Of a stretch of 64,000 nucleotides of DNA, positions 1 through 64,000 are shown piece by piece. Source of the DNA: Opitutia bacterium (GTDB taxonomy: Bacteria; Verrucomicrobiota; Verrucomicrobiia; Opitutales; Opitutaceae); contig CANGHW010000010.1 in assembly GCA_947453695.1 (NCBI GenBank), forward strand, positions 1 through 64,000, read 5' to 3'. The notes beneath the pieces were generated by a model. It saw nothing but the letters and a program-made list of their open reading frames with translations. It ran no database searches and was not told where the DNA came from. Each line of letters starts with the position of its first letter. Position 1 is the first letter of the stretch. Made by a program: the position numbers and the translations under genes.

Positions 1-85
1 GCGGCGAGGTCGGTGCGTTGATTATACGTTCCAGTTCACGGTGCTGAAGGTCGTTTACCTCGATGGATTCGGTTGGTCGGCCCAT
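1..85 (-). CDS. Possible IS630-family transposase, N-terminal fragment (truncated by window start)
   Basis: Reverse complement reads MGRPTESIEVNDLQHRELERIINAPTSP, resembling the start of IS630-type transposases (RPxEPIxVxxxQRxELERLxRxxxTPQR). Only 28 aa visible. Confidence 0.35.
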   Translation of the reverse strand, partial: MGRPTESIEVNDLQHRELERIINAPTSP

Positions 86-203
86 GGCCGGGAGGATAGG
101 AGCGCGAATCACGTTATGTCACTACAATAACGAGACACTACACTAGGTCCTTGGTCATCGGTCCTTGGTCGCTCCCTTTCCGACCCGGAAAATCCCGCCG
201 CGT

Positions 204-224
204 AAAATGAGACTTATCGTCCGT
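204..224 (+). repeat. Direct repeat copy 1 (AAAATGAGACTTATCGTCCGT)
   Basis: 20/21 identical to 472..492. Confidence 0.7.
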
Positions 225-471
225 GGCCGGCACCGTCGGGTTTCGGTAAGATCGCGGGACCACCCACCGATCACCCATCGCCGCTCGCATGTATTTCGTC
301 TGCCGCAACACCCGCCCAGCCGTCCTCCGCCACCCCATCGTCCCCCCACCTGAAGGCCCCGGCGCCGCCCGCGCCCACCAGCCAACCGCATTCCCGAAGT
401 CCCAACCCACTACAATCGGGCGCCACCTCCGCTCCCCGCAACGCCCGCCCTCACGACGCCAGCGACGCGAA

Positions 472-492
472 AAAATGAGACTTATAGTCCGT
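472..492 (+). repeat. Direct repeat copy 2 (AAAATGAGACTTATAGTCCGT)
   Basis: 20/21 identical to 204..224. Confidence 0.7.
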
Positions 493-614
493 AGTCATAG
501 CGCAACCGCTCCAGTATATTTCCTTACCACGCGATTATGAACTATCGTCCATTAACTTTTTCTCCCGAATCCCCTAAGATAGGAACTTCATACCGAAGGT
601 AGCACGAACTGCCC

Positions 615-1892
615 ATGAAGTTTCTAGCATTTCACAAACTTGGAGAGAACCGCCAAAGTCCCCGCGTTTGGGTCGAGTCGCGGCGACTCGATGCGCTCGG
701 TTTCTCTCCGGGTATAGGGTTCACCGTCGAGCCACGAAGCAGCGGCATTCGCCTGCGTCCAGCGGCCTCGGCCGACAATCACGTCTCAAGCCGTATTTCC
801 GGCGGGCAGAAACGGGCGATCATAGACATTGCGAACCGACAACTACTCGGATCGTTGATCGATTTCGACGAAATCAAATTCTCGGGCGCATTCCGGCAGA
901 TCGACATCACACCCTCGACTCGCGCCTTTCACATTCGCCACCGACTCCAAGCCAAGCCGCCCTTCCGCACCCTCGAAGTCTTTGCCGGGGGAGGAACACT
1001 TTCCTCGGCCATTAAGTCATGTCGCGAATTTCGGTTGGTCGCTGGAATCGAGATTGAGCCGAAATACGCTGACATATGGCAACACAGTCATCCCGATGCA
1101 TTGCTGATCCAAGCAGACATCCGCCGGCTCCACGCGACCGACTTCCCGCGTCATGACATCTTAGTCGCATCGATCCCGTGCACCAGCCACTCTAACCTCG
1201 GTCGCGCGAAAAAATCACTCGCAGGCAGACCTGAACTCGGCGAGTCAGGCGACCTCTACCTTAGCATCTGTGAGTTGGTCGCACACCACCTGCCGTTAGC
1301 CTGCCTCTTCGAAAACGTTCCCGCATTCGCAAATTCATTAGCCGGCCGGAGCCTCGTTCACCATCTGCGACATCTCGGATATCACATCGACGAAGCAATT
1401 CTCGATCCCTTCAACGAATGGAATGAGCCGCAGGATCGGAAGCGATGGGTCATGACGGCCATGCTCAAACCGGGATTCAGGTTGCAGCCGCCGGGTATCG
1501 CGTATCACGGCATCGCAGCCGACTTTCTCGACGCAGGGGACGAGTGCGACGCCAGCGATGCGGCGCGCATCGCCGGCTCTATCACCGCACTGCGCAGGCA
1601 CCATCTACGCCACGCCAAACTTGGTCACGGATTTGGGTTCAAAACCATCAACCGAGACTCGGTCAAAATCCCCACACTCGTCCGTTCCTACCACAAAATT
1701 AACACCGGCCCGTTTGTTGAAACTCCTCACGGCCCTCGATTACTGCGCAAGCACGAGGCAGAGCAAATCATGGGATGCGAAGTCCACTGCGATCACTATG
1801 CCACCGCCATCGAGATTCTCGGACAAGGTGTCCAGACACGGGTCTTCAAAAAGGTTCTCTCGCAAATCGGCCGATTCCTAGCGCCTCCCTAA
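615..1892 (+). CDS. C5-cytosine-specific DNA methyltransferase
   Basis: SAM motif TLEVFAGGGTLSSAIK, catalytic-loop-like SIPCTSHSNLGRAKK (PC motif IV), ENVP motif VI; C-terminal target-recognition-like region. Confidence 0.85.
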   Translation: MKFLAFHKLGENRQSPRVWVESRRLDALGFSPGIGFTVEPRSSGIRLRPAASADNHVSSRISGGQKRAIIDIANRQLLGSLIDFDEIKFSGAFRQIDITPSTRAFHIRHRLQAKPPFRTLEVFAGGGTLSSAIKSCREFRLVAGIEIEPKYADIWQHSHPDALLIQADIRRLHATDFPRHDILVASIPCTSHSNLGRAKKSLAGRPELGESGDLYLSICELVAHHLPLACLFENVPAFANSLAGRSLVHHLRHLGYHIDEAILDPFNEWNEPQDRKRWVMTAMLKPGFRLQPPGIAYHGIAADFLDAGDECDASDAARIAGSITALRRHHLRHAKLGHGFGFKTINRDSVKIPTLVRSYHKINTGPFVETPHGPRLLRKHEAEQIMGCEVHCDHYATAIEILGQGVQTRVFKKVLSQIGRFLAPP

Positions 1893-1893
1893 A

Positions 1894-2763
1894 TCAACGA
1901 AACGAGCAGCGATAGCTAATCGGATCCAGTGCACAGTGTTGTTCAATCATCCCCGGCAGGGTGTAACATTTCGGCGTCTTTCGAAATTCAAATAGCCGAT
2001 AAACGGAAAACTGCGGCGCGTTCTTCTGGGCGAAACGAATCTCACTTGCTGACGCGTAGAACGGCGTCTCCTTGGCGAACGCCGTGGTCTTCACCTCGAT
2101 AAATTTCTCCCTACCATCGGCATCAAACGAGAGAACGTCGAAACCGAGCCCGTCACCTCTATTCCTCGAAACATGTTCAACCTTGGCCGCAAGACCGTCG
2201 TGGCCCTCTTGAGTCAGACGAAAGCGCTCAAATTTCACGACGAGTTCTTCGCCGGCCTGACCAAGTGACGAGTTACGCGCCTCACGCGCGGCATAGTCCC
2301 GCCTAACTGCCACACGGGTCTCCTCGCCATAGGGAGCTTGCTCCATCTCACGAACGCCGGCTTCAAAATTATTTCGACGAGAGGGACTACTCACCTCGAA
2401 GGAGGTGAAGTCAAAATGCTCCAGCGTCGCAGCGGGGGCCTCCGCCGCAGCTAGTGCGTGACGATCAATTTCTGGGTTCGAAACAACCCAAGCTTCAACC
2501 TCAGTGGCCAAAATAGTCTGGTAGTTCGAGCGAGGCTTGTAGCCCGGAATCCAAAAGTGTCCCATATCACGCAACACGGCGCTGATATTTTGGTGCTTCA
2601 TCTCCACCGCGCCTTCTGATCGGCCGGACAACCGTGTTAAGAGGGCTTTGCGATGCGTTGTTTTATTATATGCCTGCGCCGACAGCTCCAACTTAAGCAT
2701 GGCCATGTAGTCGAGGACTGTAGCCCTCACTTCTGTCTGAGACCAATCTTCGCCAGCGGCCAT
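1894..2763 (-). CDS. DUF3883 (NOV C-terminal) domain protein, putative restriction-associated nuclease
   Basis: C-terminal LGQAGEELVVKFER...GLGFDVLSFDADGREKFIEVKTTAF resembles the DUF3883/PD-(D/E)xK-like core (G-x-GFD-hh...-hEVK). Convergent with the MTase, 1-nt gap. Confidence 0.7.
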   Translation of the reverse strand: MAAGEDWSQTEVRATVLDYMAMLKLELSAQAYNKTTHRKALLTRLSGRSEGAVEMKHQNISAVLRDMGHFWIPGYKPRSNYQTILATEVEAWVVSNPEIDRHALAAAEAPAATLEHFDFTSFEVSSPSRRNNFEAGVREMEQAPYGEETRVAVRRDYAAREARNSSLGQAGEELVVKFERFRLTQEGHDGLAAKVEHVSRNRGDGLGFDVLSFDADGREKFIEVKTTAFAKETPFYASASEIRFAQKNAPQFSVYRLFEFRKTPKCYTLPGMIEQHCALDPISYRCSFR

Positions 2764-2788
2764 TCACGACAGAAACGACAATGAGTGA

Positions 2789-3079
2789 GCTCCTGTCAGC
2801 GAAATTCTCGTCACTTTTCCTACCCTCAAACTCGCCGTCTTCGTCGACGGCTGCTTCTGGCACGGCTGCCCGCTCCACGCCACGGCGCCCAAAACCAACG
2901 CCGCCTTCTGGCGTAAAAAGCTTTCCGCCAACCGCACCCGCGACCGCCTCGTCTCCCGCACCCTCCGCACGCTCGGCTGGCGCGTCCTTCGCGTGTGGCA
3001 ACACGAGCTCACTCGCAAAAACGAACCCCGCCTCGTCCGCCGCCTCCTCGGTCAGCTTCGGATCGCGGATCATCCGTAG
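2789..3079 (+). pseudogene. Very-short-patch-repair (Vsr)-like endonuclease, 5'-truncated remnant
   Basis: Frame not in the ORF track: APVSEILVTFPTLKLAVFVDGCFWHGCPLHATAPKTNAAFWRKKLSANRTRDRLVSRTLRTLGWRVLRVWQHELTRKNEPRLVRRLLGQLRIADHP*. FVDGCFWHGC and WRVLRVWQHEL are Vsr signatures; in-frame TGA at 2786, no start or upstream Vsr half. Confidence 0.75.
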
Positions 3080-3494
3080 GTTCTCCGCCTTCGCGGTTTC
3101 CGCGGCCTGCGTGAACCAGGGCAGCGCTAAAAAAACCCCGAGTGCGCATAGGGAATTCAGGAAATCAGGAAAAAACTACGCAAAACAACGATGGGGCGGG
3201 CCGGTTGAGACGCGATTCCCGAGTTTCTGATTTCCAGATCAAATGGTTCAGCGTCTCCCCGGAAGAAGCCGGTCACGAAGACGGCGCCGCGGTCTGGCCG
3301 CTACGCTTACGCTGGCCGGAATGAAGTCAGGTGGATCGGCGGTAGCGAAGGAAGACAGCGGCGCTCGAATTGCCCCTGAGGTTTTACGCCCAATGATAAG
3401 TAGAGAAATTGGAACGCGATTATCGGGCGTGAGCGCAAACCACCCTCGATCTTTCACGGAATATGCTACGTCCACGGTCGTAGGCCATGTTGCC

Positions 3495-3806
3495 ATGACG
3501 TTCTCCGAAAAATTCTGCGCCAAGCACAACGTCCGCCCCGAAGACTTCGAGGCCACGGTTCTGCGCCTGTCCTTGCGGCCCGCTGCGCGCCTCTTTCGGC
3601 CCATTCTAAATCTCAATCCCGATTACTTTGCCGCGGATCGTGAGTTTGTCCGCGGTGTCGGTCGCATCTCGCGGATCGAGGACTTTGGTTCCGAAGCGCA
3701 GGACTTCGCCGACCATCCCGACGGACGCGGGTTCTGTCATCAGAGTCTCGGACTGCGCATCTCGCGCCAGCGATTGCGCAAACTGGTGCGTGATACGCTA
3801 GCGTAA
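3495..3806 (+). CDS. Hypothetical protein
   Basis: ORF tail from internal ATG 3495 (MTFSEKFCAKHNVRPEDFEATVLRLSLRP...); the longer ORF start at 3243 looks spurious. Confidence 0.45.
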   Translation: MTFSEKFCAKHNVRPEDFEATVLRLSLRPAARLFRPILNLNPDYFAADREFVRGVGRISRIEDFGSEAQDFADHPDGRGFCHQSLGLRISRQRLRKLVRDTLA

Positions 3807-3832
3807 GGGAGATCGCAGCCGGGTGGCCCCGG

Positions 3833-3910
3833 AGTTTCAGACGCGCATTGCGCGCTCCGCGCAGGCAATGGCTGTCGGCCTGCGCCCCTGCACCTGCGTG
3901 TAGCACCCGG
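3833..3910 (+). pseudogene. Decayed antitoxin C-terminal fragment
   Basis: GTG-frame VAPEFQTRIARSAQAMAVG... parallels MTPEFQARMARS at 8364; matches the TPEFxARIxxS tail of small addiction-module antitoxins. Confidence 0.4.
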
Positions 3911-3940
3911 GCGCCGCCGCAAAGCCAGTTGACTATTCGC

Positions 3941-3963
3941 ACGTAGAATCCTGCTTTCTACGT
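3941..3963 (+). promoter_or_regulatory. Inverted repeat ACGTAGAA-N7-TTCTACGT abutting the DUF6364 ORF start
   Basis: Perfect 8-bp arms, 7-bp spacer, ends 1 nt before ATG 3964; candidate TA autoregulatory operator. Confidence 0.55.
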
Positions 3964-4197
3964 ATGAAGACCAAGCTCACCCTTTACGTCGACCAGGCCG
4001 CCGTCAAACGGGGCAAGCTCTGGGCGCGCCGCCGCAACATCCCACTTTCCCATGTGGTGGAGAATCACCTCAACCGCCTCACCGCTGCCGATGCCGGTGA
4101 GCGATTCCTCGTCAAGTGGCAGGGTGCATTCAAACTTGATCCGGCTATGCTTAAGGACGAGCGGGTCGCGGCGATCGTCGCCAAACACGTGCGCTGA
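3964..4197 (+). CDS. DUF6364-like ribbon-helix-helix-type antitoxin
   Basis: MKTKLTLYVDQAAVKRGKLWARRRNIPLSHVVENHL...; directly upstream of PIN toxin. Confidence 0.7.
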   Translation: MKTKLTLYVDQAAVKRGKLWARRRNIPLSHVVENHLNRLTAADAGERFLVKWQGAFKLDPAMLKDERVAAIVAKHVR

Positions 4198-4199
4198 CC

Positions 4200-4616
4200 A
4201 TGCGGCCGTTGCTGGACACTAACGTGCTGGTTGACGTCGCGTTGCTCCGCCCGGATTTACATGAGGCCAGCGGGGCGACGGTGGCATGGTGTCTCAATAA
4301 TCCCGGCTCAGGTTTCTTGGCCGTCCATTCGTTGGCGACCTTCTCTTATCTCGTGGGACGCGCGGCCTCACCGGCCAAAGCACGCGATTTCATCGCCGAC
4401 CTGCTCGAAGGCTCCGACATCGCCCGCCTGGACAACACCGAGGTCAAACGTGCCCTCACCCTGCCCATGGCAGATTTCGAGGACGCGCTGATTGCGGCGG
4501 CCGCCGAAAGCGCCGGCGCCACCCACATCGTCACCCGCAACGTTGCCGATTTCCGCAAGTCGCCCGTGAAAGCCGTGACCCCGGAAGAGTTCATCAGGCT
4601 GGCCGCGAAAAGTTGA
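4200..4616 (+). CDS. PIN-domain ribonuclease toxin (VapC-like)
   Basis: LLDTNVLVDVALLRP ... FEDALIAAAAESAGATHIVTRNVADF: acidic PIN motifs. Confidence 0.85.
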   Translation: MRPLLDTNVLVDVALLRPDLHEASGATVAWCLNNPGSGFLAVHSLATFSYLVGRAASPAKARDFIADLLEGSDIARLDNTEVKRALTLPMADFEDALIAAAAESAGATHIVTRNVADFRKSPVKAVTPEEFIRLAAKS

Positions 4617-4703
4617 TCCCGGGCCGCACGCCAGCAGTTCCGTCATTAGTCATTAGACATTGGTCCTTGGTCCTTCGCCTTCGGCCCTTCCCTTTTCCGT
4701 GTC

Positions 4704-4760
4704 TTCCGTGTGTTCCGTGGGCAACCCTCCGACTTTCGTGTTTTTCGTGTGTTTCGTGGT
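4704..4760. repeat. Dispersed 57-bp TTCCGTG/TTTCGTG repeat, copy A
   Basis: ttccgtgtgttccgtgggcaaccctccgactttcgtgtttttcgtgtgtttcgtggt; identical to 7989..8045. Confidence 0.9.
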
Positions 4761-4819
4761 CTCCCCCTCCCCGCCGCGCGCTTGCCAATTTACCCGGACG
4801 GTCGCACATAGTCCCTCCG

Positions 4820-5134
4820 ATGACACCCTGTTATCACCAGACGATTGATGCCCGCCTGCGACGGCTGGTCGAAGTCTCGATTCAAAAAATCGAGGCCAAT
4901 CCCGCCTTGGTGGAACGACTCGCCCAGAATGTGGCGCGCTGGCCGAATCAACGATTGCAGGTCGAGTGGCACCGGCGTTTGCGCCAACCCTGGCCGGCGC
5001 TTCGCGCCGAACTCCTCGCCGAGACCGAACAAGGCGCCGCCCTGCGGCAGGATGCGCCCCTCGGGGGAATTTTGACCGGGGCCGAGCGGACCCGAATCAT
5101 GCGGGAGTTCGCCCATGACGCGCGCCCAGCTTGA
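4820..5134 (+). CDS. Small protein, putative partner of downstream DUF6036 protein
   Basis: MTPCYHQTIDARLRRLVEVSIQKIEANPALVERL...; overlaps next ORF by 20 nt; start trimmed from the 4613 ORF. Confidence 0.55.
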   Translation: MTPCYHQTIDARLRRLVEVSIQKIEANPALVERLAQNVARWPNQRLQVEWHRRLRQPWPALRAELLAETEQGAALRQDAPLGGILTGAERTRIMREFAHDARPA

Positions 5135-5657
5135 GCACATCGTCCGCGCCGCCGGTTCGATCACCGATGAGTCAGTGATCTTGGTCCTGGGCAGCCAGTC
5201 GATTTTGGGGACCTTTCCCGCCGTGCCACCGCCGCTCGACGTCTCGCGCGAAGCCGATGTGTGTCCGCTGCACGCCCCGGAAAAAGCCGACCTGATCTCC
5301 GGCGCCATCGGAGAAGTTTCCCTGTTTGACAGCACCTTCGGCTACTACGCCCACGGACTGCCGCCCGAGTCCTGCCCTCTGCCGGCCGGCTGGCCGGAGC
5401 GCCTCATTCCCTTCCAAAACAACAACACGCGTGGCGTGAAGGCGCTCTGTCTGCATCCGCTCGACCTCGCGTGCTCAAAACTAGTCGCGGGCCGGGAAAA
5501 AGATATCGCCTTCGTCGCCGCCATGATCCTCCACGGACTGATCGAAGTCAGTGCGCTCGAAAACCAAATCGGATTTTTGTCGGCGAGCGATCAGCGCGAA
5601 CGTGCGCGCCAAATCCTTGGCATCGTGAGGTCAAGGGCCACGAACCACCGCGTTTGA
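5115..5657 (+). CDS. DUF6036-type nucleotidyltransferase-like protein
   Basis: ILVLGSQSILGTF...SREADVCPL resembles a minimal NTase G-S/x-D core; HPLDLACSKLVAGREKDIAF. Confidence 0.6.
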   Translation: MTRAQLEHIVRAAGSITDESVILVLGSQSILGTFPAVPPPLDVSREADVCPLHAPEKADLISGAIGEVSLFDSTFGYYAHGLPPESCPLPAGWPERLIPFQNNNTRGVKALCLHPLDLACSKLVAGREKDIAFVAAMILHGLIEVSALENQIGFLSASDQRERARQILGIVRSRATNHRV

Positions 5658-5742
5658 TCCCGGCCGGCTACGTCCCAGAACATGGTCCCTGCGTCTTCCG
5701 TGGGCCCATCGGTTTCGTGGTCTCCACCTCCTTTTTCGTGTC

Positions 5743-5799
5743 TTCCGTGTGTTCCGTGGGCAACCCTCCGCCTTTCGTGTTTTTCGTGCAGTTCGTGGT
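5743..5799. repeat. Dispersed 57-bp TTCCGTG/TTTCGTG repeat, copy B
   Basis: ttccgtgtgttccgtgggcaaccctccgcctttcgtgtttttcgtgcagttcgtggt, near-identical to copies A and D. Confidence 0.9.
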
Positions 5800-5973
5800 T
5801 CCCTCTCCGTTCCGCATCTCCCTCCGTCATTCGCATCCTCCGCGGGCACCCACCTCCGGCATTCGACCTTGGGCATTGGTCCTTGGTCCTTTCCCCTCGG
5901 CCCTTCCCCTCCCCTGCGCCTGCGCCCACACCCGCTCCACCCCAAAGGCCAAAAGCGTATTGACCGCTTAATC

Positions 5974-5987
5974 CATACGATCGTATG
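5974..5987. promoter_or_regulatory. Perfect 14-bp palindrome CATACGATCGTATG upstream of wHTH-MNT gene
   Basis: Self-complementary; 15 bp upstream of ATG 6002; candidate operator. Confidence 0.6.
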
Positions 5988-6001
5988 CTTTAACCATACA
6001 C

Positions 6002-6583
6002 ATGAGTCTGCTGGAGATTCTCTTTCCGCATGTGCGCGCCGAGGTCCTGCGGCTGTTGTTCGCTGACGATACGCGGGAGCTGCATCTCCGCGAACTCACC
6101 CGGCAGAGCGGGCTCTCGCTTGGCACCCTGCAGACCGAAGTCGAAAAACTCCGTGCGGCCGACCTGCTGGTCTCCCGCCGCGATGGCAACCGCCTCTACT
6201 TCCGCGCCAATGCCGCGCACCCACTCTTCACCGACCTTCGCCAACTGGTGCTCAAAACCGCCGGCCTGCGCGAAGTCCTCGCCGAGGCGCTGCGCGACGT
6301 GCCCGGGATCGAACTGGCCTTCGTCTTCGGCTCGCTTGCCACCGGGTCCGGCAAGGCCGGCAGCGACGTAGACTTGATGGTCATCGGCGACGCGAGCTTG
6401 CGGACCCTCGCCCCGCGTTTGCGGGCGGCGGCCGAGCGACTCGGCCGCGAAATCAATCCCGTCACCCTGACCGCCGCCGAATTCGCGCGCGATCGGACCA
6501 AGAAACCTTTCCTCCGCGACGTGCTCGCCAGGGAGAAACTCTTCCTCAAGGGAAACAGCGATGAGCTTGCTCGATTGGAGTAA
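6002..6583 (+). CDS. Winged-helix + MNT-type nucleotidyltransferase
   Basis: N-terminal wHTH (LHLRELTRQSGLSLGTLQTEVEKL) and NTase GSLATGSGKAGSDVDLMVIG. Confidence 0.8.
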   Translation: MSLLEILFPHVRAEVLRLLFADDTRELHLRELTRQSGLSLGTLQTEVEKLRAADLLVSRRDGNRLYFRANAAHPLFTDLRQLVLKTAGLREVLAEALRDVPGIELAFVFGSLATGSGKAGSDVDLMVIGDASLRTLAPRLRAAAERLGREINPVTLTAAEFARDRTKKPFLRDVLAREKLFLKGNSDELARLE

Positions 6584-7010
6584 GGCCGGGTGGTTGCGGC
6601 CTCATCAGACCTCCCGGCAACAGATCACCGATCTGTTTGCCATCGTGGACCGCGACTTGGAAGACGCCGCGCGCGGGCTCTCGCCCGACTGGCAGTTTGG
6701 CATCGCCTACAACGCCGCGCTGAAACTCTGCACCATTTTGGTTTATGCCGAGGGCTGGCGCCCCGAGAAGAACCTCGCGCACTACCGCACCCTGCAAGCC
6801 CTGCCACTCATCCTCGGCGCCGCCCGCCAATCCGACGCCGACTATCTCGACACCTGCCGCGCCAAACGAAACACCGCCGAATACGACGCCCCCGGACAGG
6901 TCAGTGCGAAAGAAGCGAAAGAACTCGCGTCCTTTACCCGCGAACTGCGCGAAGACGTGATCACCTGGCTCGAGAAAAAACACCCCAAGCTGTCCCCTTG
7001 GGCGAAGTGA
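6561..7010 (+). CDS. HEPN-domain protein, partner of MNT
   Basis: Small helical protein overlapping the MNT ORF, C-terminal RAKRNTAEYD HEPN-like RNase motif. Confidence 0.7.
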   Translation: MSLLDWSKAGWLRPHQTSRQQITDLFAIVDRDLEDAARGLSPDWQFGIAYNAALKLCTILVYAEGWRPEKNLAHYRTLQALPLILGAARQSDADYLDTCRAKRNTAEYDAPGQVSAKEAKELASFTRELREDVITWLEKKHPKLSPWAK

Positions 7011-7043
7011 ATACCTCCCCCGGAGCAACGACGCCGCCCTCCC

Positions 7044-7130
7044 CGCCACCTTTCGTGTATTCGTAGTCCTTCCTCCGTTTCCGTGTCTTCCGCGTAGTCC
7101 GTGGGCCCACCTCCGTCTTGGTCATTGGGA
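7044..7130. repeat. Dispersed TTCCGTG-type repeat, copy C (degenerate)
   Basis: tttccgtgtcttccgcgtagtccgtgggcccacctccgtcttggtcattggg. Confidence 0.65.
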
Positions 7131-7538
7131 CTTCTTGAGCCAAAAAATCTTTATTTCCTTTTCGAGAGCCTTGAACTCGGGGTCGCCCGTGACGAATTCG
7201 GCCTTCTTCTCTTTGGCGAGTGCGGCCCCGAACGCATCGGCGAGACTCATGCGGTAGGTGGCTTTATAGATGGCGGCTTGGCGCGCGAGTTTGAGGTCAT
7301 CGTTCACGCCGACCACATCGATGGGCAGATTGGCGATGGCTTGGGCCTGGGCTTCGGCCGCCGCCGGCGATACTTCTCGCATCGTGCTGTAGTAGATCTC
7401 CGCCCAATTGATGGCGGTCAGGTAGAGCCGGTGCCGGTCTCGATTGGCTTGATCAATGATTTCCTCGACCGCCTCGGCGGCCGGCTCGTCTTCAAAAAAA
7501 GCAATGAGGGCCCAGCTATCCAGCACACGGTTGGCCAT
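7122..7538 (-). CDS. PIN-domain ribonuclease toxin (VapC-like)
   Basis: MANRVLDSWALIAFFEDE...SLADAFGAALAKEKKAEFVTGDPEF. Confidence 0.85.
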   Translation of the reverse strand: MANRVLDSWALIAFFEDEPAAEAVEEIIDQANRDRHRLYLTAINWAEIYYSTMREVSPAAAEAQAQAIANLPIDVVGVNDDLKLARQAAIYKATYRMSLADAFGAALAKEKKAEFVTGDPEFKALEKEIKIFWLKKSQ

Positions 7539-7539
7539 G

Positions 7540-7785
7540 TTATAAGTCCCGCTCCTTCGTGCGATCCGCCATCATTGCTTTCATCACGCCGCGGCCCTTG
7601 AGCGAGCCGCGCAAGCTGCGGATGTAGGACCGGGTAATTGGCCGGAGGAGAATCCCTTCCGGCGTAACGGTGACGGCAGCTTTGGTTCCGTCTTCAATCT
7701 GAAGCTCGCGGCGAAAGCGGGCGGGAATCACCACCTGTCCTTTGGTGGTGAATAGGACGGTCTCGGTCTTCAGCGTGGCGTTCAT
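7540..7785 (-). CDS. AbrB/MazE/SpoVT-type antitoxin
   Basis: VLFTTKGQVVIPARFRRELQIEDGTKAAVTVTPEGILLRP, classic SpoVT-AbrB fold motif, adjacent to PIN toxin. Confidence 0.85.
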   Translation of the reverse strand: MNATLKTETVLFTTKGQVVIPARFRRELQIEDGTKAAVTVTPEGILLRPITRSYIRSLRGSLKGRGVMKAMMADRTKERDL

Positions 7786-7850
7786 GATAAAGTCCGTTTA
7801 TTTCAAGAAAGTAAGTCAATCGATAATAAGTAGGAAATGTTAGTCGATGT

Positions 7851-7908
7851 ATCCTCCGCCCATCGTTGTGCGCCCCCTACGCCTCTTTGCGGCCATCCCC
7901 TTCGCGTC
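7851..7908. repeat. 58-bp direct repeat copy 1
   Basis: atcctccgcccatcgttgtgcgccccctacgcctctttgcggccatccccttcgcgtc; two mismatches to 8047..8104. Confidence 0.9.
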
Positions 7909-7927
7909 CATCGCAGGCCTGTTCCGA

Positions 7928-8245
7928 CATTAGTCATTAGACAGTCGTCATTGGACATTCGCCTTCGCCCCTTCCCCTCTTCCGTGTTTTCCGTGTGTTC
8001 CGTGGGCAACCCTCCGACTTTCGTGTTTTTCGTGTGTTTCGTGGTTATCCTCCGCCCATCGTTGTGCGCCCCCTGCGCCTCTTTGCGGCCATCCTCTTCG
8101 CGTCATTCGCGTAGTTCGCGGGCACTTCCCCACTGTTCCTCCGTTCTCTCCGTTTCCTCCGGTAAAATCCTTCCGTGTCGTCCGTGTGTTCCGTGGGCCC
8201 ACCTCCGTCTTTCGTGTAGTTCGTGTGTTTCGTGGTCTCCACCTC
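7928..8245. repeat. Composite repeat tract copy D (contains 57-bp unit 7989..8045 and 58-bp repeat 8047..8104)
   Basis: Direct reading; many TTCCGTG/TTTCGTG/TTCGCG heptamers. Confidence 0.85.
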
Positions 8246-8265
8246 CATTCCGCTTCCCTCCCCGC

Positions 8266-8401
8266 ACCGTGCAGGAAATCGCATCCGCGATCAGTCGGCT
8301 TGCACCCGACGAAATGCAGGAAGTGCGCGAGTGGCTCGACCCGTAGATCGAGGATAACGGAGATGACCCCGGAGTTTCAGGCCCGCATGGCGCGCTCATG
8401 A
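8266..8401 (+). pseudogene. Frameshifted small antitoxin remnant
   Basis: VQEIASAISRLAPDEMQEVREWLDP* in one frame, then MTPEFQARMARS* in another; together resemble an addiction-module antitoxin. Confidence 0.5.
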
Positions 8402-8497
8402 ACCGCGCCCGGCAGGTTTACTGCCCGGCGTTCGACGCAGTGTTGCTCACGTTGCCGGACGGAATCCGCCGGCGAATCGAGATCAGCCCAACTTGAA
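8399..8497 (+). pseudogene. ParE/RelE-like toxin N-terminal remnant
   Basis: MNRARQVYCPAFDAVLLTLPDGIRRRIEISPT*; resembles the N-terminus of ParE-like toxins (HPAFDxALLxLPxxVRRRIE), directly after the antitoxin remnant. Confidence 0.4.
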
Positions 8498-8509
8498 CCC
8501 ACCTCTCGC

Positions 8510-9298
8510 TTAACCCTGGCGACGACGCCGACGGATCAGGACAAAAGCACCGGCCACCAATCCGCCCCAGACCGCGTAGGTCGAAGGCTCGGGGATGGCG
8601 GAGGCGGTAACGGAGAAATTATCCACCGCCGTGAAGCGCGTGCCTTGGTAAAGAAAATACGGTTGGAGCTGCGTCGCGGCACCGACCGACGAGTTTACCA
8701 CGTCGGTGACGGATTTTGAAGCATAGGTGCCGGTGATGAACCCATTCGCATCGGAGGTCTGGATCAGCAGGCTCAGGTCGAAGGTGTTGCTGGCTTTCGC
8801 GGTGACGGTGAGGGTATACTTATACCACGTGTCGTCCGAGATGCCAGGCGGCCACGTGAGAGAGCTGGCGCTGCTGGAATTGTTGGTGAAGTCTCCGCCA
8901 CCACCGTGGAAAGTAACGCCAATCGAGTTAGCCGGCGACCACGGGGCACTGCCGGCGAGGGTGTTGCTACTCGCGGTGGCGAAGCCCAGTCCGCCGTATC
9001 CGCTGTTCCCCGTGCCATTGAACATGTAGGCGCTCACCACGTAGCTACCGGAGTTGGCGATGGTGCTATTGAAGGTCTGAATTCCACTGTTGCCGCTCGC
9101 AATTGTAACCCCTCCGCCGCCCCCCAAACCGCCCGAGGAGCTGAAAGACAGGCTGGATCCGGTGCCAGTGAACTGACCGGTCAGGACGCTCGCATCGCCA
9201 AAGTTGATGGTGGTGGTCGTCTGGGCCTGCATCGACGTGAGTCCGAGACCCATGAAAAACAAGGCACGCAGCAGAAAGCGAGATGAGGTGGATGGCAT
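8510..9298 (-). CDS. PEP-CTERM sorting domain protein
   Basis: Signal peptide MPSTSSRFLLRALFFMGLGLTSMQAQ; C-terminal IPEPSTYAVWGGLVAGAFVLIRRRRRQG. Confidence 0.85.
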   Translation of the reverse strand: MPSTSSRFLLRALFFMGLGLTSMQAQTTTTINFGDASVLTGQFTGTGSSLSFSSSGGLGGGGGVTIASGNSGIQTFNSTIANSGSYVVSAYMFNGTGNSGYGGLGFATASSNTLAGSAPWSPANSIGVTFHGGGGDFTNNSSSASSLTWPPGISDDTWYKYTLTVTAKASNTFDLSLLIQTSDANGFITGTYASKSVTDVVNSSVGAATQLQPYFLYQGTRFTAVDNFSVTASAIPEPSTYAVWGGLVAGAFVLIRRRRRQG

Positions 9299-9705
9299 GG
9301 TGTGATCTTTCCAACGAGCGCAGGAAACTGGGTGGTTTCGCGGTAAGATGCTAGGGGCTTTCATGCGCGCAATGCAAAAAGGATGCGGCTCCTACGATCG
9401 AGGGAGCGGGGAAATAGACGGTCGGCTTTGTGACGGTAGATAGAGGCGTCGGCGGCGGCGAAGCGGCTCCGTTCGGCCCGCGCAGGCCCGGCAATGGCCG
9501 GATTACGTCTCACGCCGGAATGTGACCTTCGAGGCTCGCGCCGGGGCGCCGCCATGGGCGGACGGCTCGTCGCCCGCGGGCTCCGAGGCGGGAGTTTGTC
9601 GCCTAAATTGCCGGCGGCTTTCCGGCCCGAAAGTTTTCCGCAACAATTTTGCTCCGAGGCTTGATGTGCTGCTGACCGACAACAATTCTCGGTGCGCCAT
9701 TTATC

Positions 9706-10503
9706 ATGGAACTTACTCAACCCCAGCTTCAAACCTACGAACGAGAAGGGCTCCTGTTTATTCCAGGCCTCTTCGATGATGCGGAAATCGCGTTGTTGCA
9801 GCAGGCCACCGTCGACATCGCCGCCGTCGACCACCCGAGTCGCGTGCTGGAACGCGACGGCACCACGGTTCGCGCGCTGCACGGCTGCCACCTCACCCAC
9901 TCCGTCATGGCCCGCCTCACGCGCCTGCCGCGACTACTCAGGCCGGCCGAGCAGATCATTGGCGGCCCCGCTTACGTTTATCAGTTCAAAATCAATTTTA
10001 AGGCGGCCTTCGGCGGGGATGTGTGGAAGTGGCACCAGGATTATATTTTTTGGGCCAAGGGAGACGGCATGGTCGCACCGCGTTGCGTCAATCTCATGGT
10101 CTACCTCGATGAGGTCACGGAATTCAACGGTCCGCTCATGTGCATCCCACGCTCGCACCATCACGGCATGATCGATGTCGAGGCCGCGCGCGGCAAGGGC
10201 GGTTGGCAGGATAACGTCAGTGCCGATCTGAAATACTCCCTCGACCGGGAGACGATCGCGCGCCTGGTCGGCGAAGGCGGGATCGTCGCGCCGAAGGGTC
10301 CACGCGGCAGCGTCTTGATTTTCCATCCCAATCTCGCGCACGGCTCCACGCCCAATCTCTCGCCGTGGGACCGCACGATGATGATCGTGACCTATAATAG
10401 CGTATCAAACGTGCCGGTGCCGCCGGGTGAGCCCCGCCCGGAATTTCTCGTGAGCCGTGACACCCGCCCGTTGGCGATGGCCGAAGGGGCGCTCACAGGC
10501 TGA
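9706..10503 (+). CDS. Phytanoyl-CoA dioxygenase (PhyH)-family Fe(II)/2-oxoglutarate hydroxylase
   Basis: WHQDYIFW facial-triad HxD, distal H in NLAHGSTPN, overall EctD/PhyH-like; first gene of the NRPS-PKS run. Confidence 0.85.
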   Translation: MELTQPQLQTYEREGLLFIPGLFDDAEIALLQQATVDIAAVDHPSRVLERDGTTVRALHGCHLTHSVMARLTRLPRLLRPAEQIIGGPAYVYQFKINFKAAFGGDVWKWHQDYIFWAKGDGMVAPRCVNLMVYLDEVTEFNGPLMCIPRSHHHGMIDVEAARGKGGWQDNVSADLKYSLDRETIARLVGEGGIVAPKGPRGSVLIFHPNLAHGSTPNLSPWDRTMMIVTYNSVSNVPVPPGEPRPEFLVSRDTRPLAMAEGALTG

Positions 10504-10557
10504 GCGTAGAGGACGGGTCGCACCGCCCGCCTTCGCCTCTCCTGTCGGCTCGCCGAC

Positions 10558-13500
10558 ATGACTCCCGAACAACAAGCCCTCCTCCGCCAGCGGCTCGCGC
10601 AAAAAGGCGTGATCATCGCTCCCCGGGCCGACGACGGCCCGGGCGCGCGACCGGCCGGCGAAGAGGCCCCGCTGTCGTTTGCCCAGGAGCGACTGTGGTT
10701 CGTGCAACAGCTTCAACCGGAGAATACCGCTTACCACCTGGGGCAGGTTTTCACGGTGAAAGGTCCGCTCGTGGTCGCAGCGCTGGAGCGGGCGATGGCC
10801 GCACTGGTCGCCCGGCACGAGAGTTTACGCAGCGCGTTTCCCGAGCGGGGCGGGCGCGGGGGGTGCGCGGTGGCGGCACCGGCGGCGACGGGGCCGCTGG
10901 TCTACACGGATTGCGCGGCGCTCCCGGCGGCGGCGCGGGACGCGGCGGTCGCGGCCCACGAGCACGCGGTGCTCGCCGAGCCGTTTGATCTCGCGCAACC
11001 GACGCTCCTGCGCGCGCGGCTGCTGCGGCTGGCCCCGGAGAATTTCCGTCTGCTGGTGTGCGTGCATCACCTTGTATTCGACGGATGGTCGATCGGGGTG
11101 TTTGTCAGGGAACTGGGCGCGCTCTACGCGGCCTTTGCGGCGGGCGCGTCAGCGTCGCCCCTGCCTGCATCGCCGCTCTCCTACGGCGACTACGCGGCCT
11201 GGCAACGCCGGCGGGCCGGCGGGCCGGCGTGGGCGGCGTCGCTGGCCTTTTGGCAAACGCGCCTGGCCGGCACCCCCGTGCTCGCGCTGCCGACGGATCA
11301 CCGCCGCCCGGCGGCGCTCTCCGGGCGCGGTGCGGGCCACCGTTTCACCGTGCCGGCGGCGGGGGTGGCGGGGGTGCGGGCGCTGGGACTCGCGGAGCGC
11401 GCGACGCCGTTCATGGTTTTCCTCGCCGCGTGGCAGACGGTGCTCGGGCGTTACTCCGGACAGACGGATTTCGCCGTGGGCTCACCAGTGGCGAATCGCG
11501 CCCACGCCGCGCTGGAGAACATGGTCGGCTTCTTCGTGAACATGATCGCACTGCGGGCGGAGCTGGCGGGCGATCCGTCGTTCCGCACGGTGCTGCGCCA
11601 GGTGAACGCCCAGGTGCAGGTGGCCCTTTCGCACCAAGAGACGCCCTTCGAGCAGATCGTCGAACGGCTGAACATCCCGCGCGATCTCTCGCACCATCCG
11701 GTGTTCCAAGTCGGCTTCACCTTGCAGAACGCGCCGGTCGAGCCGGTGCGGCTCGCGGGGGTGGAGTTTGCGCCGGTGGAGCCAGAGATCGCGGCGGCGA
11801 AATTCGATCTGCTGCTGGCGCTCGAAGACGCGCCGGATGGAGCGATGCGCGGCACGTTGGAATACAGCACGGACCTCTTCGCCGCGTCGACGATGGAACT
11901 GCTGGCGGAAAATTTCCTCACCCTGCTCGCCGGCGCGACCTCCGCCCCGGACACGACGCTGTCGCGCCTGCCGCTGGTCTCGGCCGCCGAGCGCGCGCTC
12001 TGGCCCGCACCGGCTGCGCCGCGGCCGGAGCCGCCCGGCTGCGCGACGCTGGTCGAGTGGTTTGGCACCAGCGCAGCCCGGCATGCGGAGCGAACAGCCG
12101 TGACGGACGGCACCGTGACGCTGACTTACGCCGAGCTGGACGCGCGCTCCGACCGCCTCGCGAATTTCCTCGTGGGCCACGGTGCCGGGCCCGACCGCCT
12201 CGTCGCGGTGGCGATGGAACGCTCGGCGCACGTGCTCGTCGCGCTGCTGGGCATCCTCAAAGCCGGGGCCGCCTACCTGCCGATCGATCCCGCCTATCCG
12301 GCTGAGCGGCAGGAGTTCATGCTGCGCGACGGGGCGGCGGTGGTCTTGCTCACCGACGCCGCGCGCCGCGCCGCGGTGACGACGCCGGCCGGCGTGCCGG
12401 TGTTTTGTCTGGACCGCGACTGGCCGGAGATCAGCGCCGCCGCGCCGGTGTCGCGTCCCGGGAACGAACCGGAGCACACGGCCTACGTGATCTACACCTC
12501 GGGCTCCACGGGACGGCCCAAAGGCGTGCCAGTGACGCACCGCAACGTCACGCGGCTCTTCACGCAGACGGACCACTGGTTCGGCTTCGGTCCCGCCGAC
12601 GTATGGACGCTGTTTCACTCGTTCGCATTCGATTTCTCCGTGTGGGAAATCTGGGGCGCGCTCCTCTACGGCGGACGGCTCGTCGTCGTGCCGTTTGCGG
12701 TGAGCCGGGCGGTGGACCGTTTTCACGACCTGCTGGCGCGCGAAGGCGTGACGGTCCTGAGCCAGACGCCCTCGGCCTTCCGGCAACTCGTGAACCACGA
12801 CACGGCGCTGCCGTCCGTGCGTCCGCTGGCCCTCCGCTGGGTCGTGTTTGGCGGGGAGGCGCTCGATCTGCCCGTGCTGGCGCCGTGGTTCGCGCGGCGG
12901 GGCGACCGCACGCCACGCCTCGTGAACATGTATGGCATCACGGAGACGACCGTGCATGTGACCTACCGTGAAATCACGGCGGCGGATGTGGCGGCCGGAA
13001 CGGGCAGCGTGATCGGCGAACCGATCCCGGATCTGACGCTGCATCTGCTCGACGCGCACCTCGCGCCGGTGCCGCGCGGAGTGGCGGGCGAAATTTTTGT
13101 TGGCGGGGCGGGCCTGGCGCGCGGCTATCTGAACCGGCCCGAGCTGACCGCCGAGCGCTTCATCGCCCATCCGTTCGCGGCGACGACGGGCGGACGGCTC
13201 TATCGCTCGGGCGACTCGGCGCGGCGGCTGGCCAATGGCGACGTCGAATATCTCGGACGCATCGATTTTCAGGTGAAAGTGCGCGGCTTCCGCATCGAGC
13301 TCGGCGAAATCGAATCGGCGCTCGGCGCCCATCCGGCGATCGCGGAAGCGGCGGTCATCGCGCTGCGCGCCGCGGACGGAGCCACACGGCTCGCCGCGTG
13401 GCTCGTCGCCCGCGACGGGGCGGAGCCCGGCATCGAGGTGCTGCGGCGCCACCTGCTCGCCTCCCTGCCCGACTACATGGTGCCGGCGGCGTTTACCTTT

Positions 13501-16500
13501 GTCGCGCAGCTGCCGCTGACGACGAACGGAAAAGTGGACCGCGCGGCGCTGCCCGCGCTCACGGGGCGGCGGGCTGAAGCGGTGGCCGAACGAATCGCGC
13601 CCGAGACCGAGCCCGAGCGGTTGCTCGCCGCCGTCTGGCAAAAGGTGCTCGGGGTGCCGGCCGTCGGCGTGACGGAAAACTTTTTTGCCCTCGGCGGAGA
13701 CTCGATCCGCAGCATCGAGGTGCGCGCGGCGGTGCGCGCGCGCGGTTACGATTTTCAACTGCAGGAATTGTTTCGCCACCAGTCGGTGCGCGAACTGGCG
13801 GCGGTGCTGGTGCCGCTGGCCGAGACGGCGGCGGCGGTGCCGGGTGCGTTTGCGCTCATCGCGGCGGCGGACCGGGCGCGGCTGCCCGCCGACGTGGTCG
13901 ACGCCTATCCCCTCGCGGCTTTGCAGGCGGGCATGGTGTTCCACTCGGAGCTCAATCCCGCCTCGCCGGTGTTTCACGATCTCTTTTCGTATCATCTCCG
14001 GGCCTCGTGGGACGAGGCGGCGCTGCGCGCGGCGCTGGCGGCGGCGGTGCGACGCCATCCGATCCTGCGCACCTCGGTCCGCACGGCCGGCTTCGGCGAA
14101 CCGCTCCAATGCGTCCATGCGCACGCCGTCGTGCCGCTCGATGTCGCGGACATTACGGCGCTCGATTCCGCCGCGCAGGAGGCGGTGCTGGATGCCTGGT
14201 CCGTCGCCGAGAAAGCGCGGGGCTTCGCTTGGAGCGAACCACCGCTCATGCGAGCCGCCGTGCACCGGCGCTCGGCGACGACGTGGCAGTTTTCTCTGAG
14301 CCTGCACCACGCGATCCTCGACGGGTGGAGTGTCTCCGCGCTGCTGGCGGAAATTTTCACGGCGTATTTGGAAACGCTCGCGGGCCGGACGCCCCCGGTC
14401 GCGGCGAGCGCGCCGGCCCCGTTTCGGGACTACGTCGCGCTGGAGCGGGCGACGGTGGCGTCGGAGGAATCACGCGCGTTTTGGGCGGTGCAGCTGGACG
14501 ATCCGCCGGCGGCGCAACTGCCGCGCGTGCCGGCCCGGGCCGGTGCGACCGAAGCGGGCCAAGACGCAGTGTTTGTGACGTGGCCGCGGGAGCGCACGAC
14601 GGCGCTGGAGGGTTTCGCCGCGCGCGCGGGCGTCTCGCTCAAGCACGCGCTGCTGGCGGCGCACGCGAAAGTCGTCGCGCACCTCGCCGGCACGCGCGAG
14701 GTAATCACGGGCGTGATCTCAAACGGCCGGCCGGAAACCGCGGGTTCGGCGGAATCGCTCGGGCTGTTTCTTAATACCGTGCCATATCGGCTCGCCGTGG
14801 CGCCCGGCACCTGGAGTGACCTGGCGCGTGCGGTGCTGCGCAGCGACGAAGCGGTTTTGCCGCACCGCCGGTTTCCGCTGGCGGAGCTGCAAAGAAACCG
14901 CGGGCGCGCGGCGCTGTTCGAAACCTCGTTCAACTTTGTGCGCTTCCGCGTGCTGGATGCGCTGCGGGCGCGCGGGGATATCGCGGTGTTGGGCACGCGG
15001 TATTTCGACCAGAACACCTTCGCCTACTTCGCGCAATTCAGCGCGGATTCGGCGGAAGGGACGCTGCAACTTGAGCTGCGCTACGATCCGGCGGAGTTTA
15101 CGCGCGAACAGGCCGTCGCATTTGCCGCGACTTACGAACGGGTGCTGGCGGCCATGACCGGCGCGTCGGAGACCCGGCACGAAACGCTGGAGCTGCTCGG
15201 GACCGAGGAGCGGCGGCGCGTCGTGGAAACGTTTAACTCCCCTCCCCTGCCCCCCGGCGCACCCCGACTGCTCCACGACGGCCTGGCGGAGAACGTGAAG
15301 CGCGCACCGGACGCGATCGCCCTGATCGACGGAGAGGTGCAGTTGACCTACGGCGAACTCGCGGCGAGCGTCGGGACGTGGGCCCGGCGGCTCCGCGCGC
15401 TCGGGGCGGGACCGGAGAAACTGGTCGGCGTGTGTCTGGAGCGCAGTGCGGATTTGGTCACGGCTTTACTCGCCGTGCTGGAAACGGGCGCGGCCTACGT
15501 GCCGCTCGACCCGGCCTATCCGGCGGACCGCCTCGCGTTCATGTGCGAGGACGCCCAGGTGGCCATTCTGGTCAGCCGCCGCGAGCTGGCGGCGCGGCTG
15601 CCCGCGGGCGGCTGGACGCTGCTCGACCCGGCGGAACTCCGCGCGCTGCCGCCGGCGGCGACCGGGGAGACGGCAGTGACGGCCGGCGCGCGGCCGGAGA
15701 ACCTCGCCTATCTGATCTACACCTCGGGATCCACGGGGCGGCCGAAGGCGACCGCGATCGAGCACCGGCAGGCCACCGCGCTGATCGCGTGGGCGCGCGC
15801 CCACTACACGGACGCGCAACTGGCGGGCGTGTTGTTTTCCACCTCCGTGTGTTTCGATCTCTCGATCTTCGAGCTCTTCGTGACGCTCGCGGCCGGGGGC
15901 AAGATTATCGTCGCAGAAAACGCGCTCGCGCTCCCGACGCTGCCGGCGCGCGCGGCCGTGACGCTCGTGAATACGGTGCCCTCGGCGGCGGCCGAACTCG
16001 TGCGCCAACGCGCCCTGCCCCCCGGTGTGCGCACGGTGAATCTCGCGGGCGAGCCGCTCTCGGCGACGCTCGCCGACCAGATCCACGCGTTCGGGACCGT
16101 GGAAAAACTCCACGATCTCTACGGCCCCTCGGAAGACACCACCTATTCGACCTGCGCGGAACGCCGGCCGGGCGGAGCGGAAACCATCGGACACGTGCTG
16201 CCGGGCTCGCAGCTGTATCTCCTCGACGAGGATTTTCAGCCGGTGCCGCTCGGGACCGTCGGGGAAATCTTTCTCGGCGGAGCGGGACTGGCGCGCGGCT
16301 ATCTCGGCCGGCCGGACCTCACGGCCGAGCGCTTCCTGCCCAATCCGTTTGCCACGCAGCCGGGCGCGCGCCTCTACCGCACGGGCGACCTGGGGCGGTT
16401 TCGCGCCGACGGACAGGTCGAGTTTCTCGGGCGGCGGGATCACCAGGTGAAGATCCGCGGCTTCCGCATCGAGCTCGGCGAAATCAAAGCGGTGCTGGAA

Positions 16501-18393
16501 AAACATCCGGCCATCGCGGCCGCTGCGGTGGTGGCGCGGGAAGACGTGCCCGGGGTCAAACGGCTGGTCGCGTATGTGGCAGGACCGGCGCTACCGACGG
16601 GACGCGCCCTCGACGGCGAGTTGCGCGCGTGGCTCGGGGCGCGATTGCCGGAATATTTTGTGCCGGCGGCCTTCGTGCCGCTCGCCGCGCTGCCGCTGAC
16701 GCCGAACGGCAAGCTGGACCGCCGCGCGCTGCCGGCACCGGCCGAAGCGGTGGCGGCAGCGGACGACTATACGGCGCCGCGCACGGCGGAGGAAACGGCG
16801 CTCGCGCGGATCTGGGCGGAGGTGTTGCGGGTGCCGCGCGTGGGGGTGCACGACAATTACTTCTCGCTCGGCGGCGATTCGATCCAGGTTCTGCAACTCG
16901 TCGCGCTCGCGCGGGAGGCGGGGCTCGGGCTCACGCCGCGCCTTATTTTTGAACAGCCAACCGTGGCGCAGCTCGCCCTCGCGGCGACGGCGACAACGGC
17001 GGCAGTGCCGGCGGCGGCGGCGGAAGAGGAACCGGGGGCGGCGTGGGCGCTCACGCCGATCCAGCGCTGGTTTTTTGCGCAAGGCTTCACCGAGGAGCAC
17101 CACTGGAACCAGTCGGTCTTGCTCACGGCGCGCGAGCCGCTCGACGCGGCGAAGTTGGCCAGCGCGTTGCGCGCAGTGACGGCGCGGCACCCGCTGCTGC
17201 GGGCGCGTTTCACAGCAGAGAGCGGCGGCGCGCGGGTGTTGCGGATCGCGGAGCCGAGCGCGGGCGACGTCGCGTTTCGGGTGGTGCCGTTTGCGACGGC
17301 GGCCGAAATCACGGCGGCGTGTGCGGCGGAGCAGGGAGCGCTGGATCTCGCGCACGGTCCGCTCGTGCGGGCGCTGTGGCTCGACGGCGGTGCGACGCAA
17401 CCCGGCCGACTGTTCATCGTGATTCACCACCTGGTGATCGACGGGGTGTCGTGGCGCATCGTGCTGGACGATTTGCTGGCGGCGTATCGCGGTGCGGCGG
17501 CGCTGCCACCGGCGACGGCGTCGTCGGCGCGATGGGCGCGATGGCTGGGCACGTTCCTCTGGGCCGAGGAGGCGGCGCACTGGCAGGCGTTGGCGGCGGC
17601 ACCGGCGGTGCGGTTGCCGCGAGATTTGGACGGGACGGAAAACCGGGCGGGCGACGCGGCCATTTGCGCGGTGACGCTGACTCCGACGGAGACGGAGGGA
17701 CTGCTGCGGCGCGCGCTCTCGGCCTATAGTTGTCAAATCAATGACCTGCTGCTCGCCGCGCTGGCGCTCGCGCTCCGCGAGTGGACGCGTGCGGAGGCCA
17801 TCACCCTCCATCTCGAAGGACACGGGCGCGAAACCGCCGAGACCGGGATCGAGCTTGGGCGGACGGTGGGATGGTTTACGACATTGTTCCCGGTGCGGCT
17901 CGATTTGAGCGGCGTCGCGACTGCGCCGGCGGCGGTGACCGCCGTGCGCACGCAACTCGCCGCCGTGCCCCGGCGCGGGCTCGGTTACGGCGCGGGGCGG
18001 TGGCTGGCACAGCCGCCGCGCTGGGACGTGCCGGCGGCGGAGTTGTGTTTCAATTACCTGGGGCAATTCGACGGGTGGGTGGGCGGGGACAGTCCCTTTG
18101 GGCCGGCGGAAGAAAGCGTCGGGCCGCAGACGAGTCCGCGCGGGGAACGCGCGCACCTGATCGACGTTAACGGACTGATCGTCGGCGGGGCGTTGAAGTT
18201 TGAATGGCACTACGGCACGCGGCTCCACCGGAGGGAGACGATCGCGCGGCTCGCCGACGCGCATTTCGCCCACCTGCGGACGCTGATCGCGGCGGCCGGC
18301 ACGACGGCGGCAGAGCCGACGACGGAGCGCTTCGCGCTCGCGGGGGCGACGGACGCGGAGCTTGACCAGGCGATCGGGGAAATCGAATTCTGA
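10558..18393 (+). CDS. NRPS: C-A(DFWSVGMVHK, Thr-like)-T-C-A(DLFNNALTYK, Ala)-T-E
   Basis: C motifs HHLVFDGWS and HHAILDGWS; A-domain YTSGSTGRPKG twice; T motifs GGDSI twice; E domain HHLVIDGVSWRI, EGHGRE, GWFTTLFPV, FNYLGQ. Confidence 0.95.
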   Translation: MTPEQQALLRQRLAQKGVIIAPRADDGPGARPAGEEAPLSFAQERLWFVQQLQPENTAYHLGQVFTVKGPLVVAALERAMAALVARHESLRSAFPERGGRGGCAVAAPAATGPLVYTDCAALPAAARDAAVAAHEHAVLAEPFDLAQPTLLRARLLRLAPENFRLLVCVHHLVFDGWSIGVFVRELGALYAAFAAGASASPLPASPLSYGDYAAWQRRRAGGPAWAASLAFWQTRLAGTPVLALPTDHRRPAALSGRGAGHRFTVPAAGVAGVRALGLAERATPFMVFLAAWQTVLGRYSGQTDFAVGSPVANRAHAALENMVGFFVNMIALRAELAGDPSFRTVLRQVNAQVQVALSHQETPFEQIVERLNIPRDLSHHPVFQVGFTLQNAPVEPVRLAGVEFAPVEPEIAAAKFDLLLALEDAPDGAMRGTLEYSTDLFAASTMELLAENFLTLLAGATSAPDTTLSRLPLVSAAERALWPAPAAPRPEPPGCATLVEWFGTSAARHAERTAVTDGTVTLTYAELDARSDRLANFLVGHGAGPDRLVAVAMERSAHVLVALLGILKAGAAYLPIDPAYPAERQEFMLRDGAAVVLLTDAARRAAVTTPAGVPVFCLDRDWPEISAAAPVSRPGNEPEHTAYVIYTSGSTGRPKGVPVTHRNVTRLFTQTDHWFGFGPADVWTLFHSFAFDFSVWEIWGALLYGGRLVVVPFAVSRAVDRFHDLLAREGVTVLSQTPSAFRQLVNHDTALPSVRPLALRWVVFGGEALDLPVLAPWFARRGDRTPRLVNMYGITETTVHVTYREITAADVAAGTGSVIGEPIPDLTLHLLDAHLAPVPRGVAGEIFVGGAGLARGYLNRPELTAERFIAHPFAATTGGRLYRSGDSARRLANGDVEYLGRIDFQVKVRGFRIELGEIESALGAHPAIAEAAVIALRAADGATRLAAWLVARDGAEPGIEVLRRHLLASLPDYMVPAAFTFVAQLPLTTNGKVDRAALPALTGRRAEAVAERIAPETEPERLLAAVWQKVLGVPAVGVTENFFALGGDSIRSIEVRAAVRARGYDFQLQELFRHQSVRELAAVLVPLAETAAAVPGAFALIAAADRARLPADVVDAYPLAALQAGMVFHSELNPASPVFHDLFSYHLRASWDEAALRAALAAAVRRHPILRTSVRTAGFGEPLQCVHAHAVVPLDVADITALDSAAQEAVLDAWSVAEKARGFAWSEPPLMRAAVHRRSATTWQFSLSLHHAILDGWSVSALLAEIFTAYLETLAGRTPPVAASAPAPFRDYVALERATVASEESRAFWAVQLDDPPAAQLPRVPARAGATEAGQDAVFVTWPRERTTALEGFAARAGVSLKHALLAAHAKVVAHLAGTREVITGVISNGRPETAGSAESLGLFLNTVPYRLAVAPGTWSDLARAVLRSDEAVLPHRRFPLAELQRNRGRAALFETSFNFVRFRVLDALRARGDIAVLGTRYFDQNTFAYFAQFSADSAEGTLQLELRYDPAEFTREQAVAFAATYERVLAAMTGASETRHETLELLGTEERRRVVETFNSPPLPPGAPRLLHDGLAENVKRAPDAIALIDGEVQLTYGELAASVGTWARRLRALGAGPEKLVGVCLERSADLVTALLAVLETGAAYVPLDPAYPADRLAFMCEDAQVAILVSRRELAARLPAGGWTLLDPAELRALPPAATGETAVTAGARPENLAYLIYTSGSTGRPKATAIEHRQATALIAWARAHYTDAQLAGVLFSTSVCFDLSIFELFVTLAAGGKIIVAENALALPTLPARAAVTLVNTVPSAAAELVRQRALPPGVRTVNLAGEPLSATLADQIHAFGTVEKLHDLYGPSEDTTYSTCAERRPGGAETIGHVLPGSQLYLLDEDFQPVPLGTVGEIFLGGAGLARGYLGRPDLTAERFLPNPFATQPGARLYRTGDLGRFRADGQVEFLGRRDHQVKIRGFRIELGEIKAVLEKHPAIAAAAVVAREDVPGVKRLVAYVAGPALPTGRALDGELRAWLGARLPEYFVPAAFVPLAALPLTPNGKLDRRALPAPAEAVAAADDYTAPRTAEETALARIWAEVLRVPRVGVHDNYFSLGGDSIQVLQLVALAREAGLGLTPRLIFEQPTVAQLALAATATTAAVPAAAAEEEPGAAWALTPIQRWFFAQGFTEEHHWNQSVLLTAREPLDAAKLASALRAVTARHPLLRARFTAESGGARVLRIAEPSAGDVAFRVVPFATAAEITAACAAEQGALDLAHGPLVRALWLDGGATQPGRLFIVIHHLVIDGVSWRIVLDDLLAAYRGAAALPPATASSARWARWLGTFLWAEEAAHWQALAAAPAVRLPRDLDGTENRAGDAAICAVTLTPTETEGLLRRALSAYSCQINDLLLAALALALREWTRAEAITLHLEGHGRETAETGIELGRTVGWFTTLFPVRLDLSGVATAPAAVTAVRTQLAAVPRRGLGYGAGRWLAQPPRWDVPAAELCFNYLGQFDGWVGGDSPFGPAEESVGPQTSPRGERAHLIDVNGLIVGGALKFEWHYGTRLHRRETIARLADAHFAHLRTLIAAAGTTAAEPTTERFALAGATDAELDQAIGEIEF

Positions 18394-18402
18394 CCCTCCC
18401 GC

Positions 18403-21400
18403 ATGGCGAAAAAGGACATCGAAGACGTTTATCCGCTGACCCCATTGCAGGAGGGGTTGCTGTTTCACGCCATCCTGTCGCCCGGGGACGGCGCCTATCA
18501 CGACCAGTTCAGCGCGGTGCTGCGCGGGCCACTGGACGCCGACGTGTTGCTGCGCGCGTGGCGCACCGTGACGGCGGGCCACGCGATTTTCCGCACGGCG
18601 TTTGCCTGGCAGACGGGCAAGGCTCCGCTGCAAGTGGTGGGCCGCACCGCGGAGGCGCCGGCCGTGCAACTCGACTGGCGCGCGACGGATGCGGCCGGGC
18701 GCGAGCGGTTGAAACGCGAGCTGATCGCGGACGACGCGCGGCGCGGATTCGATCCGGCGAAGGCTCCGCTCACGCGGCTGACGCTGGCGCGCACCGCAGA
18801 CGACGCGTGGTTTTTGCTCTGGAGCCGACATCACCTGCTGCTCGACGGATGGAGCCTCGCGCACGTGATGCGCGAATGGCTCGCGGCCTATCAGGCACTG
18901 CGGGCGGGACGGCCGGTGGCGCCGACGCAGGCGCGGCCGTTTCGCGACTACCTCGCGTGGTTGCAACGGCGGGACGCGGCGCGGGCCGAAGCGTTCTGGC
19001 GCACGGAGCTCGGAGATTTTTCGCAGCCGACGCCCCTCGGGCTCGCGCTGCCGCCGGAGTCGCCGGCACCGGCCGCCGGCGAGCGGCACGGAGAACTCAC
19101 GCTCGCCCTGTCCGCGGGCGAGACGGAGGCGCTACGCGCCCTCGCCCGACAGGCCCGCGTGACGCTCGCCACGGTGTTTCAGGGCGCGTGGGCGCTGCTG
19201 CTGGCGCGGTTGGGCGGCGAACGGGATGTCGTGTTCGGCAATACGGTGTCGGGCCGTCCGCCGGATCTCCCCGGGGCGGAAACGATGGTCGGGCTCTTCA
19301 TCAACACGCTGCCGCTGCGCGCGCGGCTCGCCCCGGCGGCGAAGCTGGGCGAGTGGTTGCGAGCGTTGCAGGCCCGCGTGATGGCGGCGCGGGAATTCGA
19401 GTTTACCCCGCTGGTGAAAATCCAGGGCTGGACGGAGGTCGCGCGCGACCGGCCGCTGTTCGAGACGTTGCTGGTGTTTGAAAACTATCCGGTCGACGAA
19501 GCACTGGCCGGCGGTCTCGGCGAGCTCCGCGTGGAGGACACGCACAGCCACGAGCGCACGCACTATCCGGCGACGATGATCGTGGCCCCGGGCTCGGTGA
19601 TCACACTCGTGATGCTGCACGACCGAGCGCGGTTGCCGGACGAGCGGGCGACGCGGTGGCTCGGATATTTCCGGGCGTTGCTCGCGGCCTGCGCGGTCGG
19701 GCCGGAGCAGGCGGTCGGGGGGTTGCACGGACTCGTCGGCGCGGAACGCACGCGAGCGACGGAGCAACCGGCGGAGCTGGCCCATGACCGCACCGCGACC
19801 CTGCACGGACTGGTGGCGGCGCAGGTCTTACGGACGCCCGGAGCAGTGGCGCTGATCGACGGTGGGCGGCGGCTGAGTTATGCGGACGTGGCGCGGCGGG
19901 CGACGGCGCTCGCGGCGCGCCTGCGGGCGCACGGGGCGGGACCGGAACGGTGCGTGGGGGTGTGTCTGGAACGCGGGGCGGAGCTGGTGATCGCGCTGCT
20001 CGGCGTGCTGGAAACCGGGGCGGTCTATGTGCCGCTCGATCCGACGTATCCGGCGGACCGGCTCGGCTTCATGTTCGCCGATGCGGAGCTGGCGGCACTC
20101 GTGACGCAGCGCAGCCTGGCGGAAACCTTACCGGCGCACGCGGTGCCGACGGTGTGGAGCGACGAGGACGCGCCGGCTGACCCGGCGGCGCCGGCGGCCG
20201 TGACGGTGCGACCGGAAAATTTGGCCTACCTCATCTACACCTCGGGCTCGACCGGGCGGCCGAAGGCGACGGCGATCGAGCACCGGCAGGCGGTGGCGCT
20301 GGTGCATTGGGCGCAGGCGGTGTTTACGCCGCGGGAACTGGCGGGCGTGCTGTTTTCGACGTCGGTGTGTTTCGATCTGTCGGTGTTCGAAATTTTTGTG
20401 ACTCTGGCGAGCGGCGGCGCGGTGATCGTGGCGGAAAACGCGCTCGCCTTGCCCGCCCTCCCGGCGCGCGACGAGGTGACGTTGATCAACACGGTGCCCT
20501 CGGCGGCGGCGGAACTGGTGCGACAGGAAGCGATTCCGCGCGGGGTTGTGACGATCAATCTCGCGGGCGAGCCGCTCACGGCGGTGTTGGCGGACCGGCT
20601 GTATGCGAGTGCGGCGGTGGAGCGCGTCTACGATCTCTACGGTCCCTCGGAGGACACGACCTATTCGACGTGCGCTCTGCGGGTGCGCGGGGAGACGGCG
20701 ACGATCGGCCGGGTCATCGCAAACTCGCGCCTGTATCTGGTGGACGCGGATTTTCAGCCGGTGCCGGCGGGCGCGGTGGGCGAGATCGTGCTGGCGGGCG
20801 AAGGCGTGGCGCGAGGCTATCTCGGGCGGCCGGACCTGACCGCGGAGCGATTTGTGCCGGACCCATTTTCACCGACACCCGGCGGCCGGCTGTATCGCAC
20901 GGGCGATCTGGCGCGGACGCGTGCCGACGGCCAACTCGAGTATCTCGGGCGCAGCGACCACCAGATCAAGATCCGCGGCTTCCGCGTGGAACTCGGCGAA
21001 ATCCAGTCGCGCCTCGAGGCGCATCCGGCGGTGGCGGAAGCGGCGGTCGTCGCGCGCGAACACGCGCAGCGCGGAAAATACCTTGCGGCCTTCGTGGCGG
21101 CGAAGCCGGGGGCGGCGCTGACGGCAGAAATGTTGACGCGGTGGGTGGGCGTGACGTTGCCCCACTATATGCAGCCGACGGCGTGGCATCTGGTGGAGAC
21201 GCTGCCGCGCACGCCGAACGGGAAACTCGACCGCAAGGCGTTGCCGGCGGACGAGGAGACCACGACCGCGGCAGCCGCGGACAGGCCGGCGGAGCGGAAC
21301 GACGATCCAATCACGGAAATCGTGGCGGGGATCTGGGCGCAAGTGCTCGGCGTCGCGCGGGTGAGGCCGGAGGATAATTTTTTCGATCTCGGCGGGCACT

Positions 21401-22413
21401 CGCTGCTGGCTACCCAGGTTGTCGCCCGGGTGCGGGCGGCGGGCAAAACGGAAATCCCGCTGCGGTTGCTCTTCGACCAACCGACGCTAGCTGGGTTTGC
21501 GGCGGGCGTGCGAGCGGCGCGCACGGGCGGGAGCGGAGCGGACGAAGCACCGATCACCGCGCGGCCGAGGGATGCGGCGGTGCCGCTCGCGACGGCGCAG
21601 CAACGCATGTGGGTCCTGGCCCGGCTGGCGGACCTGGGGGCAGCGTATCATGTGCCGACGGTGCTGGAGGCGCGTGGCCCGCTGGACGTGGGGCGGCTGG
21701 AGCGGGCACTCAACGCGGTGGCGGCGCGGCACGAAAGTCTGCGCATGACGTTTTCCGCGACCGACGGACGGGCGGAGGCGGTCGTGCACGCGACAGTCGA
21801 CGTGACCCTGACGACGGTGGACCTCACGAACCGGCCGGCGGCGGAGCGCGTCGCGGAGGCGCGGCGTCGCGCCGCGGCGGAGGGTGCACGGGCCTTCGAT
21901 TTGGCGCGCGGGCCGTTGTGGCGCGCGGCGGTATTCAAACTGGGCGAAGACCATCATTGGCTCCTGTTGACGGTGCATCACATCGTAACTGACGGGTGGT
22001 CGGAGTCGGTGCTGGTGCGGGAGCTCGCGGCGATCTACGCCGGCGGCGAACCGGCACCATTGAAACTCAATTACGGCGACTACGCGGTGTGGCAGCGCGG
22101 GCGCGTCGCGGCGGGCGCGGTGGCGGCGCAGGTGGCGGCCTGGGCGGACGAGTTGCGCGGCGTGCCGGCGCTGGAGCTGCCCACGGACCGGCCGCGGCCG
22201 GCGGTGGCGGGGTATCGCGGGGCGCTGGCGCGCGGATCGGTGGCGGCGACCACGGCGGGCGCGTTGCGGGACCTGGCCCGGCAGGAGGCGCGACGGTGTT
22301 CATGGTTTTGCTCGCGGCGTGGGAAGTGTGGCTCTGGCGGCACACCGGGCAGACCGATTTTGCGGTCGGCACCCCGGTGGCGGGACGCACGCGGCCGGAG
22401 TGGGAGCCGCTGA
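18403..22413 (+). CDS. NRPS (5' part of a frameshifted gene): C(DCL-like)-A(DLFNNALTYK, Ala)-T-C(N-lobe)
   Basis: RHHLLLDGWS, YTSGSTGRPKA, GGHSL, HHIVTDGWS; reading frame breaks near 22287 and ends in out-of-frame residues. Confidence 0.93.
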   Translation: MAKKDIEDVYPLTPLQEGLLFHAILSPGDGAYHDQFSAVLRGPLDADVLLRAWRTVTAGHAIFRTAFAWQTGKAPLQVVGRTAEAPAVQLDWRATDAAGRERLKRELIADDARRGFDPAKAPLTRLTLARTADDAWFLLWSRHHLLLDGWSLAHVMREWLAAYQALRAGRPVAPTQARPFRDYLAWLQRRDAARAEAFWRTELGDFSQPTPLGLALPPESPAPAAGERHGELTLALSAGETEALRALARQARVTLATVFQGAWALLLARLGGERDVVFGNTVSGRPPDLPGAETMVGLFINTLPLRARLAPAAKLGEWLRALQARVMAAREFEFTPLVKIQGWTEVARDRPLFETLLVFENYPVDEALAGGLGELRVEDTHSHERTHYPATMIVAPGSVITLVMLHDRARLPDERATRWLGYFRALLAACAVGPEQAVGGLHGLVGAERTRATEQPAELAHDRTATLHGLVAAQVLRTPGAVALIDGGRRLSYADVARRATALAARLRAHGAGPERCVGVCLERGAELVIALLGVLETGAVYVPLDPTYPADRLGFMFADAELAALVTQRSLAETLPAHAVPTVWSDEDAPADPAAPAAVTVRPENLAYLIYTSGSTGRPKATAIEHRQAVALVHWAQAVFTPRELAGVLFSTSVCFDLSVFEIFVTLASGGAVIVAENALALPALPARDEVTLINTVPSAAAELVRQEAIPRGVVTINLAGEPLTAVLADRLYASAAVERVYDLYGPSEDTTYSTCALRVRGETATIGRVIANSRLYLVDADFQPVPAGAVGEIVLAGEGVARGYLGRPDLTAERFVPDPFSPTPGGRLYRTGDLARTRADGQLEYLGRSDHQIKIRGFRVELGEIQSRLEAHPAVAEAAVVAREHAQRGKYLAAFVAAKPGAALTAEMLTRWVGVTLPHYMQPTAWHLVETLPRTPNGKLDRKALPADEETTTAAAADRPAERNDDPITEIVAGIWAQVLGVARVRPEDNFFDLGGHSLLATQVVARVRAAGKTEIPLRLLFDQPTLAGFAAGVRAARTGGSGADEAPITARPRDAAVPLATAQQRMWVLARLADLGAAYHVPTVLEARGPLDVGRLERALNAVAARHESLRMTFSATDGRAEAVVHATVDVTLTTVDLTNRPAAERVAEARRRAAAEGARAFDLARGPLWRAAVFKLGEDHHWLLLTVHHIVTDGWSESVLVRELAAIYAGGEPAPLKLNYGDYAVWQRGRVAAGAVAAQVAAWADELRGVPALELPTDRPRPAVAGYRGALARGSVAATTAGALRDLARQEARRCSWFCSRRGKCGSGGTPGRPILRSAPRWRDARGRSGSR

Positions 22414-25400
22414 TCGGGCTGTTTGTGAACACGCTCGCGTTACGGGCCGACGTCGGACCGGCGCGGGAGTTCACCGACTGGGTGCGCCGCGTGCGCACGC
22501 GGACGCTGCGCGCGCACGACCGGCAGGAAGCGCCGTTTGAGCAGGTGGTGGAAGCGGTGAAACCCGAGCGGGATGCGGCGCGCGCGGCGATTTTCCAAGT
22601 GATGTTCAGCGTGCAGAACACGCCGGCGGCAGTGCCGGCGCTGGGGGAATTGCGGCTGGCGCCGGTGGAAACCGCGGTGACGACGGCGAAGTTCGAGCTG
22701 TCGCTGACGGTGCGGGAAAATGCCGACGGCACCCTGGCGCTCGGACTCGAATACAACCAGGACCTGTTCGACGCGGGGACGGCGGAGCATTTTATCGAAC
22801 GTTACGGAGTGCTCCTCGGAGCGATCGCGGCGAACCCGAAGACGGTGGTGCGATCACTCGCGTGGATGAGCGCGGCGGAGGCAGCGCGGATCGCCGGGTG
22901 GAGCCGCGGCCCGGCCCTCGGGAAGAGCGCGACGGCGGTGCCCGAGGCGGTCGCAGCGCAGGCGGCGCGCACGCCGGATGCGGTGGCGGTGGCGGCCGGA
23001 GCGGTGCGCTGGAGTTACGCCGAACTGATGGTGCAGGCCGGAAACATGGCGGCGCGACTGCGGGCGGGCGGAGTGCGGCGCGGCGGCACGGTGGCGATCC
23101 TGGCGGACCGCGAACCGGCGCTGGTGGCGGCGATGCTCGGGATATGGCAGATCGGCGCGGCGTATGTGCCCCTCGATACGGAGGCACCGCCAGAACGTTG
23201 GCGCGCGATCGTGGCAGACCACGGGCTGGACGCGGTCCTGTTGCCAGCGGCGTGGCGCGGACGGTGGCCGGCGAACGGCGCGGGGACGGTGATCGCGTGG
23301 GACGAGGCCGGGGCGATCAACGAAGGCGGGGCACCGCAGCGGGTGCACGCGGAGGAAACGGCGTATATTTTGTTCACGTCGGGCTCGACGGGGCAGCCCA
23401 AAGGAGTGGCGGTGCCGCACGGCGCGCTGGCGGCGCACATGGCGTGGTTCAACGCGGCCTACGAGGGCGGGCCGGACGACGTGGTGTTGCAGAAAACGCC
23501 GGCCACCTTCGACGCGTCCGTCTGGGAATTTTGGGCCCCGCTGATGACGGGAGGGCGGCTCGAGCTGGCACCGCCCGGGGCGCAACGTGATCCGGCGGCG
23601 CTCGTGGCGGCGATCCAGCGCGCCGGAGTGACGTGGTTGCAGGCGGTGCCGACGCTCTGGGAACGACTCGCGGTGGAGCCGGGCTTCGCGGAGGTGCGGA
23701 CGTTGCGACGGCTGTTTTCGGGCGGTGAAGTGTTGACGACGGCACTGCGCAACGCGCTGGCGCAAGTGCAGCCGGTGCCGCTGGTGAATCTCTACGGTCC
23801 CACGGAGACGACGATTCAGTGCGCGACGTGGACGTGCGGTGCGCACGACGGGACGGGCGCGGCGGTGCCGCTCGGGGCGGCGGTGCCGGGCAGCACGCTG
23901 CAGGTCGTCGATGCGGACGGCGCGCCGGTGGCGACGGGCGTCGCGGGCGAACTGCACGTGGGCGGCGCGCAAGTGGCGGCGGGTTACTGGCGTCGGCCGG
24001 AGCTGACGGCGGAGAGTTTCCGGCCCGATCCGGCGGCGGCGACGCCGGGCGCGCGGCGCTATGCGACGGGTGATCTCGTGCGGTGGCGCGCGGACGGAGT
24101 TTTGGACTATCTCGGACGGCGGGACGGACAGGTGAAGTTGCGCGGTTTCCGCCTCGAACTGGGCGAAGTGGAGACGGTGCTGGCGGCCGTGCCCGGCGTG
24201 GTGAAGGCGGCGGCAGCGGTGCGCGACGGCCGGCTCACGGGCTACGTGGAGTGGCCGGGAGCGCCGGAGGGGTGGACGAAAGATTTGCGGGCGGCGGCGA
24301 CCGCGCGACTGCCGCACTATATGATTCCGGCGCGCTGGGCGCGGGTGGAGAGCTGGCCGCTGCTGACGAGCGGCAAGGTGGACCGCAACGCGTTGCCCGA
24401 GGCGCCGGACGCGGCGACGGAAGCGGGGGCGACGGACGCGCCGCCGGCGGATGCGGTCGAGGAGCTGCTCGCAGGCTTGTGGCGCGAGCTGCTGCGGGTG
24501 CCGCGCGTGGGGCGGCACGACAATTTTTTTACGTTGGGCGGGGACTCGATTCTCGCGCTGCAAATCGCGGCCCGCGCCGCGGCGGCGGGCGTGCGCGTGC
24601 CGCCGCAGGCGGTGTTCACGCAGCAGACGCTGGCGGAATTGGCTGCGGTGACGGAGACGGCGGGGCCGGGCGCGACGGCGAAGCGGGCGGCGGAGGGCGC
24701 GGGGCCGCGGGTGACGCCGGCGCAGCAGTGGTTCTTCGAGTTGGGGCTGACGGCGCCGGCGCATTGGAACCAATCGGCGCTGTTCGTGACGCCGGCGGAT
24801 TTCGACGCGGCGCGTTGCGAGGCGGCGCTGCGGGCGGTGGCGGCGCGACACGATGTCCTGCGGTCGCGGTTTGAGCGCGGGGCGGACGGGTGGACGGTGC
24901 GATGGGCGGACTCGACGGACGCGGCGGTGGCCTGCGAGACGCGGCCGTTGGCGACGCTGGCCGAGGCGGCGGCGCGGGCGCAGGCGTCGTTGGATCTGGC
25001 GCGCGGACCGTTGCTGCGCGCGGTGGTGTTCGTGCCGGAGACGGGCGGCGAAGGCCGACTGTTGGTGGTGGCGCACCACCTGGTGATCGACGGGGTGTCG
25101 TGGCGAATTTTGCTGGCGGAACTGGCCGCGGCGTATGGCGGCGAACGGCTGCCGCCGGCGGCACCGACCTGGGCGGCATGGACGCACGCGCTGGCGGCGG
25201 AGGCCGAGAGTGCGGAGTCGCAGGCGGAGCGGACACACTGGCGAGGCGTGCCGGCGGCGGAGGCGTTTCCGCGCGATTTTGCGACGACGGGAGCGGGCGT
25301 CGTGGCGGATGAAAAAACGATCGAGGTGGCGTTGACCGCGGCGGAAACGGCGGCGCTGCTGCACGACGCGGGCGCCGCGTATCGGACGCAGGGACATGAG

Positions 25401-26054
25401 CTGTTGCTGGCCGCGACCGCGCAGGCGTTGCGCGGGTGGACGGGGCGCGCGGCGCACACGATTCTCATGGAAGGGCACGGGCGCGAGACGGTCGCGGATG
25501 CGCCGGACGTGAGCGGAGTGCTCGGCTGGTTTACGACCCTGTTTCCCGTGCGGATCACGGCGGAAGGTGGCGAGCCGGGCGAGTGGGTGAAGACGGTCAA
25601 GGAGGAATCGCGCGCGGTGCCGCGCCGCGGGCTGAGCTACGGTTTGGCGCGGACGCAGGGAGCGACGGACGGGCAGGCGGCGCTCGCGGCCCAGGCGTGG
25701 CCGGAGCTCGCGTTCAACTACCTGGGTCAGCTCGACGCGGAAAGCGGCCCGGCGGGATTTCGCGCGGCGACGGAGGCGCGCGGGGCGGACCGGGCGGCCG
25801 GGAACGCGCGGGCTTTTCTCCTGGAGTGCAACGCAGCGGTGAGCGGCGGCGTGGTGCGGTGCGCGTGGACCTACAGCCGGGCGCATCACCGCGCGGAGAC
25901 GATCGCGGCGCTGGCCGCGGGCCAGTTGGCAGCATTGCGGGCGATCATCGCGCACTGCACCACGGCGGGCGCAGGCGGATTTACCCCCTCGGATTTCTCG
26001 GCCGATGACGTGAGCCAGAAGGACCTCGACAAGCTCTTCGAGCGACTGCAATGA
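22290..26054 (+). CDS. NRPS (3' part of a frameshifted gene): C(C-lobe)-A(DAWQFGLIQK, Gln-like)-T-E
   Basis: GATVFMVLLAAWEVWLWRHTGQTDFAVGTPVAGRT resumes the C domain in another frame; A-domain FTSGSTGQPKG; GGDSI; E domain HHLVIDGVSWRI, EGHGRE, FNYLGQ. Upstream part of ORF 21996 is out-of-frame noise. Confidence 0.93.
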   Translation, partial: ATVFMVLLAAWEVWLWRHTGQTDFAVGTPVAGRTRPEWEPLIGLFVNTLALRADVGPAREFTDWVRRVRTRTLRAHDRQEAPFEQVVEAVKPERDAARAAIFQVMFSVQNTPAAVPALGELRLAPVETAVTTAKFELSLTVRENADGTLALGLEYNQDLFDAGTAEHFIERYGVLLGAIAANPKTVVRSLAWMSAAEAARIAGWSRGPALGKSATAVPEAVAAQAARTPDAVAVAAGAVRWSYAELMVQAGNMAARLRAGGVRRGGTVAILADREPALVAAMLGIWQIGAAYVPLDTEAPPERWRAIVADHGLDAVLLPAAWRGRWPANGAGTVIAWDEAGAINEGGAPQRVHAEETAYILFTSGSTGQPKGVAVPHGALAAHMAWFNAAYEGGPDDVVLQKTPATFDASVWEFWAPLMTGGRLELAPPGAQRDPAALVAAIQRAGVTWLQAVPTLWERLAVEPGFAEVRTLRRLFSGGEVLTTALRNALAQVQPVPLVNLYGPTETTIQCATWTCGAHDGTGAAVPLGAAVPGSTLQVVDADGAPVATGVAGELHVGGAQVAAGYWRRPELTAESFRPDPAAATPGARRYATGDLVRWRADGVLDYLGRRDGQVKLRGFRLELGEVETVLAAVPGVVKAAAAVRDGRLTGYVEWPGAPEGWTKDLRAAATARLPHYMIPARWARVESWPLLTSGKVDRNALPEAPDAATEAGATDAPPADAVEELLAGLWRELLRVPRVGRHDNFFTLGGDSILALQIAARAAAAGVRVPPQAVFTQQTLAELAAVTETAGPGATAKRAAEGAGPRVTPAQQWFFELGLTAPAHWNQSALFVTPADFDAARCEAALRAVAARHDVLRSRFERGADGWTVRWADSTDAAVACETRPLATLAEAAARAQASLDLARGPLLRAVVFVPETGGEGRLLVVAHHLVIDGVSWRILLAELAAAYGGERLPPAAPTWAAWTHALAAEAESAESQAERTHWRGVPAAEAFPRDFATTGAGVVADEKTIEVALTAAETAALLHDAGAAYRTQGHELLLAATAQALRGWTGRAAHTILMEGHGRETVADAPDVSGVLGWFTTLFPVRITAEGGEPGEWVKTVKEESRAVPRRGLSYGLARTQGATDGQAALAAQAWPELAFNYLGQLDAESGPAGFRAATEARGADRAAGNARAFLLECNAAVSGGVVRCAWTYSRAHHRAETIAALAAGQLAALRAIIAHCTTAGAGGFTPSDFSADDVSQKDLDKLFERLQ

Positions 26055-29000
26055 ACGCGCCTCCCATGTCCACGCCCGATCCCCGCGCCAACGTCGAAGA
26101 CGTATTCGAACTGGCCCCACTGCAGCGGGGACTGCTCTTCCACCATCTGCGCGATCCGGCGGGGGGAGACTACATCGAGCAGATGACGTTTATGCTCGAG
26201 GGAAAGCTGGACCGGGAGGCGTTTGCGCGGGCGTGGCAGACGACGGTCGACCGGCACGCGGCGTTGCGGACCTCGTTTCAATGGGAGGGGCTGGAGCAAC
26301 CGCTGCAAATCGTGCATCGGCGCGTGCCGGTGCCGGTGGAAAATCTCGACTGGAGCGGCGACACGGCCGCGGCACAGACGACGCGGATGGCGCAGTGGCT
26401 CGCGACCGACCGGAAGCGGGGCTTTGCGCTGGCGCAGGCACCGCTGTTGCGGCTGACGCTGATCGCGCTCGGCGCGGGGCGCACCCAAGTGGTGTGGACC
26501 CACAGCCATCTGCTGCTCGACGGGTGGAGTCTGCCGCTCGTGTTGCGCGACGTGCTGGCGGCGTATGCGGGGCACACGACGGGGCGGGCGCCGGCACCGA
26601 AGTATCGGGATTTTGTCCGGTGGCTGCGCGGGCGAAACGCGACGGCGGCGGAAAATTTCTGGCGCACCGAGCTCGCGGGATTCGACGAGCCGACGCCGCT
26701 GCCCTGCGTGGACGGTGCGACGCGCGGCGGAGCGAGTGCGCCGCACGAGGCCACCGTCGCGTTTGGCCCGGAGGAGACCGGGACGTTGAAGGCTTGGGGC
26801 GCGGCGCGCGGAGTGACGCTCGCGACGCTGACCGCGGCCGCGTGGGCGCTGGTGCTGGCGAAGCGCAGCGGACGGGCGGACGTGGTGTTCGGCTGCACGG
26901 TCGCGGGCCGGCCGGCGGAACTGCCGGGAGCGGACGAGACGGTGGGACTCTTTATCAACACCCTGCCGCTGCGCGTGGCGGTGCCCGCCGTTGAGCGGGC
27001 GGGCGCCTGGGTGGCGGGTGTGCAGACGCGGCTGGCGGCGGCCCGCACCCATGAGCACACGCCGCTGGCGAGTGTGCAGGCGTGGAGCGACGTGCCGGCG
27101 GGGCGGGCGCTGTTCGAGACCCTGTTTGTGTTTGAAAACTATCCGGGCGCGGGCGAGGCGGCCACGGTGTTGCCGGAGGGGTTGCGCCTGGCGGAGGCGC
27201 GCAGTCTCGAACGCACTCACTATCCACTCACGGTGGTTGCGGCCGTGGATGGCGGGGCGCTCGTGGTGCGAATACTGAGCGACGGCCAGCGCGTGGGGGC
27301 CGCGGCGGCCGAAGAAGTGGCGGGATTTTTTCGGGCGGCGGTCGGAGAACTCATGGCGGCGGACGACGCGACCCGCGTGGGGGAACTGGATTTACTCACA
27401 ACGGCGGAGGGCGGGCAGCTCGCGCGGTGGAGCGGGATGGAGCCGGCGGCGGCGGCGGATTGGGTGGATACTTTCCTGGCGCACGTGCGTGCGCGGCCCG
27501 AGGCGGACGCACTCCGGTCGGCGGGCGGGACCATGAGCTACGGCGAGCTCGCGGAACGCAGCGCGCAGCTGGCGGACCGGCTGGCGACGGCGGGCGTGGG
27601 ACGGGAAACGATCGTGGCGTTGGGTTTCGGGCGTTCGGCGGAATGGCCGGTAGCGGCCCTGGCGGTATTGCGGGCAGGCGGCGCCTACCTGCCGATCGAT
27701 CCGGCGTATCCGAAAGATCGAATCCAGTTCATGCTCGATGACAGCGGGGCGCGGGTGGTGATCGCACCGCGCGAACACGCGGCGGCGATGCAGGGCGGCG
27801 GTCGCACCGTGCTGGCTTGGGAAGATTTTTCCGCCAAGCCGGAGTCGGGCGGCGCGGGCGCGCAGCCGTTGCCCGCGACCGACGCGCGGCAGGCGGCCTA
27901 TGTGATCTACACGTCGGGCTCGACCGGGCGCCCGAAGGGCGTGGTGGTGTCGCGCGGGGCGTGGGCCGCGCTGGCGGAGTTTCAGCGCGAGGCGGCGCGC
28001 GTCGGACCGGGCGACCGCGTATTGCAGTTTGCGTCGACGAGTTTCGACGCGTCGGTGTGGGAACTCAGTCTCGCGCTCGGCAGCGGGGCGACGCTGGTGA
28101 CCGCAACGACGGAGGCCTTGCGCCCGGGCGAGCCGCTGGCGGAAACGTTGGAACGCGAAGCGGTGACCTGCGTGCTCCTGCCCCCGAGCACGGCAGCGCA
28201 TCTGCCGGAAGGCGCGGGCGCGACAGTGAAACTCCTGATCGTCGGCGGCGAGGCGTGTCGGCCGGGATTGGTGACGCGGTGGGCGAACGGCACACGCCGC
28301 TTCGTGAATGCCTACGGACCGACGGAAAATGCGGTGGTGGCGACCTGGACGGATTTGGCCGCGACGGACACGCACGGGCCGATCGGTGGACCCGTCACGG
28401 GGACGCGGGTGTATGTGCTCGACGCGGCGGGCGCGCGGGTGCCACCGGGCGTGGCGGGGGAACTCGCGCTCGGCGGCGCGAGCCTGGCCCGCGGCTATCT
28501 CGGGCGGCCGGAGTTGACGGCGGAGCGCTTCGGGCCGGACCCGTATGGGGCGGCGCCGGGGGCGCGGCTCTACCGCACGGGCGACCGCGTGCGCTGGGGC
28601 GCGGACGGACGGTTGGAGTTTTTGGGCCGCATCGACGAACAGGTGAAACTGCGCGGCTTTCGCGTGGAGCTCGGCGAAATCGAAGCGGTGCTGGCGACGC
28701 ATCCGGCGGTGAAAGAGGCGGCGGTGGCCGTGCGGGGGGAGGCGCAGCTCGTGGCGTGGGTCGCGCGGCGCGCCGACGCGACGGCGACGGCGGAAGTGTT
28801 GCGCGCGTGGGTGCAGGAGCGGTTGCCGGAACACATGGTGCCGGGCCGGTGGTGTTTCGTGTCCGCACTGCCGCTCACGCCGAACGGGAAGGTAAATAAA
28901 CGGGCGCTGCCCGAGCCGGAATCCGAGGCGGACAGCGGGGCGGGACCGACCGACGACAACGCAGGCGCGGGGTCACCGCTCGTCGCTCTGGTCGCTGGAA

Positions 29001-32000
29001 TTTTCGGCGAAGTGCTCGGCGTGCCGCGGGTCGGGGCGGAGGCGGATTTCTTCGAGTTGGGCGGCCACTCACTGCTGGCGACGAAATTGCTCTCGCGGCT
29101 GCGGGAAAGTGTTGCACCGGGGCTGCCGTTGCGGGCGGTGTTCGAGGCCCCGACGCCGCGGGCGCTCGCGGAATTTGGGGCGGCGCATCGCACGGGGCGG
29201 ACGGAAGCACCGCCGCCGATCACGGCGCGAGCGGCCGGCACGGCGGCGCCAGCGTCATTTGGCCAGCAGCGTTTTTGGTTGTTGGAAAAACTGACGCCCG
29301 GGAACGCCGCGAACCATCTGCAGCTGGCGGTGCACGTGAGCGGGACCTTGGACCGGGAACGCGTCGTAGCGGCGTTGCAGGGGTTGAGGACGCGGCACGA
29401 GCCGCTGCGCACGGGCCTGGCTGAAGCGGACGGCGCGGTGGTGCAGACGGACGCGGGCGATGCGGCGCTGCCATTGCGCGAGAGCGAGGGCGCGGACTGG
29501 GCGACTGCGCTGGCGGCGGATGCGGCGGTCGCGTTCGAGTTGGCGCGGGGGCCGTTGTGGCGCGTGCGCGTGGTGCGCGTGGCGGCGGACGAGCACGTGA
29601 TCGGGTTCACGTTTCACCATGCGATCTTCGACGGATGGTCGGAAGGCGTGCTCGTGCGCGAACTCGCGGCGCTCTACGACGGACGGACCCTGCCGTCATC
29701 ATCGATCACCTACGGCGACTACGCGGCGTGGCAGCGCGCGTGGCTGGCGGGCGGCGAGCTGGCGCGGCAACTCGGCTACTGGCGAACGAAGCTGGCGGGC
29801 GTGCCGGTGCTTGAGCTACCGACCGACCGGCCGAGGCCGGCGGTGCAGACCTTTGCGGGCGGCGTGGTGACGGCAACGCTGGCGACAGCAGAAGCCGGGG
29901 CGGTCGCGGCGTTTGCGCGCAAGGAAAGCGCAACGCTGTTTATGGTGCTGCTGGCAGCCTGGGAAGCAGTGCTCGCGCGGCACAGCGGACAGACGGATTT
30001 CGCGGTGGGCACGCCCATCGCGGGGCGCACGCGCCGGGAGACCGAGGAACTGATCGGGCTGTTTTTGAACACGCTCGTGTTGCGTGCGGACACGGCCGGC
30101 GATCCGACGTTTGCGGAGCTGGTGGCGCGCGTGCGGACGACGACGCTCGATGCCTACGCGCACCAGGACGCGCCCTTCGAGCAGATCGTGGAGGTGCTGA
30201 ATCCGCCGCGCGATCTGAGCCGGACGCCGCTATTCCAGACGTTGCTCGTGTTGCAGAATTCACCGGCGGGCGAGGCGCGGGTGGCGGGGCTCACGCTGGA
30301 GCCGCTGCGCGCAGAGGCGACCACGGCGAAATACGAACTCACGCTCGGCGCAATGGAACGCGACGGTCGGTTGGAGCTGTCGCTGGAATTTAACCGGGCG
30401 ATTTTCGACGAGGGGACGGCGCGACGAATCCTGGCTCGCTATGTGACCCTCCTGATGGCGGCGGTCGCGCTACCGAAACGGCGGATCACGACGCTGGCGT
30501 TCCTGCCCGCCGAGGAATCGGCGCAATTGCGCTCGTGGAATGCGACCGCACGCACCTATCCGACCGGCACGTGGGTGCACGAGTTTCCGGCGCGCGCACC
30601 GGCTGAAGCGATCGCGGTGGTGTGCGGCACCGAGCGGCTGACCTATGCGGAGTTTGGCACCCGCGTGGCGCGGTTGGCGGCGCGGCTCCGCGCGGGCGGA
30701 GTCGGCCGCGAGACGCTCGTCGGCGTTTATCTGGAGCGCTCGGTGGAACTGGTGGTGGCGCTCCACGCGATTTTGCACGCAGGCGGGGCCTACGTGCCGC
30801 TCGACCCGGGGTATCCGCGGGAAAGAGTGGCCCATATGCTGACGGACGCGGGGGTCGCGTGGGTCCTGACGACGACAACGTTGGCGGGACAAATACCGCC
30901 GACGACGGCGCAACTCCTGCGGCTCGATGTGCCAGCGACGGAGGAGGACGCCACGGAGCCGGGGCGGGAGTCGCCGCAGGGTCCGCTGCACGGCGATAGT
31001 GCGGCCTACATGATCTACACGTCGGGTTCGACCGGCCGACCGAAAGGCGCGGTCAACACGCACGCGGGCATTCTCAACCGATTGCAGTGGATGCAGGAGG
31101 CGCTGCCGTTGGGCGGGGACGACCGGGTGTTGCAGAAAACCCCGTTCAGTTTCGACGTGTCGGTGTGGGAATTTTTTTGGCCGTTGATGACGGGAGCGAC
31201 GCTCGTGGTGGCGGAGCCGGACGCGCACAAAGATCCGGCGCGGCTGGTGGCGCTGATCGTGGCGCAAGGAATCACGACGCTGCATTTCGTGCCGTCGATG
31301 TTGCGCGCCTTTCTGGAAGCGCCCGGCGTGGAGCGGTGCACCTCGCTACGGCAGGTGATCTGTTCCGGAGAGGAATTGCCGCGCGAGCTGGTGGAACGGT
31401 TTTACGCGAAGAGCGCAGCGGCGCTGCACAATCTCTACGGGCCGACGGAAGCGGCGGTGGATGTGACGTGGCACGCGTGCCGGCGGGGCGATACCGGGCC
31501 GGTGCCGATCGGGCGGCCGATCGCGAATCTGGAAATCATGGTGCTGGACACGGCGGGTCGCGAGACGCCGATCGGCGTGCCGGGCGAAGTGATGCTCGGC
31601 GGAATCGGACTCGGGCGCGGTTACCACGGGCAGCCCGGGTTGACGGCGGAACGCTGGGTGCCCCACCCCACTTCGGCGGTGCCGGGCGCACGGCTCTACC
31701 GGACGGGCGACCTCGGACGCTGGCGCGCGGACGGCGAAGTGGAATACCTGGGGCGGTTGGATTTTCAGGTGAAGCTGCGCGGTTTTCGCATCGAGCTCGG
31801 CGAGATCGAGGCGGCCTTGCGGGAACACAGCCAAATCGCGGATGCGGCGGTGGCACTGCGCACAGATGCGCCGGGGGAGGCCCGGTTGGTCGGGTATGTC
31901 GTGGCGCGCGGGGCGGCACCGACGATCGCGGAGTTGCGCGAGTGGCTGGCGCGGCGGCTGCCGGAGCACATGGTGCCGGCGGCGTGGGTGACGCTCGATG

Positions 32001-32416
32001 CGTTGCCGCTCTCGCCGGCGGGCAAGACGGACCGGCGGGCGCTGCCAGCACCGGCGGCGGCGACGCGGGCGACCGAAACGGCGCCGCCGCAGGGACCAGT
32101 GGAAGAATGGATCGCCGCGATGTGGACGGAGTTGCTCGACGGCGCGCAGCCCGGGCGCGACGACAATTTTTTTGTGCTCGGGGGACACTCATTGCTGGCG
32201 ACGCAGTTTGTCTCGCGGGTGCGCGAGCAGCTGCAAATCGAGCTGCCGCTCCTGCAATTCTTTGAGGACGCGACGCCGGCGGGGTGCGCACGGACGTTCC
32301 TCGCGCTGGAGCCGGCGGCGGGCCACGCGGAAAAATATGCCCGGGCGCGGCTACGGTTGCGGGCGCTCTCGCCCGAAGAGAAGGCGCGGTTGCTGGCGCC
32401 AAAAACCGGACCATGA
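26051..32416 (+). CDS. NRPS: C(DCL-like)-A(DAWLIGAVVK, hydrophobic)-T-C-A(DVWHISLVDK, Ser)-T
   Basis: SHLLLDGWS, YTSGSTGRPKG x2, GGHSL x2, HHAIFDGWS. Confidence 0.95.
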   Translation: MNAPPMSTPDPRANVEDVFELAPLQRGLLFHHLRDPAGGDYIEQMTFMLEGKLDREAFARAWQTTVDRHAALRTSFQWEGLEQPLQIVHRRVPVPVENLDWSGDTAAAQTTRMAQWLATDRKRGFALAQAPLLRLTLIALGAGRTQVVWTHSHLLLDGWSLPLVLRDVLAAYAGHTTGRAPAPKYRDFVRWLRGRNATAAENFWRTELAGFDEPTPLPCVDGATRGGASAPHEATVAFGPEETGTLKAWGAARGVTLATLTAAAWALVLAKRSGRADVVFGCTVAGRPAELPGADETVGLFINTLPLRVAVPAVERAGAWVAGVQTRLAAARTHEHTPLASVQAWSDVPAGRALFETLFVFENYPGAGEAATVLPEGLRLAEARSLERTHYPLTVVAAVDGGALVVRILSDGQRVGAAAAEEVAGFFRAAVGELMAADDATRVGELDLLTTAEGGQLARWSGMEPAAAADWVDTFLAHVRARPEADALRSAGGTMSYGELAERSAQLADRLATAGVGRETIVALGFGRSAEWPVAALAVLRAGGAYLPIDPAYPKDRIQFMLDDSGARVVIAPREHAAAMQGGGRTVLAWEDFSAKPESGGAGAQPLPATDARQAAYVIYTSGSTGRPKGVVVSRGAWAALAEFQREAARVGPGDRVLQFASTSFDASVWELSLALGSGATLVTATTEALRPGEPLAETLEREAVTCVLLPPSTAAHLPEGAGATVKLLIVGGEACRPGLVTRWANGTRRFVNAYGPTENAVVATWTDLAATDTHGPIGGPVTGTRVYVLDAAGARVPPGVAGELALGGASLARGYLGRPELTAERFGPDPYGAAPGARLYRTGDRVRWGADGRLEFLGRIDEQVKLRGFRVELGEIEAVLATHPAVKEAAVAVRGEAQLVAWVARRADATATAEVLRAWVQERLPEHMVPGRWCFVSALPLTPNGKVNKRALPEPESEADSGAGPTDDNAGAGSPLVALVAGIFGEVLGVPRVGAEADFFELGGHSLLATKLLSRLRESVAPGLPLRAVFEAPTPRALAEFGAAHRTGRTEAPPPITARAAGTAAPASFGQQRFWLLEKLTPGNAANHLQLAVHVSGTLDRERVVAALQGLRTRHEPLRTGLAEADGAVVQTDAGDAALPLRESEGADWATALAADAAVAFELARGPLWRVRVVRVAADEHVIGFTFHHAIFDGWSEGVLVRELAALYDGRTLPSSSITYGDYAAWQRAWLAGGELARQLGYWRTKLAGVPVLELPTDRPRPAVQTFAGGVVTATLATAEAGAVAAFARKESATLFMVLLAAWEAVLARHSGQTDFAVGTPIAGRTRRETEELIGLFLNTLVLRADTAGDPTFAELVARVRTTTLDAYAHQDAPFEQIVEVLNPPRDLSRTPLFQTLLVLQNSPAGEARVAGLTLEPLRAEATTAKYELTLGAMERDGRLELSLEFNRAIFDEGTARRILARYVTLLMAAVALPKRRITTLAFLPAEESAQLRSWNATARTYPTGTWVHEFPARAPAEAIAVVCGTERLTYAEFGTRVARLAARLRAGGVGRETLVGVYLERSVELVVALHAILHAGGAYVPLDPGYPRERVAHMLTDAGVAWVLTTTTLAGQIPPTTAQLLRLDVPATEEDATEPGRESPQGPLHGDSAAYMIYTSGSTGRPKGAVNTHAGILNRLQWMQEALPLGGDDRVLQKTPFSFDVSVWEFFWPLMTGATLVVAEPDAHKDPARLVALIVAQGITTLHFVPSMLRAFLEAPGVERCTSLRQVICSGEELPRELVERFYAKSAAALHNLYGPTEAAVDVTWHACRRGDTGPVPIGRPIANLEIMVLDTAGRETPIGVPGEVMLGGIGLGRGYHGQPGLTAERWVPHPTSAVPGARLYRTGDLGRWRADGEVEYLGRLDFQVKLRGFRIELGEIEAALREHSQIADAAVALRTDAPGEARLVGYVVARGAAPTIAELREWLARRLPEHMVPAAWVTLDALPLSPAGKTDRRALPAPAAATRATETAPPQGPVEEWIAAMWTELLDGAQPGRDDNFFVLGGHSLLATQFVSRVREQLQIELPLLQFFEDATPAGCARTFLALEPAAGHAEKYARARLRLRALSPEEKARLLAPKTGP

Positions 32417-35400
32417 GCGCCTCCGATTCGGACGAGGCTCTGATGGCCCTGTTGCTCGCCAGCGACGGCGAGGCGGCGACGGCAAAACCGGCGGGCATCC
32501 CACGCCGGCCGGCCGGCGCCGACGCGCCGCTATCCTTCGCGCAGCAACGGCTCTGGTTTCTCGACCGCCTCGTGCCGGGCAATGCGGCCTATAATATTTC
32601 CGCCGCCTTCGTGTTGAGCGGTGCACTCGACGGCCCGGCGCTCGAGCGGAGCGTGCACGCGGTGATTGCGCGGCACGAGAGCCTGCGGACGGTGTTCATT
32701 GAGGACGCAGACGGACAGCCCGTGCAACGCGTGCGGGCGGCGGACGCGGCGGGCGAGGCAGTGCAGTGGGCGGATGTTTCCGCCGAGGCGGACCCGGGGG
32801 CGGCGGCGCGGCGGATTGCGGCCGAGGAGGCGGCGCGGCCCTTTGAACTGGCGCAAGGTGCCCCGGTGCGCGTCCGGATTTTACGGCTCGCAGCGACGGA
32901 GCACGCGGTCGTGTGCACCTTACATCACATTGTGTCGGACGGCTGGTCGACGGGCGTGTTGATCCGCGAGATTGCGGCGCATTATGCGACGCCGGGGACG
33001 ATCGCCCCCCTCCCGGTGCAGTATGGGGATTTCGCGACGTGGCAGCGGGCGAAGTTGACGGGGCCGGAATTGGAGCGGCAGCTCGGGTGGTGGCGGGAGC
33101 GGCTGGCGGGATTGCCGGTGCTGGAGCTTCCGACCGATTTTCCGCGTCCGGCGGTCCAGAGTTTTCGCGGCGCGCGCGTGGCGCTGGCGACTGACGCGGC
33201 ACTACGGGACGGGCTGGCGCAGCGCGCGCGCGAGGCGGGCACGACGTTGTTTGCGACGTTGCTGGCGGCAGTGCAGGTCGCACTGGCAGCGTGGAGCGGA
33301 CAGCGGGATTTCGCGGTCGGCGCGCCGGTGGCGGGACGAACACGTGGCGAGTTGGAGCCGCTGATCGGATTTTTCGTCAACACGCTCGTGCTGCGCACCG
33401 AGCTGGCGGGCGACCCGACGGGACGCGAGTTGCTGGCGCGCACGAAGCAGAATTTGCAGGCAGCGCTGGCCCATCAGGACGTGCCCTTCGAAAAACTCGT
33501 CGAGGCGCTCAATCCCGATCGGCAACTCGGCACGACGCCACTGGTGCAGGCGATGTTTTCGCTGGAGAACGCGCCCGACGGCGGACTCGCGTTGCCGGGG
33601 CTGCGGCTGACACCGATCGTGCCCGAGGGCGTGGTAGCGAAGTTTGAACTCACGGTGGGTCTGACGGACGGACCGAACGGACTGCGTGGAGCGGTCGACT
33701 ACGCGGCGGACCTCTTTACCGCGGCGAGTGTGGAGCGGTTTGCCGCGCTGCTGCAGCGCGTGCTGCGGGGCTTGGTGGAGAATCCGGACACACGGGTGTC
33801 GGCGCTCGCGGCGCCCGACGCGGCGGAGCGGGAGGAACTCGGGAAGTTGGGCAGCGGGGAGCGTGTGGTGGAGCCAAGCACGCGTCCGGCTCCGGAGCTG
33901 ATCGCGGCGTGGGCTCGGCGCACACCGGAAGCGACGGCGCTGGTGGACGCGGGCGGGACGATCACGTTTGCAGAAATGTTGGCGCGGGCGGACCGGGTGG
34001 CGGCGGGATTGCGACGGCGTGGCGTCGGACGCGAGCACGTGGTCGCCACCGCGCTGGAGCGTTCGGCGGCGCTGGTGGTGGTGCAGCTCGGAATTTGGCG
34101 GGCGGGCGCGGCATATTTGCCGCTCGATCCGGCCCACCCGGCGGAACGGCTGGCGTGGATGGCGGGCGACGCGGCGGCGCGGTGGGTAATCACAACAATG
34201 GAGCGCCGGGGAGATTTTGGCGCGGTGCCGACGGTCACGGCGGAGGAATTGGCGGCGGACGGTGCAGGCGCGGAGGCGGACGCGGGAGTGGAGAGGGAGG
34301 CCGGTGGAGCAGTGGCGACGCGCGATTTGGCCTATGTGATCTATACCTCGGGCTCCACCGGGCGGCCCAAGGGCGTGGCGGTGGAACACGGGGCGTTGTT
34401 GAATCTAATCGACTGGCACAGGCAGGCGTTCGGCGTGACGGCAGCGGATCGCGGAACATTGGTGGCGGGCGTGGCCTTCGACGCGGCGGTGTGGGAGACG
34501 TGGCCGTATCTGGGGGCCGGCGCGGCGGTGGCAGTGGCGTCGGCGGAGACGGTGGCGGCGCCGGAGCGCCTGCGTGATTGGATTCTGGAAACGGGGGCGA
34601 CGGTGAGTTTTGCGCCGACCCCGCTGGCCGAGCGGCTGCTGGCGCTGCCCTGGCCAGAACGGACGCGCCTGCGCTGGTTGCTGGCGGGGGGAGACCGGTT
34701 GCGGGCGGCGCCGCCGGCGGGCCTGCCGTTTGCGTTGAGCAACAATTACGGACCGACGGAGCACGCGGTGGTAGCAACCTCGGGGCCCGTGGCGGGCGGC
34801 GACAGGCGCGTGCCGGACATCGGACGACCGATCGCGAACACGGTGCTGCGCCTCCTCGATGCAGCGGGGCGGCCGGTGCCGCGCGGCGCAGTGGGGGAAA
34901 TCTCCCTCGGCGGGCCGAGTCTGGCGCGTGGTTATTTAGGGCGACCGGAATTGACGGCGGAGAAATTTATCGGCGACCCGCAGTCGGAGCGGCCGGGCGC
35001 GCGGCTCTACCGCACGGGCGATCTGGGGCGGTGGCGCGAGGACGGGACGCTGGAATTTCGCGGGCGGGCGGATCACCAGGTAAAAATCCGCGGACACCGC
35101 ATCGAGCCGGGTGAGATCGAAGCGGCCGTGTTGGCGCACCCGGGAGTGACGGGAGCGGTGGTGGAGGTCCGCGTGTGGCGGGGCGAGCCGGCATTGGTCG
35201 CTTATGTCGCGCCCGCCGTAGACGAGACGGCGTTGCGGGCGGCACTGCGCGCAACGCTGCCGGCCGCGATGGTGCCGTCGGTGGTGGTGATGCTCGCGGC
35301 GTTGCCACTGACGGCAAACGGGAAGGTGGACCGGCGGGCGTTGCCGGCGCCGAGCGAGGAAGCGAACGCAGCGGCGTCGGCGGCGGTGGCCCCGGCGAAT

Positions 35401-35721
35401 GCACTGGAGGCGGCGATCGCGGGCGTGTGGTGCGAGGTCCTCGGGCGCGCGGCGGTGGGCGCAACGGATAATTTCTTCGACCTCGGCGGGCACTCGCTTC
35501 TCCTCGTGCAAGTGCAAGTCCGTCTCCAAACTCTTCTCGGTCGCGCGATCCCGGTGGTGGCGCTGTTTGCGCACCCCACCGTGCGAACGCTCGCGGCGCA
35601 ACTTGGCGGTGACGCGGGTTCGTCGGGCCGTGCTCCAGGTGATAATGACGCGACGGAGCGAGCAGCACGGCAGCGAGCGGCGTTGGCGCGCAAGCGCGCG
35701 GGACGCGGAGGCGCGGTATGA
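32413..35721 (+). CDS. NRPS: C-A(DAWFLGNVVK, Leu)-T
   Basis: HHIVSDGWS, YTSGSTGRPKG, GGHSL; start trimmed to ATG 32413 (ATGA overlap). Confidence 0.95.
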   Translation: MSASDSDEALMALLLASDGEAATAKPAGIPRRPAGADAPLSFAQQRLWFLDRLVPGNAAYNISAAFVLSGALDGPALERSVHAVIARHESLRTVFIEDADGQPVQRVRAADAAGEAVQWADVSAEADPGAAARRIAAEEAARPFELAQGAPVRVRILRLAATEHAVVCTLHHIVSDGWSTGVLIREIAAHYATPGTIAPLPVQYGDFATWQRAKLTGPELERQLGWWRERLAGLPVLELPTDFPRPAVQSFRGARVALATDAALRDGLAQRAREAGTTLFATLLAAVQVALAAWSGQRDFAVGAPVAGRTRGELEPLIGFFVNTLVLRTELAGDPTGRELLARTKQNLQAALAHQDVPFEKLVEALNPDRQLGTTPLVQAMFSLENAPDGGLALPGLRLTPIVPEGVVAKFELTVGLTDGPNGLRGAVDYAADLFTAASVERFAALLQRVLRGLVENPDTRVSALAAPDAAEREELGKLGSGERVVEPSTRPAPELIAAWARRTPEATALVDAGGTITFAEMLARADRVAAGLRRRGVGREHVVATALERSAALVVVQLGIWRAGAAYLPLDPAHPAERLAWMAGDAAARWVITTMERRGDFGAVPTVTAEELAADGAGAEADAGVEREAGGAVATRDLAYVIYTSGSTGRPKGVAVEHGALLNLIDWHRQAFGVTAADRGTLVAGVAFDAAVWETWPYLGAGAAVAVASAETVAAPERLRDWILETGATVSFAPTPLAERLLALPWPERTRLRWLLAGGDRLRAAPPAGLPFALSNNYGPTEHAVVATSGPVAGGDRRVPDIGRPIANTVLRLLDAAGRPVPRGAVGEISLGGPSLARGYLGRPELTAEKFIGDPQSERPGARLYRTGDLGRWREDGTLEFRGRADHQVKIRGHRIEPGEIEAAVLAHPGVTGAVVEVRVWRGEPALVAYVAPAVDETALRAALRATLPAAMVPSVVVMLAALPLTANGKVDRRALPAPSEEANAAASAAVAPANALEAAIAGVWCEVLGRAAVGATDNFFDLGGHSLLLVQVQVRLQTLLGRAIPVVALFAHPTVRTLAAQLGGDAGSSGRAPGDNDATERAARQRAALARKRAGRGGAV

Positions 35722-38700
35722 GCGGCGCGGGCGAAGAGGCGGACGCGCTGCCACCGGATTCGGTGGCCATTGTGGGCATGGCGGGGCGTTTTCCGGGGGC
35801 GACGGATGTCGCGGCGCTGTGGGCGTTGCTCTGCGAAGGCCGCGAAGGACTGGCGACGCTGACGGAGGCGGAGTTGCGCGCGGAGGGGCTGAGCGCGGCG
35901 GAGATCGCCGATCCGAAATTGGTGCGAGTGACGGGAGCGATCACCGATTACGACCGGTTCGACGCGGAATTTTTCGGACTGAATCCGCGCGAGGCGGAGA
36001 TGATCGATCCGCAGCACCGGGTATTTTTCGAATGCGCGTGGAGCGCGTTGGAGAACGCGGGCATCGATCCGACGCGGGCGGGCGGAAGTGTGGGCGTGTT
36101 TGCGGGCGCGAACCTGAACACCTACTTGCTGCACGCGGTGGTGCCAAATCCGGAGAAAGTGGCGGCGATGGGCATGTTTGGGACGGCGATCGCGAGCGAC
36201 AAGGACGCGCTCACGCAGCGCCTCGCCTACGCGCTGAATCTGCGCGGGCCGGCGGTGACGGTGCAGACGGCGTGCAGCACGTCGTTGGTGGCGGTGCAGC
36301 TGGCCGTGCAGAGTCTGCAAAACTTTCAGTGCGACACAGCACTCGCGGGCGGAGTATCGGTGAAGGTGCCGCACCGCACGGGTTACCATTATACCGAGGG
36401 CGGGGTGGCGTCGCCGGACGGACGGTGCCGGCCCTTCGACGCGGGGGCGCGCGGGACGGTGCCGGCGAACGGCTGCGGGGTAGTGGTCTTGCGTCGGCTC
36501 GACGACGCGTTGGCGGAAGGGGACGACATCATCGCGGTCATCCGCGGCGCGGCGGTAAACAATGACGGCGCGCACAAAGTGGGTTTTACCGCGCCGGGCG
36601 TGGAGGGACAGGCGGCAGTGATCGCGCTGGCGCAGGCGGCAGCGGGCGTGCGGCCGGAAAGCATCGGGTTCATCGAAGCGCACGGGACCGCGACACCGTT
36701 GGGTGATCCGATCGAAGTGGCGGCGTTGGGGAAGATTTTTGGCCGCGGAGCGGGCCGCGCGGGACGTTGCGCGCTCGGGTCGGTGAAATCGAATGTGGGT
36801 CACCTCGACGCGGCGGCGGGCGTGACGGGCTTGATCAAGGCGGCGCTGGCGGTGCGCGCGGGCACCGTGCCGGCGACGGTGCATTTTACGGCGGCCAACG
36901 CAGAGCTGGGGCTGGAGACGACGCCGTTTTTTGTGAACGCGAGTGCGGTGGCCTGGCCGGTAAAGGGCGGGCCGCGACGCGCGGGCGTAAGTTCGTTCGG
37001 CATCGGCGGCACGAACGCGCACGTCGTGCTGGAGCAGGCGCCCGAGCGCGTGGAGACGGCCGCAACTACCACAACGGCGGCGCAGTGGTGGCCGGTGTCG
37101 GCGCGGACCGCGACAGCGCTGGCGCAGGCGTCGGCGAATCTGGCGGAGTGGCTCGACGCGCATCCGACCGCGAATCTCGCCGACGTGGCGCGGACGCTGC
37201 AACGCGGACGGCGCGGCTTCGCAGTGAGGCGCGTGGTGCGCGCGACGACAGCGGCGGAGGCGGCGGCGGCGTTGCGGGCGGCGGACGCGGGCCCGAGTGC
37301 GGGAGCGGGTATGGCAACCGAAATTCCGGCGGCGATCCGCGCGTGGTGCGCGAGTGCGGAAAGCGCATGGCCGGAAGAATTCACGGCGGCGGGCCGCACG
37401 GTGGCCTTGCCGGCGTATCCGTTTGAACGGAGCCGACACTGGATCGATACACCGGTGCGGGCGAGCGCGTCGGCCGCCGAAGGCGCGGCGACGAATGCGA
37501 CGGTGCGGCGCGACGTGGCCGATTGGATTTATCGGGCGGCGTGGCGGCGCGGTGTCGTGCGGCGCGGCGAAGCCGGAGCGGGCCGTGCGGTCCTGGACCT
37601 CGGCGGCTACGCAGTGGCGGAGTCGGTGGCGGCGCTCCGGATGCACGCGACGGACGGGGCACTGCGGGAACTTGTCGTAGTGGTGGATGGCGTGCTCGCC
37701 GTGGAAGGTGGGGACGTGTCGGCGCCGGAGCTGGCGGCGGTGCTCGGATTTGTGCAGGTGCTGCGGCAAGAGCGACCGACGGTGCGGTGGCGGGTGCTCG
37801 ATGCGGGCGGACTCACCGGCGCGGAGCGGGCGGCGGCGGCCGAGGGAGAATGGGGCGCGCCGGACGACGAGACCGTCGTGGCGTGGCGCGGCGGACGACG
37901 ATGGATCCGGGGCTGGGATGCGGTGCCGACAGCGGACGCGGGGAGCTGGCGCGACGGCGGCGTGTTCATCATTTCGGGCGGCTTCGGCCGGCTCGGTCTC
38001 GCTATAGCCGATGCGCTGGCCCGGGCAGGGCGCGTGCGCCTGGTGTTAATCGGACGGCGCGGCGCGAGCGGTGCGGAGGAGCGCGTGCGGGCGTTGGAGG
38101 CGACCGGCGCGGAAGTGCTCGCGGTGGCGGCGGATGTCGCTGATGAGGTGGCGATGCGCGGGGCTGTGGCGACCGCGGACGCGCGCTGGGGCGCGGTGCA
38201 CGGGGTGATCCACGCCGCGGGATTGACCGGCGCGGAATCGGTGCGCGCGGCGGCGGAGACCGACGAGGCGATGCGGGCGGCGCTGTGGCACGCCAAGGTC
38301 GCGGGTTGGCGGGCGCTGGATGCGGCGCTGGCGGGACGGACGCTGGATTTCCGGCTGGCGATCACATCGCTGGCAGCAGTGGTGGGCGGACCGGGGCTGG
38401 GCGCGTATGCAGCAGCAAATGCGGCGCTCGACGCGCTGGCGGAACAGTCGGCGACGCGGACGGACGGCACGGGCTGGAGCAGCGTCGCCTGGGGCGGCAA
38501 CGGCGGCGCGGCGATGGACGGCGCAACGGGAGCGGAGGTATTGCGGCGGATTGCGGCGCGCGGGGAGCCGGGCGCCTGGGTGGTCGCGATGACGGATTTG
38601 CGCGCGTGGTTGCGGGCGAGCGCGCCGACGCTGGCCGCGTCGGCTGCGCCGGTGGCGGTGTCGCGCGCGGAGGCCGAGCGGGTGTTGGCGGAAATTTGGA

Positions 38701-38966
38701 GCGCGGCGGTGGGCGCGGTGCCGGCAACGTGGGAGCAGAATTTTTTTGAAGCGGGCGGCGATTCGTTGTCAGCGGTGCAAGTGGTGGCGCAGATCAACCG
38801 GCGCTTCGGGACGGAGCTGACCGTCGCGGCATTTTTGAATCAGCCAACGGTGGCGGCGGTGGCGGCGCGAGTGGCACCCGACGAAGTGGCGGCGGCGGAG
38901 GCGACCGGCGCGCGGGTGCGGCGCGGGGCGTTGCGCCGTGAGCGTCGCGGAGGAGGCGAAGCATGA
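35718..38966 (+). CDS. Type I PKS: KS-KR-ACP, lacking an AT domain
   Basis: KS TACSTS, EAHGTAT, KSNVGH; post-KS linker runs straight into LPAYPFERSRHW; KR SGGFGRLGL with S/Y/N; ACP GGDSL. Confidence 0.95.
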   Translation: MSGAGEEADALPPDSVAIVGMAGRFPGATDVAALWALLCEGREGLATLTEAELRAEGLSAAEIADPKLVRVTGAITDYDRFDAEFFGLNPREAEMIDPQHRVFFECAWSALENAGIDPTRAGGSVGVFAGANLNTYLLHAVVPNPEKVAAMGMFGTAIASDKDALTQRLAYALNLRGPAVTVQTACSTSLVAVQLAVQSLQNFQCDTALAGGVSVKVPHRTGYHYTEGGVASPDGRCRPFDAGARGTVPANGCGVVVLRRLDDALAEGDDIIAVIRGAAVNNDGAHKVGFTAPGVEGQAAVIALAQAAAGVRPESIGFIEAHGTATPLGDPIEVAALGKIFGRGAGRAGRCALGSVKSNVGHLDAAAGVTGLIKAALAVRAGTVPATVHFTAANAELGLETTPFFVNASAVAWPVKGGPRRAGVSSFGIGGTNAHVVLEQAPERVETAATTTTAAQWWPVSARTATALAQASANLAEWLDAHPTANLADVARTLQRGRRGFAVRRVVRATTAAEAAAALRAADAGPSAGAGMATEIPAAIRAWCASAESAWPEEFTAAGRTVALPAYPFERSRHWIDTPVRASASAAEGAATNATVRRDVADWIYRAAWRRGVVRRGEAGAGRAVLDLGGYAVAESVAALRMHATDGALRELVVVVDGVLAVEGGDVSAPELAAVLGFVQVLRQERPTVRWRVLDAGGLTGAERAAAAEGEWGAPDDETVVAWRGGRRWIRGWDAVPTADAGSWRDGGVFIISGGFGRLGLAIADALARAGRVRLVLIGRRGASGAEERVRALEATGAEVLAVAADVADEVAMRGAVATADARWGAVHGVIHAAGLTGAESVRAAAETDEAMRAALWHAKVAGWRALDAALAGRTLDFRLAITSLAAVVGGPGLGAYAAANAALDALAEQSATRTDGTGWSSVAWGGNGGAAMDGATGAEVLRRIAARGEPGAWVVAMTDLRAWLRASAPTLAASAAPVAVSRAEAERVLAEIWSAAVGAVPATWEQNFFEAGGDSLSAVQVVAQINRRFGTELTVAAFLNQPTVAAVAARVAPDEVAAAEATGARVRRGALRRERRGGGEA

Positions 38967-41900
38967 GCACGGCGAAAGCGGCGGCGGACGCAAATGCAGT
39001 GGCAATCACGGCAGTGGCGGGGCGTTTTCCAGGGGCGCGGACTGTGGAGGAATTTTGGGCGAACCTGCGGGCGGGCAAGGAATCGGTGCACTTTTTCACG
39101 GACGACGAGTTGCGCGCGGCGGGCGTGGACGAAGCGTGGCTCGCCGATCCCCACAATGTGAAGGCGCGGCCGCGGCTGGAGGACATCGATCAGTTTGACG
39201 CGGCGTTTTTCGGCATTCCGCCGAGCGAAGCGGAATGGATGGACCCGCAGCATCGGCTCTTCCTCGAGGTGGCGCACGAAGCGCTGGAGCGCGCGGCGAT
39301 CGCGCCAGACCAGTTCGACGGGCTGATCGGAGTGTTCGGCGCGGCGGCGACGAGTTCATATTTGTTGGGCAATCTCAACGGGCATCCGCGCGCAGCGGCG
39401 GCGGGGGCGGCGCTGGGCACGGGGAACTTCCCGGATTTTCTGGCGACACGGGTGAGCTACAAACTGAACCTGCGCGGTCCGGCGTATGCGTTGCAGACGG
39501 CGTGCTCGGGGTCGCTCGTCGCGGTGCACGTGGCGGCGCAGAGTCTCTTGAATTTCGAGTGCGATGCGGCGCTGGCGGGCGGCGCGGTGGTGAATGTGCC
39601 GCAGGACACGGGATATCGGTATACCGAGGACGGCGTCGTTTCCCCCGACGGACACTGCCGGCCCTTTGACGCGGCGGCGCGCGGCACAATTTTTGGCAGT
39701 GGCGTAGGCGTCGTGGTGCTGCGCCGGCTGGCGGATGCGGTGCGCGACGGAGACCGTATCCTCGCGGTCTTGCGGGGCTCGGCGCTGAACAACGACGGGG
39801 CGATGAAGGCGGGCTTCACCGCGCCGGCCGTGAGCGGACAGGCGGAGGTGATCGGGGAAGCGCTGGCCAACGCGGGCGTGAGCGCGGACGAAATCAGCTA
39901 TGTTGAAGCGCACGGGACCGCGACGCCGCTGGGCGATCCGATCGAGGTGGCGGCGTTGACGCAGGCGTTTCGCGAGTCGACGCAGCGACGCGGGTTTTGC
40001 GCGCTGGGTTCGGTAAAATCGAACATCGGCCATCTCGATGCGGCCGGCGGCGTGGCGGGTCTGATCAAGACCGTGCTCGCGCTGCAGCACGGCGAACTGC
40101 CCGCGACCCTGCATTTCAAAACGCCGAATCCGAAGATCGATTTTGCCAGCAGTCCGTTTTTCGTGAACGCGCAACTGACGCCGTGGGTGCGGCCGGCGGG
40201 AGGCTTGCGGCGTGCGGGCGTGAGTGCGTTTGGCGTCGGCGGGACCAATGTGCACGTAATTTTGGAGGAAGCCCCGCGCGAGATGGCGGGGGCGATCCCG
40301 GGCGCGGGCACGGGTTCAAACGCCGCAACCGGGCGCCCCTGGGAGTTGCTGGTCATTTCGGCCCGGAGCGAAGCGGCGCTCGAGGACGCGACGAAACAAT
40401 TGGCCACGCGCCTCGGCGAGGCGGAAGCACCGATTTTGGCGGCGACGGCAGAAGCACTGCGAACGGGTCGAAGGGGGTTTGAATTTCGGCGGGCGGTGGT
40501 GGCGGCGAATGCCAGCGAGGCGGCGGCGGCCCTCACGGCGAAGGATGCCGCCCGCGTGGCGACCGGGCGGGTGAAGCCCGGGGCACGCGAAGTGGCGTTT
40601 TTATTTCCCGGACAAGGGGCGCAAGCGCTCAACATGGGGCGGGAAATGGCGGCCACGGAGCCGGTTTTTCGTCAGGCGTTCGACCGGTGCATCGAGCTTT
40701 TTCGCCCGCTCCTGGGAGTCGATTTGCGCGCGGTGATCCATCCGGCCGGAGCGGCGGACGAGGCCGCGGAGGTGCGGTTGCGGCGGACGGACTTCGCGCA
40801 ACCGGCGTTGTTCGCGGTTGAATATGCGCTCGCGCAGCAATGGATCGCGTGGGGCGTGCGGCCGGCAGCCTTGCTGGGGCATAGCCTGGGCGAGGTGACG
40901 GCGGCGTGCGTGGCGGGGGTGTTTTCGCTAGAGGACGCGGTTCGGTTGGTGGCGGCACGCGGGCGCTTGATGCAGGCGCTGCCGGAAGGTGCATTGCTGG
41001 CGGTGACGCTGTCGCCGACGCAAGTGAAGGCGTATCTCTCGCCGTCGCTTTCGCTGGCAATCGTGAATGGTCCCACGGCGTGCGTCGTCGCGGGCGGAGT
41101 GACGGTGATCGCAGCGCTGGAAGACCGGCTGCGGGGCGAAGGAGTAATGGCGCGGCGGTTGCCGACGTCGCAAGCGTTTCAATCGCACCTGATGGAGCCG
41201 GTCGTGGCCCCACTGGCAGCGGAGTTACGCAGCATGACGCTGCGAGCGCCGAAGGTGCCGATGCTGTCAAATGTGACGGGGCGCTGGCTCACAGCAGCCG
41301 AGGCGACCGATCCCGGCTACTGGGCACGGCAGGTGCGGCAGACGGTTTATTTTGGCGACGGGTTGCGCGAGCTGGCGAAGGAGCCGAACCGATTGTTTGT
41401 GGAAGTCGGTCCGGGGCGTATCCTCGCTGGCCTAACACGGCCGAATCTTGACCCGGCCGACGGCCGCAGCGCGTGGGCCTCGTGGCCGGACGCGCGGGAA
41501 CGAAAATCAGAAGCCGCAACGATGCTCAGCACGCTGGGTCGCCTGTGGATCGCGGGGGTGCACGTCGACTGGCGCGGGGTGCGCGGCGCGGCGGCGCGGC
41601 GGTGTGCAGAGCTGCCGACCTATCCCTTCGAGCGACGCCGCCATTGGATCGATCCGGTGCGGGCGACGGACGGCGCCCGCGAGGGCGCGGCAAAACGGCG
41701 GATGCCGATGGACCGCTGGTTCTACGTGCCGACGTGGAAGCAATCCACGGCACGAGTTGCAACCGGACCGGCTCCGGCGGGAGCGGCGTGGATCGTAACG
41801 CTGGACCAAGGCGGGGTCGGAGGTGCCGTGGCAGAGCGCTGGCGCGCGGCGGGGCGGACAGTGGTGACAGGGGCAAACGGCGGCACGGGGACCTGGTCCG

Positions 41901-43369
41901 AGTTGGTGCAAAAAGCGGGCGCGGACGGGCGGCGAATCGCGGGAATCGTCGCGACGGATTTCTTGGACGCTGCGGACGAAGCGGCGGCGCGCGAAGTGTT
42001 TCACCGTCTGAACGGACTGGCGGCGGCGTGGGTGGCGGCGGGCGGGACGGAGCCGTTGCGGCTGCTACTCGTGACGGCCGGCGTGCACGGAGTGTTGGCG
42101 AGCGATGCGGTGCGGCCCGGCGGGGCACTGGCGGCGGGTCCGGCCCAAGTGTGGCCGTGCGAAATGCCCCTGATCGATGCGCGGCACGTGGACCTCGCCG
42201 CCGGGGAACCGGCGGAGACAGCGGGCGCGCAACTCGACGCGGAGATGTCACTCGGCGACGGGGCGCGGTTGGCGGCGTGGCGGGCGGGCGGGCGCTGGGT
42301 GCCGCACTTCGAGCCGGTCGCGATGCCGCTCCCGGAGACGGGTGTGACTGCAGTGCGATCGCGTGCGGTGATTGTCATTACCGGCGGTTTCGGAGGCATT
42401 GGCATTGTTTTGGCGGAGACACTGGCTCGCACGGCGCAGGCGCGGCTGGTGCTCGTGAGCCGGCGCGGGGGCGCGGGCCAGGGCGAGGTGATCGCAAAAC
42501 TTACGGCGCTCGGCGGCGAAGTAATGGCATTGGCGGCCGATGTCAGCCTGGACGAGGCGTGGCGGGGAATATTCGCCGCGGCGGAGGCGAAATGGGGCGA
42601 AGTTCATGCAGTGATCCATGCGGCGGGAGTGCCTGGACGCACGGTCGCGGCGCTCAAAACGCGTGCAGACGCGGAGGCCGTGTGGGCGCCGAAGCTCGGG
42701 GGCATGGCGGGATTGGCAGAGGCGGCAGCGGCGCGACGGCTGGATTTCGTGCTCCTGTGTTCGTCGCTCGCAGTGTGGTCGGGCAGCGTGGGGCAGAGCG
42801 ATTACGTGGCGGCGAACGCGATGCTCGACGCGCAGGCGGCGGTGCTGGCGGCGCGCGGAGTGCCGGCGATGACGATCAACTGGGATCTCTGGAGCGGAGT
42901 CGGCATGGGCAGTGCGGAGGCCAAGGGAGCGGAGTTCGCAATCCGGGCGACCGAGGGCGGCGACGTGTTGCAACGGCTGCTGGCGACGCCGCGGGGTCGC
43001 GTGATGGTGTCGACGGGAGAACTGCCCGGGCGTTTTCTGCACGACTACGCGGCGCGGCAAGACGCGACCGTGACGGCGGCGGCGCGGCACCCACGGCCGG
43101 CCCTGGCGACCGAGTTTACCGAGCCCGCGGCGGGACTGGAGCGAGAGCTGGCAGACCAATGGGCGGCGGTGCTCGGGCTGGAGCGCGTGGGCGCGGAGGA
43201 CAATTTTTTCGAACTGGGCGGCGATTCGCTATCCGCGTTGCAGGCAATCGCCGCGCTGAAGGCCGCGCGGGGCGTGACGGTGGCGGTGGTCGAGCTCTAT
43301 GACGCACCGACGCCGCGACGGCTGGCGACGGCGATCAGCAGTGCAGCGGGCAAGCTTTCGCCGAACTGA
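38963..43369 (+). CDS. Type I PKS: KS-AT(atypical)-KR-ACP
   Basis: KS TACSGS; AT FPGQGAQ, GHSLGE but QAFQS; KR TGGFGGIG, SSLAVWSGSVGQSDYVAAN; ACP GGDSL. Confidence 0.95.
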   Translation: MSTAKAAADANAVAITAVAGRFPGARTVEEFWANLRAGKESVHFFTDDELRAAGVDEAWLADPHNVKARPRLEDIDQFDAAFFGIPPSEAEWMDPQHRLFLEVAHEALERAAIAPDQFDGLIGVFGAAATSSYLLGNLNGHPRAAAAGAALGTGNFPDFLATRVSYKLNLRGPAYALQTACSGSLVAVHVAAQSLLNFECDAALAGGAVVNVPQDTGYRYTEDGVVSPDGHCRPFDAAARGTIFGSGVGVVVLRRLADAVRDGDRILAVLRGSALNNDGAMKAGFTAPAVSGQAEVIGEALANAGVSADEISYVEAHGTATPLGDPIEVAALTQAFRESTQRRGFCALGSVKSNIGHLDAAGGVAGLIKTVLALQHGELPATLHFKTPNPKIDFASSPFFVNAQLTPWVRPAGGLRRAGVSAFGVGGTNVHVILEEAPREMAGAIPGAGTGSNAATGRPWELLVISARSEAALEDATKQLATRLGEAEAPILAATAEALRTGRRGFEFRRAVVAANASEAAAALTAKDAARVATGRVKPGAREVAFLFPGQGAQALNMGREMAATEPVFRQAFDRCIELFRPLLGVDLRAVIHPAGAADEAAEVRLRRTDFAQPALFAVEYALAQQWIAWGVRPAALLGHSLGEVTAACVAGVFSLEDAVRLVAARGRLMQALPEGALLAVTLSPTQVKAYLSPSLSLAIVNGPTACVVAGGVTVIAALEDRLRGEGVMARRLPTSQAFQSHLMEPVVAPLAAELRSMTLRAPKVPMLSNVTGRWLTAAEATDPGYWARQVRQTVYFGDGLRELAKEPNRLFVEVGPGRILAGLTRPNLDPADGRSAWASWPDARERKSEAATMLSTLGRLWIAGVHVDWRGVRGAAARRCAELPTYPFERRRHWIDPVRATDGAREGAAKRRMPMDRWFYVPTWKQSTARVATGPAPAGAAWIVTLDQGGVGGAVAERWRAAGRTVVTGANGGTGTWSELVQKAGADGRRIAGIVATDFLDAADEAAAREVFHRLNGLAAAWVAAGGTEPLRLLLVTAGVHGVLASDAVRPGGALAAGPAQVWPCEMPLIDARHVDLAAGEPAETAGAQLDAEMSLGDGARLAAWRAGGRWVPHFEPVAMPLPETGVTAVRSRAVIVITGGFGGIGIVLAETLARTAQARLVLVSRRGGAGQGEVIAKLTALGGEVMALAADVSLDEAWRGIFAAAEAKWGEVHAVIHAAGVPGRTVAALKTRADAEAVWAPKLGGMAGLAEAAAARRLDFVLLCSSLAVWSGSVGQSDYVAANAMLDAQAAVLAARGVPAMTINWDLWSGVGMGSAEAKGAEFAIRATEGGDVLQRLLATPRGRVMVSTGELPGRFLHDYAARQDATVTAAARHPRPALATEFTEPAAGLERELADQWAAVLGLERVGAEDNFFELGGDSLSALQAIAALKAARGVTVAVVELYDAPTPRRLATAISSAAGKLSPN

Positions 43370-43537
43370 GAATAGGTCGAAGCGGTTTCCCTCAGTGCGG
43401 AGAGCCGGGGCCGCAGAGCAAAATCTTCCGCACGACGGCAGGAGCCCTCGCGAGTGGACTCCCCGTTTGGCTCGAGGTATCCGCGCGCGGTCTGCTGTCG
43501 TTGATCGACTGCGTCGTTACAGCTGAAACCGAAAAAA

Positions 43538-43672
43538 CTACCTACCCTCGGTCGGCGACAGGAGTCGCTGGGCACCAAGCGCCCACCCGACCGCGCTTCC
43601 AATCACCGGCGCCAACAACGCACCAAGCCACCCCTTCGTCGTTGCCGTAGAAGGGCTCAGAGACGGACCCAT
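43538..43672 (-). other. Possible 44-aa hydrophobic small ORF in the intergenic gap
   Basis: MGPSLSPSTATTKGWLGALLAPVIGSAVGWALGAQRLLSPTEGR*; no RBS or homology checked. Confidence 0.2.
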
Positions 43673-43994
43673 TTCGATTCCCGGGGCGCTCTCCCGGTTC
43701 GCGAATTCGTCCCTGCGGGAGTTCCCACCTCAACACCATCAACCCGCGATAAACGGAGGGGAACCAATCGATATCATCACTCCGTGCCACACTCAAAATC
43801 ACGGCGGAGACACCGGTGCCACGCTCCGCGTGGGGACCAACGCGTGCACGATCTTCCGACGTTACGTTTCGGCAACGTGCCCGGTGGGTCAGGCAAACGA
43901 AAACTCCCCACGTTTCCGCACGATAACGAGATCTGGGCTTGGCGCTTGTGCGACAGCTGTTTTAGTCGGGGCTCTTTGGTTCAAAAATTCCGCC

Positions 43995-46900
43995 ATGATT
44001 TCTCCCGCCCCCGGTTCCCTTGATCCCGCCAAACACGTTGCCATCGTCGGCATGCAGCTCCGTTTCCCGGGTGCCACGACGCTCGCGGAATTCTGGCAAA
44101 ACCTGCGCAACGGGGTGGAGTCGATCCAGTTTTTCACCGAAGAGGAATTATTGGCGGCGGGCTTTCACGCCGGGCTCTTGCGCAATCCGGCGTTTGTCCG
44201 GGCGAATCCGAATCTCGGAGACACGGCGGGCTTCGATCCCGCGTTTTTCGGCTTCACGCCGCGCGAGGCCGAGGTGATCGATCCGCAAATCCGGCTGATG
44301 CTGGAGTGCTCGTGGTGCGCGCTGGAAGATGCCGGTTGGGAAGCGGACCGGTTTCCGGGCCGCATCGGGGTGTTCATGGGGGCGAACATCAGCAATTATT
44401 TCATGGCAAATTTGCTGCCGCAGATCGAGGAGCTGACGGCCGGACAGGGCGAGATCTCGGCGCTGACGTTGTTCAACGACCGCGATTCGCTGGCGACAAT
44501 CGTCTCCTATAAACTGAATCTCAAGGGGCCGAGCGTAACGGTGCAGACGTATTGTTCGACGTCGCTCGTGGCGGTGCATCTCGGCTGTCAGAGTCTGCTC
44601 GGCGGCGATTGCGAGATGGTGCTGGCCGGCGGAGTGTCGTTGAACAACGAAGCGGTTGCGGGTTACACCTACACCGAGGGCGGCATCAAGTCGCAAGACG
44701 GACATTGCCGGACCTTCGACGCGGCGGCGAGTGGCACGGTCTTCGGCAACGGTGTCGGCGTGGTCGTGTTGAAACGGCTCGACCGCGCGCTGGCCGACGG
44801 CGACACGATCCACGCGGTTATCCGCGGTTCGGCGATCAACAACGACGGCGCGATCAAGGCCGGCTACACGGCGCCGAGCGTGCAGGGTCAGATCGAATCC
44901 ATCTCGGCGGCCATCGCGCGGGCGGACGTCGATCCGGAGACAATCGGCTTCGTCGAGGCGCACGGCACGGCGACGCTGGTGGGCGATCCGATCGAGGTGA
45001 CGGCGCTGACGCAGGCGTTTGACGCGGCGGGCGCGAAGCGGCGGCAGTATTGCGCGCTGGGTTCGGCGAAGACCAATTTCGGACACCTCGACCGGGCGGC
45101 GGGCGTGGCGGGGCTGATGAAGACGGCGCTGACGGTGCGCGAAGGCCTGATCCCGCCGTCCCTGCACTATGTGCAGGCCAATCCGAAAATCGATTTCGAG
45201 AGCAGTCCATTTTTCGTTAATACGAAGCTGCGCCCGTGGGAAAGTCAGGGCGGGCCGCGGCGCGGGTTGATCTGCTCGCTGGGCGTCGGAGGGACGAACG
45301 CTCACGCGATCGTCGAGGAGCCGCCGGCGCGCGCGCCGTCCGGGCCGTCGCGACCGGTGCAGTTGGTCGTCGTGTCGGCGCGCTCGGAGAGCGGACTCGG
45401 CGCCGCGACCGACCAGCTGGTGAAATTTTTGAACCAGAATCCGGATGTGCCGCTGGCGGACGTAGCCTTCACGCTGCAGAATGGCCGGAAGGTTTTCAGT
45501 CAGCGGCGGATCGCGGTGGGGCGCGACGCGGCAGAGATCGTGGCGGCGCTGGAAGGGCGGGCCGCGGGGCAGAGCCACTCGGGCGCGGCGGCGGGCACGA
45601 AGCGGCCGGTGGCATTCATGTTTCCGGGGCAGGGCGCGCAGTATGTCGGCATGGGGCGCGAGCTCTACGAAGGTGAAACGGTGTTTCGCGCCGAAGTGGA
45701 CCGCTGCGCCGCAGTGTTGCGTCCGTTGCTCGGGCTCGATCTGCGCACGGTGATTTATCCGGCGCCGGCGGCGGCGGCGGGAGCGGCGGAACAGCTGAAA
45801 CAAACGGCGCTGACGCAGCCGGCGTTGTTTACCGTCGAATACGCGCTCGCGCGCCTGTGGCAGAGCTGGGGGGTGCAACCCGAGGCAATGATCGGTCACA
45901 GCATCGGAGAATACGTGGCGGCGACGCTCGCGGGCGTGTTTGCCGTCGAGGACGCGTTAGCCCTGGTGGCAGCGCGCGGGCGGTTGATGCAGAGTTTGCC
46001 GGCCGGCGAAATGTTGGCGGTGCCGTTGCCGGAGTCGGAAGTGCTGCCCCTGCTCGGGGTGGAGCTCTCGCTCGCGGCGGTCAATGCGCCGGCGAGCTGC
46101 GTTGCATCGGGGCCGGCGGCGGCGGTGGCGGCGCTGGAGCGGGCGTTGCAGGCGAAGGGCGTCGAAGCGCGGCGGTTGCAGACCTCGCATGCGTTCCACT
46201 CGCGCATGATGGATCCAATTCTGGCAGAGTTTACCGCGTTGGTAGCGAACGTGAAACGCAGCGCGCCCACGCTGCCGTATATTTCGAATCTCACGGGCAC
46301 ATGGGTCACGGCGGCGCAGGCGACGGATCCGGCTTATTGGGCGCAGCACTTGCGCGGCGCGGTGCGGTTTACCGACGGCGTGGCGGAGCTGCTCAAGAGC
46401 GGCACACGCGTGGCCCTTGAAGTCGGGCCAGGCCGGACGCTCGCGACGCTCGCGCGGCAGCGGCCGGAGCTGGCGGCGCAGGGTGCGGCGATCACGACGT
46501 TGCGGCACGCGCAGGAAAAAACATCGGACGCGGTGCACGTGCTGGGGGCGCTGGGTAAACTCTGGATCGCGGGCGTCGAGATCGACTGGACCGGCTTTTC
46601 GGCGGGCGAGCAGCGGCGGCGCGTGCCACTGCCGACGTATCAATTCGAGCGGCAACGTTATTGGGTGCAACAGAAGGCGATCGCACTCCCATCGGCGGGG
46701 GCGGCGGCACCGGCGGCGTTTGTGCGGCATGCGGATTTGGCGGATTGGTTTTACGCGCCAGTGTGGCGCGAGACGCCGGCGGCGGCGAGCGCGGCGACGG
46801 CCGGCAACCAGTGGCTGGTGCTGGCGGATGCGGGTCCGCTGCGCGACGCACTGGTGACGCAGCTGCGCGCCGAAGGCCGGCAGGTGACGCTGGCGGAGAC

Positions 46901-49900
46901 CGGCGCGGCGTTCTCCCTGGTGGACGACGGACACTATGTGCTCGACCCGTCAAAGAAGGACGAGATCGCGATGTTGTTTTCGCTGCTGCGGGGCGAGCAA
47001 CGCTGGCCGGACGTGATCGTGCACGCCTGGACCGAGCAGCCGGCCGCAGGCGCGGCGTTGGCAAATTTTGAACGAACGCAGGCGCGCGGTTTTCACAGCC
47101 TGCTCGCACTGGCACAGGTGTTGGGCGACGAAAATCTGACCCAGCCGCTGCGGCTGGGCGTCGTGACCAACCGGATGCAGAGCGTGACCGGCGAACCGAT
47201 CGTCGGGCCGGAGCGGGCGACGGTGCTCGGGCCATGCAAGGTGATCGCGCAGGAATATCCGGAAATTGCGAGCGCGGGCATCGACGTGGCCGGAACGCCG
47301 GCCGAGATGGCCGCGGCGGTGCTCGCCGAACTGGGTGCCGTGCCACGCGAGCCCGTGGTGGCATGGCGTGGGGCGACACGTTTCGTCCAACAGTTCGAAG
47401 CGCAACGCCTCGGGGCGCCGGGTGCGAAGGTCCCACTATTGAAGACCGGTGGAGTTTACCTGATCACGGGCGGACTCGGGGGCATCGGACTGAAAGTGGC
47501 TGAGTGGCTCGCGCGGACGGTGCAGGCGAAGCTTGTGTTGACCAATCGTTCGGCATTGCCCGCGAAAACCGAATGGGCGGCGTGGGTGAAAACTCACGGT
47601 GCGGAGGACCGCGTGAGCCGGCGCATCGCGAGCGTGCAGCAGCTCGAGGCGCTGGGGGCGGAAGTGTTGCTCACGACGGCGGACACGGCAGATCTCGCCG
47701 CCATGAGTGCGGCGGTAGCGGAGGCACGCGCGCGTTTCGGCAGGATCGACGGCGTGATGCACGCGGCCGGTGTCGCGGGCGACGGCGTAATCCAATTGAA
47801 GGAAAAGAAAACGGCGGCGGGGGTCATTGATGCCAAGATCAAGGGCGCGCTCGTGCTCGAAGCCGTGCTCAAGGATACTCCGCCGGATTTCGTGGTGCAC
47901 TACTCGTCGATCGCCGCGGTGGTCGGCGGCTTCGGCCAAGTGGACTACTGCGGGGCAAACTCGGGGCTCGATGTGCTCGCGCGGGCGGCGACGCTCGCCG
48001 GCGGGCCGACGACAATTTCGATCAACTGGGACGCGTGGTCCGAGGTGGGCATGGCGGTCGAGACGGTGGCGCGGCCGAAGGCGGCGGCGGCCGCGAAATT
48101 GGCGGCGGAGTTCAAGCCGGTGGAACACCCGTTGTTCCAGCGCTGCCGAATCAAAGGCGACGTGATCGAATACGTCGGGACGTTTTCAACGGAAGGGCCG
48201 TGGTTGATCACGGACCACGAACTTTTCGGCAAGCCGACACTCCCGGGCACCGCGTATCTGGAGCTGGTGCGGGCAGCGTTTGCGCGACACGTCACGGCGG
48301 AGAGCTACACCTTTTCGGACATGTATATCCTCGCGACCTTTTCAGTGGAGCCGGGACAACCGCGGGAACTGCACACCGTTTTGACCAAGGCCGGGGATGG
48401 ATACGAGTTTACGGTAAAGAGTCTCGCCGCCCCTGGCACGGACGAATGGGTGGAGCACTCGCGCGGCACCATCACACCCGGCACGGACCGGCCGCAGCAG
48501 ACGCATGATCTGGCGGCGATCACGGCGCGCTGCAAAGGGGAGTTTCACGATCTAAAGGCGGCGGACAACATCGTCCCCGGCGAACTGCGCCAGCAGGCCG
48601 GCCATCTGCGGGTGGGCGCGCGCTGGATGACGCCCGACTGGGTCCGCATGGGCGAACTCGAGGGCACCAGCAGTCAGCGCCTCGCCGACGCCTACGTGGG
48701 GGATCTCGCGATGCACCCGTTGCATCCCGGCATGCTGGATTTGACCGCATTTTTCCCGTTCAAGGCGGTTGGAGTGAATGTGCCGTTCTCGCACCGGGTG
48801 GTGCACGTCTACGGCCCGCTAACGCCGCGCATCCAGAGCACAATCAAACAGCACGACGACATGATGGCGGACCGCCAGACGTTGAATTTCGACGTTTGGT
48901 ATTGCGACGAGGCGGGTCGCGAGCTCGTGGTGTTCGAAGATTATCTATTGAAACGCGTCGGAGCGCGCGGCGCGCCGCAAGGCGAAGCCGACCGCTTTCC
49001 GTTTCTGCCGGGCGCGGAAAACTTCCAGGTCAATATGGCAGCCCTCGGCGAACTCGACACCCTCGCGCCCGCACCGTGCGCGCGCGTGGAGCCGGGCGAA
49101 GGGCAGATCGAAGTGCAGATGCATGCGGCCGGCCTGAACTTCAAGGACGTGCTGCGTGCGCTCGGCATGTTGTCGTCGGATCACGATGCCGGTCTAGCAA
49201 TCGGCTTCGGCGGCGAAGGCGCGGGAGTCGTGGTGCGCACCGGACCGGGCGTCACGGAGTTTGCGCCGGGAGATCGCGTAATCGTGATGGGCTCGAAGTG
49301 CTTCGCCGGTTTTCTGACGGTGCCGGCGCAAGCGGCGGCGCCGTTGGTGGACGGCGTGGGCTTCGAGGATGCGGCGACCATTCCGCTCGTGTTTCTCACC
49401 GCGCACTACGCCCTGCACGTGCAGGGCCGGCTGGCGAAGGGCGAAAAAGTGCTCATCCATGCGGCGGCGGGCGGCGTGGGGCTGGCCGCGATCCAATGTG
49501 CGCAACGCGTCGGCGCCGAAGTTTTTGCAACGGCGGGCAGCGCGCAAAAACGCGACTACGTAAAATCGCTCGGCGTGAAGCACGTCTTCGATTCACGATC
49601 GTTGTCGTTTGCGGACGATGTAATGAAGGCGACGGGCGGGCAGGGAGTGGACGTCGTCTTGAATTCGCTCGCGGGCGAATTCATCGCGAAAGGCCTCGGT
49701 GTGCTCACGCAGTTCGGACGTTTCCTCGAAATCGGTGCGCGCGACATTTACCAAAACAGCCAGCTCGGACTGCGGCCGTTTGCGAACAACCTCTCGTTTA
49801 TGGCCATCGAACTCGGGCCGGTGATGCTGCGACGACCGGCCTTCGTGCGGGAGATGCTCAACGAGATCATGGGCTATTTCCGCACGGGGCAGTTCAAGCC

Positions 49901-50516
49901 GCTGCCCAAGGAAGTGTTCGCGATCAACGACGTGGCATCGGCCTTTCAAACGATGGCCGGAGCACGACACATTGGAAAACTCGTCCTTGCCATCACACCG
50001 CCGGCGCGGGCGATCCACGTGGCGCCGGGCGCGCGGTCGACGGCGGCCGCAGCGCAGGGCAGCGCGACGGCGGATTCGATCAGCCCGCGGGAGGGCATCG
50101 AGGCGCTCGCGCGAATTTTGGCGGCAGCGCCGGCGCAGATGGTCGTGTCGCCGCGACCGCTGCAGCCGATCATCGATCACGTGCGTGGCCAGTCGAAGGC
50201 GGCTGGCGGTCCGACGGCGGAGGCGCCGAAACCGTCCTCGCGCAAACGTTACCCCCGTCCCGCACTGGGGAACGCCTACGTAGCGCCGCGCAACATCATC
50301 GAGACCCAGCTGGCCGAAGCGTGGCAGAGCTTCCTCGGCATCGAGCAGGTAGGGGTGCAGGACAACTTCTTCGAGTTAGGCGGAGATTCCTTGATCGGCG
50401 TGCAGGTCTTGTCCGGCGTGAAGAAGGAATTCGACGTCAAGCTCCCCGCGGCGTCGCTTTACGAAGGTCCGACAATCGAGGCGCTGGCAATGGCCGTGGA
50501 GGCGGCCAAGAAGTAG
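43995..50516 (+). CDS. Type I PKS, fully reducing: KS-AT-KR-DH-ER-ACP
   Basis: KS TYCSTS/EAHGTAT/KTNFGH; AT GHSIGE + HAFHS; KR TGGLGGIG; DH HELFGKPTLP; ER HAAAGGVGLAAIQ; ACP GGDSL. Start trimmed to ATG 43995. Confidence 0.95.
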   Translation: MISPAPGSLDPAKHVAIVGMQLRFPGATTLAEFWQNLRNGVESIQFFTEEELLAAGFHAGLLRNPAFVRANPNLGDTAGFDPAFFGFTPREAEVIDPQIRLMLECSWCALEDAGWEADRFPGRIGVFMGANISNYFMANLLPQIEELTAGQGEISALTLFNDRDSLATIVSYKLNLKGPSVTVQTYCSTSLVAVHLGCQSLLGGDCEMVLAGGVSLNNEAVAGYTYTEGGIKSQDGHCRTFDAAASGTVFGNGVGVVVLKRLDRALADGDTIHAVIRGSAINNDGAIKAGYTAPSVQGQIESISAAIARADVDPETIGFVEAHGTATLVGDPIEVTALTQAFDAAGAKRRQYCALGSAKTNFGHLDRAAGVAGLMKTALTVREGLIPPSLHYVQANPKIDFESSPFFVNTKLRPWESQGGPRRGLICSLGVGGTNAHAIVEEPPARAPSGPSRPVQLVVVSARSESGLGAATDQLVKFLNQNPDVPLADVAFTLQNGRKVFSQRRIAVGRDAAEIVAALEGRAAGQSHSGAAAGTKRPVAFMFPGQGAQYVGMGRELYEGETVFRAEVDRCAAVLRPLLGLDLRTVIYPAPAAAAGAAEQLKQTALTQPALFTVEYALARLWQSWGVQPEAMIGHSIGEYVAATLAGVFAVEDALALVAARGRLMQSLPAGEMLAVPLPESEVLPLLGVELSLAAVNAPASCVASGPAAAVAALERALQAKGVEARRLQTSHAFHSRMMDPILAEFTALVANVKRSAPTLPYISNLTGTWVTAAQATDPAYWAQHLRGAVRFTDGVAELLKSGTRVALEVGPGRTLATLARQRPELAAQGAAITTLRHAQEKTSDAVHVLGALGKLWIAGVEIDWTGFSAGEQRRRVPLPTYQFERQRYWVQQKAIALPSAGAAAPAAFVRHADLADWFYAPVWRETPAAASAATAGNQWLVLADAGPLRDALVTQLRAEGRQVTLAETGAAFSLVDDGHYVLDPSKKDEIAMLFSLLRGEQRWPDVIVHAWTEQPAAGAALANFERTQARGFHSLLALAQVLGDENLTQPLRLGVVTNRMQSVTGEPIVGPERATVLGPCKVIAQEYPEIASAGIDVAGTPAEMAAAVLAELGAVPREPVVAWRGATRFVQQFEAQRLGAPGAKVPLLKTGGVYLITGGLGGIGLKVAEWLARTVQAKLVLTNRSALPAKTEWAAWVKTHGAEDRVSRRIASVQQLEALGAEVLLTTADTADLAAMSAAVAEARARFGRIDGVMHAAGVAGDGVIQLKEKKTAAGVIDAKIKGALVLEAVLKDTPPDFVVHYSSIAAVVGGFGQVDYCGANSGLDVLARAATLAGGPTTISINWDAWSEVGMAVETVARPKAAAAAKLAAEFKPVEHPLFQRCRIKGDVIEYVGTFSTEGPWLITDHELFGKPTLPGTAYLELVRAAFARHVTAESYTFSDMYILATFSVEPGQPRELHTVLTKAGDGYEFTVKSLAAPGTDEWVEHSRGTITPGTDRPQQTHDLAAITARCKGEFHDLKAADNIVPGELRQQAGHLRVGARWMTPDWVRMGELEGTSSQRLADAYVGDLAMHPLHPGMLDLTAFFPFKAVGVNVPFSHRVVHVYGPLTPRIQSTIKQHDDMMADRQTLNFDVWYCDEAGRELVVFEDYLLKRVGARGAPQGEADRFPFLPGAENFQVNMAALGELDTLAPAPCARVEPGEGQIEVQMHAAGLNFKDVLRALGMLSSDHDAGLAIGFGGEGAGVVVRTGPGVTEFAPGDRVIVMGSKCFAGFLTVPAQAAAPLVDGVGFEDAATIPLVFLTAHYALHVQGRLAKGEKVLIHAAAGGVGLAAIQCAQRVGAEVFATAGSAQKRDYVKSLGVKHVFDSRSLSFADDVMKATGGQGVDVVLNSLAGEFIAKGLGVLTQFGRFLEIGARDIYQNSQLGLRPFANNLSFMAIELGPVMLRRPAFVREMLNEIMGYFRTGQFKPLPKEVFAINDVASAFQTMAGARHIGKLVLAITPPARAIHVAPGARSTAAAAQGSATADSISPREGIEALARILAAAPAQMVVSPRPLQPIIDHVRGQSKAAGGPTAEAPKPSSRKRYPRPALGNAYVAPRNIIETQLAEAWQSFLGIEQVGVQDNFFELGGDSLIGVQVLSGVKKEFDVKLPAASLYEGPTIEALAMAVEAAKK

Positions 50517-50546
50517 CAAGCAACGCGGGCCGGAGAAACTATCATC

Positions 50547-50975
50547 ATGAGCACAAGCTACGAACGAACGGTGCGGTTTTCCGAAGTGGATGGCGCCGGG
50601 TTTTTATTTTTCGCCAACTACCTCGTGCTCTGTCACGAAGCCTACGAGGCAAGCTTGGCCAACGCCGGGATCGAACTGCGGAAATTTTTCGGCGAGCACC
50701 GCGTGCTGATCCCGATCAGCAAGGTGACGGCACAATATCTAGGCCCGCTCCAGAGCGGGGACCGCGTGCGGATCGAAGTGTTGCCGCAACCGAACGGCGA
50801 CAACTCGTATGGTATTTCCTACCGCATCGTGCACCTCGGCGCGGCCGAGAAACTCGTGGGCATCGCGCGCACGGATCACACGGTGATCGATATCCAAACG
50901 CTGGTGCGCAAAGCGCTGCCGGCGCCGCTGGCCGAGTGGATTCGCAGCGCGGGAGGCGCGTCGGCCGCGTCATGA
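50547..50975 (+). CDS. Hotdog-fold (4HBT) acyl thioesterase
   Basis: RTVRFSEVDGAGFLFFANYLVLCHEAYEASL; ~140 aa; adjacent to the terminal PKS. Confidence 0.85.
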   Translation: MSTSYERTVRFSEVDGAGFLFFANYLVLCHEAYEASLANAGIELRKFFGEHRVLIPISKVTAQYLGPLQSGDRVRIEVLPQPNGDNSYGISYRIVHLGAAEKLVGIARTDHTVIDIQTLVRKALPAPLAEWIRSAGGASAAS

Positions 50976-52960
50976 CCGTCCTCGGCCTTTCCGGCGGCAT
51001 TGATGCCGCACACGCCAACGACCATGCCGTGCGGTTCGACAATATCCACGACGCGGCCGCCGTCCTCGTGCGCGACGGCCGAGTGCTGGCCGCGGTAGAG
51101 GAAGAACGGCTCAACCGGATCAAGCACACCAACAAAGCCCCGCACGGCGCAATCCGCCGCTGCCTCGCCCTCGCAGGCAGTCGGCCCGAAGACGTAGATG
51201 CGGTGGCGTTCTATGCGACGGAGCCGTATGTGCAGCGCGTGCTGGCGATGCTGCACCTCGGAGATTTTTCGCAAAAGGAACTGCTGACGCCACGTGGCTA
51301 CGTGCAAAAAATGTGGCGGACGGCGCTCGGGTGCGAACTGGACCCGGCGAAGATTTTTTTCGTGGACCACCACACGTGCCACGCCGTAAGCGCGTTTGCC
51401 ATGGCAGGATTCGATGCCGCGCTCGTGGTGAGCCTCGACGGCCAGGGCGAGGGCATTTCGGGCACGATTTGGGAGGGCCACGGCCGCGAGCTGAAGCTGC
51501 GGCAGAAATTCGGCGAAGCCGACTCGCTGGGTTTTCTCTACCGTGACGTGATCCGGTATCTCGGCTACGAGATGTTCGACGAATACAAGGTCATGGGCAT
51601 GGCGCCCTACGGCGACGCGACGCGGTATCGGGAGTTATTCAAGACGTTCTACGAGCTGCTCCCGGAGGGAAACTACCGGTTGCACCTTGACCGGGTGCCC
51701 GCGCTAATGCGTGTGACGCGACCGCGCCGCAAGGGCGAGGCGTTCGGCGAAACCCATCAACACATCGCCGCCGCCCTGCAAGAAGCGGTGGAGAAAATCG
51801 GGCTGCATGTGCTGGCGCATTGGCGGCGAGCGACGGGAAAAACTAATCTGTGCCTCGTCGGCGGAGTGGCGCATAATTGCTCGTTGAACGGTCGCGTGCT
51901 CTACGCCGGGCTCTTCGAAAAAGTCTTTGTCCAGCCTGCCGCCCACGACGCCGGCTGCGCGCTGGGTGCGGCGCTCGCGACGCAGCTTGCGCGTGCGCCG
52001 CAGTCGGCCGTCGAGGCGCTCACGCACGTTTACTGGGGCAGCGAGACCGGGACCGACGTTGAGATCGCAGCCGAACTGGCGGGGTGGTCGAACTTCGTGA
52101 CGGCCGAGCGCTGCGACGACATCGTGGCGCGCGCGGCGGATGAGCTCGCGGCGGGTAAGGCGATCGGCTGGGTGCAAGGGCGCGCCGAGTTCGGCCCACG
52201 TGCCTTGGGGAATCGCAGCATTTTGGCCGACCCCCGCCCGGCGGAAAACAAGGATATCATCAACCGCATGGTGAAAAAGCGGGAAGCATACCGGCCCTTT
52301 GCGCCCTCGGTGCTCGCGGAAAAGGTCGATGACTATTTTGTCACAACGCCAACGCAGAAAGAGTTTCCCTCGATGAGCGTGATTCTCGACGTGCGGCCCG
52401 AGTGCCGCGCGTTGCTCGGCGCGATCACCCATGTAGACGGCACCGCGCGGGTGCAGACAGTCGCGCGCGCGACAAACCCGCGCTACTGGGAACTGATCCG
52501 GGCCTTCGGCGAACGGACAGGCGTGCCGATGCTCCTGAACACGTCGTTCAACAATCACGCGGAGCCCATCGTGGACTCCGTGCAGGACAGCATCGTGTGT
52601 TTTCTAACGACCGATCTGCATGCGCTCGCGGTTGGCGATTGGCTCGTGAAAAAGCGCGAGCCCGCCCCGGAAGCGTGGCTGGCGCGGCGAATCGGATTGC
52701 CCGTAACGGTGGCACTCACGCGGGCGCGACGCTGGACGAGCGGAACCGAGCAGGAGTGGGTGCGCGAGGCGCGCTTCACGTATCACCACGGGAAGACCGC
52801 GAAATTGTCGGAGTCGATTTTCGCCGTGCTCGGTGCGGCGGACGGGCACGCGACGCTTGCTGACCTCGGAGCCAAAGCCGGCCTGGACCGCGCGGCAACG
52901 CTCGCGCTCGTGCCGGAGCTGCGGGAGCTGTGGAGCAACCGTATGGTCGTGCTAGCGTGA
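50972..52960 (+). CDS. O-carbamoyltransferase (NodU/CmcH/TobZ family)
   Basis: MTVLGLSGGIDAAHANDHAVRF, FFVDHHTCHAVSAF, LVGGVAHNCSLNG, GRAEFGPRALGNRSILADPR, LLNTSFNNHAEPIV. Confidence 0.93.
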   Translation: MTVLGLSGGIDAAHANDHAVRFDNIHDAAAVLVRDGRVLAAVEEERLNRIKHTNKAPHGAIRRCLALAGSRPEDVDAVAFYATEPYVQRVLAMLHLGDFSQKELLTPRGYVQKMWRTALGCELDPAKIFFVDHHTCHAVSAFAMAGFDAALVVSLDGQGEGISGTIWEGHGRELKLRQKFGEADSLGFLYRDVIRYLGYEMFDEYKVMGMAPYGDATRYRELFKTFYELLPEGNYRLHLDRVPALMRVTRPRRKGEAFGETHQHIAAALQEAVEKIGLHVLAHWRRATGKTNLCLVGGVAHNCSLNGRVLYAGLFEKVFVQPAAHDAGCALGAALATQLARAPQSAVEALTHVYWGSETGTDVEIAAELAGWSNFVTAERCDDIVARAADELAAGKAIGWVQGRAEFGPRALGNRSILADPRPAENKDIINRMVKKREAYRPFAPSVLAEKVDDYFVTTPTQKEFPSMSVILDVRPECRALLGAITHVDGTARVQTVARATNPRYWELIRAFGERTGVPMLLNTSFNNHAEPIVDSVQDSIVCFLTTDLHALAVGDWLVKKREPAPEAWLARRIGLPVTVALTRARRWTSGTEQEWVREARFTYHHGKTAKLSESIFAVLGAADGHATLADLGAKAGLDRAATLALVPELRELWSNRMVVLA

Positions 52961-55900
52961 ACGCCCCGCCTGCTCCCTCCTCGCGTCCGCCACCTCGCCG
53001 CCGTTGGCTCCGCGCTTTCCTCGGCGTCGCGTTGTGCGGACTGATCTGTGTCAGCACTTTGCTCACACCCACCGTGCAGACGTGGCTGCTGCGGCAGGTA
53101 GCCACCCTGCAACCCGGTTGGCGGATGGAGATCGAACAATTCGGCGTCGGCGTCGGGGGACTCGATGCCCGCGGCCTCGACTTCGGAATGCCGGGCCTCT
53201 CCGCCACCTCTGCGCCCATAACTGTCACTCTGCTCCCTTCGCGCCTGCTCCGCGGCGAATTGCACGTGGCCCAGGTCGACGTGCCTCGCCTGCGCATCGA
53301 GATCACACCTGAGAAATTTCCCGCCGCCGCGCCCGCCACGGCCCCCGCTCCGCCTGCCGAACCTTTCTCCGGTTTGCTCCCTCTGCTCCGCTCTCCTCTC
53401 CCTTGGCTCGTTGAGACAACGAATCTCGACATCGAGATCGCCGTCAAGGAGGGAGGCCGGTCCGTCGTGGTGAGCCGTCTCCGCCTGCGCGGCGGCGGTT
53501 TGCGCGCAGGGCAGACCGGCGAGTTTGCCTACGAATTTTCCGCCTCCTCCCTCCTGCTGGCGGCTGGCCCCGACAACGTCATCAACAGCCGCGGCACTCT
53601 GCGAATCACGCAAGATGACGCCCACGGCATCGCGCGGATCGAGCTCGCGGGCGACCTCGCTCTCCCCCGCTACGGCCCCGTCTCGCTCGCCCCGGGCAAG
53701 TTCACCCTCGCGCTCGCCGCCACACCGACCGGCGAGCACTATGCCGCCACGCTGCGTTGTGGCGACGGCGTGGGGCTCGATTTTTCAGGCGACCTCGACC
53801 GCGCGCACTCCGCACTCGCCGCCACGTTGGCCTTTCACGTCGACTCCTCCGTGGCCGCCGCGCTCTGGCCGAACCCTCCGCCGCGCGCCGCGCTCGACGG
53901 GAAACTCACGTTGGGCCTCGATCTCAAAACTAACGCGCTCGATGCCGTGCTCACCGGCGATTTGACTGCGCGAGACTTAGTAAACCTCCGCCCCGAACTC
54001 GCCGCCGTCGACGCGCTCGCGGGCAAACTCGATGCCGCCCTCTCCGTGCGCGCCGGCCGCACCACGCTGGATCGCGCGACCTTCGCGCTGCGCGGCGAGA
54101 CGTCTCCCTTCGCGCTCTCGCTCACGCTCGGCGCGCCCGTGTCGTTTCCACTGACGACTGCGGCGAACGCGCGCATCACGCTCGCGGGTCTCCCCGCCGC
54201 TTGGGCCAACCCCGCACTCGGCACCGCCGCGCAAATCACGACGGGCAACCTCTCCGGCGAGTGGACGCTCGCACTCGATCCCGACCAGACTTTGCGCCTC
54301 GACGCAACGCGCCCCACGACGCTCGGCCCAGTAGCCCTAACCGGCCCGCTCCTCCCGGGGATGCCGCCGTTCACGTTGCAATTCAGCCCGCGCCTCACCG
54401 CATCCGCCGCGCGGCTCGCGTTTGCGAGCGACGATTTCGCCGTCACGAGCCCGCAGGGCGACCGTGTCACGCTCACGGTCTCCGCCACGCACGAAATAAA
54501 GACCGACGAAACCCGTTTCGCCGGCACGCTCACGGGCGAGTTGCCCACGCTGCTTGCGAGCGCGGAGCACGCCCTGCCCTTCACCCTCGGCGCCCGCTGG
54601 GATGTCGCCTCCACGCCCAAAGGCCAGCGCGTCACGACGCTCGAATTTACCGCACGCCGGCCCGGCATAGCGGAGCCGGCGGTCTCACTCGCGTTGCAGC
54701 AACCGATCGATTTCGGCGCCGACGACGAACTCGCGCAGCAGCGCGGCCTCGATCTCCTCAAACTCAATATCCGCGATCTCCCGCTGGCCTGGATCTCGCG
54801 CTGGCTCCCACACCGCCAACTCACTGGCGCGTGGGCAGCCGGCGAATCCGTTCTGCGCCGCGCGGAGACGGGCCGCGGTTTTGTGTTCACGACGCGCACG
54901 CCGTGGACGTGGACGGATCTCGGCTTCACGGCTGGCGGCCAATCGATCTTTCGCGGTCGCGCGCGTCTCGCTCCGGAGTTCACGCTCGGCGAGGAGCGCA
55001 GCACCATCCGCGTGCACCAGCTCGAACTCGTCGACGACGCCGGCAACCGCATCGGCGGAGAGGCGACGTTTGCTTGGCGAGAACGCGAAAAGAAATTCGC
55101 CACCACGCTCGCGCTCGACGGAGATTTTCCCGCTCTCCCCGGCAGCCGTGACACGTTCGGTCCGCTCACCGCAAGGCTCCGCGCGGAAGCCCGCTCCCTC
55201 GATAAGCGCGTTTCCCAAGTCGAGACATTCCACCTTGAGGTGAACCGCGCCGAAGGACCGCTGTTCACCCTCGCGTCGCCGCAACCCTTTCTCTTCACCG
55301 CCAAGCCCAACGGCGAATTCATCGTCACCGCTCCCGCTCCTCTCACGGTCGACGTGGCGCGCATCCCGCTCGTTTGGCTCCGCCCGTGGCTCCCGCCCGA
55401 CGCGACGCTCACGGGCATACTCGAGCCCACGCGGCTACTCCTACTCGCCGAGCCGCAGAACTTTCGGCTGCGGGCCACCCTACCCGTGAGCATCACGGAT
55501 TTCAGCTATGCGCGGCACGGCCAGCCGCAAGTGCAACAGGCACAGGGAAGTTTTTTTCCCGGCGTCGATTTCCGCCTCATCCACCAGTTTCAGCCCACCT
55601 TCCAACTCGGCTACGCCGGGCGGCTCCACGCCAGCGATGGCCGGCTCGATGTGGCCACCGCCCGCGCGATCGACTTCGAGGGCGCCCTCGGATTCATCGG
55701 TAACGACCAACGCATCCTTCCCGATCAACTCGACCTGGCCGCGCGCATCGATTTTTCCGCCCTCCACCGCGTGCCCGTCCTCGCCGAAAACGGAATGCCC
55801 CCCGCCGGCGAACTCGTGCTGCGCGCCAACGGCAATCTGCGCGACGATCCGCCCGAATTCTGGGCCCGACTCTCCGGCGTGCCCTCCGCCGACCGCCGCC

Positions 55901-57219
55901 GCACGTTGCCCGCGCTCGAGATCAACGCGCACGGCCGCATCGATATCGCCGCCGACACCATCGCACAATCCGTGCACTTCGACGTTGCCACGCTCTTCGC
56001 CACGACTCCGTTGCCCAGCGACGCGTCCTTTCAGCTCGACGTCGCGCTCGCGCATAAAGCCATTCCCGTCACCTCCGTCTTGCGAAGCAAATTTTTCGAC
56101 GTCGGCGAAATCATGGCACTCGCCAACGCCTTCTCCCCACCCCGCGCGCCGCCTTCCTCTGCTCCTGCTCCCGTCACTCCCGCGCCCGCCGCGGTCGAGA
56201 CCGTCGTCGTCCCACCGCCCGATCCAGTCCTGCCGCAACACCGCGGGCCCCTCGGGGTGCCGTTCTGGGGCGGACTGCGGGGCAGCTTCACCCTCGAGCT
56301 CGCCGCCGTGAAGTTCCATCCCTACCGCATCGACGGCGTCCGCGGCCGCCTCGCGCTCACCGACCGCGCCTTCACGTTGGACGATCTCTCCGGAGAAATT
56401 TTCGGCGGTCGGTGGGGCGGCGGGTTGCGCGTCGGCTACGATCCCGTGGCCAAGAACGATGATCACACGCTCGCGGGCGAATTCAAAATCGAACAATTCG
56501 ACACCGCGCACGCCATCCGCACCGCTTTCCCCAACGATTTCGGTTCTCTCGAAACCCGTCTCGATCTGCGCGCGTCCGTGCAAGGCGCCGGCAACCGTTG
56601 GTGGCAACTGCTGGACCGCACTTCGGGCGAATTCACGCTCGATGCGCAAGGGGGCACCGCCCGCCTTACGCACCCGCAGCTAGGAACCGCCTCCACGCTG
56701 CTCGCCCTCGCCGGCACACTCAGCTTTTCCTCGGAAATGCGCGCACTCGGCCGCCTCGTGCGCAAACTCGGCGAGATGCCCGTCGAGCGCCTCCGTGTCA
56801 GCGGCGCGCGCGACGTCGCCGGCAGTCTCGTGCTCCGCGAATTTCGCCTCGATTCGCCGCAAGTCCGCCTCCTCGGCCACGGGAGCGTGCCCGCCGTCGA
56901 GGGCATCCCGCTCGTCGCCCGCAAGCTCGATCTCAACGTGGAACTCGCGGCGAAAGACGAAATGGCCGTCATTCTCGGCAACATGAAACTCCTTGAGAAG
57001 AAACCGCGCCCCGACGGTTTCCTCGCGATGAAACAGCCCTTCGCCATCGGCGGTGAAGTCGGGAAGCCGGACCCGAGTCAGCTCTACGACATGCTCGCCC
57101 GCGCCGTTGACGGCTCCTCGGGCACGTGGTCGCTCATCATGAGGAAAGTGCAAAAAGAACTCGAAGAGTCGTCGCCACCCGCACCGCCCGCGAAAAAGTC
57201 CGCTGCCCTCGCTCCATGA
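52957..57219 (+). CDS. AsmA/YdbH-like large envelope protein
   Basis: GTG start overlapping the preceding TGA; N-terminal TM, long beta-rich repetitive C-terminus; GTWSLIMRKVQKELE. Confidence 0.65.
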   Translation: MNAPPAPSSRPPPRRRWLRAFLGVALCGLICVSTLLTPTVQTWLLRQVATLQPGWRMEIEQFGVGVGGLDARGLDFGMPGLSATSAPITVTLLPSRLLRGELHVAQVDVPRLRIEITPEKFPAAAPATAPAPPAEPFSGLLPLLRSPLPWLVETTNLDIEIAVKEGGRSVVVSRLRLRGGGLRAGQTGEFAYEFSASSLLLAAGPDNVINSRGTLRITQDDAHGIARIELAGDLALPRYGPVSLAPGKFTLALAATPTGEHYAATLRCGDGVGLDFSGDLDRAHSALAATLAFHVDSSVAAALWPNPPPRAALDGKLTLGLDLKTNALDAVLTGDLTARDLVNLRPELAAVDALAGKLDAALSVRAGRTTLDRATFALRGETSPFALSLTLGAPVSFPLTTAANARITLAGLPAAWANPALGTAAQITTGNLSGEWTLALDPDQTLRLDATRPTTLGPVALTGPLLPGMPPFTLQFSPRLTASAARLAFASDDFAVTSPQGDRVTLTVSATHEIKTDETRFAGTLTGELPTLLASAEHALPFTLGARWDVASTPKGQRVTTLEFTARRPGIAEPAVSLALQQPIDFGADDELAQQRGLDLLKLNIRDLPLAWISRWLPHRQLTGAWAAGESVLRRAETGRGFVFTTRTPWTWTDLGFTAGGQSIFRGRARLAPEFTLGEERSTIRVHQLELVDDAGNRIGGEATFAWREREKKFATTLALDGDFPALPGSRDTFGPLTARLRAEARSLDKRVSQVETFHLEVNRAEGPLFTLASPQPFLFTAKPNGEFIVTAPAPLTVDVARIPLVWLRPWLPPDATLTGILEPTRLLLLAEPQNFRLRATLPVSITDFSYARHGQPQVQQAQGSFFPGVDFRLIHQFQPTFQLGYAGRLHASDGRLDVATARAIDFEGALGFIGNDQRILPDQLDLAARIDFSALHRVPVLAENGMPPAGELVLRANGNLRDDPPEFWARLSGVPSADRRRTLPALEINAHGRIDIAADTIAQSVHFDVATLFATTPLPSDASFQLDVALAHKAIPVTSVLRSKFFDVGEIMALANAFSPPRAPPSSAPAPVTPAPAAVETVVVPPPDPVLPQHRGPLGVPFWGGLRGSFTLELAAVKFHPYRIDGVRGRLALTDRAFTLDDLSGEIFGGRWGGGLRVGYDPVAKNDDHTLAGEFKIEQFDTAHAIRTAFPNDFGSLETRLDLRASVQGAGNRWWQLLDRTSGEFTLDAQGGTARLTHPQLGTASTLLALAGTLSFSSEMRALGRLVRKLGEMPVERLRVSGARDVAGSLVLREFRLDSPQVRLLGHGSVPAVEGIPLVARKLDLNVELAAKDEMAVILGNMKLLEKKPRPDGFLAMKQPFAIGGEVGKPDPSQLYDMLARAVDGSSGTWSLIMRKVQKELEESSPPAPPAKKSAALAP

Positions 57220-57638
57220 ACTTTACCCGCCCAATGTGCGCCCGCGCCCTCGCACTCGTTCTCGGTCTGCTGCTAGGGTTTTCCACCTCGGCCGCTGCGC
57301 CCGCAACACTCACGCTGGCCGGCTCGCTCACCAACACCACGCAACTCGTCACCGCCCCCGGCCGCTTCGAACTCACGCTCGACGGCGACACCGTCGGCGG
57401 ATTTTTGAGCGTGGAAACTCCGTTGCCAGCCGGCCGTTGGCCCGTCGAGGGAACTCGGCGCGGCGCCTGGTTAGAACTGGTGTGCCGCACGACCGCGACC
57501 ACCCGCCTCGTCTTCCGCGGCGTCCTGAGCCCCACGGAATTGCGCGGCACCTTCATCTCGGGCGGCGGCGGCGAGATTGTTCAATACGGTCGCTTCCGCG
57601 CGGCTATCGTCCCGCCTTCCGCTCCTTCGAAACCGTGA
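57216..57638 (+). CDS. Small secreted hypothetical protein
   Basis: Signal peptide MNFTRPMCARALALVLGLLLGFSTSAAA; ATGA overlap. Confidence 0.6.
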   Translation: MNFTRPMCARALALVLGLLLGFSTSAAAPATLTLAGSLTNTTQLVTAPGRFELTLDGDTVGGFLSVETPLPAGRWPVEGTRRGAWLELVCRTTATTRLVFRGVLSPTELRGTFISGGGGEIVQYGRFRAAIVPPSAPSKP

Positions 57639-58867
57639 GTTCCGCCCTTCGCTCCTCCCGTTCCCGTGGCCCGTGGTGGTCTAGGCCTGGTCTCGGCTAC
57701 GAACACGGCGAGTTGCACTTCGCCGGTCAAGCCGTCGCTGCCCTCGCCCGCCTACACCGCACGCCACTCTACCTCTACGACGCCGCCCGCGTGACGGAAA
57801 ACCTAGATCGCGTGCGCGCCGCGCTCGCCGCCCGCGCCCTGCCCTTCCGCGTTTTCTACGCGATGAAGTCGAACCGCCATCCGCCGCTCCTGCGCGCACT
57901 GCGCCGACTCGACGCCTGCGGCCTCGACACATGCTCGCCTGCCGAGGTGGCCCGCGCGCGCGCGTGCGGTTTCGCGGCGGAAAATATTTCTTTCACCGGC
58001 ACCTCGCTGAGCGACGCCGATCTCGACGCTCTCCTCCGCCACGAAGGTCTCGTGCTCAATCTCGACTCGCTCCACGACATCGCGCGGGTCGGCGCGCTCG
58101 CGCCCGGCCGGCGGATCGGCCTGCGGATCAACCCTGGCCTCGGGATCGGCTATCGCCGCAACCGGCTCCTCCGCTACGCCGGCGGACGCGGCACCAAGTT
58201 CGGCATCCACCGAGAGCAATTTCCGGCCGCTCTGCGCCTCGCTCGTCGCCACGGACTCGTCGTAGAAGGCATTCACTTTCACACCGGCTGCGGCTACCTC
58301 ACTCCGCAACTCCCCGTGCTCGCGGAGATTTTCTCGGCTTGTCAGCCCTTCGTCGCGCAAGTCTCCCGCCTGCGTTATGTAAACCTCGGCGGCGGTCTCG
58401 GAATCCCATTGGTCCCATCGGACCGACCGCTCAATCTGTCGGCTTGGAGCGCACTCGTCGCGCAACAGTTCGGCGGGCGCGGATTTGAAATCTGGTGCGA
58501 ACCCGGCGACTACCTGGTGAAAGACGCCGGCCTCCTCCTCCTTGAGGTCAACACCGTCGAGCGCAAAGGGCGCACTCTCTACGCCGGCGTGAACGGCGGC
58601 TTCCAACTCCACATCGAACCCGCCTTCTACCAACTTCCTCTCGTGCCCGTGCCGGTGCACGCACCTGGCCCACGCACGCGTCTGCGCCCGACCACCATCG
58701 CCGGCCATATCAACGAAGCGCTCGACATCCTCCACCGCGACGCCCACTTGCCGCCCCTCGCTAACGGCGACCTCCTCGCCTTCCTCAACGCCGGCGGCTA
58801 CGGCGCCGCAATGGCCAGCAATCACTGCATGCGCGGCGCGTTCCACGAACTTCTCCTCTCGTCATGA
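57635..58867 (+). CDS. Fold-type III PLP-dependent decarboxylase (diaminopimelate/ornithine decarboxylase superfamily)
   Basis: PLYLYDAARVTEN, FYAMKSNRHPPLL (PLP lysine), GIHFHTGCG, NLGGGLGIP, EPGDYLVKDAG; GTGA overlap, start trimmed. Confidence 0.85.
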   Translation: MSSALRSSRSRGPWWSRPGLGYEHGELHFAGQAVAALARLHRTPLYLYDAARVTENLDRVRAALAARALPFRVFYAMKSNRHPPLLRALRRLDACGLDTCSPAEVARARACGFAAENISFTGTSLSDADLDALLRHEGLVLNLDSLHDIARVGALAPGRRIGLRINPGLGIGYRRNRLLRYAGGRGTKFGIHREQFPAALRLARRHGLVVEGIHFHTGCGYLTPQLPVLAEIFSACQPFVAQVSRLRYVNLGGGLGIPLVPSDRPLNLSAWSALVAQQFGGRGFEIWCEPGDYLVKDAGLLLLEVNTVERKGRTLYAGVNGGFQLHIEPAFYQLPLVPVPVHAPGPRTRLRPTTIAGHINEALDILHRDAHLPPLANGDLLAFLNAGGYGAAMASNHCMRGAFHELLLSS

Positions 58868-59727
58868 AAACTCCGCGCCCGTCGCCGCCCGCCCGCCGCC
58901 CCCGAGCCTTGCTCGCCACCGTCGTCCGCGCACTCCGTGAAGAACTCGGCGAGCAGGATTCCTTCCTCCGAGCCCTCGACCCCTCCGAAGCGCTGACGCT
59001 TGCCGCCGCAGCGGCGGGCGACGCAGTGCGCCTCAAGCGCTGGCTGAAACGCCGCTTGTGCGGAGAACCCCTCGCTCACATCACGGGCTCTTTCAGCTTT
59101 CGTGGCCTCACCTTCGCCATCGACAAACGCGCCTACGTCACCGACCCCGAACTCACGCATCTCGTATCGGCCGTGATCGCCCGCGGCACCATTCTCGCAG
59201 CCGCCCGCAAACGCGCTCCATTGCTCGCCGATGTCGGAGTCGGCTGCGGCAGTCTCGCTCTCGCGATCCGGCACGCCCTCCCGGTCGCGCGTCTTGTCGG
59301 CCTCGACCTCGATCCCGACGCCCTCGCCGTGGCCGCGCGCAACGCCGCCAAGCACCGTCTCCCGCTGCGCCTCATTGAAAGCGATCTCTTTGACAGCTGG
59401 CCAACCTCGCTTCGCGCCCCCGACCTCATTTACGGTGACCCGCCGTGGGGCGACACCACGACGCTCTATGAGGCGACCGCACGCCCTGCCGCTCACTACC
59501 ACGTCATGCCTCCGGTCTCGGCTTTTCCCCTCGGCGGCCGCACCGGTGTGCATCGTCAAATTCTCCGCGCGGTCGCTCGCCGCGGCTGGCACTCCGAGAT
59601 CTGGCTCAACTGCGGCGTCCTCCCGCGCACTGAACTTACCGCCTGTGCCCAATCCGCCGGTGCCAAAGAATTCGAAGTCATTTCACCCGTCCCCGGCCTA
59701 AGCCTGCTGCGTTGCCAGATGAATTAG
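58864..59727 (+). CDS. PrmC/HemK-like SAM-dependent methyltransferase
   Basis: GEPLAHITGSFSFRGL, LADVGVGCGSLALAI, GDPPWG. Confidence 0.75.
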   Translation: MKTPRPSPPARRPRALLATVVRALREELGEQDSFLRALDPSEALTLAAAAAGDAVRLKRWLKRRLCGEPLAHITGSFSFRGLTFAIDKRAYVTDPELTHLVSAVIARGTILAAARKRAPLLADVGVGCGSLALAIRHALPVARLVGLDLDPDALAVAARNAAKHRLPLRLIESDLFDSWPTSLRAPDLIYGDPPWGDTTTLYEATARPAAHYHVMPPVSAFPLGGRTGVHRQILRAVARRGWHSEIWLNCGVLPRTELTACAQSAGAKEFEVISPVPGLSLLRCQMN

Positions 59728-59822
59728 CCGTCGACCAACCACTGGAATACTTAAGCACGTGATGCAACACCGTCCAAAAATTTGGATTTGCCTCAGCTCC
59801 TCAATTGTAGCGAATTCGACCC

Positions 59823-60521
59823 GTGACGCCTCACTTCCCGCCACCTTTTGCAGAGCTTAATCACCACAATAAATCCGCATGGGATGAGCTCTACGCTTCA
59901 ACCAAGGAATCGGTTTGGGGGATGAGTCCGGTTGGGTTCCTAACTAAGTATCTTCCGCCGGTGACCAACCTACCGCCCGGAGCAGTGCTTGATGCCGCCA
60001 CCGGCGAAGGCCGCAACCTGCCCCCGCTCTTGGCACTGGGTCGTCCCGTCACCGCATGCGATGCCTCGGCCGCCGCACTCGGGAAAATCCCGGCTCCTCT
60101 GCGCCAACGCGTCGCGCTGGTCGAATCCGACCTGGCTGAATTGCCGCTACCCTCCGCCTCGTTCGCCTTCGTGCTCCTCTCCGACGTCGTGGAAACCCTC
60201 CCCGATCCGGTTGCCGTCCTCCGCGAACTCGGCCGCCTCCTCGTCCCCGGGGGCCTCCTCCTCCTCAATATCCCGGACAGCGACGACGGCATCGCTGGCA
60301 TCGAAATGGAGCCTACCGCGGCAAACGGCTGGCTGTATCGAGGACGTTACTATTTTCGCTTCTACTCCCGCGCGGAGGCCGAAGCCTTGATCGTCGAGGC
60401 CGGCCTCGCACTCGTCGAAAGCCATGTCGCCACCTGGCACGAAGAACCGCATCCGCATTTTCGCCCGGAAGCACACACCCATCGGAGCCTGATCCTCACC
60501 GCAAGGCGTTTCGGCCCCTGA
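59823..60521 (+). CDS. Class I SAM-dependent methyltransferase
   Basis: AVLDAATGEGRNLPPLLALG, LLSDVVETLPDPVAVLRELGRLLVPGG. Confidence 0.85.
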   Translation: MTPHFPPPFAELNHHNKSAWDELYASTKESVWGMSPVGFLTKYLPPVTNLPPGAVLDAATGEGRNLPPLLALGRPVTACDASAAALGKIPAPLRQRVALVESDLAELPLPSASFAFVLLSDVVETLPDPVAVLRELGRLLVPGGLLLLNIPDSDDGIAGIEMEPTAANGWLYRGRYYFRFYSRAEAEALIVEAGLALVESHVATWHEEPHPHFRPEAHTHRSLILTARRFGP

Positions 60522-60536
60522 GCCCGCTCCGCCCTC

Positions 60537-63500
60537 ATGCCCAGCGTCGCGCAGAAACTTTTCCGTCTCGCCCCTGGCGAAGGCTACCGTATCGGTCGCT
60601 TCGCACTCCTCGGCCTCCTTCTCCAGGCTGGCCTCGCCTTCGGCACGAGCGCCGCCGACGCCCTCTTCCTCGTCAAAGTCGGCGCCGACAAGCTCCCCCA
60701 CATCTACATCCTCACTCCGGTGATGATGCTCTGCTACATCCCCGCCTACTCCGCTTTGCTCTCGCGTTGGGGCATCGACCGCGTGTTTGACGCCACGCTC
60801 GGCCTGCTCGCGGCCTGCGGCGTCGCCCTCTGGCTGCTCTGCGCCCACTTTCACGGCGCCGAACCGATCGCACTCTGCTACGCCGCCAAACTCTACGCCG
60901 CGCTCTGGTATGTCGGTCTCTACACTCTTTTTTGGAATTTCTTGGACGGCTACTTCGACCTTGTGGACGCGAAGCGCCTGTTCTCTTTCTGCTTTGCCGG
61001 CGGCGCCCTCGGCTCGATCATCGGCGGTTCCCTCGTCGACGTCATCTCCGCGCACTTCGGCGTAGGCGCCCTGTTTCTCGCTTGGGCCGTCTGCTCCGTC
61101 GTCGCCGTGCCGGTGGTCATCTCCATCCGCCGCCGCACTCACAAACTCGACGCCGACGATGCCGACAGCGACGACGCGCCTGCTTTGGCCGAGGCCGCCG
61201 CCGCCGTCCGCCAGATGGCCGGCTCGCGCTACGCCATCGTGCTCACGGCGCTGCTGTTTTTCACCCTCCTCACCGCCACGGTCTGCGAATACCAATACAT
61301 GGGCATCTTCGCCGAGGGCCTTGACGAGGCAACCCTCGCTTCCTTTCTCGGCCGCCTCACCGCGATGGTGAATATCGTCAACCTCGCCATCAGCCTCTTC
61401 TTCTTCAACCAACTCGTTGCCCGTTTTGGCGTCCGCAACGTCGCCCTCCTTCAGCCCGTCGCCTACGCCGTGGTCTTCACCGCGCTCTTGCTCAACGGCG
61501 ACTATGCCTCCGCCGCCGTCGGCTTCTTCGCCTTCCAGGGCCTAATGATCGCGATCGAATTCAACAATGTGAACCTCATGTTCGCCGGCCTGCCCACCGC
61601 CGGTCGCAAACAGATTCGCACCCTGATCGAGGGTCTCTGCGAACCCCTCGCCACCGCCAGCGCCGGCTTCTTCCTCCTGTTCGCTGCCAGCTCCGCCGGC
61701 TCAGACGATTTGCCCCTCCTCAGCCCGGAGCAACTCTCGATGGCCGGCATCGCCCTCGCCCTCAGCTGCCTCGTCCTCGTCCTAATCCTGCGACACGACT
61801 ACGCCATCGCCATTGCCGACAACCTCCGCGGCGCCTGGCTAGATTTCACCCGCCCTACCGCGCCACTCCTCGCCCGCACCACGCCGGCCGACCTCGATCT
61901 CGCGGAAAGCCGCGCCCTCGCCGAAGATGGCCCCGTCGCCGCCCTCGCCCTGCGCGTTCTCCATCTCAAAGACGCAGACCGCCTCAACCGCACGCTCCCA
62001 GTTTTCCTCCGAGAGGCCTCAGCCGAGGCCCACCGCCACGCCTTGCCGGTGTTCGAAGCCATCGTGACGCAACGCGACTCCTCCGCCGCCCGGGCCCTCG
62101 TCGAGTGGCATCGCACCCGCCCCCCTGGCACCGACATCGAACTCGACGCCCTCCTCGCCCGCCAAGGTCTCGGCCCGACCGGCGACGTCACGCAAAGCGC
62201 CGCTCTTCGCCACATCGATACCTGCCTCGCCGCCGGCGACGAACCCTCCGTGCTCCAAGGTCTCCGCGCCCTCGGCGGCCTCCACGACGCCCGCCAAGCT
62301 TTCCGCCTCCGCCATTATCTCCGCTCGCACCTCCCGGCCGTGCGCAGCGAAGCGCTCATCGCACTTGATCGCCTCGCCGACGGCACCTCCCGCGTCCTCA
62401 TACCGGATCTCGTCTCGACGCTCCTTGTCGGTTCCACAGCCGACCGCGCCCGCGCCATCAGAATTTTTGAACGTATCGGCGACACCGGCGCGCTTTCCTC
62501 TCTACTCGCCGGCGCCGGCTCCTTCACCCCCTCGGAACGCCGTCAGACCGAGCAAATGATCGCCCGCTTCGGTTCGCGCACGGTGCCCACCCTCATCGCT
62601 GTTTCCCAAAGCCCGGCCTACGCTGCCACCGCCCGCTCCGTCGCCCTGCGCGCCCTCGGCCGCCTATCGCTCCCGCAAGCGCAGATGCTCGCAGGCCCCC
62701 TGGTTGAACAAACCACCCGCAAAGCCTACTCCGTCCTCAGTGGCGCGATGAGCCTCGCCGCGCAGGGCGACGAACCCGGCCAGACCGTCCTCCGCCGTAT
62801 ATACCGCGACTACCCGCTCCTCATCAGCTCCGTCGTCCTCGAAACCCTCGCCGTCGCCGGGCGCCTGCCCAACTTCGAATCCGTCCTAGCGGGCCTCGAC
62901 AGCAGTCAATCCAAGGAGCGTGGCTACGCTCTCGAGTCCGTCGAACAAGCCTGCACCCGCGAGACGTTCACCCTCCTCCTCCCGCTGATCGACCGGCGCT
63001 CCGTCGAAGCCCAGATCGAGTTCGGACGGAGCCGCGGTCTCATCGCCAATGCCACGACCGCCCAGGTCCTCGCTCGCGCTCTCGCGTCCGATTTCCCTCT
63101 CGAAGCCTCTGCCGCCGCGCAAGCCTCCCACGCGCTCGATCCGGCCGGCTCAGCCGAGGCCCTCCTTGCGAAACTCCGCTCCATGCGCTCCCCAATGCTG
63201 CGCAAGACCGTCTTCACTCTCCTCGCACGTCGCGCCGGCCACACCGCCCTCGCCTCCGCCCTCACCCCCGTCGAACACGTCAACGCCCTCCTCTCCTTTC
63301 CCTCCCTCTCCTACGCGCTCCTCACCCACCTCGAATTTATGGGAGCCCAACTGCGGCTTGCCACGCCACCGGCCGGCACCGTGCTCTGCCGGCGGGGCGA
63401 ACCCCTCCCCGGCATCTGGTTCGTCCGCGCGGGATCCGTGCGTGCGGCCGACGGCACTGCGCTCGAGCCCGGCGGAGTGGTCGGCGCCGAAGCCCTCCAT

Positions 63501-63641
63501 GGCGCGCTCCTCGCCCCCTGCACCTACTCCGCCGGCGAACGCTGCGAGACGTTATTCCTCCCCTCCGCGGTCATCCGTCGCTGCGTCGAAATTTTCCCTG
63601 AGTTTGGCGTAGCCCTCCTCGCCCACGCCCCCGACGCATGA
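60537..63641 (+). CDS. ATP/ADP-translocase-like (Npt/TlcC) membrane protein with HEAT repeats and cNMP-binding-like C-terminus
   Basis: ~12 TM N-terminus, HEAT-like helices (ALRHIDTCLAAGDEPSVLQGLRALGGLHD...), C-terminal CRRGEPLPGIWFVRAGSVRA. Confidence 0.7.
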   Translation: MPSVAQKLFRLAPGEGYRIGRFALLGLLLQAGLAFGTSAADALFLVKVGADKLPHIYILTPVMMLCYIPAYSALLSRWGIDRVFDATLGLLAACGVALWLLCAHFHGAEPIALCYAAKLYAALWYVGLYTLFWNFLDGYFDLVDAKRLFSFCFAGGALGSIIGGSLVDVISAHFGVGALFLAWAVCSVVAVPVVISIRRRTHKLDADDADSDDAPALAEAAAAVRQMAGSRYAIVLTALLFFTLLTATVCEYQYMGIFAEGLDEATLASFLGRLTAMVNIVNLAISLFFFNQLVARFGVRNVALLQPVAYAVVFTALLLNGDYASAAVGFFAFQGLMIAIEFNNVNLMFAGLPTAGRKQIRTLIEGLCEPLATASAGFFLLFAASSAGSDDLPLLSPEQLSMAGIALALSCLVLVLILRHDYAIAIADNLRGAWLDFTRPTAPLLARTTPADLDLAESRALAEDGPVAALALRVLHLKDADRLNRTLPVFLREASAEAHRHALPVFEAIVTQRDSSAARALVEWHRTRPPGTDIELDALLARQGLGPTGDVTQSAALRHIDTCLAAGDEPSVLQGLRALGGLHDARQAFRLRHYLRSHLPAVRSEALIALDRLADGTSRVLIPDLVSTLLVGSTADRARAIRIFERIGDTGALSSLLAGAGSFTPSERRQTEQMIARFGSRTVPTLIAVSQSPAYAATARSVALRALGRLSLPQAQMLAGPLVEQTTRKAYSVLSGAMSLAAQGDEPGQTVLRRIYRDYPLLISSVVLETLAVAGRLPNFESVLAGLDSSQSKERGYALESVEQACTRETFTLLLPLIDRRSVEAQIEFGRSRGLIANATTAQVLARALASDFPLEASAAAQASHALDPAGSAEALLAKLRSMRSPMLRKTVFTLLARRAGHTALASALTPVEHVNALLSFPSLSYALLTHLEFMGAQLRLATPPAGTVLCRRGEPLPGIWFVRAGSVRAADGTALEPGGVVGAEALHGALLAPCTYSAGERCETLFLPSAVIRRCVEIFPEFGVALLAHAPDA

Positions 63642-64000
63642 GCACGCGACCACCCCGCTTTTCGCTCTCCGGCTGGCTCCTCACCAGCCTCCTCTCCGCC
63701 TTGGGTGTCCTCATCGTTGTCAACGCCGTCGAAATCCATTCGACGCTCAGCGAACAGGTCATGCGTGGGTTTGACCGCAAGCTCCTCGCCATCTCGACCA
63801 CGACCGCCTCCTTCTTCGACTCCGCCGACCACGCCTCGATCATCGAGACCCTCCCCATCGCCGCCCTCGCGCCCTCCGCCACCGAAACGCTTTTCTGGGC
63901 GTCCGATCCGAAAAAAAATCTCCTCTGGAAAATCGACCCCGCCAACGGCTCGGCCACTGCCACCTCTACCCTCCTTCCGGCCGGTTTTGACCTTGTCGCA
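63638..64000 (+). CDS. Membrane-anchored sensor-type protein, N-terminus only (truncated by window end)
   Basis: MSTRPPRFSLSGWLLTSLLSALGVLIVVNAVEIHSTLSEQVMRGFDRKLL...; ATGA overlap. Confidence 0.5.
   Translation, partial: MSTRPPRFSLSGWLLTSLLSALGVLIVVNAVEIHSTLSEQVMRGFDRKLLAISTTTASFFDSADHASIIETLPIAALAPSATETLFWASDPKKNLLWKIDPANGSATATSTLLPAGFDLVA

Follow-up and report, generated by a model that had tools for sequence, protein, structure and literature searches.

The window, i.e. the whole stretch of 64,000 nucleotides that was analysed (G000:C10:1-64000), belongs to a genome of 6.38 Mb in 356 contigs, that of an uncultured member of the Opitutaceae, and carries an unbroken block of genes at 9706-52960, all of them on the + strand (Table 1). 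The earlier note had described this block as comprising seven A domains, two E domains, three PKS modules, a hydroxylase, a hotdog thioesterase and a carbamoyltransferase, all of which were recovered by Pfam searches, the whole-protein E-values of the core domains ranging from 1e-36 to 1e-226 and thus lying far below chance. The ten-residue codes that had been read by eye proved to be identical for all seven A domains when recomputed from the alignment, and both E domains, located behind modules 2 and 4, possess the EGHGR motif. The residues predicted module by module (Thr, D-Ala, Ala, D-Gln, an aliphatic residue that is unassigned, Ser and Leu) were retained, as were the predicted hydroxylation and O-carbamoylation, each at the level of the single module, while the proposed two beta-hydroxy ketides and one fully reduced ketide agree with the domain content of the PKS modules.

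Table 1. Features of the assembly line in the genome of the window (contig C10 unless stated otherwise).
Location	Strand	Predicted feature	Remarks
9706-10503	+	PhyH-type Fe(II)/2OG amino-acid hydroxylase, GriE-like	Pfam PF05721, 1e-31
10558-18393	+	NRPS N1: C-A(Thr, DFWSVGMVHK)-T-C-A(Ala, DLFNNALTYK)-T-E	
18403-22413	+	NRPS N2, broken: C-A(Ala, DLFNNALTYK)-T-C (first half of C domain)	frame lost near 22286
21996-26054	+	NRPS N2 continued, other frame: C (second half)-A(Gln-like, DAWQFGLIQK)-T-E	true coding from ~22286
26051-32416	+	NRPS N4: C-A(aliphatic, unassigned, DAWLIGAVVK)-T-C-A(Ser, DVWHISLVDK)-T	
32413-35721	+	NRPS N5: C-A(Leu, DAWFLGNVVK)-T	
35718-38966	+	PKS K1: KS-KR-ACP, no AT	likewise in G031, G006, G152
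38963-43369	+	PKS K2: KS-AT-KR-ACP	AT catalytic His replaced by Gln
43995-50516	+	PKS K3: KS-AT-KR-DH-ER-ACP	AT intact, malonyl-type HAFH motif; no thioesterase
50547-50975	+	Hotdog (4HBT) thioesterase, DHNA-CoA hydrolase-like	release candidate
50972-52960	+	O-carbamoyltransferase, GdmN/NovN type	Pfam PF02543/PF16861
68974-80672 (right end)	-	Starter part: end of first AT, LLM-KR-ACP, KS-LLM-KR-ACP, Pro-like C-A-T	
Right end of contig C18		Starter part: divergent C-A-T and FAAL-ACP-KS-AT	

Searching with the carbamoyltransferase and scanning named genomes revealed close homologues in three MAGs of the Opitutaceae/Opitutae: G031 (C37, CALFNN010000037.1), G006 (C104, CANHJG010000104.1) and G152 (C213, JABIRI010000337.1). 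G006 belongs to the same genus as the window's genome, G031 and G152 to other genera of the same family. In G031 a single contig carries, on one strand, a starter section, a C-A-T module, PhyH, N1-N5, K1-K3, the thioesterase and the carbamoyltransferase, and a further C-A-T diverges from the FAAL. The starter section of G031 consists of FAAL-ACP-KS-AT-LLM-KR-ACP and KS-LLM-KR-ACP (FAAL, fatty acyl-AMP ligase; LLM, luciferase-like monooxygenase), followed by the Pro-like C-A-T, and the contigs of G152 are consistent with this order. The A codes are alike across the genomes except for N1 of G006, which has a Ser code instead of Thr. In G038, a member of the same order and of another family, the starter, the Pro-like module, PhyH, N1-N5 and the carbamoyltransferase were found as well; its Leu module terminates in a thioester reductase, the carbamoyltransferase comes immediately afterwards, and K1-K3 are absent there.

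Modules 3 and 4 contain the domains previously claimed for them; however, they do not form one open frame, since a 1-base frameshift near position 22286, which had been missed, splits the C domain of module 4. The frameshifted N2 was left unmended and its two pieces were searched separately. In G031, G006 and G152 the orthologous frame runs unbroken over 2555-2569 aa. In sequence, the C domain behind Thr falls among those preceded by an E domain, and Thr may be dehydrated or epimerised; in the laxaphycins such a C domain has been proposed to form dehydrobutyrine (PMC8471579).

The genome of the window also encodes the starter section, divided between the right ends of contigs C10 and C18, which meet with about 40 bp between them when aligned to G031. 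On C10 this section is found 16 kb past the carbamoyltransferase, on the opposite strand and facing it. The genes at 57.7-69 kb are colinear with 12.5-25 kb of the G031 contig and, as judged from this gene order, are chromosomal backbone. We consider it probable that the locus represents the downstream, larger part of one long hybrid lipopeptide assembly line. Against this single-line reading stand the position of the two halves in the window's genome, 16 kb apart and convergent, the frameshift in one NRPS gene and a Val-like C-A-T that has no place in the line.

The copy in the window's genome could instead be a decaying pathway, frameshifted and split by rearrangement, whose production has ended. 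The lesion in module 4, the separation of the halves and the defence/toxin-antitoxin-like island upstream of PhyH fit such a decay. It seems unlikely, however, since this lesion is the only one in 43 kb and the remaining domains retain their motifs, and since the genes are under purifying selection relative to G031. Moreover, the Pro-like module is also absent from the 4 kb examined upstream of PhyH in G006, so that within the genus the split may be old and tolerated, and single-base errors are possible in a fragmented assembly.

The assumption of a self-contained heptapeptide-triketide cluster starting with Thr at N1, as originally proposed, would explain the uninterrupted same-strand block and the finding that nothing NRPS-like lies directly upstream of PhyH in G000. 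It is nevertheless very unlikely: N1 opens with a C domain, so that an upstream donor is expected, the starter PKS and an eighth, Pro-like module directly precede the same genes in G031 and G152, and the starter section is retained in the window's genome and in G006. The limits 9706-52960 are consequently too narrow, and the free-standing Thr-initiated product was abandoned, the wrong molecule having been predicted from a cluster cut at the edges of the window.

The island just upstream of the block (615-2763 and 4200-6583), where the relatives have the start of the assembly line, includes a C5 DNA methyltransferase, a NO-VEIN nuclease-like protein (PADLOC candidate PDC-S36), a PIN protein and nucleotidyltransferases (DUF6036; PDC-M05A). 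On the other side, the genes at 57236-63641 encoding a decarboxylase, PrmC-like and SAM methyltransferases and a transporter were rejected as cluster genes because G031 has them on the other strand, at a distance of 16-22 kb from the carbamoyltransferase and with other genes in between. Among them, a 1034-aa protein (60537-63641) with a transporter-like N-terminal part and a C-terminal cyclic-nucleotide-binding domain is conserved in G031 at 59%. The 1429-aa ORF directly behind the carbamoyltransferase (52930-57219) was likewise not accepted as a cluster gene, as nothing in the compared 100 kb of G031 matches it; it gave no Pfam or NCBIfam match and looks AsmA/TamB-like by eye alone.

The LLM domains in the starter section are closest in sequence to PuwE (6ket, 343 bits), and they score above the TIGR04020 cut-off. 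PuwE has been proposed to generate the 2-hydroxy group of puwainaphycin (PMC4219810), and alpha-hydroxylation of an ACP-bound chain by MupA has been shown in vitro (PMC10952193). No aminotransferase family was matched in the proteins of the starter section. Neighbours of the divergent C-A-T are a type II thioesterase and an ABC exporter of the cyclic-peptide type, the latter scoring above the TIGR01194 cut-off. This stand-alone C-A-T gene with the Val-like code DAFYLGGTFK, which diverges from the FAAL (G000:C18 57.6-61.1 kb, L002; G031:C37 93.6-97.1 kb), is kept in all four Opitutaceae clusters and has an SPFH protein as a further neighbour. Of 200 genomes in the family, four carry the divergent C-A-T at 65% identity or more, and the same four carry PhyH at 80% or more.

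The A domain of the eighth module has the code D[VA]H[VI][IT]THVVK, which we take to resemble proline codes (DVQxIAHVVK). PhyH adjoins this code in five versions of the cluster and also in an otherwise different cluster of another genome (G084), and because of this recurrence it most likely serves the eighth module. In a PDB profile search PhyH reached 304 bits with the unnamed dioxygenases 7e01/7dzz, 297 bits with GriE (5nch) and 163 bits with EctD, while in the alignment, at 252-256 bits, GriE and 7e01/7dzz are equal. Leu and Pro are the candidate substrates, and the code of the partner A domain is Pro-like. The similarity to 5nch extends over the full length, and the iron triad H-x-D...H (HQD at 110-112 and H212) is invariant in the four orthologues. 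A function as halogenase was ruled out by the intact HQD; ectoine hydroxylase was rejected as well, that match being weaker than the one to GriE and under the NCBIfam cut-off.

The GriE-like match and the same A code alongside it in G084 point to a Pro-derived residue. Presumably this is hydroxyproline made by PhyH, which is preferred over the possible alternative 4-methylproline because no GriF-like Zn-dehydrogenase was seen among the genes of the G031 cluster. 4-Methylproline is supplied in the griselimycin pathway, and A-domain codes do not distinguish Pro from substituted Pro (PMC5676206). The griselimycin/mycoplanecin clusters, with GriE and its relatives, resemble the present one in combining a PhyH-family amino-acid hydroxylase with a neighbouring Pro-like A domain in an NRPS cluster, and differ from it in the GriF-like enzyme of the supply route.

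In the PKS tail, where the start codon of K3 was picked by alignment with its orthologues, the AT of K2 reads TSQAFQS and has Gln at a position occupied by His in the AT of K3 and in seven other ATs compared. This Gln aligns to the His of the GAAHSH/AAAHSH motif in solved ATs (ZmaA 4qbu, 5yda), the catalytic His of the AT family, and it is present in all four K2 orthologues (G000, G031, G006 and L038, i.e. G152). Between G000 and G031 the dN/dS values of the K2 AT (0.128/0.843) are similar to those of the K3 AT (0.109/0.652), which indicates that the K2 AT is kept rather than decaying and, by this measure, is under purifying selection despite the missing catalytic His. With an AT that is constrained yet lacks its His, it can be tested directly whether neighbouring modules share an AT. 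A trans-AT PKS was considered in view of K1 and the second starter module, which lack an AT, and rejected as K2, K3 and the first starter module each have one; a free-standing AT was not matched on the contigs scanned. The domain order of K3 is unusual. The same order of reducing domains has been reported for the ClbB module KS-AT-KR-DH-ER-T (PMC5490422), a likeness that concerns the domain order alone, the pathway and the organism being unrelated.

Although module order need not follow gene order, K3 lacks a terminal thioesterase and N1 opens with a C domain, we regard it as highly improbable that K1-K3 come first and supply N1 or the Pro-like module with the acyl chain, since N5 is coupled to K1 through a 4-base overlap, a dedicated FAAL is already in place to start the line, and N5 of G038 ends in its reductase exactly where K1 begins here, marking the end of the line.

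Judged by its position alone, the hotdog thioesterase probably releases the chain, as no other candidate for this step lies at the end of the line. The carbamoyltransferase matches NovN (9s2t) and GdmN (7vyj) in the PDB over the full length (E ~1e-195), sharing with them both carbamoyltransferase domains and including the C-terminal part that TobZ lacks. Whereas GdmN and NovN act on an ansamycin or an aminocoumarin, the enzyme of the window would act on an assembly-line lipopeptide, placing the carbamoyl group on one of the product hydroxyls.

According to the single-line reading, the FAAL would activate a fatty acid and load it onto the ACP, and two PKS modules, each with a flavin monooxygenase of the MupA/PuwE type and a KR built in, would extend the chain and add alpha- and beta-hydroxyls. 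Handed over across the genomic split, the chain would receive from the NRPS the Pro-derived residue (probably hydroxyproline via PhyH), Thr, D-Ala, Ala, D-Gln, an aliphatic residue, Ser and Leu. K1-K3 would then attach three malonate units to the Leu carboxyl, K1 yielding a statine-like beta-hydroxy-gamma-amino unit, K2 a beta-hydroxyl and K3 a fully reduced unit; K1, without an AT, and K2, with an AT lacking the His, would depend on another AT for loading, the simplest choice being that of K3. The chain would be released, probably by the hotdog thioesterase, carbamoylated at one hydroxyl by the GdmN/NovN-type enzyme and carried out by the cyclic-peptide-type ABC exporter encoded near the FAAL. 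The product is probably a lipopeptide whose acyl chain is polyhydroxylated and whose peptide, (hydroxy)Pro-Thr-D-Ala-Ala-D-Gln-(aliphatic)-Ser-Leu, is followed by a three-module polyketide tail, and it would bear an O-carbamate.

This architecture belongs to a known class of natural-product pathways. As in the puwainaphycin/minutissamide-type pathways of cyanobacteria, a FAAL and an ACP feed a PKS (FAAL-ACP-KS-AT on C18 and in G031), a PuwE-like luciferase-like monooxygenase is embedded in the line and a long NRPS follows. The aminotransferase domain that gives the puwainaphycin type its beta-amino fatty acid was, however, not detected in the starter proteins, and the line differs further by a second monooxygenase module where that type has one, by a C-terminal end with three PKS modules and a carbamoyltransferase, and by the lack of a cis thioesterase at the end of K3. 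Literature searches for a matching architecture or pathway returned none. The pathway is real and conserved and as yet uncharacterised, and it suggests a new concrete scaffold with a polyhydroxy-acyl chain, a Pro-derived residue, a statine-like C-terminal extension and a carbamate in the Opitutaceae, a bacterial family with few known products.

The two kinds of C-terminal end, the reductase in G038 and the PKS tail in the Opitutaceae, constitute a natural experiment in NRPS terminus exchange. Reductase-terminated NRPS lines yield peptide aldehydes or alcohols; the line of G038 shares everything from the starter to N5 and the carbamoyltransferase with the window pathway, which has K1-K3 and the hotdog thioesterase in place of the reductase. 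A related PKS block, which includes the sister of the K3 KS, occurs elsewhere in G038 (C47). Taken together, the reductase end without K1-K3 and this block with its sister KS suggest that the PKS tail probably replaced the reductive terminus, or the reverse; the block on C47 is a possible source of K1-K3. Our more specific reading is tentative, with the chances slightly against it: the AT of K3 alone might load malonate for K1-K3, with that of K2 as a structural pseudo-AT and the line half-way between cis-AT and trans-AT, in a lineage that would have given the same lipopeptide a PKS tail in place of its reductive terminus.

The C47 block (2-23 kb; L031, L032) comprises a separate C-A-T followed by KS-KR-DH-ER-ACP without an AT, KS-AT-KR-ACP and KS-AT-KR-DH-ER-ACP, the reducing domains being permuted as in K3. 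Relatives of the carbamoyltransferase (L038-L046), most of them 47-68% over the whole length, adjoin NRPS/PKS genes in Opitutaceae, Acidobacteriota, Aminicenantes, Clostridium, Cohnella, Tengunoibacter and Duganella. The luciferase-like monooxygenase family of the starter section also interrupts A domains (A-LLM-A) in a second NRPS cluster of G031 (L034, G031:C48 ~28.7-33.1 kb) and, beside a carbamoyltransferase, in Cohnella (L043, 13411-17436).
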